Below are positions 1 to 64,000 of a stretch of DNA of 64,000 nucleotides, in pieces. The position numbers and the translations under genes were made by a program. Position 1 is the first letter of the stretch; each line of letters opens with the position of its first letter. Origin of the DNA: Acrocarpospora macrocephala (GTDB lineage Bacteria > Actinomycetota > Actinomycetes > Streptosporangiales > Streptosporangiaceae); NCBI RefSeq assembly GCF_009687865.1, contig NZ_BLAE01000020.1, positions 1 through 64,000 on the forward strand. The letters are read 5' to 3'. The notes below the pieces were generated by a model. That model was not told the origin of the DNA, did not search any database, and saw only the letters and a list, made by a program, of their open reading frames with translations.

Positions 1-2170
1 CTCCAGCGCGGCCGCCACCTCAAGCACCGCCTCCTCGACACCGGAGATCACGGTGGAGGCCGGGCCGTTCACCGCCGCGACCGACACCTCACCCTCACGC
101 CCAGCCAGCAGCCCGGCGACCACATCCTCGGACGCCTGCACCGCCACCATCGCCCCACCGGAAGGCAACGCCTGCATCAACCGCGCCCGAGCCGCCACCA
201 ACGCACACGCATCCGCCAGCGAGAGCACCCCGGCCACATGAGCCGCCGTGATCTCCCCGATCGAATGACCGGCCAGCACATCCGGCCGCACACCCCACGA
301 CTCGACCAGCCGGAACAGGGCGGTCTCGACCGCGAACAACGCCGGCTGCGCCCACCCCGTCTGATCCAGCAGCCCGGCTTGGTCGGCGAACAGCACCTCA
401 CGCAACGACCCGTCGAGCAACGGGTCCAGCTCGGCGATCACCTCATCCAACGCCTGCGCGAACACCGGGAACCGGTCGTACAACTCCCGGCCCATCTCCG
501 CCCGCTGGCTGCCCTGACCGGTGAACAACACCGCCAGCTGCGGCTCCGCACCAGCCACCCCACGCACCACACCCGCACCCGGCAGGTCCTCCGCCAGCGC
601 GCCCAGCCCGGCCATCAGACCATCACGGTCCCCGGCCAACACCACCGCACGATGCTCGAACGCCGACCGCGTCGCAGCCAGCGAGAACCCCACATCGGCC
701 AGACCCAGACCAGCAGCACCCTCCAGACGGGCGACCAGCCGCCCGGCCTGCGCCCGCAACGCCCCAGCCGACCGACCCGACACCACCACCGGAACCAGCC
801 CCGGATCCACCGCCCCGGTCCGACTTTCCGGAACCTCCGGCCCCTGCTCGATGATCACGTGGGCGTTGGTGCCGCTGATCCCGAACGACGACACGGCGGC
901 CCGGCGCGGGCGATCGGTCTGCGGCCACCCCACCGGCTCGGTCACCAGCTCAACCGCACCCTCACTCCAGTCCACATGCGAGGACGGCGCATCCACATGC
1001 AACGTGCGCGGCACCACACCCTCGCGCATCGCCATGATCATCTTGATCACACCCGCCACACCCGCAGCCGCCTGCGTGTGACCGATGTTCGACTTGATCG
1101 AACCCAGCAGCAACGGACGATCCTCGTCCCGGTCCTGCCCATAGGTCGCCAGCAGCGCCTGCGCCTCGATCGGGTCACCCAGCGTCGTACCCGTACCGTG
1201 GCCTTCCACCGCGTCCACCTCGGACGCCGACAAACCGGCACCGGCCAGCGCCTGCCGGATCACCCGACGCTGCGACGGACCGTTCGGCGCCGTCAACCCG
1301 TTGGACGCCCCATCCTGATTGACCGCAGAACCCCGCACCACCGCCAGCACCTCGTGCCCGTTACGGCGCGCGTCCGACAACCGCTCCAGCACCAGCACAC
1401 CCACACCCTCCGACCAGCCCACCCCGTCGGCGCTGTCGGAGAACGCCTTGCACCGCCCATCAACCGACAGACCACGCTGCCGGGCGAACCCGATGAAGGT
1501 GTTCGGGGTCGACATCACCGTGGCCCCGCCCGCCAGCGCCAGCGAGCAATCTCCCGAGCGCAGCGCCTGCGCCGCCAGATGCAACGCCACCAGCGACGAC
1601 GAGCAGGCCGTGTCCACCGTCACCGCCGGACCCTCCAAACCCAGGGTGTACGACACCCGGCCGGAAGCGACGCTCGGCGCGGTCCCGGTCCCTTCATAAC
1701 CCTCGACCGCGTCGCGCCCGCCAAGCCCCTCAACCACCTCGCCAACCGCGGCCTGATGCACCCGGCCGGCGGCGTTGCCCAGGGTCAGGCCGTAATCGTT
1801 GTACATCACCCCGGTGAACACACCGGTCTGGCTGCCCCGCAACGACCCCGGCTCGATCCCCGCCCGCTCGACCGCCTCCCACGACACCTCCAGCAGCAAC
1901 CGCTGCTGCGGATCAACCGCCAGCGCCTCACGCGGCGAGATCCCGAAAAACCCCGCGTCGAACTCGTCGGCGTCATGCAGGAACCCGCCATGCCGCGTGT
2001 ACGACGCCCCCACCCGGCCAGGATCCGGATCATAGATGCCATCCAGATCCCACCCCCGATTCGTCGGGAAACCGGTGATCGCGTCGGTCTCCTCAACCAC
2101 CAGACGCCACAAATCCTCCGGAGAGGCGACCCCACCCGGATACCGGCACGCCATCCCCACGATCACAACC
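1..2170 (-). other. pksB module 3 (partial): KS-AT(malonyl type), processing domains beyond the left edge
   Basis: The KS Cys codon is at 1603-1605 and AT GHSIGE at 253-270; the sequence ends inside the AT before the HAFH position. The malonyl call therefore rests on GHSIGE and on close likeness to the ATs of modules 1 and 2. The KS carries about 20 extra residues in the loop between the motifs MYNDY and EGTGT (about 1690-1800). Its reductive domains cannot be seen. Confidence 0.85.
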
Positions 2171-5100
2171 GGGTCATCCGCCACCGAACGCACCACAGGC
2201 GACAGCACAGCCGAACCGGCCTGCTCACCCAGCAACTCGCCCAACAGGAACTCCGCCAGCACAACCGGCGTCGGATAGTCGAACACCAACGTCGCCGGCA
2301 ACCGCAACCCCGTCACCACACCCAGCCGGTTACGCAACTCCACCGCAGTGAGCGAGTCAAAACCCAGCTCACGGAACTCATGCCGCGCTTGGACGGCGTC
2401 CGCCGACGCGTGCCCCAGCACCGCCGCGACCTGCGCACGCACCAAATCCAGCACAAACCGCACCCGATCGGCCTGTCCCATGCCGGCCAGCCGCCCACCC
2501 AGCGACCCATCACCCGGCACCGGCACCAACGCCGATGCCGCCGACCGGCGAACCCCCCGCGCCAACCCTCGCAACAGATGCGGCACCTCACCACCCGCCC
2601 GTGCCACGGCCGCCGCATCCAACCGGGCCGCCACCACTGCCGCACGACCCACCACACCCGCCGCGTCGAACAACGCCAACCCCTGCTCGACCGCCAAGGC
2701 CGAGATCCCCGCCCGCGTCATCCGCCGAAGATCAACCTCAGCCAGTCCTCCCGTCATCCCCGCGTCTTGCGCCCACGGACCCCACGCAAGCGACAACCCC
2801 GCCAAACCCAGAGCACGCCGATGCTCAGCCAGCGCATCCAAGAACGCGTTCGCCGCCGCGTAATTGCCCTGACCCGCCCCACCGAACACCCCCGCCACCG
2901 ACGAGAACACCACGAACTCCGCCAGATCCAGATCCCGAGTCAGCTCGTGCAAATACCAGGCCGCATCCACCTTCGGCCGCAACACCGCATCCACACGCTC
3001 CGCCGACAACGACGAGATCGTCCCGTCATCCAGCACACCAGCAGTGTGAATGACCGCCGTCAGCGGATGAGCGGGATCCACCCCGGCCAGCAGAGCCGCC
3101 ACCTGCTCACGATCCGCCCCATCACACGCGATGATCTCCACCTCGGCGCCGTGCGCGATCAGCTCGGCCCGCAACTCCAGCGCACCCGGGGCATCGGCCC
3201 CCCGGCGGCTGGTCAGCAACAGACGCCGCACCCCACGCCCAGCCACCACATGCCGCGCGAACAACGCACCCAGACCACCGGTGCCACCAGTGATCAACAC
3301 CGTCCCCTCCAGATCCCACGAGCGGACACCGCCCCCATCAAGGGCATCGCCAAGATCAGAGCGGGGTGTCACCCGCGCCAGGCGGGGAACCAGCACCCCA
3401 CCGCCGCGCACCGCCACCTGCGGCTCACCCGAGGCCAGCACCCCGGCCAGCACCACAGACGAAATCAGCGGCGAAACCGTGGACAACCCCCCCAGCGGCG
3501 AGGACGGCTCCCCGGCCACACCCAACGGCGCCAACCGGCCCAGATCCCCGCCATCACGGCAGTCGGCCGCACCAACATCGACCAGCACGAACCGGCCCGG
3601 ATTCTCCGACTGCGCACTACGGACAAGACCCCACACGGCCGCAGCCGCCAGATCGGTGACCTCCTCACCCTCACCCACCGCGACCGCGCCCCGAGTCACC
3701 ACGACCAGACGCGAATCAGCGAACCGGTCATCGGCCAGCCACCCCTGCACCACTTCCAGCACCCGGACGGTCAGCGCATGCGACGACTCCACCACCCCAT
3801 CGGCCGGGTCGGAGACGACCTCGGTCAGCACCACACCAGGCACCGGCCCCTCCAGGACCGACAGGTCCGCGTGAACCGGCAGCACCAGCCCGTCGCGATC
3901 GCCGCTCGGGCCCGCCGGCGCTGTGCCGAGCACGTCCGAGCCGAGCACCGCCAACGGCACCGCCTCAGGCACCGCAAGCTCCGTCAGCGGCGTCCATTCC
4001 ACCCCGAACAGCGGATCCCGCCCCATCGTGCCACTGGAGGCCAGGGCGAACCGATCGGCTGAGACCGGCCGCAGCACCAGCGACCGCATCGACAGCACCA
4101 TTTCCCCGGCGGCGTCCACCGCGGTCACTGAAACCGAATCATCGCCCGTCCTGGCCAGCCGGACCCGCAACAACGACGCCCCACCCGCGTGCAAGGACAC
4201 CCCACCCCACGAGAACGGCAACAACACACCCTCGGAACCACCCAGCCGCCAATCCCCCAGTCCGGCGAACGGCACCACATGCAACGCCGCATCCAGCAAC
4301 GCCGGATGCACCCCGAACAACCCCGCATCAACCACCTGCTCCGGCAGCACAACCTCCGCGAACACCTCACCAGCCGCGCCCCGCCAGGCCCCCCGCAACC
4401 CCTGGAACACCGGACCGTAGCCGAACCCGCCCGCGGCCAGGTCCTCGTACAACCCGTCCAGCTCGATCGCGGTCGCGCCCCGCGGCGGCCAGACCTCGGC
4501 ATCGAACGACCCGGCTTCCGAAGCACCGGTCGCGAGCGTCCCGGTCGCGTGCCGCACCCACGGCACATCCTCACCGGCCTCCGCCAATCGGGCATAAACG
4601 TTCACGCTCCGGCGGCCCGACTCCTCCGGCGCACCCACCGCGATCTGGACCACGACCGCCTCGCCCTCGCCCAGCACCAGCGGCACGGTCAAGGACAGCT
4701 CCTCCACCAGGTCGCAACCGACCTGATCACCCGCCCGGATCGCCAGCTCAAGGAACCCGGTACCCGGGAAGATCACCGTGCCGGACACCACGTGATCGGC
4801 CAGCCACGGATGCGACCTCACCGACAGGCGCCCGGTCAGCAGCACACCGTCGGAGTCGGCCAGGCCCACCGCCGCACCCAGCAGCGGATGGCTCGCAGCG
4901 GTCAGCCCCAACCCTCGGGCATCCCCAGCCGAAGCGGGGTTCGGCCAGTACCACCGACGTTGGAAGGCGTATGTGGGCAGCTCCACCTGGCGCGCGCCCG
5001 GGAACATCGCCCGCCAATCGAGCGGCACCCCATGCACATGCAGCCCGGCCAGCGCGGACATCACCGCGCTCTGCTCATCCCGATCCCTGCGCAACACCGA

Positions 5101-8100
5101 CACCAGCACCAGGTCCGACTCGCGCGCGTCGACGTCCGAATCGGCGACCGCGGCAAGGGTCTCCTGAGCCATGGCGGTCAGAACGCCATCGGGACCCAGC
5201 TCCAGATACGCCCGCACACCCTGCGCATGCAACACACTGACACCGTCGGCGAAGCGGACCGCGCCACGCACCTGCTCCACCCAGTAATCCGGCGAGCACA
5301 ACCGCTCAGCCGTGACCAGCTCCCCGGTCAAAGTGGACACGATCGCAAGGCGCGGCGAGTTGTAGCTGAGCGTCCCGGCCAGGGCGCGGAAATCCGCCAG
5401 CATCGGATCCATCAACGGCGAATGGAACGCATGCGACACCCGCAACCGCCGCGTCCTGACCCCCCGAGATTCCAGCGCGGCCGCCACCTCAAGCACCGCC
5501 TCCTCGACCCCGGAAACCACCAGCGAGGCCGGGCCGTTGACCGCCGCGATCGACACCTGCTCTTCGCGCCCGGCCAGCAGATCGGTGACCTGATCCTCGG
5601 ACGCCTGGACCGCCACCATCGCCCCACCCGCGGCAAGCGCCTGCATCAACCGCGCCCGGGCCGCCACCAGCACACACGCATCGGCCAGCGAGAGCACCCC
5701 GGCCACGTGCGCCGCCGTGATCTCCCCGATCGAATGACCCGCCAGCACATCCGGCCGCACACCCCACGAGGACACCAACCGGAACAACGCCGTCTCCACC
5801 GCGAACAACGCCGGCTGCGCCCACCCCGTCTGATCCAGCAGCCCGGCCTGGTCGGCGAACAGCACCTCACGCAACGACCCATCCAGCAAGAAGTCGAACT
5901 CGCCGATCACCTCATCCAACGCCCGCGCGAACACCGGGAAACGCTCGTACAACTCCCGGCCCATCCCCACCCGCTGGCTACCCTGACCGGTGAACAACAC
6001 CGCAAGCCTCGGCTCCGCCCCGGCCACCCCGCGCACCACACCCACACCCGGCCGATCCTCGGCAACGGCCCGCAGTCCGGCCAGCGCACCCTCACGACCG
6101 CTCGCCAGCACCACCGCCCGGTGCTCGAACGCCGACCGCGTCGTCGCCAGCGAGAACCCCACATCGGCCAGACCCAGACCAGCCGCACCCTCCAGATGAG
6201 CGACCAGCCGCCCGGCCTGCGCCCGCAACGCCTGATCGGTCCGACCCGACACCACCACCGGAACCAGCCCCGGATCCACCACCGGATCCACCGCGACGCC
6301 CGCCACCGGCACCGTCCCGGCACCTGGCACCAGCTCCGCACCCGGATCTCGGTCAACAGCCCGGTCCTCAGCACGAGCCCCGGTCCGACTCTCCGAAACC
6401 TCCGGCCCCTGCTCGATGATCACGTGGGCGTTGGTGCCGCTGATCCCGAACGACGACACGGCGGCCCTGCGGCGCCGCCCCGCCTCCGGCCACCCCACCG
6501 GCTCGGTCACCAGCTCAACCGCACCCTCGCTCCAGTCCACATGCGAGGACGGCGCGTCCACATGCAGCGTCTTCGGCAGCAGGCCGTGCCGCATCGCCAG
6601 CACCATCTTGATCACACCGGCGACCCCAGCGGCGGCCTGCGTGTGACCGATGTTCGACTTGATCGACCCAAGAAGCAGCGGACGGTCCTCCGGCCGGTCC
6701 TGCCCATAGGTCGCCAGCAGCGCCTGCGCCTCGATCGGGTCACCCAGCGTCGTACCCGTACCGTGGCCTTCCACCACGTCCACATCAGCGGAAGCCAGCC
6801 CCGCACCAGCCAGCGCCTGGCGAATCACCCGACGCTGCGAAGGACCATTCGGCGCCGTCAACCCGTTCGACGCACCATCCTGATTGACCGCAGACCCCCG
6901 CACGATCGCGAGGATCTCGTGCCCGTTTCGGCGCGCGTCCGACAACCGCTCCAGCACCAGCACGCCCACGCCCTCCGACCAGCTCACCCCGTCGGCGCTG
7001 TCGGAGAACGCCTTGCACCTGCCGTCGGCTGCCAGCCCGCCCTGGGCGCTGAAATCAATGAAGGAGCTTGGCGTGGCCATCACTGTCACGCCACCGGCCA
7101 GCGCCAGCGAGCACTCACCCGAGCGCAGCGCCTGCGCCGCCAGATGCAACGCCACCAGCGACGACGAGCAGGCCGTGTCCACCGTCACCGCCGGACCCTC
7201 CAGGCCGAGGGTGTAGGACAAGCGGCCGCTCACGACGCTACCGGCGCTACCGATGCTGGAGAAGGTCATCACGTCCGGCGGGAGCGACACACTGTTCGCA
7301 TAGTCGTGGTACATCACGCCGGCGAAGACACCGGTATGGCTGCCGCGTAACGAGGTCGGGTCGATCCCGGCCCGCTCGATCGCCTCCCAGGTGGTCTCCA
7401 GGAGCAGGCGCTGCTGCGGGTCCATCGCCAGCGCCTCACGTGGCGAGATGCCGAAGAAGCCGGGGTCGAACTCCCCTGCCTCATGCAGGAAACCACCCTC
7501 ACGCACGTAGCTGGTGCCCCGGCTCTCCCGATCCGGGCTGTACAACGCCCTCAGATCCCACCCTCGATTCGTCGGGAAACCGGTGATCGCGTCGGTCTCC
7601 TCAACCACCAGACGCCACAAATCCTCCGGAGAGGCGACCCCACCCGGATACCGGCACGCCATCCCCACGATCACAACCGGGTCATCCGCCACCGAACGCA
7701 CCACAGGCGACAGCACAGCCGAACCGGCCTGCTCACCCAGCAACTCGCCCAACAGGAACTCCGCCAGCACAACCGGTGTCGGATAGTCGAACACCAACGT
7801 CGCCGGCAACCGCAACCCCGTGACCACACCCAGCCGGTTACGCAACTCCACCGCAGTGAGCGAGTCAAAACCCAGCTCACGGAACTCGAGCCGCACCTCC
7901 ACCCCATCCGGCGAGGCATGCCCCAGCACTGCGGCTACTTGGCTGCGGACGAGCTCAACCACCAACCGAATTCCATCAGCCTCCCCCAAACCGGCCAACC
8001 GTCCAGCCAGCGACCCATCGCCTGCCGCCGACGCCGCCGACCGGCGAACTCCCCGCACCAATCCCCGCAACAGATACGGCACCTCACCACCCGCCCGCGC

Positions 8101-11100
8101 CACGGCGGACACGTCCAACCGCGCCGTCACCACCGCCGCACGACCCACCGCGACAGCCGCGTCGAACAACCCCAAGCCTTGCTCGGCCGTCAAGGTCAGA
8201 ATCCCCGCCCGCGCCATCCTGTGCATATCGGCCTGGCCCAGCGTGCCCGTCATCCCCGCGTCTTGCGCCCACGGACCCCACGCAAGCGACAACCCCGCCA
8301 AACCCAGAGCACGCCGATGCTCAGCCAGCGCATCCAAGAACGCGTTCGCCGCCGCGTAATTGCCCTGACCCGCCCCACCGAACACCCCCGCCACCGACGA
8401 GAACACGACGAACTCCGCCAGATCCAGATCCCGAGTCAGCTCGTGCAAATACCAGGCCGCATCCACCTTCGGCCGCAGCACCGCATCCACACGCTCCGCC
8501 GACAACGACGAGATCGTCCCGTCATCCAGCACACCAGCGGTGTGAATGACCGCCGTCAGCGGATGAGCGGCCGGGACCTGAGCCAGCAACGCCGCGACCT
8601 GATCCCGGTCTGCCACATCACACGCGGCGATCGAAACCTCCACGCCATGCGCGATCAGCTCCGCCTGCAACTCCACCGCACCCGGAGCGTCCGCCCCCCG
8701 GCGGCTGGCCAGCAGCAGACGCCGAACCCCACGCCCGGCCACCACATGCCGCGCGAACAACGCACCCAGACCACCGGTGCCGCCGGTGATCAGCACCGTC
8801 CCCTCCGGATCCCAGGGGCGTACGACATCACCACCAGCGCCACCAGGAGCACGACGCGCTCCACCCAGGTCGCCGCCACGGTCAGAGGTGGTGGTCACCC
8901 GCGCCAGCCGAGGCACCCACACCTCACCGCCGCGGATCGCCGCCTGTGGTTCGCCTGACGCCAACACCTCACCCATCGCTTCGGGCAACGTTCCCGGCAA
9001 CGCCGACAGCGAGGATCTGTCATCCACATCCACCAGCACGAACCGGCCGGGATGCTCGGACTGCGCGCTCCGCACCAGACCCCACACCGCTGCCGCCGCG
9101 AGATCAGCCGCGCCCTCGCCGTCATCGGCCGCCACCGCACCCGTGGTCACGAACACCAAACGGGAACCATGACACCGGGCGTCAGCCAGCCACGCCTGCA
9201 CCAACCCCAGCACCTGGGCGGTCAACTCGTGAACCGACCCCACCACGTCCCCGTCCGGATCCGTGACCGCCTGCGTCAGCACCACCCCGGGTACCGGCCC
9301 TGCCGCCAGCAGCGACGGCAGATCCAGATGGAACGGAACCGAATCCCCACCCGGCCGCCACGCCGCGATGGCACCCAACGCCCCGAAACCCAGCACCGCC
9401 GGCGGCATCCCATCGGCCACCCCACCTGCTGCCGCACTCTTCGGCACCGGCGTCCATTCCACCCCGAACAGCGCATCCCGCCCCATCCTGCGATCACCGG
9501 AAGCGAGGGCGAACCGATCAGCTGAGACCGGCCGCAGCACCAGCGACCGCGCCGACAACACCATTCCCCCGGCCGCGTCCACCGCAGTCACCGAAACCGA
9601 ATCATCACCCGTCCTGACCAGCCGGACCCGCAACAACGACGCCCCACCCGCGTGCAAGGACACCCCACCCCACGCGAACGGCAACAACACACCCTCCGAA
9701 CCCCCCAGCCCCCAATCCCCCAACCCGGCAAACGGCACCACATGCAACGCCGCATCCAGCAACGCCGGATGCACCCCGAACAACCCCCCATCAACCACCT
9801 CCTCCGGCAACACGACCTCCGCGAACACCTCACCAGCCGCGCCCCGCCACGCCGCACGCAACCCCTGAAACACTGGCCCATAACCCAACCCACCCCCAGC
9901 CAGCCGGCCATACAACCCACCCAGCTCAATCACCGACGCACCCCGCGGCGGCCACACCGCCGCATCGAACACCGCCGTGTCAAGGAGCGTGCCAGCCGCA
10001 CCACCGGCCCCGACGACCTGCCGCCGATCGTTCTGAACGTTCGTTCCAGCGCTGTGATCACTGCTCGTCAGCACACCACCGGCGTGCCGTACCCACGTAT
10101 CACGATCGTCCGTCTCGGCAGGCCGAGCATGAATGCTCAGTTCCCGGCGACCCGACCCGTCAGCAGGTCCCACCCGTACCTGAACTGTCACGGCCTCAGC
10201 CGCACCCAGCACCAGCGGCGCGGTCAAGGTCAGCTCCTCGACCACATCACAGCCGACCTGATCACCCGCTCTGATCGCCAGCTCCAGGAATCCGGTGCCC
10301 GGGAACACCACCGTCCCGCCCACCATGTGATCGGCCAGCCATGGATGCGACCTCAGCGAGATACGACCGGTCAGCAGCACCCCATCCAAACCGGCCAGCC
10401 CAACAGCGGCCCCAAGAAGCGGGTGCTGGGCGGCCGTCAGGCCCGCCGTAGTCAGGTCTCCCGCTCGCGAGACCGCGCCATCAGCCCAGAAACGCCGACG
10501 CTGGAAGGCGTATGTGGGCAGCTCCACCTGGCGGGCACCAGGGAACATCGCCCGCCAATCGAGCGGCACCCCATGCACATGCAACTCGGCCAGCGCCGAC
10601 ATCACCGCGCTCTGCTCATCCCGATCCCTGCGCAACACCGACACCAGCACCAGGTCCGACTCGCGCGCGTCGACGTCCGAATCAGCGATCACGACAAGGG
10701 TCTCCTGAGCCATGGCGGTCAATACCCCGCCGGGACCCAGCTCCAGATACGCCCGCACACCCTGCGCATGCAACGTACGGACGCCCTCGGAGAACCGCAC
10801 GGCCTGGCGCACCTGATCCACCCAGTAATCCGGCGAGCACAACCGCTCGGCCGTGGCCTGCTCTCCGGTCAGGGTGGACACCACCGGAATCCGCGGCGGG
10901 TTGTAGCTGAGCGTCCCAGCCAAGGCACGGAAATCCGCCAGCATCGGATCCATCAACGGCGAATGGAACGCATGCGACACCCGCAACCGCCGCGTCCTGA
11001 CCCCCTGAGACTCCAGCGCAGCCGCCACCTCAAGGACAGGCTCCTCCGCCCCGGAGATCACCACCGAGGCAGGGCCGTTCACCGCCGCGACCGACACCTC

Positions 11101-13248
11101 ACCCTCACGCCCGGCCAGCAGCCCGGCGACCACATCCTCGGACGCCTGCACCGCCACCATCGCCCCACCGGACGGCAACGCCTGCATCAACCGCGCCCGG
11201 GCCGCCACCAGCGCACACGCATCACCCAGCGACAACACCCCGGCCACGTGAGCCGCCGTGATCTCCCCAATCGAATGACCGGCCAGCACATCCGGCCGCA
11301 CACCCCACGAGGACACCAACCGGAACAACGCCGTCTCCACCGCGAACAACGCCGGCTGCGCCCACCCTGTCTGATCCAGCGCCTCCGCCTCAGCCGTATC
11401 CGGCTCGGCGAACAGCACCTCCCGCAACGATCCGTCGAGCAGCGGGTCCAGCTCAGCGATCACCTCATCCAACGCCTGCGCGAACACCGGGAAACGGTCG
11501 TACAACTCCCGGCCCATCCCCGCCCGCTGGCTGCCCTGACCGGTGAACAACACCGCAAGCCTCGGCTCCGCCCCGGCCACCCCGCGCACCACACCGGCAC
11601 CCGGCCGATCCTCGGCAACGGCCCGCAGTCCGGCCAGCGCGCCCTCGCGATCCCCGACGATCACCGCCGCCCGGTGCTCGAACGCCGACCGCGTCGTCGC
11701 CAGCGAGAACGCCATATCGGCCAGCCCGACATCAGGCACACCGTCCAGGTACGACGCCAGCCGCTCGGCCTGGGCCCGCAACGCCTGATCGGTCCGACCC
11801 GAGACCAGCAGCGGCACCGACAACCCTCCGTCCACCACGGGCACCGGGCGCTCGGACACCACATCAACGCCCTGCTCGATGATCACGTGGGCGTTGGTGC
11901 CGCTGATCCCGAACGACGACACGGCGGCCCGGCGCGGGCGATCGCTCCGCGGCCACCCCACCGGCTCGGCCACCAGCTCAACCGCACCCTCACTCCAGTC
12001 CACATGCGAAGACGGCGCATCCACATGCAACGTGCGCGGCACCACACCCTCACGCATCGCCATGACCATCTTGATCACACCCGCCACACCCGCAGCCGCC
12101 TGCGCGTGACCGATGTTCGACTTGACCGACCCAAGAAGCAGCGGACGATCCTCCGGCCGATCCTGCCCATAGGTCGCCAAAAGCGCCTGCGCCTCGATCG
12201 GATCACCCAGCGTCGTACCCGTACCGTGCGCCTCGACCACGTCGACATCCGCGTAGGACAACCCCGCGCCGGCCAGCGCCTGCCGGATCACCCGCTCCTG
12301 CGACGGACCATTGGGCGCCGTCAGGCCATTGGAGGCACCATCCTGGTTGACCGCGCTGCCCCGCAGCACCGCGAGTACCTGGTGGCCCAGCCGCCGCGCG
12401 TCCGACAGCCGCTCCACCACCAGGACGCCGGCGCCCTCCGCCCAGACGGTGCCGTCAGCCGCCGCCGCGAACGACTTGCACCGGCCGTCCGGCGCCAGGC
12501 CCCGCTGCCTGCTGAACTCCACGAACATGCCAGGGTTGGCCATCACCGTGACGCCACCGGCCAGGGCCAGGGAGCACTCCCCGGCCAGCAGGGCACGGGC
12601 CGCCTGGTGCAATGCGACCAGGGACGAGGAACACGCGGTGTCCACGGTGACCGCAGGCCCCTCCAGGCCCAGCGCGTAAGCCACCCGCCCGGACACGACG
12701 CTGGCGGTGGTGCCGGTCAGCAGGTGCCCCTCGAATACCTCGGGGGCGGCGTAGAGCGGGGCGGCGTAGTCCTGCGCGATCGCTCCGACGAACACACCGG
12801 TACGGCTGCCGCGCAGGGAGCGCGGGTCGATCCCAGCCCGCTCCACCGCCTCCCACGACGTCTCCAGCAACAACCGCTGCTGCGGATCCATCGCCAGCGC
12901 CTCCCGCGGCGAGATCCCGAAGAACCCCGCGTCGAACCCCGCCGCGTCCGCCAGGAACCCACCCACCCGCAGGTAACTCTTCCCGGCCCGATCCGGGTCG
13001 GGGTCGTACAGGCTGTCCACGTCCCAGCCCCGATCGGCCGGGAAGTCGCCGATCGCGTCGCGCTCGCCGGCCACCAGTTCCCACAGGTCCTCCGGCGAGG
13101 TCACCCCGCCGGGGAACCGGCAGGCCATGCCGACGACGGCGATGGGCTCCCGGTCGCGTTCCTCCAGGTCGCGCAGGCGCTTGCGCGTCTCGTGCAGCTC
13201 GACGGTCACCCGCCTCAGGTATTCGACGAGCTGCTCGTTGTCCGTCAT
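1..13248 (-). CDS. pksB: modular type I PKS, three malonyl modules seen (KS-AT-DH-KR-ACP, KS-AT-DH-KR-ACP, KS-AT...), 3' end outside window
   Basis: This is an elongation PKS with 4,416 codons in the window and no stop before the left edge. The N-terminus has a coiled-coil docking helix (residues 1-35, starting [11 protein letters not shown]). Module 1: KS Cys206, AT with GHSIGE near 657 and HAFH near 758 (malonyl type), DH His974/Asp1165, KR Tyr1631 with the B-type LDD motif, ACP Ser1796. Module 2: KS Cys2027, malonyl-type AT (2504, about 2605), DH His2819/Asp2986, B-type KR Tyr3463, ACP Ser3632. Module 3: KS Cys3882 and AT with GHSIGE at 4327, cut off there. All visible catalytic residues are present and there is no ER, so modules 1 and 2 should each install an E alkene. 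ATG 13248 is chosen because GGGGGA (13256-13261) lies 7 nt upstream and the docking helix starts there. An in-frame ATG at 13266 overlaps the pksA stop as ATGA and is also possible. The gene follows pksA and probably accepts its chain. Confidence 0.95.
2058..2379. repeat. Near-identical repeat copy 1 (pksB ACP-2 to KS-3 linker)
   Basis: This tract matches 7566-7887 with only two differences seen by eye in about 320 bp, and the first 211 bp (2058-2268) appear identical, including third codon positions. It spans the ACP Ser region, the inter-module linker and the start of the next KS. Confidence 0.85.
2300..7700 (-). other. pksB module 2: KS-AT(malonyl)-DH-KR(B)-ACP
   Basis: Key codons: KS Cys 7168-7170, AT GHSIGE 5722-5739, HAFH about 5421-5432, DH His 4792-4794 and Asp 4291-4293, KR Tyr 2860-2862, ACP Ser 2353-2355. 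The DH motif reads [10 protein letters not shown], which fits HxxxGxxxxP. Predicted outcome: a second alkene conjugated with that of module 1. Large parts are almost identical in DNA to module 1. Confidence 0.93.
2753..3061. repeat. Near-identical KR repeat copy 1 (pksB module 2)
   Basis: This tract matches about 8250-8558 with about three differences by eye. It covers the catalytic part of the KR, including the Tyr codon. Confidence 0.8.
7566..7887. repeat. Near-identical repeat copy 2 (pksB ACP-1 to KS-2 linker)
   Basis: Partner of 2058-2379. Such identity at silent positions indicates recent duplication or gene conversion. Confidence 0.85.
7800..13150 (-). other. pksB module 1: KS-AT(malonyl)-DH-KR(B)-ACP
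   Basis: Key codons: KS Cys 12631-12633, AT GHSIGE 11263-11280, HAFH about 10962-10973, DH His 10327-10329 and Asp 9754-9756, KR Rossmann motif about 8780-8815, KR Tyr 8356-8358, ACP Ser 7861-7863. The stretch of about 700 nt between DH and the KR Rossmann motif matches a KR structural subdomain, not an ER. Predicted outcome: one E alkene. Confidence 0.93.
8250..8558. repeat. Near-identical KR repeat copy 2 (pksB module 1)
   Basis: Partner of 2753-3061. Confidence 0.8.
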
Positions 13249-13255
13249 CCGCGCG

Positions 13256-13261
13256 TCCCCC
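13256..13261 (-). promoter_or_regulatory. Ribosome-binding site for pksB
   Basis: GGGGGA, 7 nt before ATG 13248, just outside the pksA stop (13263-13265). The alternative in-frame ATG 13266 overlaps the same stop as ATGA and has a GAGGAA upstream, so translation of pksB is probably coupled to pksA either way. Confidence 0.6.
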
Positions 13262-13262
13262 G

Positions 13263-16200
13263 TCATCCGAGTTCCTCGTCGATAAAGCTGAGCAGTTCGG
13301 CCACCGAGGCCGTCTGGAGCCGCCCGGTGACCTCGCCGTCGCCGTTGGCCGGTGGTGGCGGCGCGGCCCAGGCCGCCACCTGGTCCGACAGGAGCTTCAG
13401 GCGGGCGGCGACGCCGACGCGAAGTCCGCCGTTGGCGGGCGTGGCGGCCAGGGCGGCGGCGAGGCGGTCCAGGTCGGCCAGGACGCCCCCGCCGGGCTCG
13501 GGCGCGCCGGGCGTCAGCTCGGCGATCAGGTGCCGGGCCAGGGCCGCGGGCGTCGGGTGGTTGAACAGCAGGGCGGCGGGCAGGCGCAGGCCGGTGGCGG
13601 CGCAGAGCTGGTTGCGTAGCTCGACCGAGGTGAGCGAGTCGAAGCCCAGGTCTTTGAACGACGCATCTGCCTCGACGTCGCCCGCGGCGTCGTGCCCGAG
13701 CACGGTCGCGGACTGGGCGCTGATCAGCTCCAGCACCGTGCGGGTGCGGGCGCCGGGGTCGAGCGCGGCCAGCCGCTCGGCGAGCGGCACGCCGGCGGCG
13801 CGGCCGGGCGACGGCGCCTGGGCGGGGACCGGGGGAACCGGGGGGACCAGGGCGCGCAGGATCGGCGCCGCGTCCGGCCCCGCGGCACGCACGGCGGCGA
13901 GGTCGAGGCGGGCGGGCACGGCCACCGGCTCGTCCAGGGCCAGGGCCCGGTCGAACAGGGCGAGCCCGGCTGGGACGGACAGCGGCGACAGGCCCGCGCG
14001 GGCCATCCGGGAGCGGTCGGCGCCGCCGAGCGCGGTGGTCATGCCCTCGGTCCAGGGTCCCCAGGCCAGGGCGGTCGAGGGCAGCCCGTGCGCGCGCCGG
14101 TGCCGGGCCAGGGCCTCCAGGAAGGCGTTGGCCGCCGCGTACGCGGCCTGGCCCGCGCCGCCGAGCGTGGCCATCACCGAGGAGTACAGGACGAGGGCGG
14201 GCGCGCCCGCGTCGCGCGTGGCGCGATGCAGGTTGAGCGCGCCGTCCACCTTGGGGCGGAGCACGGCGTCCAGGCGCTCGGCGGTGAGCCCGGTGACGGT
14301 GGCGTCGTCGAGCACGGCGGCGGCGTGGACGACGACGGCTGGCCGGTGCTCGGCCAGGAGCGCCTCGACGGCGCCGGCGTCGGCGACATCACAGGCCGCG
14401 ACGGTGATCCTCGGGCCGGGGTCGGATACCTCCCGGCCGCCGCGCCCGGCCAGCACCACCCGGCCTACGTCGTGGCGGTCGATCAGGTGCCGGGCGAGCG
14501 CGCGGCCGAGCGCACCGGTGCCGCCGGTGATCAGGACCGTGTCGCGGGGGCCGGGCCGGACGGGCATGGTGAGCGCGACCTTGCCCACGTGCCGGGCCTG
14601 GCTCAGGTGCCGGAACGCGTCGGGGGCGCGGCGCAGGTCCCAGGTGACCACGGGCAGCGGAGCCAGCTCACCACGCTCGAACAACGCCAGCACCTCGCGC
14701 AGCAGGCGGCCGAGGTGGCCGGGGTCAAGGTCCAGCAGGTCGAACGCCTGGTAGCGCAGGTGCGGGTACCGGCGGGGGTCGCGGATGTCGGTCTTGCCCA
14801 TCTCCACGAACCGGCCGCCGGGGCGCAGCAGCCGCAGCGAGGCGTCCACCAGTTCACCGGCGAGGGAGTTGAGCACCACGTCCACGTCCCGGCCGCCGAA
14901 GTGGCGCTCGAACTCGGCGGTGCGCGAGGAGGCCAGGTTCGAGCCGGGCACGCCCAGGGCGCGCACCTGGTCCCACTTGCCGGGGCTCGCGGTGGCGAGC
15001 ACGTCCGCGCCGAGGTGCCGGGCGATCTGGACGGCGGCCATGCCGACGCCGCCCGCCGCCGAGTGGATCAGCACGGTCTCCCCCGCGCGCAGCCCGGCCA
15101 GCTCCACCAGCGCGTGGTAGGCGGTGAGGAAGGCGATGGGCGTGGTGGCGGCCCGCGCGTACGACCATCCGTCCGGGATGGGGGCGAGCGCACAGTCGTC
15201 GGCCACCGCTGTGGTGGCGAAGGCGCGGGAGAACACTCCCAGTACCCGGTCGCCAGGGGCGTACGCGGTCACGCCCGGGCCGGTCTCGGCGACTACGCCC
15301 GCCCCCTCCAGACCCAGGGCGCCTCCGCCGCCGGGGTAAAGGCCGAGCGTGAGCATCACGTCGCGGAAGTTGACCCCGGCCGCGCGAACGTCCACGCGGA
15401 CCTGGCCGGGGGCGAGCGGCGCGCCGGGATCGGCGACGAGGGACAGGCCGTCCAGGGTGCCGCCCCCGTCCGAGGCGAGCCGCCAGTGCGCGGCCCCGCC
15501 GGGCGGGAGCAGGTGGCGGGAGGGACGGGCGAGCCGGGGCACGCGGGCCGTCCCGGCGCGCAGCGCGAGCTGGGGTTCCCCGGTCGCCACGGCGGCGGCG
15601 AGCGCGTGCTCGGACGCCTCGTGGCCGTCGCTGTCCACCAGGACGATCCGGCCGGGGTGCTCGGTCTGGGCCGAGCGCGCCAGGCCCCACACGGCCGCCG
15701 CCGCGGGATCGGCCGGGTGCTCGCGGTCGTCTACGGCGACGGCGCCACCGGTCACCAGCACCAGAGACCGCTCATCAGCGCCTTCCACGGCGGCGCGGAC
15801 GAGAGCCAGGCCCTGGTGCACGATCTCGCGCACGGACGCGGCCGTCGGCTCGTCCTCGCCGGTGGACAGGCGCACGATCCGGGGCGCGGGCGCCTCGCCG
15901 GGCGGCAGCGGCAGCTCCGGCCACTCCACGGTGAACATCGAGTCGGCGAACCTCGAATCGGCGGGCACGTCGGACGACGAGGCGGGGCGCAGCACCAGCG
16001 AGCCGATCGCCGCGACCGGGCGTCCATGCCCGTCGACCAGCGCGACCGAGACGGCCCCGGCGCCCGCGGGCGTGACCTCGACGCGCAACTCGCGCGCGCC
16101 CGCGCGGTGCAGCGACACGTCCTCGAAGGCGAAGGGCACCACGGGCTCCCCCGAATCGCCGGTGGCGAGCACCGCCGCGTGCAGCGCGGCGTCCAGCAGG

Positions 16201-19200
16201 GCCGGGTGCAGGCCGAACCCGGACCCGCCCAGACCGGTGGGCAGCGCCGCCTCGGCGTGCGCGGTCCCGCCGTCGAGGGTGACGGCGCGCAGGCCGCGAA
16301 AGGCCGGGCCGTAGTCGTAGCCGCGCGCGGCGAGCCTGCGGTACGCCTCCGCCGCGTCGATCCCGGACGCCACCTCGGGCGGGACCTGCCGCTCCTGGGC
16401 GGAGGGCTCGGCCGGGGCGAGCGTCCCGGTGGCGTGCCTGGTCCATGGGGCGTCCTGGCCGTGCCGGGCATAGCAGGCGAGGCGACGCCGGCCATCGGCG
16501 TCGGCCGGGCCCACGGCGAGCTGGATCGCCGGTTCGCCGTCGCCGGGGAGCGGAAGGGGCGCCTCCAGGGTGAGCTCGGCCACGCGCGGGCAGCCGAGCC
16601 GGCCTCCCGCGTACAGGGCCGATTCCAACAGGGCGGCGCCCGGCAGCAGCGCCACGCCGCCCACCACGTGGTCGGCCAGCCAGGGGTAGGCGCGGCGCGA
16701 GAGTGTGCCGGTGAACAGGGTCTCGCCGGTGGCGGCGGACGGCACGGGATCGCCGAGGAAGGGGTGCGCGTCCGCCGCGCCGCCGGGCGCCAGCCAGTAG
16801 CGCCGCCGCTGGAACGCGTAGGTCGGCAGGTCCACGCGGCGAGCGGCCGGGAACAGCTGCGGCCATCGCACCGGCATGCCGTGCACGTACAGCCGGGCGG
16901 CGGCGGCGAGCGCCGCGGCTTCCTCGCCGCGGTCCTTGCGCAGGATGGGGAAGGCAACTGGCGGCTCGCCGGAATCCTGGCCAACCGGGAGGTTCTGGTG
17001 GACGAGTGCCGACAACCCGCCGTCCGGGCCGAGTTCCAGGAACATCTTGGCCCCCGCCGAGCCGGCGGCGCGCACCGCCGCGGCGAAACGCACCGGGCGC
17101 ACGACGTGGTCCACCCAGTACTCCGGCGAGCACAGGTACGCGGCATCCACCGGCTCGCCGGTCACGGTGGAGATGATCTGCATGCTCGGCTCGTGGAAGG
17201 TCAGCCCTTCGACGACCTGCCGGAACTCCGCCAGCATCGGCTCCATCAGCGGCGAGTGGAACGCATGGCTCACCCGCAGGCGGGTGGCCTTGCCGAAGCG
17301 CGCGGCGGTGCGCAGGACGGCGTCCCCGTCCCCGGCGATCACGACGGAGGACGGCCCGTTCACCGCGGCGATGACGGCTCCGTCCGCCAGCAGGGGCTCC
17401 ACCTCCGCCGCACCGGCCTGGACCGACACCATGGCCCCGCCTTCGGGCAGACGCTGCATCAGGCGGCCCCGGGCCGCGACCAACGTGCAGGCGTCGTCCA
17501 GGGAGAGCACGCCGGCCACGTGGGCGGCGGCGATCTCGCCGATCGAGTGCCCCACCAGCAGGTCCGGCGTCACGCCCCAGGACTCCAGCAGACGGAAAAG
17601 AGCGACCTCGATCGCGAAGAGCGCCGGCTGGGCGAACTCGGTGCGGTCCAGCAGTCCCGGATCCGTACCGGACAGCACCTCGCGAAGCTCGGCGGCCAGC
17701 CGCGCGAGAACATCGTCGAACGCGCGGGCGAACACCGGGAACCGGGCGGCGAGCTCGCGGCCCATCCCGATCCGCTGCGCGCCCTGTCCCGCGAACAGCA
17801 CCGCCAACGCCCCGGGCGGGCCGGCGACGCCGCGTGCCGCCTCGGTCACACCGTCGCCGGTGGCCAGCAGCACCGCCCGGTGGGCGAATTCCGAGCGTGC
17901 CGTCACCAGCGAATAGGCGACGTCGACCGGATCCGCTCCGCTCTCGGCCAGGTACGACGTCAGCCGATCGAGCTGGGCGCCGAGCGCCGCATCGCTCTTG
18001 CCGGAGACCACCCAGGGCACCATGGCCGGTGCCGTACCGAGTGCCGGGAGAGGCTCGGGGTCCTGAGCCTGCTCGATGATCACGTGCGCGTTGGTGCCGC
18101 TGATCCCGAACGACGACACACCGGCCCGGCGGGGCCGTCCGGCCTCCGGCCACATGGCCCGCTCGGTCACCAGCTCCACCGCACCGGCCGACCAGTCGAC
18201 CCGGGACGTGCGAGCCGCGGCGTGCAACGTCGGCGGCACGATCCCCCGCCGCATGGCCAGCACCATCTTGATCACGCCCGCGACCCCTGCGGCCGCCTGG
18301 CTGTGACCGATGTTCGACTTGATGGACCCCAACAGCAGAGGCAGGTCCCGGTCCTGCCCGTACGTCTCGAGCAGGGCCTGGGCCTCGATCGGGTCGCCCA
18401 GGGTGGTGCCGGTGCCGTGCGCCTCCACCACGTCCACCTCCGCCGGGGAAAGGCGGGCGCTGTGCAGCGCCTGCCGGATCACCCGTTGCTGGGAGGCGCC
18501 GCTGGGGGCGGTCAGGCCGTTGGAGGCGCCGTCGGAGTTGACGGCGGAGCCGCGGAGCACGGCGAGCACGTGGTGACCGTTGCGGCGGGCATCCGACAGG
18601 CGTTCCAGGACCAGCACGCCGACGCCCTCGGCCCAGCCCGTGCCGTCGGCGGCGTCGGAGAACGCCTTGCACCGCCCGTCCGGGGAGAGACCGCCCTGCT
18701 TGGCGAACTCCAGGAAGATGCCCGGCGTCGACATGACGGTGACACCGCCCGCCAGCGCCAGCGAGCACTCCCCCGACCGCAGCCCCTGTGCGGCCAGGTG
18801 CATGCCGACCAGCGACGACGAGCACGCGGTGTCCACCGTCATCGCGGGGCCTTCCAGGCCCAGGGTGTACGCGACCCGGCCGGACAGCACGCTGGGCGAG
18901 GTACCCGTCAGCGTGTACCCTTCAGCGTCGCCGGACGCCTCGTGCATCGGGGCGCCGTAGTCCTGCGCCATCGCGCCGAGATAGACGCCGGTCCGGGTGC
19001 CGTGCAGCGATGACGGCGGGATCCCGGCCCGCTCCACCGCCTCCCAGGCCACTTCCAGCGCCAGCCGCTGCTGCGGCTCCATCGCCAGCGCCTCCCGCGG
19101 CGAGATCCCGAAGAACGCGGCGTCGAATTCGCCCGCGTCGTAGAGGAAGCCGCCGGGGACGGCTCCCAGCCGCCAGCCACGGTCGGCGGGCATCGCCGAC

Positions 19201-22200
19201 ACGGCGTCCGCGCCGGCGTCGACCAGCCGCCACAGGCTTTCCGGGGAGTCGATCCCGCCCGGGTAGCGGCAGGCCATCCCGATGATCGCGATGGGCTCGT
19301 CGGCCGCGAGAGCCGTACGGGTGGAAGCCACCGGTTCCGGGGGCGGGGGGAACCCGGAACCGGTGGCGGCTGTGGACCCCAGGAAGGCGGCGAGCCGCGC
19401 CGGCGTGGGGTGGTCGAAAAGAGTGTTCGCGGTCAGCGGCAGCCCGGCGGCCGAACTGAGCCGGGTGGTGAGCTCGACGAGCATCGCGGAGTCGAAACCG
19501 AGCTCCTTGAAGGGCAGGCCGAGTTCGACACCGTCGGGATCGTGGGTCCCGAGGACGGTCGCGCACGCGTCACGCACCACATCGAGCAGGTAGCCGGGGC
19601 GCTGAACAACGTCCGGGTCGGCGGCGGGTCCGGCCAGGCCCTCTTCCGCCGGTCCTGGCTCCGGGCCGGATCGGCGCGGCCCGGCCTCCTCCAGCCAGTG
19701 GCGGACCCGCTGGAACGCGTACGTCGGCAACTCGACCCGGGACGCGACGGGCAGGAACCTCTCCCCGCCGGCGTCCACCCCGGTCACGTGGAGTTCGGCG
19801 ACCGAGGTGAGCACGCGGGAGATCCCGGCGTGGTTCCTCCGGAGCGTGCAGACGGCCACCGCCGGGCGGCCGGCGGCCTGGGCGACCTCGTGGACGCTCC
19901 CGACCAGCACCGGGTGCGAGCTCACCTCGATGAACGCGCCGAACCCGTCGGACAGCAACCGGCCGACCGCGCCCTGGAAGTCAACCGGCCGGCGCAGGTT
20001 GCGGTACCAGTAGTCACCGTCGAGTGCCGCGGTGTCCAGGAGGCCGCCGGTCACCGTCGAGTAGAAGGGGATCGCCGAGCTGCGCGGCCGGATCGACGCC
20101 AGCATCGGCGCCAACCGCTGCTCGACCAGCTCGACCATGGCACAGTGCGAGGCGTAGTCGACCTTGATCCGGCGCATCCGCACCGTATCCGCCCATTCGG
20201 CCCTCATCTCGGCCAGCGCCTCATCGTCCCCGGACACCACCACGGAGGACGGACCGTTGACGACGGCGACGGACAGGCGGCCCTCCCAGCGTGCCAGCCG
20301 TTCGTCCAGGACCTCCCGGGGCAGCCCCACGGAAACCATGCCGCCGTTGCCGGAGAGGACCTCGGCGACCAGCGTCGACCTGGCGGTCACGATCCGGGCG
20401 CCGTCTTCCAGTGACAGCGCGCCCGCCACGCACGCGGCAGCGATCTCCCCCTGCGAGTGGCCCACCACCGCGCCCGGTTCCACGCCGTACGACCGCCACA
20501 ACGCCGCCAGCGAGACCATGATCGCCCAAAGCACCGGCTGGATCACGTCGGCGCGTTCTCTGGGCGGGCTTCCGGGCTCCCCCCGGACGACGCTCGTCAG
20601 CGACCAGTCGGCGAACGGGCTCAGCGCCGCCTCGCATTCGGCCATGGCGGCGGCGAACGCCGGGGAGGAGTCGAGTAGTTCCACCCCCATCCCCGCCCAC
20701 TGCGATCCTTGGCCGGGAAAGACGAAAACCTGCCGGCCGGGACGTCGCCATCCGCGGGTCAGCGGCGCGGTGTGCTGGCCCAGCCCGAGGACCAGCCGCA
20801 TCTGGTCGATGCGCTCCAGTTGGGTGGACAACACGCCGCCGGAACCGGAGTCGACGTCGGTCCTGCCGCGCACCAGTCCGGGAGCGGAGCGCCCTTCCGC
20901 CAGCGCGTCCAGCCCGCGGAGCAACTGCTCGCGTTCGTCCCCGACGACGACCGCTCGATGGAGCAGGCCAGCCCGTGTCGTCGCCGACGAGAAGGCCACG
21001 TCGCCGACGGAGAGGTCCTCCCGTTCCCTGACGTGGCGGGCGAGCCGGGCCGCCTGTGCCCGCAACGCGTTCTCGGTGTGGCCGGACACCGTCCAGAACA
21101 CCGGTGGCGAGGTCAACGGCCCTGGCTCGGGCCGATCCAGGATGCTCCCGGTCGCGAAGCCCGGGGAGACGCGCTCCGGAGCGGAGGTCAGCAATAGATG
21201 GCAGTTGGTGCCGCCGAGGCCGAACGACGAGACGCCGGCGACGATCCGGCCGGCACCGCCGCCCTCACCGGCATCCTCACGATCGCCGCTGTCGCGCACC
21301 GGCCACGGCATCGGCGACTCCACCACCCGCAGATTCCACTCGTCGAAGCGGATCGCGGGGTTCGGCTCCGCGAAGTTGAGGCTCGGCGGCAGCATGCGGT
21401 GCGCTACGGCGAGCGCGGCCTTGAGCAGGCCGACGATCCCGGCGGCGCCTTCCAGGTGGCCGACGTTGGTCTTGGCCGATCCCACCCACAGGGGATCACC
21501 CGAGCGCTGCGAGCCGTAGACCGCGCCGAGAGCGGCCGCTTCGATGGGATCGCCGACTCTGGTGCCGGTACCGTGTAACTCCACGTATCCGACGCTCGCC
21601 GGGTCCACGCCGGCACGCCGGCACGCCGCCCGCATCACCTGCTCCTGCGCCCGGGCGTTCGGCGTGGTGAGCGCGTCGCCGGGGCCGTCGTTGTTGACCG
21701 CGCTCCCCGCGATGACGCAGTACACGTGGTCGCCGTCCGCGAGGGCGTGCGACAGCGGCTTGAGGAGGACGATGCCACCGCCCTCGCCGCGGACGTAACC
21801 GTTCGCCCGCGCGTCGAAGGTGAAGCACCTGCCGTCCGGAGACAGCGCGCCGAGCTCCGCGGCCGCCATGGCGCTCTCCGCGGCGAGGTTGAGCTGGACG
21901 CCACCCGCGAGGGCCATGCTGGACTCGCCGCTGCGGATGCTCTCACAGGCGAGGTGCACCGCCACCAGCGACGACGACTGGCCGGTGTCCACGGCCATGC
22001 TCGGGCCCGTCAGCGCGAGGAAGTGCGACACCCGGTTGGCGAGGATGCTGCGGTTGACGCCCGTGAGCGAGTGATGACCGATTCCGGACGCCCCGGCCTG
22101 GCGGCTCAGCAGCGCGTAGTCGTCGGCCATCACACCGATGAACACGCCGACGTCGGCGCCGCGGAAGCCGGTGGGCGCGATACGCGCGTCCTCCAGAGCC

Positions 22201-22514
22201 TCCCAGCCGAGTTCCAGCATCAGCCGTTGCTGGGGATCCATCGCGCGGGCCTCACGGGGCGAGATCGCGAAGAACCCGGCGTCGAACCGGTCGATCCCGT
22301 CCAGGAACGCGCCGTACGCGCTGGGGCCGAGCTCCGGGCCCGCGTTCCAACGGCCGGGCGGCACCGTGGACACCGCGCTCACGCCATCGCTCAGCAGCCG
22401 CCAGAACTCCGACGGGCCGGGCGCGGAGGGCAGCCGGCAGGACACTCCGACGATCGCGATCGCATCGTCACTCGTGCCGGACCCACGACCAGGCATGAAC
22501 TCGGATCGATTCAC
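13263..22514 (-). CDS. pksA: PKS starter protein, loading module KSQ-AT-ACP plus module 1 KS-AT-DH-ER-KR-ACP
   Basis: This protein of about 3,083 aa starts the assembly line. In the loading KS the active-site Cys is replaced by Gln179 (DTGQSSS), the signature of a decarboxylating KSQ. Its AT has GHSQGE (685-690) and YASH (about 786), the methylmalonyl type, so the inferred starter is propionyl. The loading ACP has Ser1009 in GFDSAML. Module 1 has KS Cys1231, AT with GHSIGE (1655-1660) and HAFH (about 1750, malonyl type), DH His1949 (HxxxGxxxxP) and Asp2108, ER about 2358-2650 with an intact NADPH-binding glycine motif, KR with LDD (B-type) and Tyr2792, and ACP Ser2960. The full reductive loop should leave a methylene. 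The C-terminus ends in a docking helix ([15 protein letters not shown]). GTG 22514 is chosen because GAGGGGAG (22521-22528) lies 6 nt upstream; the frame opens up to 22559, but that ATG has no comparable ribosome site. Confidence 0.96.
13580..19305 (-). other. pksA module 1: KS-AT(malonyl)-DH-ER-KR(B)-ACP
   Basis: Key codons: KS Cys 18822-18824, AT GHSIGE 17534-17551, DH His 16668-16670 and Asp 16191-16193, ER about 15440-14565, KR Tyr 14139-14141, ACP Ser 13635-13637. The reductive loop is complete, so the starter carbonyl should become CH2 and the product is predicted to be a pentanoyl chain. This is one of two ER-containing modules in the window. Confidence 0.93.
19400..22470 (-). other. 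Loading module of pksA: KSQ, AT (methylmalonyl), ACP
   Basis: The KSQ domain covers about 22470-21190, with Gln codon CAG at 21978-21980 in place of the nucleophilic Cys. The AT covers about 20735-19740, with GHSQGE at 20445-20462 and YASH within 20136-20159. The ACP phosphopantetheine Ser codon is at 19488-19490. By family knowledge, KSQ decarboxylates the ACP-bound extender, so a methylmalonyl-type AT gives a propionyl starter. Confidence 0.92.
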
Positions 22515-22878
22515 GCGCCGCTCCCCTCGTCTTGCCGCCACGCGGAACCACGGATTCACCGCCCGGCAAGGGTGCGCTCGAATCGCCGCGTCCCGGCTTC
22601 CGGCCTCAGCCGCGACAAACTATGCCGAGCGCCCGCTGCGCGTTTCACTAGTTGTGTGCCGCCCGGGAAAAGGCAGTGACCTGGATCGACGCGGTTCTGT
22701 TCGGCGCGGTACGCGGATTCCTAGTGTTTTCACGAGTGCCGTCCGGGTTCTTCTGTACGTGACCCGGCGTGTCTTCGGCGAGTCCCGTGTCGCGGAGCGG
22801 CGGGGAAGACGGGACTTTCCGAGCGTCTCCTGTCGCCCCGTGCCGGCGAGCCGGGCCGGCTGATGAGTGAGGGAACCG
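22515..22878. promoter_or_regulatory. Divergent intergenic region between pksA and the aminotransferase
   Basis: These 364 bp contain no supported gene. They must hold the promoter for pksA-pksB (leftward) and probably the one for the aminotransferase and glycosyltransferase (rightward). The region is less GC-rich than the flanking genes in patches such as 22615-22655. No clear -35/-10 pair or operator can be defined by eye. Confidence 0.5.
22521..22528 (-). promoter_or_regulatory. Ribosome-binding site that sets the pksA start
   Basis: GAGGGGAG on the minus strand, 6 nt before GTG 22514. It favours this GTG over the in-frame ATG 45 nt upstream. Confidence 0.75.
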
Positions 22879-23931
22879 ATGGCGTTCAAATATCAGGTGT
22901 CAAAGCCGTACCTCACCGGACGGGAACTCGAGTACCTCACCGAGGCCGTCAACTCCGGCTGGATATCCTCGCAAGGCCCCTTCGTCGGGCGCTTCGAGGA
23001 AGAGTTCGCCCAGTACAACGGCTTCGCTCACGGCGTCGCGTGCTCCTCGGGCACGACCGCGCTCACCCTCGCGCTGCGCGCGCTGGGGGTCGGTCCCGGC
23101 GACGAGGTCCTGGTGCCGGAGTTCACCATGGTCGCCTCGGCGTGGGCGGTCAGCTACACGGGCGCGGTGCCGGTGTTCGTCGACTGCGCCGACGACCTCA
23201 ACATCGACGTCTCGCTGATCGAGGAGAAGATCACTCCACGTACCAAGGTCATCATGCCGGTGCACGTCTACGGCCGGCGCTGCGACATGGACGCGATCAT
23301 GAACGTGGCGTACGAGTACAACCTGCGGGTGATCGAGGATTCGGCGGAGGCGATGGGGGTGCGCCCGGTGGGCGACGTGGCGTGCTTCTCCCTGTTCGCC
23401 AACAAGATCATCACGGCCGGCGAGGGGGGTGTCTGCGTCACCAACAGCGAGCATCTGGCCCGGCAGATGGCCCACCTGCGCGGCATGGCCTTCAGCAAGG
23501 AGCACAACTTCATCCACAAGAAGCTGGCCTACAACTTCCGCATGACCAACATGCAGGCCGCGGTCGCCCTGGCCCAGCTGGAGCGGGTCGAGGAGATCCT
23601 CGCCATCCGCAAACGGATCGAAAGCCACTACGACAGCGGGCTCGACGGCATCGCCGGGATCACTCTCATGCCGCCCCGCGACGTTCTCTGGATGTACGAC
23701 ATCCGCGCGGAGCGGCGGGAGGACCTGCGGGAGTTCCTCGCGGACGCGGGGATCGAGACCCGGCTGTTCTTCCAGCCCATGAGCCGCCAGCCGATGTACT
23801 TAAACCCCGACTGGCCGTCGCTGAACGCCGCCCGCTTCGCGGCCGACGGTCTCTATCTGCCCACCGATCCCGGGCTGTCCGAGTCGGACCAGGACTTCGT
23901 GATCGGCAAGATCCGCGAGTTCTACCTGTAG
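22879..23931 (+). CDS. PLP-dependent sugar aminotransferase (DegT/DnrJ/EryC1 family, perosamine-synthase-like)
   Basis: This protein of 350 aa should transfer an amino group from an amino acid to a keto carbon of a dTDP-6-deoxyhexose. The family signature is complete: SSGTTAL near the start, the aspartate region EDSAEAMG, and Lys176 in FANKIITAGEGG as the PLP Schiff-base lysine. The opening resembles 4-aminotransferases of the perosamine-synthase type, but 3-aminotransferases share the fold, so the position (C3 or C4) is not settled. ATG 22879 is chosen because GAGGGA (22869-22874) lies just upstream; an in-frame GTG at 22867 overlaps that site. The gene is divergent from pksA and lies 238 bp before the glycosyltransferase on the same strand. 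It contains one TTA leucine codon at 23800-23802, which may place it under bldA tRNA control. Confidence 0.9.
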   Translation: MAFKYQVSKPYLTGRELEYLTEAVNSGWISSQGPFVGRFEEEFAQYNGFAHGVACSSGTTALTLALRALGVGPGDEVLVPEFTMVASAWAVSYTGAVPVFVDCADDLNIDVSLIEEKITPRTKVIMPVHVYGRRCDMDAIMNVAYEYNLRVIEDSAEAMGVRPVGDVACFSLFANKIITAGEGGVCVTNSEHLARQMAHLRGMAFSKEHNFIHKKLAYNFRMTNMQAAVALAQLERVEEILAIRKRIESHYDSGLDGIAGITLMPPRDVLWMYDIRAERREDLREFLADAGIETRLFFQPMSRQPMYLNPDWPSLNAARFAADGLYLPTDPGLSESDQDFVIGKIREFYL

Positions 23932-24169
23932 GGGGCAGTCCTCGCGGGTGACCGCTTCAGCCGGAAGCCCCGGACCGAGGCCGCCAGCCGGTTTCGCTTC
24001 TAATGATTTCCGGGAACCGGCTGCAGCAGGATGTGCCGGACGAGCAGACAAGATCGCTGCTCGGATCCGCCACCTACGCCACTTCGGCAGCCGATCCAGG
24101 GAGGCAATCGAGAGTGAAAGCAACTCCGACCGTCGCGGCTCCGGCCCTTGACCGTCCGGCTTGGATACG
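23932..24169 (+). other. Gap between the aminotransferase and the glycosyltransferase
   Basis: These 238 bp show no gene with recognisable coding character. The spacing is wide for two cotranscribed genes, so a separate promoter for the glycosyltransferase is possible. Only a weak five-base hairpin (23954-23968) is visible. Confidence 0.35.
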
Positions 24170-25408
24170 ATGCGCGCTCTCGTAGTGACCGTCGGCTCGC
24201 AAGGGGATCTCCAGCCTTTCCTCGCCCTCGGACAGCGTCTGCTCGCGGAGGGCCACGACGTCATGTTCTCGGCCTCCGACAGTTACGCGGCGCACGCCGA
24301 AGCCGTCGGCGTGCCTTTCTCCGGCCGGCCGACTGTGGACGAGGCGGAAGTCGAGGAGTACTACACCCGCCTGGCCGGCACGAAGGACAAGCTGCGGCAA
24401 CTGACGATCACGGTTGAGGTGCTGGCGCGGGAACAGCGTGCCGCGGTGCCGGAGCTGATGGCGCTGGCAGGTGAGGCCGACGTCGTCATCCATCCGCCGC
24501 TGGCCGTCGCCGCGGTCGCCGCGGCGCGCGCGGTCGGCACGCCCCACGTGAGCGTGCACCACGCCTGGCCGCTGCGCCGAGCGCGCGGGTACGGCCCGAC
24601 CAATATCGATTTCGGAACCATCGGTAACGCCCTCGCCTGGTCGATCACCGGCTTGGCGGTCAGACGCGCGACCGACAAGTCGCTCAACCCTGTCGTCACC
24701 ACGGCCGGCCTGCCGCCCTGGCGCGACATCATCTTCGACGCGAGCCATTCGCCCCGGCTCAACCTCATCGCCACCAGCCCGCACACCCTCCCGCGCGATC
24801 CGCTCTTCGGCCCCACCTACCGCACCACGGGATACTGGTTCCTCGACGAACCGGAGTACGTGCCCCCAGACGACCTCGCGGCGTTCGTAGCCGACGAGCC
24901 GCCGGTCGTGATCGGCTTCGGCTCCAACAACGGGTTCGACTCCGACGCGGTCACCGAGCAGCTACTCCAGGCGGTTCGCGGCCTGGGCCGTCGCGTCGTC
25001 CTGCAATCCGGCTGGGCGAAGCTCGGCGCCGAGGAGCTGCCGCCCAACATATTCCTGGCGGACTTCGTCCCACACGGGTGGCTCTACGCCCGCGCCGCGT
25101 GCGTCGTCCATCACGGCGGGCCCGGCACGGCCGCGGCGGCCTTCCGGGCTGGTATCCCGCAGGCGGCTGTGTGGCTTCAAGGTGATCAGCTCCACTGGGG
25201 CAGGAGGATCGCACAGCTCGGAGTCGGACCTCCGTCTCGTAACCACCACGCTCTCAACGCCCGCTGGTTGCGGGGCACGATCGATCGCCTGCTCACCGAC
25301 AGCGGTATGGCCGACCGCGCTCGGGCGCTCGGCGCCGCGGTCCGCGAAGAAGACGGGACGGGTGTGGCGGTTCGCGCGATCGAGGAGGTATTCGCGGCCA
25401 GGTATTAA
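24170..25408 (+). CDS. Glycosyltransferase, GT1 superfamily (GT-B fold), putative aglycone sugar transferase
   Basis: This protein of 412 aa should attach the activated deoxysugar to the polyketide. The N-terminal half opens with the GSQGDLQPFLALGQ acceptor-domain motif seen in GtfB-like and sterol-glucosyltransferase-like enzymes. The C-terminal half carries the nucleotide-sugar motif HHGGPGTAAAAFRAG (from about residue 312) followed by PQAAVWLQGDQ. The length fits the family. It looks more like the sterol/vancomycin type than the DesVII type, and no DesVIII-like helper gene is present. ATG 24170 is taken as the start, with an alternative TTG three codons upstream (24161); neither has a convincing ribosome-binding site. 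The gene converges on rmlB across a strong hairpin terminator. It is the only glycosyltransferase in the window. Confidence 0.9.
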   Translation: MRALVVTVGSQGDLQPFLALGQRLLAEGHDVMFSASDSYAAHAEAVGVPFSGRPTVDEAEVEEYYTRLAGTKDKLRQLTITVEVLAREQRAAVPELMALAGEADVVIHPPLAVAAVAAARAVGTPHVSVHHAWPLRRARGYGPTNIDFGTIGNALAWSITGLAVRRATDKSLNPVVTTAGLPPWRDIIFDASHSPRLNLIATSPHTLPRDPLFGPTYRTTGYWFLDEPEYVPPDDLAAFVADEPPVVIGFGSNNGFDSDAVTEQLLQAVRGLGRRVVLQSGWAKLGAEELPPNIFLADFVPHGWLYARAACVVHHGGPGTAAAAFRAGIPQAAVWLQGDQLHWGRRIAQLGVGPPSRNHHALNARWLRGTIDRLLTDSGMADRARALGAAVREEDGTGVAVRAIEEVFAARY

Positions 25409-25501
25409 TTAGAAAGTCGTGATCTGGACAGCCGCGGCGGCGAGTCCCCTGGTCGGCGGCTATGCGGCTGTCTATGGGACGGGTTTCTGGTTAATAGAAG
25501 T

Positions 25502-25530
25502 GGCGCTGGCCCAGAAAGCGGGCCAGCGCC
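25502..25530. terminator. Bidirectional hairpin terminator between the glycosyltransferase and rmlB
   Basis: A perfect 11-bp inverted repeat, GGCGCTGGCCC and GGGCCAGCGCC, surrounds a 7-nt loop (25513-25519). It lies in the 134 bp between two converging genes. There is no T-tract, as is usual for high-GC actinomycete terminators. Confidence 0.8.
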
Positions 25531-25542
25531 CTGGTCCCACCA

Positions 25543-26508
25543 CTACACGTCAATGGATTCCCACCAGGATCGGTTCTCCTGGTACCAGGTGAAGACGTCC
25601 TCAAGACCTTCCTTGAAATCGATCACGGGTTCGAACCCGATCTCCTCGGTGATCTTCCTGTGGTCGAGCGAGTACCGGGGGTCCTGAGCCGGCCGGTCTG
25701 GCACATTGCGGACGCGGTCCCAGCCGGCCCCGGCCAGTTCGAGCAGCAGGCCGGTCAGCTCACGGTTGGTGAGCTCCGTTCCGCCGCCGATGTTGTAGAT
25801 CTCGCCGGCGCGGCCCTTGTCAAAGACCAGGGAAACGGCGCGGCAGTGGTCGTCGACGTGCAGCCATTCGCGGATGGCGCTGCCATCGCCGTGCAGTGGG
25901 AGGTCACGCCCCTGGAGCAGGCGGGTGACGAAGCCGGGGATGATCTTCTCAGGATGCTGACGGGGTCCATAGTTGTTGGAGCATCGGGTGATCGACAAGT
26001 CCAGGCCGTGCAGGCGCCAGTGCGCTCGGGCGAGGCAATCGCTGGCCGCCTTCGACGCCGAGTAGATGTTGTTGGGCTCGACCGGAAACTGTTCCGTCCA
26101 TGATCCGTCCTCGATCGACCCGTACACCTCGTCGGTGGACACGTGCACGACGCGCTGAATTCCACTCGTCCTGCACTGTTCGAGCAGGCGGTGGGTTCCC
26201 ATCACGTTGGCCCACACGAACGGTTCCGCGTCGTCCCCCGCCCTGTCGACGTGCGACTCGGCGGCGAAATGTACGACTCCGTCGTGTCCGGGCAGGAGAT
26301 CAGCCAGCAGCTGCCGGTCGCAGACGTCGCCGTGCACGAAGGTCAACTTCAGATGTGCCTCGGGCAGGTTGTCCCTCCGGCCGGCATAGGTCAATTTGTC
26401 CAGAACGGTGATCCGGGTGTCCTCGTGGCCGGGGTACCGACCGTCCAACATCGACCGTACGAAATGGGATCCGATGAACCCAGCTCCGCCAGTAACCAGG
26501 ATTCGCAT
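25543..26508 (-). CDS. rmlB: dTDP-glucose 4,6-dehydratase
   Basis: This protein of 321 aa is an extended short-chain dehydrogenase that converts dTDP-glucose to dTDP-4-keto-6-deoxyglucose, the entry point of deoxysugar biosynthesis. Visible features are the NAD-binding GGAGFIGSH motif at residues 7-15, the catalytic STDEVYGS segment (Thr-Asp-Glu), YSASK with Tyr149 and Lys153, the RCSNNYGPRQHPEKIIP signature and the WLHVDDHCRA motif. All are diagnostic of RmlB/StrE/TylA2 enzymes. ATG 26508 is chosen over the upstream in-frame ATG 26523 because AAGGAG (26515-26520) sits 6 nt before it. The gene is divergent from the C-methyltransferase. No glucose-1-phosphate thymidylyltransferase partner is in the window. 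Confidence 0.94.
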   Translation of the reverse strand: MRILVTGGAGFIGSHFVRSMLDGRYPGHEDTRITVLDKLTYAGRRDNLPEAHLKLTFVHGDVCDRQLLADLLPGHDGVVHFAAESHVDRAGDDAEPFVWANVMGTHRLLEQCRTSGIQRVVHVSTDEVYGSIEDGSWTEQFPVEPNNIYSASKAASDCLARAHWRLHGLDLSITRCSNNYGPRQHPEKIIPGFVTRLLQGRDLPLHGDGSAIREWLHVDDHCRAVSLVFDKGRAGEIYNIGGGTELTNRELTGLLLELAGAGWDRVRNVPDRPAQDPRYSLDHRKITEEIGFEPVIDFKEGLEDVFTWYQENRSWWESIDV

Positions 26509-26514
26509 GTGATA

Positions 26515-26520
26515 CTCCTT
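26515..26520 (-). promoter_or_regulatory. Ribosome-binding site for rmlB
   Basis: AAGGAG, 6 nt before ATG 26508; it decides against the upstream ATG 26523. Confidence 0.75.
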
Positions 26521-26763
26521 CATCCGCGTTACCTGCCTCGCCCCTGGCGGACAACTCAGGACGGAAACACGGTGTCGGCGAATGTGGCTCCCCCAGATCG
26601 AGGGGGTTCGTTCCCGCGATTGTGCCTCAGCCCGATCAGGTATTTCCCTTAGTGTTCGCGGACGTAAGCTCCGACCGCCGGTTACTCAAGGGCTTGTCGT
26701 GAGCTGCCGAAATGTCTTCCGCCAGATCGAGCGCGGTGGCCACGGCGGCCGGACACGATGGGC

Positions 26764-26770
26764 GGAGGGA
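26764..26770 (+). promoter_or_regulatory. Ribosome-binding site for the C-methyltransferase
   Basis: GGAGGGA, followed by GAGA, 10 nt before ATG 26781; it decides against the more upstream in-frame start at 26712. Confidence 0.7.
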
Positions 26771-26780
26771 GAGAACGCTG

Positions 26781-28010
26781 ATGGACACCACCAGCCGGTG
26801 CTTGGTGTGCGGGACCGACAGTCTGGAAGGGGTGGTCTCGCTCACCCCGACTCCGCCCGCCAACGCCATCGCGTCCACAGCCGAGGCGGCCCGAGCTCAG
26901 GAACGGTACCCGTTGGACCTCGTGCGCTGCGCCAGGTGCGGCCTGGTCCAGCTGGTGGACGTGGTGCCCCGATCGGTCCTGTTCGCCGACTACCGGTACG
27001 CCACGGGCGCCGCTCCCGCCCTCGTCGAACACTGCCGTGCGCTGGCCGCCGGGGTCACGGATCGACTGGGGCTGGACGCCGGGGCGAAGGTGCTCGAAAT
27101 CGGCTCGAACGACGGCACGCAACTGAGCTTCTTCGCCGAGCGCGGCATGACGGTGCTCGGTGTCGACCCGGCAGTCGAGCTGGGGACCTACGCGCAGGAG
27201 CGGGGAGTGCCGACGCTGGCCACGCATTTCGGCGTGGAGACGGTCGAGAAGATATTGAGTGAGATCGGGCCCGTTGACGCGGTGCTGGGCAGCAATGTGC
27301 TCGCCCACGTCAACGACGTGAACGGAGTCCTCCGCGCGATCCGCCTGCTCCTCAAGCCGGGCGGCCGCGCCGTCATCGAGGTCGCGCACGTCCTGCCGAT
27401 GGTCCAGCACGGTATCTTCGAGTTCGTCTACCACGAACACCTTTCGTACTTCTCCCTGCATGTGCTGGCACAGGCGGCCGCGGCGAACGGCCTCGCGGTG
27501 TTCGACGCTGAGCTCATCCCGGCCCAGGGAGGCTCCTTGCGCTGCTGGATAGGCCGCGATGACGAAGCCCGCCCCTCGACGGCCGAATTCGACCGGATCT
27601 TGCGGGCCGAGGCCGACGCGGGCGTGCCCGACGGCAGTTTTCTCGACGGCTTCGCGGACCGCGTCAACCGGGTCTGCACGACCCTCAACGACGTGCTGGC
27701 CGGTCTGTCGAAAGTCGGCGGGCGGATCTGCGGGTACGGCGCGTCGGCGCGGGCCGTCACCCTGCTCTCCCAGGCCGGAGTGGGCGGTCAGATCGCGTGG
27801 ATCGTCGACGACAACCCGCGCAAGGTGGGCAAGTTCACGCCGGGCGACGGTATCCCCATCGTGAGCTCCGAGCGGTTGACCGCGGACGCGGCCGACTACT
27901 GTGTGCTGTTCGCCTGGAACTTCGAGTCCAGCATCCGCGCCCGGTCTGCGGCGTTCACGGCATCCGGCGGCGCGTTCGTCGTGCCGTTCCCGGAGCTGTC
28001 CATCAGGTGA
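26781..28010 (+). CDS. NDP-sugar C-methyltransferase (TylCIII/NovU/TcaB9-type)
   Basis: This SAM-dependent enzyme of 409 aa should add a methyl branch to a keto-deoxysugar, usually at C3 (C5 in some relatives). It has the three-part layout of the family: an N-terminal zinc site (Cys7-x-x-Cys10, then a second Cys pair in RCARCGL), a central SAM-binding motif VLEIGSNDG near residue 109, and the motif YHEHLSYFS with Glu219-His220 matching the catalytic pair of TcaB9. A C-terminal domain carries GYGASARAV. ATG 26781 is chosen because GGAGGGA (26764-26770) lies upstream and the zinc motif starts six codons in; the frame is open to 26712 but that extension has no family likeness. Together with the aminotransferase it suggests a branched amino sugar. 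Confidence 0.92.
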   Translation: MDTTSRCLVCGTDSLEGVVSLTPTPPANAIASTAEAARAQERYPLDLVRCARCGLVQLVDVVPRSVLFADYRYATGAAPALVEHCRALAAGVTDRLGLDAGAKVLEIGSNDGTQLSFFAERGMTVLGVDPAVELGTYAQERGVPTLATHFGVETVEKILSEIGPVDAVLGSNVLAHVNDVNGVLRAIRLLLKPGGRAVIEVAHVLPMVQHGIFEFVYHEHLSYFSLHVLAQAAAANGLAVFDAELIPAQGGSLRCWIGRDDEARPSTAEFDRILRAEADAGVPDGSFLDGFADRVNRVCTTLNDVLAGLSKVGGRICGYGASARAVTLLSQAGVGGQIAWIVDDNPRKVGKFTPGDGIPIVSSERLTADAADYCVLFAWNFESSIRARSAAFTASGGAFVVPFPELSIR

Positions 28011-28011
28011 T

Positions 28012-28113
28012 GTGACGGACGCGGCGCGGCACGCCGACCTCGGCCTGGTGGCAGGCGATGTCCGTGACCGCGCCCGAATCCGGGAAACAGTCGCCGCCGG
28101 GCGCTTCGACGCG
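28012..28113 (+). pseudogene. Possible relic of a nucleotide-sugar epimerase/dehydratase (extended SDR)
   Basis: Directly behind the C-methyltransferase stop, one frame reads as 33 residues whose middle (LVAGDVRDRARIRETVAAG, ending GRFD) resembles the strand, GD-hRD and helix region that precedes the 'HxAA' motif of GalE/RmlB-type enzymes. The likeness starts abruptly, lacks the N-terminal GxxGxxG fold and stops before the catalytic part, after which the frame runs into the thioesterase gene on the other strand. It is best read as the remains of a deleted sugar epimerase or ketoreductase gene. A chance resemblance in GC-rich DNA cannot be excluded. Confidence 0.4.
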
Positions 28114-28147
28114 TCACGCGGCCGCCGGCGGCAGGACTGGTCGCTCG

Positions 28148-28900
28148 TTACGCCCCGAGTGCCTGAGCGATCTCTTCGTTCACCGCCTGCTGATGCCGGG
28201 TGAGGAAGAAGTGCCCGCCAGCGAACACCCTGATGCGGAAGTGCCCTTCGGTGTGCCGACGCCAGGCCTCCGCCTCCTCGACCGTCGTCTTCGGGTCGGC
28301 GTCTCCGGTCAGCGCGATGATCGAGCCACGCAGGCGTTGCTCCGGATCTCCGCGGTAGGTCTCGATCGCCCGATGGTCGCCCCGAAGCGCGGGCAGCGAC
28401 ATTCGGAGGATCTCCTCGTCGCCGAGCACTCCGGCGTCCGTACCGTTCAGCAGCTTGATCTCGGCGATGATGCCGTCGTCGTCGCGCCGGTGGACCGACT
28501 CGTCCCGCTGGGTGGACGGCCCGCGGCGTCCCGAGGCGATCAACGTGTGCGGCGCGTTGACGCCCTTCCGCTCAAGCCGGGAGGCCACCTCGAAGCCGAT
28601 CACCGACCCCATGCTGTGGCCGAAGAAGACCGTCGGCTTCTCCGACAGCGCGATCAGCTCGTCGACGATTCGATCCGCCAGCAGGCCGATGTCCGTGATG
28701 CACGGCTCCCGCAGCCGATCCTGCCGCCCGGGGTACTGGATGGCCACCACATCGGTGTCCGGTGAGAATTTGGCCGAGGTCGGCAGGAAGAAGCTGGCTG
28801 ATCCGCCCGCATGAGGGAAGCACACCAGACGCCTGCCCGCCCGCGCCGCCGGGTGGTAGCGACGGATCCATGCGGTGCTGACGTCGTCTGCGGTACTCAC
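28148..28900 (-). CDS. Type II (editing) thioesterase
   Basis: This stand-alone alpha/beta hydrolase of 250 aa belongs to the RifR/TEII family. Such enzymes clear stalled or wrong acyl groups from PKS carrier proteins. Motifs in order: FPHAGGSASFF at the N-terminus (oxyanion region), GHSMG with the nucleophilic Ser near residue 95, an Asp in the TGDADP segment and GGHFFL with the catalytic His near the C-terminus. The length is normal. The start is GTG 28900, with GAAGGGA (28911-28917) 10 nt upstream. It converges with the sugar C-methyltransferase and diverges from the ABC exporter. It acts in trans and is separate from the thioesterase domain fused to pksE. Confidence 0.93.
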   Translation of the reverse strand: MSTADDVSTAWIRRYHPAARAGRRLVCFPHAGGSASFFLPTSAKFSPDTDVVAIQYPGRQDRLREPCITDIGLLADRIVDELIALSEKPTVFFGHSMGSVIGFEVASRLERKGVNAPHTLIASGRRGPSTQRDESVHRRDDDGIIAEIKLLNGTDAGVLGDEEILRMSLPALRGDHRAIETYRGDPEQRLRGSIIALTGDADPKTTVEEAEAWRRHTEGHFRIRVFAGGHFFLTRHQQAVNEEIAQALGA

Positions 28901-29061
28901 GATCTGTTGGTCCCTTCATCGCGCCGAATTCCGCTCAGACCAGTGAACCCCGGCAACGACTCGCAAAATTACTACTTCTCCGCGCACTAGAAAACTCCGA
29001 TGATTTCCCGGTTTTTCTACGTCTACTGTCCTGCTGACAATGTGCGGCAAGAGGGGTTTCC
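28901..29061. promoter_or_regulatory. Divergent promoter region between the type II thioesterase and the ABC exporter
   Basis: These 161 bp include a clearly AT-richer core (about 28965-29040), unusual for this DNA and consistent with divergent promoters. Exact -10/-35 boxes are not assigned. The exporter ribosome site GAGGGG lies at 29051-29056. Confidence 0.5.
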
Positions 29062-30042
29062 ATGATCACGACCCATGGGCTGGCACGCAGTTTCCACGTG
29101 GACGGTCGGCGGATCGACGCGGTCAAGGGTGTCGACATCGACGTGTCGCCGGGTATGGGCGTCACTTTGCTGGGCCCCAACGGAGCGGGTAAGACCACGT
29201 CCTTTCGCATGCTCACGACGCTACTCCGGCCGACCGCCGGCACCGCCACCGTCGCCGGCCACGATCTGCTGGCCGATCCGACGGGTGTACGCAGACGCAT
29301 CGGTTACGTCGCGCAGGGCGGTGGTACCTGCGGCGAGCACACGGTTCGCGAGGAGCTCGAGACGCAAGGCCAGCTGTACGGCCTGTCGAGGGCCAAAGCG
29401 CGGCGCCGCGGCGGGGAGGTGGTGGAGCAGCTTGAGCTGAACGGTCTGGAGAATCGGCTGGTCAAAACACTGTCAGGTGGGCAGCGCCGCCGTCTGGACG
29501 TCGCTCTCGGGCTGGTTCACTCGCCGCTTGTCGTGTTCCTCGACGAGCCGACAGCCGGGCTGGACCCGCAGAGCAGGGCGGCCCTGTGGAAGCGCGTGCA
29601 CATGTTGCGCACCGAGCTGGGCACCACCGTGTTCGTCACGACCCACTACCTGGAGGAGGCCGATGCCTTCTCCGACCAGGTGCTCATCATCGACCACGGG
29701 CAGATCATCGCGGAAGGTACTCCCGAGGCCCTCAAGGCGAAAGTGGCCGGGCACCGGGTCGAGATCACGGTGCCGATGGACCTGGTCCAGGCCGCGGCCG
29801 CCATCGCGGAGCGTCTCCCCCATGCGAGCAAACCCTCGGTCATAGGAGACACCGTGCGGTTTCAGGTGCCGAGGGGAGACGCCGTGATTCCCGATCTGAT
29901 CCGCGCCATGGATTTGGCGAGCATCCCCACTCTCTCGATCCAGGTCGTACAGCCGACCCTTGACGACATATTCCTCCTTCTGACGGGTCGGAGCATCCGT
30001 GAGCAGCCCAACACCGAGACGTCAACCCCCGACAGGATGTGA
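29062..30042 (+). CDS. ABC exporter ATP-binding protein (DrrA-like)
   Basis: This ATPase subunit of 326 aa probably drives export of, and self-protection against, the cluster product. It has Walker A GPNGAGKTT near residue 38, the ABC signature LSGGQRRR, Walker B VVFLDEPTAGLDP and an H-loop in TTHYLEEAD. The C-terminal extension of about 100 residues is typical of DrrA-type drug-resistance ATPases. GAGGGG (29051-29056) precedes ATG 29062. The permease gene begins 3 nt after its stop, so the two are cotranscribed and probably translationally coupled. The 161 bp upstream region is shared with the divergent type II thioesterase. Confidence 0.95.
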   Translation: MITTHGLARSFHVDGRRIDAVKGVDIDVSPGMGVTLLGPNGAGKTTSFRMLTTLLRPTAGTATVAGHDLLADPTGVRRRIGYVAQGGGTCGEHTVREELETQGQLYGLSRAKARRRGGEVVEQLELNGLENRLVKTLSGGQRRRLDVALGLVHSPLVVFLDEPTAGLDPQSRAALWKRVHMLRTELGTTVFVTTHYLEEADAFSDQVLIIDHGQIIAEGTPEALKAKVAGHRVEITVPMDLVQAAAAIAERLPHASKPSVIGDTVRFQVPRGDAVIPDLIRAMDLASIPTLSIQVVQPTLDDIFLLLTGRSIREQPNTETSTPDRM

Positions 30043-30045
30043 CCC

Positions 30046-30813
30046 ATGTTTCGCGACGCAGCGCTGATCTTCCGGGGCGAGCTGATCCTGACGCGTCGGT
30101 CCTGGGCACCCATGGCGCTTTCGATCGCCCAACCCCTGACCTGGCTGGTGCTCTTCACCCCGCTGATGGTCGGACTCATGAAGGAGACGCCAGGCTCCCC
30201 TCCCGGGGGCGCCTGGATGGTCATGACACCCGCCCTCACGATCTATCTGGTGCTCATGAACAGCGCGTTCACCGGATACAAACTCCTGGGGGACCTGAGC
30301 AACGGAGTGCTCGAGCGCATGCGGGTCACTCCGGCCAGCCGCACGGCGCTCCTGCTCGGCTACGCCATGATGACCGTGCTCCAGACAGTGATCCAGAGCA
30401 TTATGGTGTTCCTGCTGGCCTGGATACTCTTCGATCTCCCCTTAACGCTCATCGGCACACTGCTGACCCTGGGCGTCGGGGCCCTGCTCACCTTCACGCT
30501 CACGGCATGCTCGATCACCCTGGCACTGTTGGCGAAGAGCGAACCGATCTTCACCGCGATCATCAGCACGGGTCTGCTGCCGCTGACACTCCTGTCGGGC
30601 ATTCTGATGCCCATAACACCCGACCTGGCACCCCAATGGCTCTATATCCTGTCGCGGTGCAATCCGCTGACCTGGATCGCCGATCTCACCAGGGCGACCT
30701 TCACCGCTAACTACGCGTTTGAGCCGGTAGTCATCGGCGGCGGCATACTCGTGGCGATAACCGTGATGTCACTCTGGTGGGGCACCCGGACCTTCAATCG
30801 CGAGATCCTCTGA
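30046..30813 (+). CDS. ABC-2 type exporter permease (DrrB-like)
   Basis: This integral membrane protein of 255 aa should form the channel for the preceding ATPase. Several hydrophobic segments are visible and about six membrane helices are expected for ABC-2 permeases: near the N-terminus (SIAQPLTWLVLFTPLM), mid-protein (VFLLAWILFDLPLTLIG, then TLTACSITLALLA), LLPLTLLSGILMPI, and one at the C-terminus. The start lies 3 nt behind the ATPase stop. A TTA leucine codon occurs at 30442-30444, within the third hydrophobic stretch, so translation may depend on the bldA tRNA as in Streptomyces. The gene converges on the crotonase gene with 66 bp between the stops. Confidence 0.93.
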   Translation: MFRDAALIFRGELILTRRSWAPMALSIAQPLTWLVLFTPLMVGLMKETPGSPPGGAWMVMTPALTIYLVLMNSAFTGYKLLGDLSNGVLERMRVTPASRTALLLGYAMMTVLQTVIQSIMVFLLAWILFDLPLTLIGTLLTLGVGALLTFTLTACSITLALLAKSEPIFTAIISTGLLPLTLLSGILMPITPDLAPQWLYILSRCNPLTWIADLTRATFTANYAFEPVVIGGGILVAITVMSLWWGTRTFNREIL

Positions 30814-30816
30814 CCT

Positions 30817-30849
30817 CGGGCCGGCCGATGCGACAGCACCGACCGGCCG
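30817..30849. terminator. Weak hairpin between the ABC permease and the crotonase
   Basis: An imperfect inverted repeat (CGGGCCGGCCG against CCGACCGGCCG, one bulge and one mismatch) lies in the 66 bp between two converging stops. It is plausible as a terminator by position; the fold is not perfect. Confidence 0.35.
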
Positions 30850-30879
30850 ACTGGTCACCTCAGCGGGGAAAGGCGCCGA

Positions 30880-31908
30880 TCACGACGGCTCCGGTCCCCG
30901 TACCGTGACGTTCATGTCGAGCGCGGTGCCCTCGATCCATGGTTCGGGCTGGGTCAGGAACACCGAATCGCCGTCGGTGCCCTCCTGCATCTGCACCCAG
31001 CGCCGCATGGCGGCCTGGGTGGTCGGTGACGTGAAGTTCATCAATGCGGCGGTGGCCTCTTGGTTAAGACTGGCCCGAGCCGAGATGGACTGGGCGTCGT
31101 TGAAGATCCGCTTCTGCCGGGCCACCACCTTCCGCGGCCGGCTGGCGTAGCGCTCCGCCATCCGCTGGACCGTGTCCAGCAGGTCCTCGGCCGGCACCAC
31201 CCGGTTCACCAGACCCAACTCCAGGGCCTCCTGCGGTGAATAGAAACGCGCTTCGAGCATCATCTCCAAGGCTCGGGACGGCCCGACGAGCTGGGCGAGC
31301 CGTTGCCCGCCCAGGGCGGTGTTCAACCCCACCGACAGTTCGGGCAGGCCGAAGCCGGCATCACGATCGGCCGACACGCGCAGGTCGAAGAAGACCGACA
31401 TTTCCAGGCCACCGCCGCCGCACGGCCCGTTCACCGCGGCGATCCACACCGCCGGGGAGTACATCAGTCGCAGCGCCATGTGATGAAACTGGGTTATCGA
31501 GAGCAGTCCGCTCAGCGAGGAACGCGCGATCAGACGTTCACCCGCCCAGCCCGTCATGGCCCGCACACTCCGGAACAGGTTCTGGGCGACCGCATGGGAG
31601 ATCTCCGGCACGCCATCGGAGTGCTCAGAGATGCGGGCGATGTCGGCGTGCGTGATGAACCGGCCGGGCCGCGCACCGGTGACGACGACCGCGCCCACCG
31701 AATCGTCGTGCTCCACCGCCTCGACGAGCCGGATGAAGTCCCGCTGCATCGTGGTGGTCAGGTAGTTGAAGGGCGGGTCGTCCACCCGCGCCGTCAGCAC
31801 CCGGCCCGACTGCTCAAGCCGCAACGTGGACAGTTCGAGACCCGCCGCACCGCCATCCACCGGCCGGCGATCCGCCTGTTCTCTACTGGACTGAGTTGGA
31901 CGATCCAT
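30880..31908 (-). CDS. Enoyl-CoA hydratase/isomerase family protein (crotonase), free-standing
   Basis: This protein of 342 aa has a crotonase core and an N-terminal extension of about 25 residues. The oxyanion-hole motif GGGGLEM contains Glu169, and GLPELSVGLN contains Glu190; these match the two catalytic glutamates of enoyl-CoA hydratase. The family hydrates enoyl thioesters, shifts double bonds or performs related enolate chemistry. Its start is 16 nt behind the stop of pksE on the same strand, so it is almost certainly cotranscribed with the PKS genes. A GGGAG site overlaps the end of pksE, rather far (about 12 nt) from the ATG. It may act in trans on the PKS-bound or released chain, for example moving a double bond, or on precursor supply. 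Its substrate cannot be read from the sequence. Confidence 0.9.
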   Translation of the reverse strand: MDRPTQSSREQADRRPVDGGAAGLELSTLRLEQSGRVLTARVDDPPFNYLTTTMQRDFIRLVEAVEHDDSVGAVVVTGARPGRFITHADIARISEHSDGVPEISHAVAQNLFRSVRAMTGWAGERLIARSSLSGLLSITQFHHMALRLMYSPAVWIAAVNGPCGGGGLEMSVFFDLRVSADRDAGFGLPELSVGLNTALGGQRLAQLVGPSRALEMMLEARFYSPQEALELGLVNRVVPAEDLLDTVQRMAERYASRPRKVVARQKRIFNDAQSISARASLNQEATAALMNFTSPTTQAAMRRWVQMQEGTDGDSVFLTQPEPWIEGTALDMNVTVRGPEPS

Positions 31909-31924
31909 TGGTCTGAGAACTCCC

Positions 31925-34900
31925 TCAGTGTTCCAGGCGGAACCAGCCGTCGATCAGGCGGGCCGTGTCCTCCGCCTTGTCGGCGAGCATCGAGAAGTGG
32001 TTCGCGTCGATCGTCCGTACGGCATGCGACGGGTCGAACGGCGTCGCCCGCCAGTAATCCGATTCAGGTTCGACGTCAGCGAACGGCTCCGTGCACTGCA
32101 CGAACAGCACGGGCGCGCTCACGTCCGCCAGTTCGACGTCGTGCATAATGGCCGCCCAGTGCGCCATGGCGGAAAGTCGCGCGCTGTTGAACTCGCCGAA
32201 AACCGTCTCCATCTGCAGGATGTACTGCAGCATCTGCTCGGACAGCAGCTGCGAATCGCCACCTGCCGGGGAATGGAAGGAGTCCAGCATCACCACCCCC
32301 GCCGGGGAGATCCCCGACTTCTCCAGGACACTCGCCGCGCCGTAAGCGAGAATGCCGCCGGCCGAATGACCGACGAGCACGAACGGTTCCCCCGCACTGG
32401 CCTGCGCGATGCTTTCCGCGATGCTCCCGAGGGCGATGTCCATCGTGGCGGGCAGGCCCTCACCGACGGCGTAGCCCAGCAGGGGAAGCGCCGAGACGTG
32501 TCTTTCCCCCCGGAAGTGCGCGGCGAACCGCGCATACTGATGAACGCCGCCGGTCACCGTGGAAGAACTCACGCAGATCAAGCGCGGCCGAGCCGCGCCA
32601 TTGGCCAGCGTCACCGGTCGAGGGATCTCCCGCAGGTCGACGGGTGCGTCGTACATGGGCCGGGTCCGCGCCACGGCATACAGCAGTCCCAACGCCTCCT
32701 GCGCTTTGCCGGAACGGAAGGCGCCGCGGAACAACTCCGCCACGGTGTCGTCCACCTGGGCCACCGCAGTCGCCTGGCCGGCATTCATCCGGGTGCCGAA
32801 CTCATGCCGCAGCCAACGGCCGAGACCAGCGGAATTGGTGTTCTCGAACACCGCCATCAGCGGGAATTCCCAACCAATCGCCTTGACCAGGGAGTTACGC
32901 AATTCGGTCGCGGTGAACGAGTCGAGGCCCAGCTCGAAAAAATCACGTTCGAGATCGACGGCCGACGAGTCGCTGTGGCCGAGAACGGCAGCCGCATGAC
33001 GCCGCACCAGTTCCTCCAGCACCTCGTCCTGCTGGGCTTCGCCAAGCCCGCGCAACCGCTCCCCTACCGGGTCGGCCTCGGGTGTCGCCGCACCGAGCAG
33101 CGGATGGTACGTCGCGGCCCGCCCCAGCGCCGCCACGTCGCCCATACCGGAGTCGGCGTTCTCAGGCCAGTACCTCTGGTGCTGGAAGGCATAGGTCGGC
33201 AGATCGACCCGGTGCCCGCCCGGCAGCACCGCCCGCCAGTCGACCGGCACCCCGTGCACGTGCAACTCGGCCAGCGCCGTCATCGCCGCAGTGTGTTCGT
33301 CCCGGTCCTTACGCATCACCGGCACCTGCACCGAGACCGGCGCGTCCGAGCCGGCGATCGTGGCAAGGCTTTCCCTGGCCATGGCGGTCAGGACGCCGTC
33401 GGGGCCCAGCTCCAGATAGGCCCGCACACCCTGAGCGCGCAGGGCACGAATCCCGTCGGAGAACCGGACCGCTTCACGCACCTGCTTCACCCAGTAGTCC
33501 GGCGAACACAGTTGCTCGGGCGTCGCTGCTTCTCCGGTCAGGGTGGACACGATGGGGATCCGCGGTGGGTTGTAGGGGAGCCTGTTCGCCAGCGTGCGGA
33601 AGTCCGCCAGCATCGGGTCCATCAGCGGCGAATGGAACGCGTGCGACACCCGCAACCGCTTCGTCCGCGCCCCGCGCTCCGCCAACACGGCCGTCAACTC
33701 AAGGACCGGCTCCTCCATTCCGGAGATCACCACCGATACCGGAGAATTGACGGCGGCGATCGACACCTCGTTCTCACGTCCGGCCAGCAACTCGGCGACC
33801 TCCTCCTCGGAAGCCTGCACCGCCACCATCGCCCCACCCGCGGGGAGCGCCTGCATCAACCGCGCCCGGGCCGCCACCAGCGCACACGCATCGCTCAGCG
33901 ACAACACCCCGGCCACGTGCGCCGCCGTGATCTCCCCGATCGAATGACCGGCCAGCACATCCGGCCGCACACCCCACGACTCCACCAGCCGGAACAGGGC
34001 GGTCTCCAGCGCGAACAGCGCCGGCTGCGCCCACCCCGTCTGATCCAGCAACTCCGCCTCGGCGAACAAGACGTCGCGCAACGGCCCGTCGAGCAGGGGG
34101 TCCAGCTCCGCGATCACCGCATCCAGCGCCTGGGCGAACACCGGGAACCGGTCGTACAGCTCCCGGCCCATCCCCGCCCGCTGACTCCCCTGGCCAGTGA
34201 ACAGGAACGCGAGCCGGGGCTCCGCACCGGCCACCCCGCGCACCACACCCGCACCCGGCAGGTCCTCCGCCAGCGCGCCCAGCCCCGCAAGCGCACCATC
34301 GTGATCGGCGGCCAGCACCACCGCGCGATGCTCGAACACCGACCGCGACGCAGCCAGCGAGATCGCCGTATCGGCCAGCGCCACCTCACGACGGCCATCC
34401 ACATGCGAGGCCAGCCGCTCGGCCTGCGCCCGCAACGCCTGACCCGTCCTGGCCGAGACCAGCACCGGCACCACACCCGATGCCGGAACCTCCGCGCCCG
34501 GTTCGGCCGGAACCTCCGGCCCTTCCTCCAAGATCACATGCGCGTTGGTGCCGCTGATCCCGAACGACGACACACCCGCCCGGCGCGGACGACCGGTCCG
34601 CGGCCACTCCGCCGGCTCGGTCAGCAGCTCCACCGCACCCGCCGACCAGTCCACATGCGAGGACGGAGTATCGACATGCAGCGTCTTGGGCAGCAGCCCA
34701 TGGCGCATGGCCAGCACCATCTTGATCACACCGGCGACACCCGCGGCCGCCTGGGTGTGACCGATGTTCGACTTGATCGCCCCCAGCAACAGCGGACGAC
34801 CCTCCGGCCGGTCCTTGCCGTACGTGGCCAGCAGCGCCTGCGCCTCGATCGGATCACCCAGCGTGGTTCCCGTGCCGTGCGCCTCCACCGCGTCCACCTC

Positions 34901-37900
34901 GGCCGCCGACAAACCGGCACCGGCCAGCGCCTGCCGGATCACCCGCTGCTGCGAAGGACCGTTCGGCGCGGTCAGTCCGTTCGACGCGCCGTCCTGATTG
35001 ATCGCCGAACCGCGCATGATCGCCAGGACCTGATGCCCGTTGCGCCGAGCGTCCGACAACCGCTCCAGCACCACCACACCCACGCCCTCGGACCAGGTCG
35101 TGCCGTCGGCGCTGTCGGCGAACGCCTTGCACCGGCCGGTCGCCGACAGCCCACCCTGCGCGCTGAAGCCGATGAACACCCCCGGGGTGGCCATCACGGT
35201 CACACCACCGGCCAGCGCCAGCGAGCACTCACCCGAGCGCAGCGCCTGCGCCGCGAGGTGCATCGCCACCAGCGACGAAGAACACGAGGTGTCCACCGTC
35301 ACCGCCGGGCCCTCAAGACCCAGCGTGTACGAGATCCGACCGGTCACGACGCTTCCCGCGGTACCGGTGCTGGCGAAGGCCATCACCTCCGGCTGGAGGC
35401 CGAGGCTCATCACGTAGTCGTGGTGGATCAGCCCGGCGTACACACCGGTACGGCTGCCGCGCAACGAGACCGGGTCGATCCCCGCCCGCTCGATCGCCTC
35501 CCAGGACGCCTCCAGCAGGAGCCGCTGCTGCGGATCCATCGCCAGCGCCTCACGCGGCGAAATCCCGAAGAACCCCGGATCGAATTCGGTCGCGTCAGCG
35601 AGGAAACCGCCCTGGAAGTCCAGCTCGCCTTGTGCCTGCCAGCCCCGGTCCCGGGGCACCGGGGAGATGGCGTCCCGGCCTTCGGCGACCAGCCGCCACA
35701 GATCCTCCGGAGAGTTCACTCCCCCCGGATAGCGGCAGGCCATCGACACGATCACGATCGGATCGTCCGCCACCGGCACCACCGCCGACGGCGCCGCCAC
35801 CTGTGCCTGCCCGCCCAGCAGCTCCGCCAGCAGGTGGTCCGCCAGTACGGCCGGCGTCGGGTAGTCGAAGACCATCGTGGCCGGCAGGTTCAAACCGGTC
35901 GCGGCCTGGAGCGCGTTGCGGAGCTCGACCGCGGTCAGCGAGTCGAACCCCAGGTCCTTGAAAGCCCGTCCGGTCTCGATCGCATCCGCGCCGGAATGCC
36001 GCAGCACCACGGCGACCTGCTCGCGGACCATGTCACGCAGGACCTGCGACCGCTCGCCCGCCGCCAGCTCACGCAGTCGTGCCCGCAGGGCGGAGGCCGC
36101 CGACTGCTCGCCTTCCCGGATGGCACGACCCGCCTCGACCAGACTCCGCACTTCCGGCAGATCGCCGAGCAGAGCGCTCTCCCGTACGGCCGTGAACGTC
36201 GGGGCGAACCGCTCCCAGGCGATGTCCGCGACCGCGACGGCCGCGTCGCGGTGCGCGACCGCCCGCCACAGCGCGGTGACGGCCACGCCCGGCGTCATCA
36301 CCCGCACGCCACGCCGGGAAAGGTAGTCCTGTGCCGCGCCGGCGGCCATGCCGTCCCCGGCCCAGGGGCCCCACGCGACCGAGGTCGCCACGGCCGCGCG
36401 CGCCCGCCGCTGTTCGGCGAGGGCGTCGAGACAGGCGTTGGCGGCGGCGTACGCGGCCTGGCCGCCGCTGCCCCACACCGCGGCGATCGAGGAGAACAGC
36501 ACGAAGAAGTCGAGCTCGAGGTCACCCAGCAACTCGTCGAGGTTCAGCGCGCCGACGACCTTCGCCCGCATCACCTCGGCCAGCTCGGCGGCGTCAAGCC
36601 CGTCCAGGCCGTTCGCCGGGCTGATACCGGCGGCATGGACCACCCCGGTCAGCGGGCACTCGGCTGGGACGTCGGCCAGCACGGCCGCGAGGTCGTCCGC
36701 ATCGGCCACGTCGCACGCCACGATGCTCACCCGGGCGCCCAGCGCGGTCAGCTCCTCGCGCAACTCGGCTGCGCCGTCGGCCGCCAGGCCCCGCCTGCTG
36801 GTCAGCAAGAGATGTTCGGCGCCCTGGGCGGCCAGCCACCGGGCCACGTGACCACCGAGCGCACCCGTGCCACCGGTGATCAAGACCGTGCCGTGCGGTC
36901 GCGGCATGGCGTCGGTGCCCCGGTAGGGAGCATGGGCCAGTCTGCGGCCGTACACGCCGGTCGAGCGGATCGCCACCTGATCCTCGGCATCGGGGGCGGT
37001 GAGGATGCCCGCCAGCCAGGTCACCACCCGCTGGTCCAGCGTCTGGGGAAGGTCGATCAGGCCGCCCCACCGCTGCGAGTACTCCAGCGCGGCCACCCGG
37101 CCAAGGCCCCACACGCCCGCCTGAGCCGGGCTCGGCGCCTGGTCGGACCGGCCGATCGAGACCGCGCCCTTCGTGACACACCACAGCGGCGCCTCGACAC
37201 CGGCATCACCAAGCGCCTGCACCAAGGTCACCGTCAGCGCCGAACCCGCGGAGACCTCCGTGGTCTCACGCAGCGCCAGCAGCGACACCACCCCGGCCGG
37301 TTCCGCATCGAGGCTCTCGCGCAGTCGCTCCGCGAGCGCGGCCCGGTCCTGGCCGGACACATCCAGCCGTACGGCCGCCGCGCCGAACATCTGGACCACG
37401 GACTCCACCCAGACGTCGCCCGCCAGTTCGGCGGGCACGACGACGAGCCAGCTGCCAGGGTCGGCAGCGGCCGAGACGCTGGTCAGCGGCTTCCAGCTGA
37501 CGCGGTAACGCCAGGAGTCCGCGACGGACGTCTCACGCTGGGCCCGGCGCCAGGACGTCAACGCCGGCAACACCGCACCGAGCGTCTCCTGCTCCACATC
37601 CAGCCGCGCCGCCAGGGACTGAAGATCCTCACGCTCGATGGTGGCCCAGAACTCCGCGTCCACCGGATCGGCCACGGCGGCGCCGTCGGCGGGGGCGGCG
37701 GCCTCGGGCCAGAACCGCTGGCGCTGGAAGGCGTACGTGGGCAGGCCGACCCTGCGGCCGCGCGGGAGCACCTTCTCCCAGTTCACCGGCACCCCGTACA
37801 CGTGCAGACGAGCCAGCGCCTCGGTGGCGGCCTCGTGCTCGTCCCGGTCCCTGCGCAGCAGCGGCACCAGCGCGACGTCTGATTCCAGGTCAGCCAGCGT

Positions 37901-40402
37901 GTCCTGGGCCATGGCGGTCAGGACGCCGTCGGGGCCCAGCTCCAGATAGGCCCGTACGCCCTGCACGTGAAGGGTGCGCATCCCGTCGGCGAAGCGGACC
38001 GAGCCACGGACCTGATCCACCCAGTAATCCGGCGAGCACAGTCGCTCGGTCGTGGCCGGTTCCCCGGTCAGGGTGGAGACGATGGGGATCTGCGGCGGGT
38101 TGTAGGCGAGCCTGCCGGCCACCGTGCGGAAGTCCGCCAGCATCGGGTCCATCAGCGGCGAGTGGAACGCGTGCGACACCCGCAACCGCCGCGTCCTGAC
38201 CCCCTGGGATTCCAGCGCGGCGGCCACCTCAAGCACCGCCTCCTCGACACCGGAGAGCACCAGCGAGGCAGGACCGTTGACCGCGGCGATCGACACCTCC
38301 TTTTCACGCCCGGCCAGCAGATCGGCGATCTGATCCTCCGACGCCCGCACCGCGACCATCGCCCCACCGGGCGGCAACGCCTGCATCAACCGCGCCCGGG
38401 CCGCCACCAGCGCACACGCATCCGCCAGCGACAGCACCCCGGCCACATGCGCCGCCGTGATCTCCCCGATCGAATGACCCGCCAGCACATCCGGCCGCAC
38501 ACCCCACGACTCCACCAACCGGAACAACGCCGTCTCCAGCGCGAACAACGCCGGCTGCGCCCACCCCGTCTGGTCCAGCAACCCCGCCTCGGCGAATATG
38601 ACGTCGCGCAACGGCCTGTCGAGCAGCGGGTCCAGCTCAGCGATCACCTCATCCAACGCCTGCGCGAACACCGGGAAACGGTCGTACAACTCCCGGCCCA
38701 TGCCCGCGCGCTGACTGCCCTGACCGGTGAACAACACCGCCAGTTGCGGCTCCGTCGCGGCCACGCCGCGCACCACACCCGCACCCGGCCGGTCCTCCGC
38801 CAGCGCCCCCAGCCCGGCCAGCAGACCATCACGGTCCCCGGCCAGCACCACCGCACGATGCTCGAACACCGACCGCGACGCAGCCAGCGCGAACGCCGTA
38901 TCGGCCAGCGCAACCTCACCACGGTCCCGCACATGCGAGACCAGCCGCTCGGACTGCGCCCGCAACGCCTGACCCGTCCTGGCCGAGACCAGCACCGGCA
39001 CCACACCCGATGCCGGAACCTCCACACCCGGTTCGGCCGGAACCTCCGGCCCCTCCTCCAAGATCACATGCGCGTTGGTGCCGCTGATCCCGAACGACGA
39101 CACACCCGCCCGGCGCGGACGACCGGTCCGCGGCCACTCCACCGGCTCGGTCAGCAACTCCACCGCACCCGCCGACCAGTCCACATGCGAAGACGGCGCA
39201 GCCACATGCAACGTCTTGGGCAGCACCCCGTGCCGCATGGCCAGCACCATCTTGATCACACCGGCGACACCCGCGGCCGCCTGCGTGTGACCGATGTTCG
39301 ACTTGATCGCCCCCAGCAACAGCGGACGACCCTCCGGCCGGTCCTTGCCGTACGTGGCCAGCAGCGCCTGCGCCTCGATCGGATCACCCAGCGCCGTACC
39401 GGTGCCGTGCGCCTCCACCGCGTCCACCTCGGACGGCGACAAACCGCCGCTGAGCAGCGCCTGCCGGATCACCCGCCGCTGCGAAGGACCATTCGGCGCG
39501 GTCAACCCATTCGACGCGCCATCCTGGTTGACTGCGGACCCACGCACGACCGCCAGGACCTGATGCCCGTTCCGGCGCGCGTCCGACAGCCGCTCCAGCA
39601 CGAGCACGCCGACGCCTTCAGACCAAATGGTGCCGTCCGCCGAGTCGGAGAACGCCTTGCAGCGACCGTCCGGCGCCAGCCCGCCCTCGAAACCCACGAA
39701 CGCCAACGGCGACGTCATCACCGTGATACCGCCGGCCAGTGCCAGCGAGCACTCACCCGAGCGCAGCGCCTGCGCCGCAAGGGACAACGTCACCAGCGAC
39801 GATGAGCAGGCGGTGTCCACCGTCACCGCCGGGCCCTCCAGACCCAGCGTGTACGAGAGACGGCCGGACAACACGCTGGCCGACAGACCGGTGAGGCCGT
39901 GGCCCTGCGTATCCGCCTGAGTGCTCATGAGCAGATTCGCGTAGTCCTGGCCGTTGGTGCCCACGAACACGCCGGTCTGGCTGCCCTTCAGCGAGCCCGG
40001 GTCGATCCCGGCCCGCTCGACCGCCTCCCACGACACCTCCAGCAGCACCCGCTGCTGCGGATCCATCGCCAGCGCCTCACGCGGCGAGATCCCGAAGAAC
40101 CCGGCGTCGAAGTCCGCCACATCAGGCAAGAACCCGCCCTGGCCCCCGACGCCCATCGCCGACAGCAATTCCACATCCCAGCCCCGATCGGCCGGGAAGG
40201 GCGAGATCGCGTCCGCACCCTCGGACAGCAACCGCCACAGATCTTCAGGAGAATCGACCCCGCCGGGATAGCGGCACGCCATCGACACGATGGCGATCGG
40301 CTCATGCCTACCGGACTCCACCTCTTCGAGCCGCCGGCGAGTCTCGTGCAGATCGGCGGTGACCCACCTCAGGTACTCGACGAGCTTCCGGTCTTCAGAC
40401 AT
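31925..40402 (-). CDS. pksE: terminal PKS, KS-AT-KR-ACP, KS-AT-ACP, thioesterase
   Basis: This protein of 2,825 aa adds the last two malonate units and releases the chain. An N-terminal docking helix ([13 protein letters not shown]...) is followed by module 1: KS Cys199, malonyl-type AT (GHSIGE at 642), a dimerization-element linker ending [14 protein letters not shown] with Tyr1318 and ACP Ser1488. This KR lacks LDD and has Trp in VWGSGGQ, so it is A1-type and should leave an L-configured hydroxyl. Module 2: KS Cys1707 in DTSCSSS, malonyl-type AT (GHSIGE at 2152), a short DH stub (YHPLLGAA from 2432) and ACP Ser2495 (GLDSF), with no KR. The thioesterase has Ser2680 (GHSAGG), Asp2707 and His2802. 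Start ATG 40402 has GAAGGA (40411-40416) 8 nt upstream. The gene follows pksD by 36 nt. Confidence 0.95.
31928..32650 (-). other. Thioesterase domain of pksE
   Basis: The catalytic codons are Ser 32363-32365 (GHSAGG), Asp 32282-32284 and His 31997-31999. Family members release the chain by macrolactonization or hydrolysis. The nearest predicted hydroxyl is at C5, and others may exist in the unseen part of the chain. Confidence 0.9.
32800..35760 (-). other. pksE module 2: KS-AT(malonyl)-ACP, non-reducing, with DH stub
   Basis: Key codons: KS Cys 35282-35284, AT GHSIGE 33932-33949, DH-like stub 33083-33109, ACP Ser 32918-32920. The chain should leave this module as a beta-ketoacyl thioester. 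Confidence 0.9.
35840..40300 (-). other. pksE module 1: KS-AT(malonyl)-KR(A1)-ACP
   Basis: Key codons: KS Cys 39806-39808, AT GHSIGE 38462-38479, KR Tyr 36449-36451, ACP Ser 35939-35941. There is no DH. The linker after the AT is a dimerization element, as in other KR-only modules, so this module has a different ancestry from its DH-KR neighbours. Predicted outcome: hydroxyl at C5 of the final chain. Confidence 0.9.
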
Positions 40403-40438
40403 GAGCGTGGTCCTTCGGTATTCAGACGCGGGCTCGGG

Positions 40439-43400
40439 TCACAGATCTCTCGAGCGGCCCAGTTCGTTGTCGATGAAACTGAGGATTTCCTCGGTGCTCG
40501 CCGATTCGAGCATGCCGGCGACAGCGGTTTCACTAGTTTCCGTGCCGCTCTCGCTCACCTTCGCCAGCAGGTGCCGCAGCCGGGTCGCGATGCCGTTCCG
40601 GGCGCGATCGTCGAGCGCGTTGCCGGAAAACGCGGTTTCGAACCGGTCGAGATCGGCCAGCAGTGACAGCTCCACCTCGGTATTCGCTCCGGGCGTGATT
40701 TCCGCCAGCACGTATTCAGCGAGGCTCGCGGGGGTGGGGCAATCGAAGATGAGGGTGGCGGGCAGCCGCAACCCGGTGACGGCATTGAGCCGGTTGCGCA
40801 GTTCCACCGCGGTGAGGGAGTCGAAGCCCAGCTCGCGGAACTCCCGCCGCGCCTGGACCGCGTCCGCCGACGCGTGCCCGAGCACCGCCGCCGCCTGAGC
40901 CCGCACCAGCTCCGTCACCAGCCGCACCCGCTCGGCGTCCCCCAGTCCCGCCAGCCGCCGTACCAGGTCCGCGTCCCCGCCCAGCGAGGTGGAGACCGCC
41001 GACCGGCGGCCTGCCCGGACCAGGCCCCGCATCAGATGCGGCACCTCAGGGAACCTGCGCAGCACCGACAGATCCAGCCGCGCCGCCACCACCGCCGCCC
41101 GGGCCGACGCGGTGGCCGCCTCGAACACCGCCAGCCCCTGCTCGGCCGACAGCGCCGGCATGCCCGCCCGCGCCATCCGCTGCAGATTGATCGCCCCGAG
41201 CTCCCCGGTCATCCCGGTCCCCTGCGCCCACAAGCCCCAGGCCAGCGATGACCCGGGCAGCCCCTGCGCCCGGCGCAGCTGGACCAGCGAGTCGAGGAAC
41301 GCGTTGGCCGCCGCGTAGTTGCCCTGACCGGCGTTGCCCATCACACCGGCCAGCGAGGAGAACACCACGAACCCGGCCAGGTCGCTGCTCCGCGTGAGTT
41401 CGTGCAGGTGCCAGGCCGCGTCCACCTTCGGCCGCAGCACACTGTCCAGCCGCTCGGGCGTCAGCGACGGGATCGTCCCGTCGACCAGCACACCGGCGGT
41501 GTGAATCACCGCGGTCAGCGGATGCCCGGCCGGGACCCGCGCCAGCAGGGCCGCCACCGCGTCCCGGTCGGCCATGTCGCACGCCGCGATCGTGACCTCG
41601 ACGCCGTGCGCGATCAGCTCGGCCTGCAGCTCCACCGCACCCGGAGCATCCAAGCCCCGGCGACTGGTCAGCAGCAGATGCCGTACGCCACGCTCGGCCA
41701 CCACATGCCGCGCGAACAACGCGCCCAGACCACCGGTCCCACCAGTGATCAGCACGGTGCCCTCGGGGTTCCAGGCCGGGGCGTCGTGTTCGTCCGGTGA
41801 CAGCCGGGCGAGGCGGGGAACCAGCACCTCCCCCTCGCGTATCGCCGCCTGCGGCTCGGTGGAGGCCAGCACCCCGGGCAGTACATCGAGCGGCGAAGAC
41901 TCCTGATCATCCACGTCGACCAGCAGGAACCGGCCAGGGTCCTCCGACTGAGCGCTGCGGACCAGGCCCCACGCCGCCGCGGCCGGCAGATCGGTGACCG
42001 CGTCACCATCGCGCACCGCGACCGCGCCCCGGGTGAGGAACACCAGCCGCGAATCGGCGAACCGCTCATCGGCCAGCCACCGTTGCAGCAGATCCAGAAC
42101 CCGGGCGGTCAGCTCATGCGCCGACTCCACCACCCCGGCCGCCGGATCCGAGACCAGCTCCGTCAGCACCACGCCCGGGACCGGACCCGACTCCAGCAGA
42201 GACGAGAGATCCAGCGGGTCCAGGTCAAGCACCGTCACCGGCGCCGGGTCGGCTTCCGGCAGACCGTCGGCCACGGACCAGTCCACCCCGAACAGCGAGT
42301 CCCATCCTGCCCCACGATGGTCGGAGCCGGCCACGTGCTCGGTGGCCATCGGTCGCATCACCACCGACCGGGCCGACACCACCGGCTCCCCGGCCGCATC
42401 CACCGCGAACAGGGAGAACGCGTCGTCCCCTGTCCGAGCCAGCCGTACCCGCAGCATCGACGCGCCGCTCGCGTGCAGGCACACCTCGCCCCAGGACGAC
42501 GGTGCCTGGACGCCCTCGGCATCGTCCAGCCCGGCGAACGGCGCCGCATGCGACGCCGCGTCCAGCAGCGCCGGGTGCAACCCGAACGAAGCCGCGTCTC
42601 CTGCCTGCTCCGGCAGACTCAGCTCGGCGAACACCTCGCCGTCAGCACCCTGCCAGGCTGCCCGCAGGCCCTGGAACGCCGGACCGTAGGCGAAGCTCTC
42701 CTTCGCCAGTTCCTCGTACAGCCCCTCCAGCTCGATCGCGGTCGCGCCGGCCGGAGGCCACACCGCCGCGTCGAACGGCACGGCTTTCGGAGTACCGGTC
42801 GCGAGCGTGCCGGTGGCGCGCAGCACCCACTGTCCCTCATCGGCCGCGTCCGCCGAACGTGTGTGCACACTCAGGCTCCGGCGGCCCTCTTGTGGTGCGT
42901 CCACCGAGACCTGCACCACTACCGCCTCGTGTTCGACGAGGGCCAGCGGCGCGGCCAGCGCCAACTCCGCCACCAAGTCGCAGCCGACCTGGTCACCCGC
43001 CCTGATCGCCAGCTCCACGAACACGCTGCCCGGCACCACCACAGAACCCGCCACCATGTGATCGGCGAGCCACGGCTGGGCGCTCACCGACAACCTCCCG
43101 GTCAGCACCACCCCATCGGAGTTGGCCAGCGGAATCGCCGCGCCCAGCAGCGGGTGACCCGTCGCGGACAGGCCCAGCACGCGAGGGTCACCGCTCTGCC
43201 TGGTGTTCGGCCAGAATCGCTGGTGCTGGAAGGCATAGGTCGGCAGGTCCACCTGGCGACCGCCTGGCAGTACGGCCTGCCAGTCCACCGTCACGCCGCG
43301 CACGAACAGCTCTGCGGCCGAGATCAGCACCCGGTCCAGCCCGCCCTCGTCCCGGCGCAGCGTCCCCGCGATCACCGCATCTGCTGCGGCCTCGTCCACG

Positions 43401-46400
43401 CATTCGCCGATGCCGATCGTCAGCACCGGATGGGGACTCACCTCCACGAACACGCGGTGGCGCTGCTCCAGCAGCTGCCCGACGGCCGGGGCGAAGTTGA
43501 CCGTGTTGCGCAGGTTGTCACACCAATACCCCGCGTCGAGTTCCGGCCCTTCCACCCACTGGCCGGTCACCGTCGACAGCATCGGCACCCGCACCGGACG
43601 CGGAGCCACCTCCGCCAGGACCTGGGCCAGCTCCGCACCGATCAGATCAACCTGAGCCGAATGCGACGCATAATCCACCGCGATACGGCGAACCCGCACC
43701 CCATCCCCGGCCAGTCGCTCGACCAGTTCCTCAATGGCCGCGACCTCACCGGCCACCACCACCGAATTCGGGCCGTTGATCGCCGCGACCGAGATCCGTC
43801 TGTCCCAGACGGCCAGCCGTTCACGGACCTGCTCGACCGGCAACGCCACCGAGGCCATCGCCCCGAGCCCGGCCAGCCGGTCGGCGATCAGGCGGCTGCG
43901 CAGCGCCACTATCCGGGCGCCGTCCTGCAACGACAGACCACCCGCGACCACCGCAGCCGCGATCTCACCCTGAGAGTGGCCGACCACCGCGCCGGGACGG
44001 ACCCCTAGCGACTCCCACACCGCCGCCAGCGACACCATCACCGCGAACGACACCGGCTGGACCACATCCACCCGATCCAGCGACGGAGCACCCTCGGTCT
44101 GCCGGATCACGTCCAGCAGCGACCACTCCACCAACGGCTCCAACGCCGCCGCACACTCCGCCATCCGACCCGCGAAGACCGGCGACTCCTCAAGCAGCCG
44201 CCCGCCCATACCCGCCCACTGCGCTCCCTGGCCTGGGAACACCCACGCCGACTTCCCTGCGACATCGGCCACGCCCGAGACAACGTGAGCCGCCGGCTCA
44301 CCTGCGCTCAGCGCACCCACACCCGCCAGCAACCCGCCACGATCCCGCCCGACCACCACCGCACGGTGCTCGAACACCGACCGCGACACCACCAGCGAGG
44401 ACCCGACATCCACCGGGTCCAGGTCGGCCGCCTCCACCTGCGTCGCCAGACGACGGGCCTGACCACGCAACGCCTCCGGAGTCTTCGCCGAGATCACCCA
44501 CGGCACCGCACCCGGCGCCTGTTCCTCCGACTCCGATACAGAAGCCTCCGGCCCCTGCTCCAAGATCACGTGCGCGTTGGTGCCACTGATCCCGAACGAC
44601 GACACACCCGCCCGGCGCGGACGGCCGGTCTCCGGCCACCTGGCCGGCTCGGTCAGCAGCTCCACCGCACCGGCCGACCAGTCCACATGCGATGAGGGAG
44701 CATCGACATGCAGCGTCTTGGGCAGCACGCCATGCCGGAGGGCCAGGACCATCTTGATCACACCCGCGACACCGGCGGCGGCCTGCGTGTGACCGATGTT
44801 CGACTTGATCGAACCCAGCAACAGCGGCCGGTCCTCGTCCCGATCCTGCCCATAGGTCGCCATCAGCGCCTGCGCCTCGATCGGGTCACCCAGCGTCGTA
44901 CCCGTACCGTGCGCCTCGACCGCGTCCACCTCGGCAGGAGATAGCCCAGCGACAGCCAGGGCCTGGCGGATCACCCGCTGCTGCGACGGACCGTTCGGCG
45001 CGGTCAACCCGTTCGACGCGCCGTCCTGGTTGACCGCCGACCCACGCACGATCGCCAGCACCTGATGCCCGTTGCGCTGAGCGTCCGACAACCGCTCCAG
45101 CACCACCATGCCCACGCCCTCGGAATAGCTGGTGCCGTCCGCCGCGTCAGCGAAAGACTTGCTCCGGCCATCGGGCGACAGGCCGCCCTGCGCGCTGAAA
45201 CCGATGAACACCGCCGGCGAGGCCATCACCGTCACACCACCGGCCAGCGCCAGATCGCACTCACCCGACCGCAGCGCCTGCACCCCCATGTGCATCGCCA
45301 CCAGCGACGACGAACACGCCGTGTCCACCGTCACCGCCGGACCCTCCAACCCCAGCGTGTACGAGATCCGGCCGGTCGCGACGCTTCCCGCGGCACCCGT
45401 GCTGATGAAGCCCATCGCCTCCAGCGGGAGTTCCGCGGTCATCGCGTAGTCGTGATACATCACACCGGCGAAAACACCCGTCCGGCTGCCCCGCAAAGAG
45501 AGCGGGTCCATACCCGCCTGCTCGAAAGCCTCCCAGGACGCCTCCAGCAGCAGCCGCTGCTGCGGATCCATCGCCAGCGCCTCACGCGGCGAGATCCCGA
45601 AGAAGCCAGGATCGAACTGCTCGCTGCTCTCCAGGAAGCCACCGTCGCGCACGTAACTGGTGCCCGGGTTATCCGGATCCGGGCTGTACAACGCTCCCAG
45701 ATCCCAGCCGCGTGTGGTCGGGAACTCACCGATCCCGTCCCCGCCCTCGCAAACCAGCCGCCACAGATCCTCCGGAGAGTCGACCTCGCCCGGAAAGCGG
45801 CACGACATGCCCACGATCACGATCGGATCGCTCGTCACCGGCGCCATCGCCGTGGGCACCACCACATCGGCGGTGGTGCCGGACAACTCGTTCAGCAGAA
45901 ACTCCGCCAGCACCACCGGAGTCGGATAGTCGAACACCAGCGTGGACGGCAACCGCAACCCGGTCGCGGCGTTCAACCGGTTACGCAACTCCACCGCGGT
46001 GAGCGAGTCGAAACCCAGCTCACGGAACTCCCGGCGCACCTCCACCGTCTCCGGCGAGACGTGCCCGAGCACCATGGCCACTTCGGTGCGCACCAGATCC
46101 AGCAGAACCTCGGCGCGCTCGGCCGCCCCCAGCGGAGCCAGCCGATTCAGCAACGTCGCCGCCACCACCGAACCGGACGCCGCCGACCGCCGACCGCCCC
46201 GCACCAGCCCCCGGAACAACGGAGAGACCTCGCCGAAGGCGCGCAGCACCGCCAGTTCCAACCGGAGCGGGATCACCACCGGCCGCGTCACCAGGCAGGC
46301 CGCGTCGAACAGCGCCAAGCCCTGTTCCACCGACAGCGGCGGCATGCCCGTCCGGGCGATCCGCCGCATGTCGACATCGCTCAGCGTGCCGGTCAAGCCG

Positions 46401-49400
46401 GTGTCCTGAGTCCAGGGACCCCACACCAGCGACAGCGCGGGCAGCCCCTCGGCATGACGCGACTCGGCCAGCGCGTCCAAGAACGTGTTCGCGGCGGCAT
46501 AGTTGGCCTGCCCAGCCGCGCCCATAACACCCGCGAGCGAGGAGAACAGTACGAACGCCGCGAGGTCCAGGCCCTGGGTCAGCTCGTGCAGGTGCCAGGC
46601 GGCGTCCACCTTCGGCCGCAGCACCGACTCCAGGCGCTCCGGCGTCAGCGAGGGAATCGTGCCGTCATCCAGCACACCGGCGGTGTGAACGACCGCGGTC
46701 AGCGGATGAGCGGCATCCACGCCGGCCAGCAGAGCCGCCACCTGATCCCGGTCGGCCATGTCACACGCCGCGACCGTGGCCTCGACACCGTGCGCGATCA
46801 ACTCGGCCTGCAACTCCACCGCACCCGGAGCCGCCAAACCCCGGCGGCTGGTCAGCAGCAGATGCCGTACGCCACGCTCGGCCACCAGATGCCGGGCCAG
46901 ATGACCGCCCAGACCACCGGTGCCACCGGTGATCAGCACCGTCCCGTTGGGATCCCACGGCCGCTCGACCTCTTCCGCGGGTGCCACCCGCGCCAGACGG
47001 GGAACCCGTACTCCACCCTCGCGCACCGCCACCTGCGGCTCACCCGAGACCAGCACCCCGGCCAGTACCGGTGCAGACAGCTCACCGTCGACATCGACCA
47101 GCAGGAACCGGCCCGGGTTCTCCCACTGCGCCGACCGCACCAGACCCCACACCGCAGCAGCCGCCAGATCGGCGACCGCCTCGCCCTCCCCCGCCGCCAC
47201 CGCACCACGAGTGACGAACACCAGCCGCGAAGCCTCGAACCGCTCATCGGCCAGCCACCGCCGCAACAGCCCCAGGACCTGAGCGACCAGCTCGTGCGTC
47301 GACTCCACGGTGCCGGCCGTCTCCGACGAGCTGACACGGAGAGTCAGCACATCCGGCACCACCTCCAGCAGCGCCAAGTCAGCGAGAACCTCTGCGGTGA
47401 GCTCAGCCACATCCAGCCCGGCATCGGACACCGGCGCGTGAGCCGGCACCCATTCCAGCCCGAACAACGCCTCCCGCTCCGCCCCCGGACCACTGCCGGC
47501 GGCGGCGAGCTGGTCGGCCGAGACTGGCCGCGACACCAGCGACCGCGCGGAGAGCACCGGCTCTCCGGCGGCGTCCACCGCGCTCACCGACACGGCGTCG
47601 TCGCCCACCTTGGCCAGGCGGACGCGCAGCAGTGCCGCTCCGGTGGCGTACAGGGTCACCTCCTGCCAGGAGAAGGGCAGCCGCGTACCCGCCGCGGTGT
47701 CCAGCCCGGCGAACGCGATCGCGTGCAGGGCAGCGTCCAGCAACGCGGGATGCACCCCGAACGCACCGGCATCCGACTGCGCCTGCTCCGGCAACGCGAC
47801 CTCGGCGAAGACCTCACCACCGGTGCCACGCCAGGCCCCCCGCAGGCCCTGGAACACCGGGCCGTACCCCAGCCCTCCCGCTGCCAGCTCTTCGTACAGC
47901 CCGTCCAGCTCGATCGCGGTCGCGCCGGCCGGGGGCCACGCCGCCGTATCGAAGTGCGCGGCGGCCTGAGCGTCCGTGGCGAGCGTCCCGGTGGCGTGCC
48001 GCACCCACTGCGCCTCGTCACCGGCCTGCGCCGGCCGGGAGTAGACACTCAGGGTCCGGCGGCCGGTCTCCTCCGGGGCGCCTACCGCGACCTGGACCGC
48101 GACCGCGTCATCCTTACCCAGCACCAGCGGCGCGGCCAGGGTCAGCTCCTCGACCAGGCCACATCCGACCTGGTCACCCGCACGGACCGCCAGCTCCAAG
48201 AATCCGGTGCCCGGGAAGAACACCATCCCCGCCACCGTATGATCAGCCAGCCACGGCTGCGTTCGCAGCGAGATACGCCCGGTCAGCACCACTCCGTCGG
48301 AATCGGCCAACCCGACCGCGGCACCAAGCAGCGGATGATCCGTCGCGGCCAGACCCGCCGCCGCCACGTCCCCCGCACCGGCACCGGCGCTCTCAAGCCA
48401 GTACCGGCGGTGCTGAAAGGCGTAGGTCGGCAGGTCCACCCGGCGTCCACCGGTCAGCACGGCCTGCCAGTCCACCGTCACGCCGCGCACGAACAGCTCG
48501 GCTGCCGAGACCAGAACCCGGTCCAGCCCGCCCTCGTCCCGGCGCAGCGTCCCGGCGATCACCGCGTCCACCGCGGCTTCATCCACGCATTCGCCGATGC
48601 CGATCGTCAGCACCGGATGCGAGCTCACCTCGACAAACGCCCGATACCGCTGCTCCAGCAGCTGCCCGATCGCCGGGGCGAAGTTGACCGTGTTGCGCAG
48701 GTTGTCACACCAGTACGCCGCGTCGAGTTCCGGCCCCTCCAGCCACCGGCCGGTCACCGTCGACAGCATCGGCACCCGCACCTGCTGCGGCACCACCCCG
48801 GTCAGGACCTGGGCCAGTTCCGCACCGATCAGATCGACCTGAGCCGAATGCGAGGCGTAATCCACCGCGATCCGGCGGACCCGCACCCCGTCCTCGGTCA
48901 GGTGCTCCACCAGCTCCTCGACGGCGTGCAGTTCACCGGCCACCACCACTGAGCGAGGGCCGTTGATGGCCGCGACCGACACCCGGCCGTCCCAGGACGA
49001 CAGCCGCTCACGCACCTGCTCGACCGGCAACGCCACCGACGCCATCGCCCCGAGCCCCGCCAGCCGGTCGGCGATCAGGCGGCTGCGCAACGCCACCACC
49101 CGGGCGCCGTCCTGCAACGACAGGCCACCCGCGACCACCGCGGCCGCGATCTCGCCCTGAGAGTGGCCGACCACGGCGTCGGGACGGGCTTCCAGCGATT
49201 CCCATACCGCCGCCAAGGAGACCATCACCGCGAACGACACCGGCTGGACCACATCCACCCGATCCAGCGACGGAGCGTCCTCGGCCTGGCGGATCACGTC
49301 CAGCAGTGACCACTCCACGAACGGCTCCAGCACCGCCGCGCACTCCGCCATCCGGCCCGCGAAGACCGGCGACTCCTCAAGGAGGGCAGCACCCATGCCT

Positions 49401-51142
49401 GCCCACTGGGCTCCCTGACCCGGGAACACCCACACCGACTTCCCGACGACGTCGGCCACACCCGTGACCACCCGAGCCGCCGACCCCACTGCGATCACGC
49501 CACCACGCAGGGAGGCTCCGGCGTCGTCCGTGCTCAGCGGACCGAGACCAGCCAGCAACTCCTCGCGATCACGCCCGACCACCACCGCGCGGCGCTCGAA
49601 CATCGACCGCATTGTGGCCAGCGAGAACGCCACATCGACCAGCCGCAGATCGTCCGCCGCCTCCACATACTCGGCCAGACGGCCGGCCTGCGCCCGCAAC
49701 GCCTCATCGGATCTGCCCGAGATCACGCACGGCAGCACACCCGCCACCGGCGCCGGGTCCGCCACGTCCGGCTCGGCCTGCGGCGCCTCCGGCGCCTGCT
49801 CCAAGATCATGTGCACATTCGTGCCGCTCATCCCGAACGACGACACACCCGCCCGGCGCGGACGGCCCGTCTGCGGCCACTCCACCGGCTCCGTCAGCAG
49901 TTCGACCGCGCCCGAGTCCCAGTCCACCCGCGAAGATCGCTCGTCCACATGCAGCGTCTTGGGCAGCACCCCATGCCGGAGAGCCAGGATCGTCTTGATC
50001 ACGCTGGCCACACCCGCCGCGGCCTGCGTGTGACCGATGTTCGACTTGACCGCCCCGAGCAGGAGCGGCTGCCCCTCTGGCCGGTCCTTGCCGTACGTGG
50101 CCAGCAGCGCCTGGGCCTCGATCGGGTCACCCAGCGTCGTCCCGGTGCCATGCGCCTCGACCGCGTCCACGTCAGCGGGACTCAGTCCCGCGACGGCCAG
50201 CGCCTTGCGGATCACCCGCCGCTGCGAAGGACCGTTCGGCGCGGTCAACCCGTTGGACGCGCCATCCTGATTGACCGCGGAACCCCGGACGATGGCGAGG
50301 ATCTCGTGCCCGTTGCGGCGGGCGTCCGACAACCGCTCCAGCACCAGCACGCCCACGCCCTCAGACCAGCCCGTGCCGTTCGCGGTGTCGGCGAACGCCT
50401 TGCACCGGCCGTCGGGCGCCATCGCGCCCTGCGCGTTGAACCCGAGGAACACCAGCGGCGACGCCATCACGGTCACCCCGCAGGCCAGCGCCAGCGAGCA
50501 CTCACCCGACCGCAGCGCCTGCGCCGCGAGGTGAATCGCCACCAGCGACGAGGAACAGGCCGTGTCCACCGTCATCGCCGGGCCCTCCAGGCCCAGCGTG
50601 TAGGACAGGCGTCCGGACAGCACACTGGCCACCGTTCCGGTGACGCTGTCGCCCTGCCCGCCTTCCAGGACCAGGCTCATGTAGTCCTGGCCGTTGGTGC
50701 CCACGAACACGCCGGTGGAGCTGCCCTTCAGCGAGACCCGGTCGATCCCGGCCCGCTCGATCGCCTCCCACGACGTCTCAAGCAGCACCCGCTGCTGCGG
50801 ATCCATCCCCACTGCCTCACGCGGCGAGATCCCGAAGAACCCGGCGTCGAACTCCACCGCATCGGACAGGAACCCGCCCTGGCATCCGACCCCCATGGCC
50901 GAAATGCCCTCCACATCCCAGTCCCGATCGACCGGGAAGGAGGAGATCGCGTCCTCACCGTTGATCAGTAACCGCCAGAAGTCCTCAGGCGAGCCGACTC
51001 CGCCGGGAAAGCGGCATGCCATCGACACGATCGCGATCGGATCGTGCCGGTGCGACTCCAACTCTTCAAGCCGTCGACGGGTCTCGTGGAGATCGGCGGT
51101 GACCCACTTCAGGTACTCAACGAGCTTCCGATCTTCGGACAT
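40439..51142 (-). CDS. pksD: two methylmalonyl modules, both KS-AT-DH-KR-ACP
   Basis: This PKS has 3,567 aa. An N-terminal docking helix ([13 protein letters not shown]...) is followed by module 1: KS Cys196, AT with GHSQGE (659) and YASH (about 760; methylmalonyl), DH His968/Asp1136, B-type KR Tyr1548 (LDD), ACP Ser1713. Module 2: KS Cys1943, methylmalonyl-type AT (about 2388 and 2489), DH His2695/Asp2861 (DAASH in place of the usual DAALH), KR Tyr3276 with LVD, which still keeps the B-type aspartate, and ACP Ser3442. The C-terminus is a docking helix ([17 protein letters not shown]). Two successive methyl-branched alkenes are predicted. ATG 51142 is chosen for the docking consensus and for GGAGGG (51151-51156) 8 nt upstream; the frame opens at GTG 51175. 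It lies 29 nt after pksC and 36 nt before pksE, so the three genes form one operon. Confidence 0.96.
40730..45835 (-). other. pksD module 2: KS-AT(methylmalonyl)-DH-KR(B)-ACP
   Basis: Key codons: KS Cys 45314-45316, AT GHSQGE about 43964-43982, DH His 43058-43060 and Asp 42560-42562, KR Tyr 41315-41317, ACP Ser 40817-40819. Predicted outcome: alkene C6=C7 with a methyl on C6, conjugated to the module 1 alkene. Confidence 0.92.
45841..46080. repeat. Near-identical repeat copy 1 (pksD ACP-1/KS-2 junction)
   Basis: This tract matches 62736-62975 in pksC at roughly 97% by eye and covers an ACP and the linker to the following KS. Confidence 0.75.
45890..51050 (-). other. pksD module 1: KS-AT(methylmalonyl)-DH-KR(B)-ACP
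   Basis: Key codons: KS Cys 50555-50557, AT GHSQGE 49151-49168, YASH about 48847-48862, DH His 48239-48241 and Asp 47735-47737, KR Tyr 46499-46501, ACP Ser 46004-46006. Predicted outcome: alkene C8=C9 with a methyl on C8. The KS has LALACG where the other modules have LALAGG. Confidence 0.93.
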
Positions 51143-51171
51143 CAGAGTGGCCCTCCAATTCAGACGCGGGG

Positions 51172-54100
51172 TCACAGATCTTTCGAGCGGCCCAGCTCGT
51201 TGTCGATGAAACTCAGGATTTCCTCGGTGCTCGCCGATTCGAGCATGTCGGCGACCGCGATTTCACTAGTGTCCGTGTCGCTCTCGCTCACCATCGCCAG
51301 CAGTTGACGCAGCCGGGTCGCGATGCCGTTGCGAGTGAGCTCATCGAGGGCGTCGCCGGAGAGAACGGCCTCGACCCTGTCGAGATCACCCAGCACCGTC
51401 GGCTCTGCTGCGGTGTCCGCCTCGGGCGCCATCTCCGTCACGATGTGCTCGGCGAGGCTGGCGGGGGTGGGGTAGTCGAAGATGAGCGTCATCGGCAACC
51501 GCAGCCCCGTCACCGCGTTCAGCCGGTTACGCAGCTCGACCGTGGTGAGCGAGTCGAAGCCCAGCTCGCGGAACTCCCGCCCCGCCTCAATCGCGTCCGC
51601 CGACGCGTGCCCGAGCACCGCCGCCGCCTGCGACCGCACCAGCTCCACCACCAGCCAGATCTGCTCGGCCTTCGCCATACCGGCCAGCTGCCGGGACAGC
51701 GCCTCGCCCGCGTCGCCACCCGCCGACCCCGACGCCGCCGTGCGGCGGGTGCCGCGTACCAGCCCGCGGAACAGCGGCGGGACCAGCTGGGCGGGCATCG
51801 GCGGCAGGTTCATCGGGACCGGGAGCACCAGCGGCGAATCCGAGCCGATGGCCGTGTCGAACAGGGCCAGCCCCTGCTCGGTGGTGATGGGCGGCAGCCC
51901 GGCGGCGGTCATCCGCTGGACCTCGGCCTGCGACAAACTCCCGATCATGCCGCTGGTCTGCGCCCACAATCCCCAGGCCAGGGACAGGCCCGGCAGTCCT
52001 TGAGCGCGGCGGGTGGCCATCAGCGCGTCCAGCCAGACGTTGGCCGCCGCGTAGTTGCCCTGACCGGCGTTGCCCGTCACACCGGCCAGTGAGGAGAAGA
52101 CCATGAAGTCGGCCAGGTCCAGGTCCTGGGTCAGCTCGTGCAGGTGCCAGGCGGCGTCCACCTTCGGCCGCAGCACCGACTCCAGCCGCTCCGGCGTCAG
52201 CGACGCGATGGTCCCGTCGTCCAGCACACCCGCGGTGTGAATCACCGCGGTCAGCGGATGCTCGGTGCCGATTCCGGCCAGCAAACCGGCCACCGCATCC
52301 CGGTCGGCCACATCGCAGGCGGCGATGGTCACCTGCGCGCCCAGTTCCTGCTCCAGCTCGCGTGCGCCGGTCGCTTCCAGACCTCTTCGGCTGACCAGCA
52401 GCAGGTGTCGTACGCCGTGCTCGGCCACCAGATGCCGGGCCACCTCCGCGCCCAGACCGCCGGTGCCACCGGTGATCAGCACGGTGCCTTCCGGGTTCCA
52501 GCGGCGCGGCATGGTCAGCACGATCTTGCCGGTGTGGCGGGCCTGGCTCATGAACCGGAACGCCTCACGGCCCCGCCGCACATCCCACGCCGTGACGGGT
52601 AGCGGTCGCAGCTCGCCGGTTGCGAACAGCCCTGCCAGCTCGGTCAGGATCTCCCGCAGTCGCTGAGGTCCGGCGTCCATCATGTCGAACCAGCGGTAGG
52701 TCAGCCCGGGGAACTGCTCCTGGTCACGGATGTCCAGCTTGCCCATCTCGATGAACCGGCCACCCGGGCGCAGCAACCGCGCGGTAGCGTCGATGAACTC
52801 GCCGGTCAGCGAGTTCAGGACCACATCGATCCCCCGCCCGCTGAACCGCTCCTCGAACTCCAGGGTGCGGGAGGACGCGATGTGATCGTCGGGGATGCCC
52901 AGCGAGCGGAGGACGTCCCACTTGGCCGGGCTGGCCGTGGCGAACACCTCAACGCCCAGGCGCTGGGCCAGCTGGATCGCCGCCATGCCCACGCCGCCCG
53001 TGCCTGCGTGCACCAGCAGCGACTCGCCCGGCCGCAGCCCGGCCAGATCCATCAGCCCGTAATAGGACGTCAAGAACGCCACCGGAATCGTCGCCGCCTG
53101 CTCGAAGGAGACCCCGTCGGGCACCTTCGCCAAGGCCGTGGCCGCGGCGACGACCACCGGGCCGAAGGCGCCCTCGGCCAGACCCATCACGCGGTCTCCC
53201 GGGCGCAGGTCGTCCACCTCGGGGCCGACCTCCAGCACCACGCCGGCGGCCTCGCTGCCCATCAGACTGGCCATGTCCTGGTACCAGCCCAGCGCGTTCA
53301 ACCCGTCCAGCAGGTCCCGGAAGTTGACGCCCGTCGCGTGTACCGCGACGCGTACCTGTCCGGCTCCCAGCGGTTCCGCCGCCCTCGGGAAGGGAAGCAG
53401 TTCCAGCGCGTCCAGGCTGCCCTTGGCCTGGCTGCCCAGCCGCCACGGCACCCCTGCCGGAGGCACCAACCCTGCCCCCGACACCAGCGGCGCCAACCGT
53501 GGCACGCGCACCCCACCGGCGCGCACTGCTACCTGCGGCTCATCGCTGGCCAGCACCCCGGCCAGAACCGAGCCCGGCAGCTCACCATCGACATCCACCA
53601 GGACGAACCGCCCCGGATTCTCCGACTGCGCACTACGGACAAGACCCCACACGGCCGCAGCCGCCAGATCGGCGACCGCCTCGCCCTCGCCAGCCGAGAC
53701 CGCGCCGCGTGTCACGAACACCAGCCGCGAGTCCTCCAACCGCTCGTCGGCAAGCCATCCCTGCAAGAGTTCCAGCGCCGCAGCGGTCACCTCATGCGCG
53801 CAGGCCACCGCGTCCCCAGCCGGATCGGTCCCGATCCCGGCCAGCACCACACCCGGCACCGGATCCGCCTCGGCCAGCGCCGACAGATCCGGATGAACCT
53901 CGGCCTGCTCCGTGGCAAGACCCAGCGTGTCGGGGCCGACCACCGCCACCGGCACCGGATCGGCCGCCGGAAGATCCGAAAGCGCGGTCCATTCCAGCCG
54001 GAACAGCCCGTCTCCCATCGTCGCCTGGCCACCGGCCGCGGTTGCGAGCAGATCCGCCGAGAACGAACGCAGCGCCAGCGACCGCGCCGACACCACCGGC

Positions 54101-57100
54101 GCGCCCGCCGCGTCCACCGCCACCAACTCCACCGAGTCGGCGGCGGTGCGGGCCAGCCGGACCCGCAACACCGACGCTCCCACGGCCTCCAGGGACACCC
54201 CGGTCCAGGAGAACGGCACCAGGCCACCCTCGGAATCGTCAAGCCCGGCGAAGGCCACCACGTGCAACGCCGCGTCCAGCAGCGCCGGATGCAAACCGAA
54301 CGTCGCCGCCTCCGACTGCGCCTGCTCGGGCAACGCGACCTCGGCGAAGACCTCACCGTCAGATCCGCGCCAGGCCGCCCGCAGCCCCCGGAACACCGGG
54401 CCGTAGCCGAACCCATCCGCGACCAGGTCCTCGTACAACCCGTCCAGGTCAATCGCGGTCGCGCCCCGTGGCGGCCAGATCCCGGCGTCGAACGACCCGG
54501 CTTCCGCGGAACCGGTCGCGAGCATGCCGGTGGCGTGCCGTACCCACGGGGTGTCGGCGACGGCTTCCGCCGAGCGGGCGTAGACGTTCACGCTCCGGCG
54601 GCCCGACTCGTCGGGCGCGCTCACCGACACCTGCACCGCGACCGCGTCGTCCGCGCTCAGCACCAGCGGCGCGGTCAGGGTCAGCTCCTCCACCAGGTCA
54701 CAGCCGACCTGGTCACCCGCCCGGATCGCCAGTTCCAGGAACCCGGTGCCCGGGAAGATCATCATCCCGGCCACCACGTGATCGGCCAGCCACGGATGCG
54801 ACCGCACCGACAGGCGGCCGGTAAGCAGCACCCCGTCGGAGTCGGCCAGGCCCACCGCCGCACCCAGCAGCGGATGACCCGCTGTCGCCAGCCCCGCCGC
54901 CGCCACGTTCCCCACCTGAGACGCCAGCCCCTTGGGCCAGAACCACTGATGCTGGAAGGCGTACGTCGGCAGGTCCACCCGGCGCCCGCTCGGCAGCACC
55001 GCCTGCCAGTCCACCGCCACCCCGTGCACGTGCAGCTCGGCCAGCGCCGTCAGCACAGCCGTGTGCTCGTCCCTGTCCTTACGCAGCGTCGGCACCAGCG
55101 CCACATCAGCGTCGTGTACGTCCACCGCGAGGGTGCCGGCAGCCATGGCGGCCAGCACCCCGTCAGGGCCCAGCTCCAGATAGGCCCGTACGCCCTGGGC
55201 GTGCAGCGTGCGGACGCCAGCGGCGAAGCGGACCGCGCCACGGACCTGATCCACCCAGTAGTCCGGCGAGCACACCTGCTCGGCCGTGGCCGCCTCCCCG
55301 GTCAATGTCGACACGATCGGGATACGCGGCAGGTGGTAGGTGAGCCTGCCGGCCACCGTGCGGAAGTCCGCCAGCATCGGATCCATCAACGGCGAGTGGA
55401 ACGCGTGCGACACCCGCAACCGTCGCGTCTTGACCCCGCGCTCCCCCAGCGTGGCGGCGACCTCAAGGACCGGCTGCTCGGCCCCTGAGAGCACCAGCGA
55501 GTCAGGACCGTTCACCGCCGCGATCGACACCTCACCCTCACGACCGGCCAGCAGGTCGGCGACCTGGTCTTCCGACGCCTGGACCGCGACCATCGCCCCA
55601 CCCGCGGGAAGGGCCTGCATCAACCGCGCCCGGGCCGCCACCAGCGCACACGCATCACTCAGCGAGAGCACCCCGGCCACATGCGCCGCCGTGATCTCCC
55701 CGATCGAATGCCCCGCCAGCACATCCGGACGCACACCCCACGACTCCACCAGCCGGAACAGAGCGGTCTCCAGCGCGAACAACGCCGGCTGCGCCCACCC
55801 CGTCTGGTCCAGCGACTCCGGCTCGGTGAACATCACATCGCGCAACGATCCGTCGAGCAGTGGATCCAGCTCGGCGATCACCTCGTCCAAAGCCTCGGCG
55901 AACACCGGGAAGCGGTCGTACAGCTCCCGGCCCATCCCCACCCGCTGACTGCCCTGACCGGTGAACAACACCGCGAGCTTCGGCTCCGTCGCGGCCACGC
56001 CGCGCACCACACCCGCACCCGGCCGGTCCTCGGCCAGCGCACCCAGCCCGGCCAGCAGACCATCGCGATCACTCGCCAGCACCACCGCACGATGCTCGAA
56101 CGCCGACCGCGTCGTCGCGAGCGAGAACGCCACATCGGCCAAGGCCGGCTCGTCGTGGGCCGCCACATGCGCGGCCAGCCGGTCGGCCTGCGCCCGCAGC
56201 ACCTCTGCCGTACGGGCCGACACCAGCACCGGAACCACCTCGGTGACCGGTTCCCGATCCACCGCACCCGGCTCGGCCTGCGGTCCTTCCTCCAAGATCA
56301 CATGCGCGTTGGTGCCGCTGATCCCGAACGAGGAGACACCGGCCCTGCGCGGGTGACCGTTCCGGGGCCACTCAGCCGACTCGGTCAGCAGTTCCACCGC
56401 GCCGGAGGTCCAGTCCACGTGCGAGGACGGCTCGTCCACGTGCAGCGTCTTGGGCAGCATGCCGTGGCGCATCGCCAGCACCATCTTGATCACACCGGCG
56501 ACACCCGCGGCCGCCTGCGTGTGACCGAAGTTGGACTTGATCGCGCCCACCAGCAGCGGCCGATCCTCCGGCCGATCCTTGCCGTAGGTGGCCAGCAGCG
56601 CCTGCGCCTCGATCGGGTCACCCAGCTTCGTACCCGTGCCGTGCGCCTCCACCGCGTCCACCTCGGACGGCGACAACCCGGAAACCGCCAGCGCCTGCCG
56701 GATCACCCGCTGCTGCGAAGGACCATTCGGCGCGGTCAACCCGTTGGACGCGCCGTCCTGGTTGATCGCCGAACCACGCACCACCGCCAGCACCTCGTGC
56801 CCGTTGCGGCGAGCGTCAGACAACCGCTCCAGCACCACCACACCCACGCCCTCAGACCAGGTCGTGCCGTCGGCGGCGTCGGCGAACGCCTTGCACCGCC
56901 CGTCCGGCGACAGGACGCCTTGTGCGCTGAACCCCATGAACCCGAACGGGGTGGTCATCACCGTGACACCGCCGGCCAGCGCCAGGCCGCACTCGCCCGC
57001 CCGCAGCGCCTGCGCCGCCATGTGCATCGCCACCAGCGACGACGAACACGCGGTGTCCACCGTCACCGCCGGACCCTCCAGACCCAGGGTGTACGAGAGA

Positions 57101-60100
57101 CGGCCGGACAGCACGCTGGCCGACATTCCGGTCATGGCATGACCCTGCACATCGGGTGCGGCGTTCATCACCAAACTCGCATAGTCCTGGCCGTTGGTGC
57201 CGACGAACACCCCGGTGGAGCTGCCCTTCAGCGAGACCGGGTCGATCCCGGCCCGCTCGACGGCCTCCCACACCCCTTCCAGCAGCAACCGCTGCTGCGG
57301 GTCCATCGCCAGCGCCTCACGCGGCGAGATCCCGAAGAACCCGGCGTCGAACCCGGCCGCGTCCGCTAGGAATCCGCCCTGGATGTCCAGGTCCGTCCCG
57401 GAGAGCATGCTCAGGTCCCAGCCACGATCGGCCGGGGCCGGCGAGATCGCGTCCGCACCCTCGGACAGCAACCGCCACAGACCCTCCGGCGAATCCACCC
57501 CACCGGGGAACCGGCAGCTCATCCCCACGATCACGATCGGATCGTTCGTCACCGGCGCCATCGCCGTGGGCACCACCACATCGGCGCCCTCGCCGAACAA
57601 CTCGTTCAGCAGAAACTCCGCCAGCACGATCGGCGTCGGGTAGTCGAACACCAGCGTCGTCGGCAACCGCAGCCCGGTCGCGATGTTCAGCCGGTTCCGC
57701 AGCTCGACCGCGGTGAGGGAGTCGAAGCCCAGCTCACGGAACTCCCGCCGCGCCTGGACCGCCTCCGCCGACGTGTGCCCCAGCACCACCGCCGCCTGCG
57801 CGCGAACCAGCTCCGCCAGCACCCGGACCTGCTCGGCCTTCGCCAACCCGGCCAGCCGCCGCAGCAGCTCCCCGTCGCCGTCCACCGGTACGGAGACCGC
57901 CGACCGGCGACCCGTCCGGACGAGGCCCCGCAGCAGCTGCGGCACCTCGGGGAACGTACGCAGAACCGCGAGTTGCAGCCGCGTCGCCACCACCGCCGCG
58001 TGAACTGTCGTGGCGGCCGTCTCGAAGGCCGCCAGGCCCTGCTCCGCCGACAACGCCGGCATGCCCGCCCGCGCCATCCGGCGCAGCTCGATCGCGCCAA
58101 GACCGCCGGTCAGCCCGGTCTCCTGCGCCCACAGGCCCCAGGCCAGCGACAGTCCCGCCAAGCCCCGGGCCCGGCGCGACTCGGCCAGCGCGTCCAGAAA
58201 CGCGTTCGCCGCCGCGTAGTTGCCCTGACCGGCGTTGCCCAGCACCCCGGCGAAAGAGGAGAACAGCACGAACGCGGCCAGATCCAGGCCCTCGGTCAGC
58301 TCGTGCAGGTGCCAGGCGGCGTCCACCTTCGGCCGCAGGACCGTGTCCAGACCCTCCGCCGTCAACGACGGAATCGTCCCGTCGGCCAGCACACCAGCGG
58401 TGTGCACGACCGCCGTCAGGGGATGACCCGCGTCGATCCCGGCCAGCAACGCCGCGACCTGATCACGGTCGGCCGCGTCACAGGCGACGATCTCGACCTC
58501 GGCGCCATGCGCGATCAGCTCCGCCCGCAGCTCCAGCGCGCCAGGAGCCGCCGGCCCCCGGCGGCTGGTCAGCAGCAGACGCCGTACGCCACGCTCGGCC
58601 ACCACATGCCGCGCGAACAGCGCGCCCAGACCACCGGTCCCACCGGTGATCAACACCGTGCCCGCTGGATCCCACGCGCGGACACCGTCCTCGCCGGGGG
58701 CAGAACCGGGCACCACCCGCGCCAAGCGGGCCACCCGCACCTCGTCCCCGCGTACCGCCACCTGCGGCTCGCCGCAGGCCAGCACCCCGGCCAGCACCGA
58801 GTCAGACAGCTCACCATCGACATCGGCCAGCACGAACCGGCCCGGGTTCTCCGACTGCGCCGACCGCACCAGGCCCCACACCGCCGCGGCCGGCAGATCG
58901 GTGACCGTCTCACCGTCGCCCGTCGCCACCGCACCCCGAGTGACCACCACCAGACGCGAATCAGCGAACCGGTCGTCAGCCAGCCACCCCTGCAGCAAAG
59001 TGAGAACGCGCGCGGTCAGCGCGTGCGCCGCCGCCACCGTCTCACCGTCAGAGGCGACCTCCGTCAGCACCACACCCGACCCCACCAGGGACGAGAGATC
59101 CAGCGAGTCCAGGTCAAGCACCGGCACCGGCGCCGGGTCGGCTTCCGGCAGACCGCCGACCACGGACCAGTCCACCCGGAACAGTTCGTCCCGCCCGGCC
59201 CCACGGCCAGCGGAGACGGCGAGCCGCTCATCGGACATCGGCCGCAGCACCACCGGCCGCGCCGACACCACCGGCGCGCCCGACCTGTCCACGGCCATCA
59301 GCGCCACCGAATCGCCATCGGCCCTGGCCAGCCGCACGCGGAGCACCGACGCCCCACTCGCGTGCAGGCGCACCGTCCCCCACGAGAACGGCAACCGGCC
59401 TCGCTCGGCCTCGTCCAGCCCGGCGAACGGCACCGTGTGCAAGGCCGCGTCCAGCAAGGCCGGGTGCAGCCCGAAGGAATCCGCTCCGCCGACGTGCTCC
59501 GGCAGGCTCAGCTCGGCGAAGATCTCACCGTCAGACCCCCGCCAGGCCGCCCGCAGACCCTGGAACGCCGGACCGTACGCCAGCCCCTCCTCCGCCAGTT
59601 CCGCGTAGAACCCGTCCAGTTCGATCGCGGTCGCGCCGGCCGGAGGCCACACCGCCGCATCGAACGACTCGGCATCCACCGCACCGGTGGCCAGCACACC
59701 GGTGGCGTGCCGCACCCACGGCACGTCCTCGGCCGCGTCCGCCGAACGCGCGTAGACGATCACCGGGCGACGGCCCGGCTGCTCCGCCGCCTCGACCCAC
59801 ACCTGCACCGCGACCGCGTCACCCTCGACCAGCACCAGGGGCGTGGTCAGCGTCAGCTCCTCGACCACGTCGCAGCCGACCTGGTCACCCGCCAGGACGG
59901 CGAACTCCACGAACACGCTGCCCGGCACCAGCACCGTCCCGGCCACCACGTGGTCGGCCAGCCACGGATGCGACGAGAGCGACAACCGCCCGGTCAGCAC
60001 CACCCCATCGGAATCGGCCCGGGGCAGCACCGCACCCAGCAGCGGATGCCTCGTCGCGTCCAGACCCAGAACACGGACATCACCGCTCTGCTGGGCGTTG

Positions 60101-63100
60101 GGCCAGTACCGCTGGTGCTGGAAGGCGTAGGTCGGCAGCTCGACCCGGCGTCCACCTGGCAGCACGCTCTTCCAGTCCACCTCGATGCCGCGGACGAACA
60201 GTTCGGCGGCCGAGATCAGCACCCGGTCCAGCCCGCCCTCGTCACGCCGCAAGGTCCCAGTGATCACGGCGTCCACCGCGGCCTCGTCCACGCATTCGGC
60301 GATGCCGATCGTCAGCACCGGGTGCGGGCTCACCTCCACGAACGCCCGGTACCGCTGCTCCAGCAGTTCCCCGACGGCTGGGGCGAAGTTGACCGTTTTG
60401 CGCAGGTTGTCACACCAGTAGGCCGCGTCGAGTTCCGGCCCTTCCACCCACTGGCCGGTCACGGTCGACAGCATCGGCACCCGCACCGACTGTGGCGCCA
60501 CCTCCGCCAGGACCTGGACCAGTTCCGCACCGATCAGATCAACCTGAGCCGAATGCGACGCATAGTCCACCGCGATCCGCCGGACCCGCACCCCATCCTC
60601 GGTCAGACGCTCCACCAGCTCATCGACGGCTCGCAGTTCACCGGCCACCACCACCGAGCGAGGGCCGTTGACGGCCGCGACCGATACCCGGCCATCCCAG
60701 ACGGCCAGCCGCTCACGTACCTGCTCGACCGGCAACGCCACCGACGCCATCGCGCCAAGCCCAGCCAGCCGGTCGGCGATCAGGCGACTGCGCAACGCCA
60801 CCACCCGCGCGCCGTCCTGCAACGACAGGCCACCCGCGACCACCGCAGCAGCGATCTCGCCCTGAGAGTGACCGACCACGGCGTGGGGCCGAACCCCCAG
60901 TGACTCCCAGAGTGCAGCCAGCGACACCATCACCGCGAAGGACACCGGCTGGACCACATCCACCCGATCCAGCGACGGAGCGTCCTCGGCCTGGCGGATC
61001 ACGTCCAGCAGCGACCAGTCCACGAACGGTTCCAGCGCCGCCGCGCACTCGGCCATCCGACCGGCGAAGACCGGCGACTCCTCAAGCAGGGCGGCACCCA
61101 TACCTATCCACTGGGCTCCCTGACCCGGGAACACCCACACCGACTTCCCGACGACGTCGGCCACGCCTCGGACCACATCCGTCGCCGACTCACCGGCGCC
61201 GACCGCCGACAGGCCCGACAGCAGGGCACCACGATCCTCGCCGACCACCACCGCACGGTGCTCGAACGCCGACCGTGTCGTCGCCAGCGAGAACGCGGTG
61301 TCGGCCAGCCCCAGAGCGGGCTCACCGTTCAGGTAGGACGCGAGACGCCCGGCCTGTGCCCGCAACGCCTGACCTGTCTTCGCCGACAGCACCCACGGCA
61401 CGACACCCGGCGCCTGCTCCTCCGGCTCCACCGCAGGAGTCTCCGGCCCCTGCTCCAAGATCACGTGCGCGTTGGTGCCGCTGATCCCGAACGACGACAC
61501 ACCCGCCCGGCGCGGATGACCGTTCCGCTGCCACTCCACCCGCTCGGTCAGCAGCTCCACCGCGCCAGAAGCCCAGTCCACATGCGAGGACGGCGTATCG
61601 ACGTGCAGTGTCTTGGGCAGCACGCCATGCCGGAGAGCCAGGACCATCTTGATCACACCGGCCACGCCGGCAGCGGCCTGCGTGTGACCGATGTTCGACT
61701 TGATCGACCCAAGAAGCAGCGGCCGGTCCTCCGGCCGATCCTGACCGTAGGTCGCCATCAGCGCCTGCGCCTCGATCGGGTCACCCAGGGTCGTGCCCGT
61801 ACCGTGCGCCTCGACCGCGTCCACCTCGGCAGGAGACAGCCCAGCGACAGCCAGGGCCTGGCGGATCACCCGCTGCTGCGAAGGACCATTCGGCGCGGTC
61901 AGCCCGTTCGACGCGCCGTCCTGGTTGACCGCCGACCCACGCACGATGGCGAGGATCTCGTGCCCGTTGCGGCGGGCGTCCGACAGCCGCTCCAGCACCA
62001 GCATGCCCACGCCTTCGGAATAGCTGGTTCCGTCCGCCGCGTCGGCGAAAGACTTACTCCGGCCGTCGGGGGCCAGCCCGCCCTGCGCGCTGAAGCCGAC
62101 GAACACCCCCGGCGTGGCCATCACCGTGACACCACCGGCCAGCGCCAGCGAGCACTCACCCGACCGCAGCGCCTGCGCGGCCAGGTGCATCGCCACCAGC
62201 GACGATGAACACGCCGTGTCCACCGTCACCGCCGGACCCTCCAACCCCAGCGTGTACGAGATTCGACCGGTCACGACGCTTCCCGCGGTACCGGTGCTGA
62301 TGAAGCCCATCGCCTCCGGCGGGAGTTCCGCGGCCATCCCGTAGTCGTGATACATCACACCGGCGAAAACACCCGTGCGACTGCCCCTCAGCGAGGCCGG
62401 GTCGATCCCGGCCCGCTCGACCGCCTCCCAGGACGCCTCCAGCAGCAGCCGCTGCTGCGGGTCCATCGCCAGCGCCTCATGGGGCGAGATCCCGAAGAAC
62501 CCCGGATCGAACTGCGTGGCGCTCTCCAGGAAGCCGCCCTCAAGCACATAGCTGGTGCCCGGGTTATCCGGATCCGGGCTGTACAACGCCCCGAGATCCC
62601 AGCCGCGTGTGGTCGGGAACTCGCCGATCCCGTCCCCGCCCTCGGAAACCAGCCGCCACAGATCCTCCGGAGAATGGATTTCGCCCGGGAAGCGGCACGA
62701 CATGCCCACGATCACGATCGGATCGTTCGTCACCGGCGCCATCGCCGTGGGCACCACCACATCGGCGGTGGTGCCGGACAACTCGTTCAGGAGAAACTCC
62801 GCCAGCGCCACCGGAGTCGGGTAGTCGAACACCAGCGTGGACGGCAGCCGCAACCCGGTCGCGGCGTTCAACCGGTTACGCAACTCCACCGCGGTGAGCG
62901 AGTCGAAACCCAGCTCACGAAACTCCCGGCGCACCTCCACCGTCTCCGGCGAGGCGTGCCCGAGCACCATGGCCGCCTCGGTGCGCACCAGGTCCACCAT
63001 GGCCTCGGCGCGCTCGGCCGCCCCCAGCGGAGCCAGCCGATTCAGCAACGTCGCCGCCACCACCGAACCGGACGCCGCCGACCGCCGACCGGCCCGGACG

Positions 63101-64000
63101 AGACCTCGCAGCAACGCGGGGACCTCGCCGAAAGCACGCATCGCGGGCAGATCCATCCGGACGGGAACCAGCACCGCGTGCCCAAGGGACCCGAGTGCGG
63201 TGGCGACATCGAACAGCGCCATGCCTTGCTCGACGGAAAGCGGCGGCATGCCCGTCCGGGTGATCCGCCGCATGTCGACATCGCTCAGCGTGCCGGTCAA
63301 GCCGGTGTCCTGGGTCCAGGGACCCCACACCAGCGACAGGGCGGCCAAGCCCTCGGTCCGGCGTGACTGGGCGAGGGCGTCCAAGAACGTGTTCGAGGCC
63401 GCGTAGTTGGCCTGACCGGGCGAACCCAGGACACCCGACAGCGAGGAGTACAGGATGAACGCCGCGAGGTCCAGGCCCTGGGTGAGCTCGTGCAGGTGCC
63501 AGGCGGCGTCCACCTTGGGACGCAGCACCGCGTCCAGGCGCTCCGGTGTCAGCGAGGGAATCGTGCCGTCATCCAGCACACCGGCGGTGTGAATGACCGC
63601 GGTCAGCGGATGCTCCTCGTCCACACCGGCCAGCAGAGCCGCCACCTGATCCCGGTCGGCCATGTCACACACCGCGACCGTGACCTCGACACCGTGCGCG
63701 ATCAGCTCGGCCTGCAACTCCACCGCACCCGGAGCCTCCAAACCCCGGCGACTGGTCAGCAGCAGATGCCGCACCCCGCGCTCGGCCACCAGATGCCGGG
63801 CCAGATGACCGCCCAGACCACCGGTGCCACCGGTGATCAGGACTGTTCCGTCCGGATTCCATGGCTGTTCCGCCGCCTCCTGCGCCGGTGCCATGCGGGT
63901 CAGGCGCGGGACCCGCACCGTACTCTCACGCACCGCCGCCTGCGGTTCACCGGAGGCCAGCACCGCGGCCAGCGACGCTGAGGACAGTTCCGCATCGGTG
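51172..64000 (-). CDS. pksC: modular PKS, 5' end outside window; ...KR-ACP, KS-AT-DH-KR-ACP, KS-AT-DH-ER-KR-ACP
   Basis: The frame is open to the right edge, so the N-terminus is missing. The visible part begins inside the KR half of a module: B-type KR (LDD, Tyr codon 63403-63405) and ACP (Ser 62899-62901). The next module has a methylmalonyl-type AT, intact DH and B-type KR (LAD). The last has a malonyl-type AT, DH, ER and B-type KR. The C-terminus is a docking helix ([17 protein letters not shown]) almost identical to that of pksD. All visible catalytic residues are intact. One conserved-position change is seen: SPHEA replaces SPREA in the middle KS. The gene precedes pksD by 29 nt and passes its chain there by docking-helix pairing. 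Confidence 0.95.
51440..57540 (-). other. pksC last module: KS-AT(malonyl)-DH-ER-KR(B)-ACP
   Basis: Key codons: KS Cys 57046-57048, AT GHSIGE 55696-55713, HAFH about 55395-55410, DH His 54778-54780 and Asp 54274-54276, ER about 53420-52500 with the glycine-rich [11 protein letters not shown] motif, KR Tyr 52051-52053, ACP Ser 51550-51552. Full reduction should give a saturated C10-C11 bond between two alkene blocks. Confidence 0.93.
57620..62730 (-). other. pksC middle module: KS-AT(methylmalonyl)-DH-KR(B)-ACP
   Basis: Key codons: KS Cys 62209-62211, AT GHSQGE 60856-60873, YASH about 60550-60570, DH His 59950-59952 and Asp 59449-59451, KR Tyr 58216-58218, ACP Ser 57718-57720. Predicted outcome: alkene C12=C13 with a methyl on C12. 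Confidence 0.93.
62736..62975. repeat. Near-identical repeat copy 2 (pksC ACP/KS junction)
   Basis: Partner of 45841-46080. Confidence 0.75.
62830..64000 (-). other. pksC first visible module (partial): ...KR(B)-ACP
   Basis: The KR Rossmann motif lies near 63850, the Tyr codon at 63403-63405 and the ACP Ser at 62899-62901. Whether a DH is present, and which extender the AT selects, cannot be seen, so C14-C15 is either a hydroxyl or an alkene. Confidence 0.88.

Follow-up and report, generated by a model that had tools for sequence, protein, structure and literature searches.

A predicted 32-module polyketide line for a giant amphotericin-type polyene in Acrocarpospora macrocephala

What product does a polyketide synthase (PKS) locus encode when the contig that carries it breaks off inside a gene? 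The window considered here, a stretch of 64,000 nucleotides, is bases 1-64000 of Acrocarpospora macrocephala contig C20 (200,356 bp), its first third, and its left edge coincides with the end of that contig in a 12.1-Mb assembly of 166 contigs. A first-pass annotation of the window described a glycosylated polyene-type polyketide cluster with an exporter, an unseen middle, and a domain order that could not be assigned to a known compound. The partial plan it drew was right and incomplete: the middle can be read from the rest of this genome's sequence, where a six-module block gives a known class. Read across its contigs, the locus is likely to encode a single line of type I PKS modules that builds a giant polyene of the amphotericin type. 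The class is known; the full plan and a possible mode of chain release look new.

Extent and organization of the cluster

The cluster extends over ∼207 kb of C20 and a second contig, C127 (13,044 bp), measured from a LuxR-type gene ending at C20:195470 to an AsnB gene on C127 (1005), and the PKS coding sequence of the two contigs sums to 173,931 bp. The end of C20 cuts PKS gene A within the AT of module 4, and C127 starts just past the expected AT motif, with ∼17 residues missing in between as estimated from sister ATs. Along C127 follow the remaining part of module 4 and then module 5, after which come phosphoesterase-like, PPTase-like, AsnB-type, and DeoR-like genes. C127 fits as the remainder of the cut gene, because the homologues of both parts share one contig in A. 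catenulata. In that species, gene A is split over two reading frames.

A circular replicon was first hinted at by a PTS EIIC-like gene at the right end of C20 and a DeoR-like gene at the left end of C127. It is ruled out: the right flank reads EIIC and then DeoR in both A. catenulata and A. pleiomorpha, contig C37 of A. macrocephala shares 1,380 identical bases with the end of C20, and contig C126 ends at the same repeat. A pfkB-like frame between EIIC and DeoR is called in A. catenulata and on C37, and is not called in A. pleiomorpha. The flank labels PTS EIIC, DeoR, and pfkB are presumed from sequence features, as are the labels LuxR-type regulator, PccB, and type II thioesterase, which come from such features rather than from a family search.

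The PKS line, spread over eight genes of which one is divided between two contigs, consists of a KSQ loader, 32 extension modules, and a thioesterase (TE); all PKS genes of C20 sit on the minus strand. By domain reading, gene B (13263..22559) holds the loader and module 1, and the 5' part of gene A (1..13266) holds modules 2 and 3 and the start of module 4, from which the gene appears to run on into C127 through the end of module 4 and module 5. Gene R1 (C20:149728-177768) has six modules, R2 occupies C20:123452-146689, and R3 (C20:74231-123412) encodes 16,393 aa (16,435 aa in A. pleiomorpha). R4 (C20:51172-74346) reaches into the window with its 3' part (51172..64000), which covers the end of module 26, module 27, and module 28. 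R5 (40439..51175) contains modules 29 and 30, and R6 (31925..40402) contains modules 31 and 32 and the C-terminal TE region (31928..32800). The genes would be used in the order B-A-R1-R2-R3-R4-R5-R6, because of their positions, their docking-like terminal sequences, and the pattern of the class.

Within the window, sugar genes and an ABC exporter occupy 22.8-30.8 kb, as the first-pass annotation had it. The exporter comprises a DrrA-type ATPase (29062..30042, plus strand) and a DrrB-like permease under its family cut-off (30046..30813, plus strand). A gene at 28148..28900 (minus strand) has weak alpha/beta-hydrolase matches and is presumably, from its motifs, a type II (editing) thioesterase.

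The predicted chain and its release

Module calls were made from AT and reductive-domain motifs. Motif rules link AT sequence to extender type and domain content to outcome. For one motif the rule is taken from the literature: FAAH has been reported for a methoxymalonate-specific AT (PMC8944477). The loader, with a KSQ domain (DTGQSSSL) and a YASH-type AT, would supply propionyl, and module 1 (malonyl, DH-ER-KR) would add the saturated C64-C65. Modules 2-6, all malonyl with DH-KR and an intact DH motif in each, are predicted to form alkenes and to build a pentaene at C54-C63; the AT motif of module 4 falls in the contig gap and reads HAFH in A. catenulata. These calls bear out the propionyl start, saturated unit, and malonate alkenes proposed earlier from the window.

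Module 6 opens R1, whose six modules read DH-KR, KR, methylmalonyl KR, KR, dead KR, and KR, identically in A. macrocephala, A. pleiomorpha, and A. catenulata. Modules 7, 9, and 11 (malonyl) and 8 (methylmalonyl) would each leave a hydroxyl, and module 10 (malonyl, dead KR) a ketone. The result would be a hemiketal head with hydroxyls at C53 (to be glycosylated), C51, C49, and C45 and a ketone at C47, followed by the C43-OH predicted from module 12 (malonyl), in which the DH His is changed to Tyr. The hexamodular AmphI has this same module-by-module pattern, and R1 appears to be of AmphI type by domain pattern, as distinct from a comparison with the AmphI sequence.

Beyond the head, modules 13 and 16 (malonyl) are predicted to leave alkenes at C40 and C34, and modules 14 and 17 (methylmalonyl) saturated methyl branches at 38 and 32, with a further saturated unit from module 15 (malonyl). 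Module 18, with the FAAH-type AT, a dead DH, and a hydroxyl outcome, would give 30-methoxy-31-hydroxy. Modules 19 (malonyl), 20, and 21 (both methylmalonyl) would form a triene at C24-C29 that carries methyls at 24 and 26, and module 22 (malonyl) a saturated unit. Module 23 (methylmalonyl, dead DH, hydroxyl) predicts 20-methyl-21-hydroxy, and module 24 (malonyl), whose KR shows Ala in place of the catalytic Ser in each of the three species, probably leaves a ketone at C19; the outcomes assigned to this KR and to the module 22 KR (GGTSGLG) are guesses. Module 25 (methylmalonyl) would add a saturated methyl branch at 16, and modules 26 and 27 (methylmalonyl, alkene; DH-KR in module 27) a diene at C12-C15 with methyls at 12 and 14. 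After a saturated C10-C11 from module 28 (malonyl, DH-ER-KR), modules 29 and 30 (methylmalonyl, DH-KR) would form a second diene at C6-C9 with methyls at 6 and 8. Module 31 (malonyl, KR) would then leave 5-OH and module 32 (malonyl, no KR) a 3-oxo end, ahead of the TE.

The AT and reductive domains listed in the first-pass annotation are all present, and its right-hand end recurs here unit for unit: 12-methyl-12-ene (module 27), saturated C10-C11 (module 28), 8-methyl-8-ene (module 29), 6-methyl-6-ene (module 30), 5-hydroxy, and 3-oxo. Outcomes over the 32 extension modules come to 14 alkenes, 8 hydroxyls, 7 saturated units, and 3 ketones, with methylmalonyl used by 11 of the 32. By these rules the backbone would be C67, an amphotericin-type head bearing a methyl-branched oligo-diene tail.

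Amphotericin and nystatin resemble this system in their polyene modules, an AmphI-like six-module protein, GDP-aminosugar genes, a P450, and a polyene-type TE, and, by labels that are in part presumptive, in large LuxR-type regulators, a PPTase-like gene, and an ABC exporter. The PPTase-like gene here scores below its family cut-off. The single P450 in the cluster parts read, the candidate for an AmphN-type enzyme, has CYP105 members among its nearest solved P450s and may convert the C50 methyl to a carboxyl; this CYP105-like gene adjoins a glycosyltransferase and a small ferredoxin-like frame with a weak match (20.4 bits vs a cut-off of 99). Unlike amphotericin and nystatin, the present system has 32 extension modules, a long methyl-branched diene/triene tail, a methoxymalonyl unit, an extra dTDP sugar with a 3-C-methyltransferase, an AsnB-type protein, a crotonase-fold protein beside the TE, and no predicted hydroxyl at the starter end.

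The last difference bears on release. In the polyene macrolides known so far, the ring is closed through a hydroxyl that lies near the starter. Because the starter end here is without a predicted hydroxyl, the TE would probably release a linear product, or a lactone formed on an internal hydroxyl; this is the least certain step of the proposal. A conventional polyene macrolactone closed internally, for example at C31, C21, or C43, is possible but doubtful. The solved structure nearest to the TE is ScnS4 (1.4e-61), which we take to be a natamycin-type polyene TE, and that likeness favors ring closure, but module 1 is fully reducing and modules 2-6 form alkenes, so that the usual closing hydroxyl is not predicted.

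Decoration and known relatives

The cluster parts read contain two glycosyltransferase genes. One (24161..25408, plus strand) has sterol 3-beta-glucosyltransferases and GtfB as its closest solved structures; the other, of macrolide type (C20:146876-148252) and the candidate for an AmphDI-type enzyme, scores below the MGT cut-off, with no polyene glycosyltransferase among the matches listed. The DegT-type sugar aminotransferase (22867..23931, plus strand) is nearest to perosamine synthetases among solved structures (2.6e-87), and we infer an AmphDII-type role for it. With the GDP-mannose 4,6-dehydratase (C20:181954-183069; 401.0 bits, just below the cut-off of 415), the counterpart of AmphDIII, it points to mycosamine or perosamine made by the GDP route, two sugars between which homology of primary sequence gives no choice (PMC8944477).

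The dTDP-glucose 4,6-dehydratase (25543..26523, minus strand; TIGR01181, 378.3 bits, cut-off 365.1) and the sugar 3-C-methyltransferase (26712..28010, plus strand; closest solved structure D-mycarose 3-C-methyltransferase) more likely serve a second, neutral sugar, probably a 3-C-methyl-6-deoxyhexose. As mtmC is a bifunctional ketoreductase/methyltransferase gene (PMC5103430), these two genes could suffice for such a sugar. The second sugar is unsure because the case turns on there being two glycosyltransferases and on a genome-wide PF03559 search for NDP-hexose 2,3-dehydratase that gave no match and whose controls were equally silent. The first-pass annotation had seen one C-methylated amino-sugar set. 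Its sugar genes are present, and the aminotransferase, C-methyltransferase, and dTDP-glucose dehydratase genes do cluster at 22867-28010, as they might if they jointly made a single C-methylated amino sugar. That single sugar is nevertheless unlikely, given that the aminotransferase, nearest to perosamine synthetases, pairs with a GDP-mannose 4,6-dehydratase of the same cluster, that there are two glycosyltransferases, and that the same 2,3-dehydratase search, which had no positive control, matched nothing in the genome.

Methoxymalonyl-ACP genes lie at C20:177.9-182.0 kb, in agreement with the one FAAH-type AT in module 18. They include FkbH (348.4 bits vs a cut-off of 146.65), acyl-CoA dehydrogenase and 3-hydroxyacyl-CoA dehydrogenase genes matched at superfamily level, a small ACP-like frame picked out by eye, and what we take to be an O-methyltransferase-like gene. 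On this reading, the FkbH/FkbI/FkbJ/FkbK/O-methyltransferase extender pathway appears complete. The AsnB-type protein of C127 is nearest to a hydroxyamidotransferase (1.1e-194) and would probably amidate a carboxyl. The polyene carboxamide synthase PcsA is likewise of asparagine synthase B type (PMC4540446). Calculated from the motif plan, the linear aglycone bearing a C50 carboxyl would be C79H122O16 (1326.87 Da), rising to C85H133NO19 (1471.95) with the aminosugar and to C92H145NO23 (1632.02) once the second sugar is added; the corresponding carboxamide would have a mass of 1631.04 and the lactone 1614.01. A free 3-oxo acid might lose CO2, and a pentaene chromophore is predicted.

The cluster is partly noted in print, which tempers the earlier view of it as undescribed. 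A 2022 review uses the term "meijiemycin-related polyene polyols" for incomplete clusters of A. macrocephala and A. pleiomorpha, and it gives these a dTDP-glucose 4,6-dehydratase and an extra glycosyltransferase (PMC8944477). The second glycosyltransferase (E up to 1e-20) and the aminotransferase (E up to 1e-30) each have one match in A. macrocephala and one in A. pleiomorpha, which makes the cluster studied here the one that the review most likely describes. The congeneric genomes G002 and G003 have no match to either at those cut-offs. In searches of open-access titles and abstract openings, with subscription journals mostly outside, neither the complete 32-module line nor a product to match it was described, in keeping with the first reading of the domain order.

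A polyol chain marks the meijiemycin class, and that feature is missing here, where 8 of the 32 extension modules give a hydroxyl. Compared with the meijiemycin structure as we take it to be, the present chain is also likely linear and carries a GDP-mannose-route aminosugar, and Acrocarpospora clusters are named with that type, but its tail is mostly alkene and methyl-branched. A meijiemycin-related linear polyene polyol is an improbable product: the review's naming of A. macrocephala and A. pleiomorpha (PMC8944477), GDP-mannose-type aminosugar genes in both species, and the hydroxyl-free starter end lean toward it, but the label was based on cluster fragments, and the counts of 8 hydroxyl, 14 alkene, 7 saturated, and 3 ketone modules with 11 methylmalonyl units describe an oligo-diene tail. 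Vancoresmycin is another mycosamine-bearing long polyketide (PMC13423584, PMC8944477); unlike its assembly line, the amphotericin-type line proposed here is without a terminal NRPS module for tetramic acid, its last protein ending KS-AT-ACP-TE. The quinolidomicin cluster is also over 200 kb (title cited in PMC6693128), but its product is of another class, and the likeness noted is one of size.

Conservation, the terminal module, and a candidate release partner

Two congeners, A. catenulata H8750 and A. pleiomorpha NBRC 16267, carry orthologous clusters. Of the 31 extension modules that can be compared with A. catenulata (module 4 being unreadable in A. macrocephala), 30 have the same AT type, as do 27 of the 28 that can be compared with A. 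pleiomorpha; in the latter, a contig end cuts gene A so that modules 2-5 are missing, and the loader AT motif was unread by the pattern. Values of dN/dS against A. pleiomorpha, calculated for 14 genes or their first 4,000 codons, range from 0.15 to 0.68, all below 1, and are highest for the C-methyltransferase gene. PKS frames that stay open for thousands of codons and are shared by three species, together with dN/dS below 1, argue that the cluster is not a product of chance. A decaying, silent cluster, as might be read from the two-frame gene A of A. catenulata and the DH His lost from its module 27, is very improbable against the open PKS frames read in A. macrocephala and the 0.15-0.68 range in all 14 comparisons.

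A closed 8.1-Mb Streptosporangiaceae genome (G339) has a homologous cluster between 6,465,583 and 6,681,369, which also opens with a homologue of the LuxR-type gene and, by hand count from motifs, also has 32 extension modules, in another reductive pattern; no AsnB match was found in the stretch fetched.

Module 32 is the sole AT-type mismatch in both congeners. In A. macrocephala its AT is of malonyl type and the DH is almost gone, whereas the other two species have a DH, again with no KR, and an AT of methylmalonyl type; their products would accordingly bear one extra methyl, at C2, and might differ further where other domains differ. Other domain differences occur, for example in the DH domains of modules 27 and 30 in A. 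catenulata. An assembly artefact at module 32 was judged unlikely: 150-base windows of its AT peak at 96%, with changing partners in C20, so this AT is no long exact copy. A last module with a malonyl AT and no DH is also found in G339 and Thermocatellispora tengchongensis.

Directly 3' of the TE gene, at a distance of 16 bp, lies a gene for a crotonase-fold protein of the enoyl-CoA hydratase/isomerase family (30880..31908, minus strand). At E up to 1e-60, this protein is found in 5 of 341 family genomes and in 1 of 394 class genomes, that of A. macrocephala itself. The same five genomes have the TE at 78% or more (7 of the 341 have a TE match at E up to 1e-75), T. tengchongensis DSM 45615 being a more distant holder of the pair. 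In all five clusters the crotonase-fold gene directly follows the TE gene, with a gap of 16 to 240 bp between the frames as called, and the final module is without a KR. Four more distant TE homologues were taken from the 394 class genomes (E up to 1e-70) and the 341 family genomes (E up to 1e-75): G328 (61%), G338 (50%), and G106 and G119 (45%, one genus). In each, a KR is present in the module preceding the TE, and the five genomes with the crotonase-fold protein include none of these four. A Fisher test of 5/5 vs 0/4 gives p = 0.008, which is not a true probability, as the clusters are related.

The pairing is a correlation among related clusters, and any chemistry attached to it is putative. 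A speculative reading, less probable than not, is that the crotonase-fold protein forms part of a release device for beta-keto ends, with the TE and the KR-less last module. It may act on the 3-oxo, 5-hydroxy terminus by beta-keto cleavage, decarboxylation, or lactone formation. Two of its glutamates align with those of solved hydratases, presumably the catalytic ones. It has THAD where AGAD is usual, so no hydratase activity is claimed for it. An AlphaFold model (mean pLDDT 47.4) was set aside. A scan of named genomes found one extra relative, at ∼50%, in Glaciibacter (L060), with no PKS among the frames read; this argues that the wider family does not serve PKS lines alone.

The cluster is real, large, and conserved; the tail it predicts is unusual, and it may include a new release partner. 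New are the near-complete plan, the variable terminal module, and the crotonase-fold gene, which adjoins the TE gene in all five clusters that end in a module without KR. The 32-module plan gives a testable mass, and the joining of an amphotericin head to a long tail, both hydrophobic and methyl-branched, is relevant to the action of polyenes in membranes. The TE-crotonase pairing turns the release of 3-oxo chains into a gene-level question, and related clusters that differ in the AT type and DH of the terminal module show natural module editing within one line.

Terminal module and the adjoining crotonase-fold gene

The last extension module, module 32 (window positions 31925-36000), differs among sister species in both its AT type and its DH, and comparison of the sequences makes a swap or exchange of the AT likely. 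Separately, Glaciibacter flavus holds a ∼50% relative of the crotonase-fold protein whose gene adjoins the TE gene (window positions 30880-31908, minus strand), and PKS was absent from the frames read around that relative.

Giant PKS frame and further PKS or PKS-like sequence

On contig NZ_BLAE01000020.1 (C20), positions 74231-123412 form a single open frame of 16,393 aa encoding nine modules, a very large size among bacterial proteins; the A. pleiomorpha counterpart has 16,435 aa. Further type I PKS-like sequence occurs in the A. macrocephala genome at C32:1-20000 and C11:235-253 kb. In A. catenulata, plus-strand PKS genes lie immediately past the left flank of the cluster (C94:220003-252006), and these gave no alignment with the A. 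macrocephala flank contig C126.

Apparent direct repeats flanking the cluster

From sequence, a DeoR/PTS EIIC-like stretch seems to be repeated in direct orientation on both sides of the cluster. Contig overlaps (C20:198977-200356, beyond the window; C37:1-1380; C126:16214-16272) point to two identical 1,380-bp copies in A. macrocephala, and in A. catenulata the copies match each other at 92.2% across 1,494 bp. Through such direct repeats, the whole cluster could be excised or duplicated.
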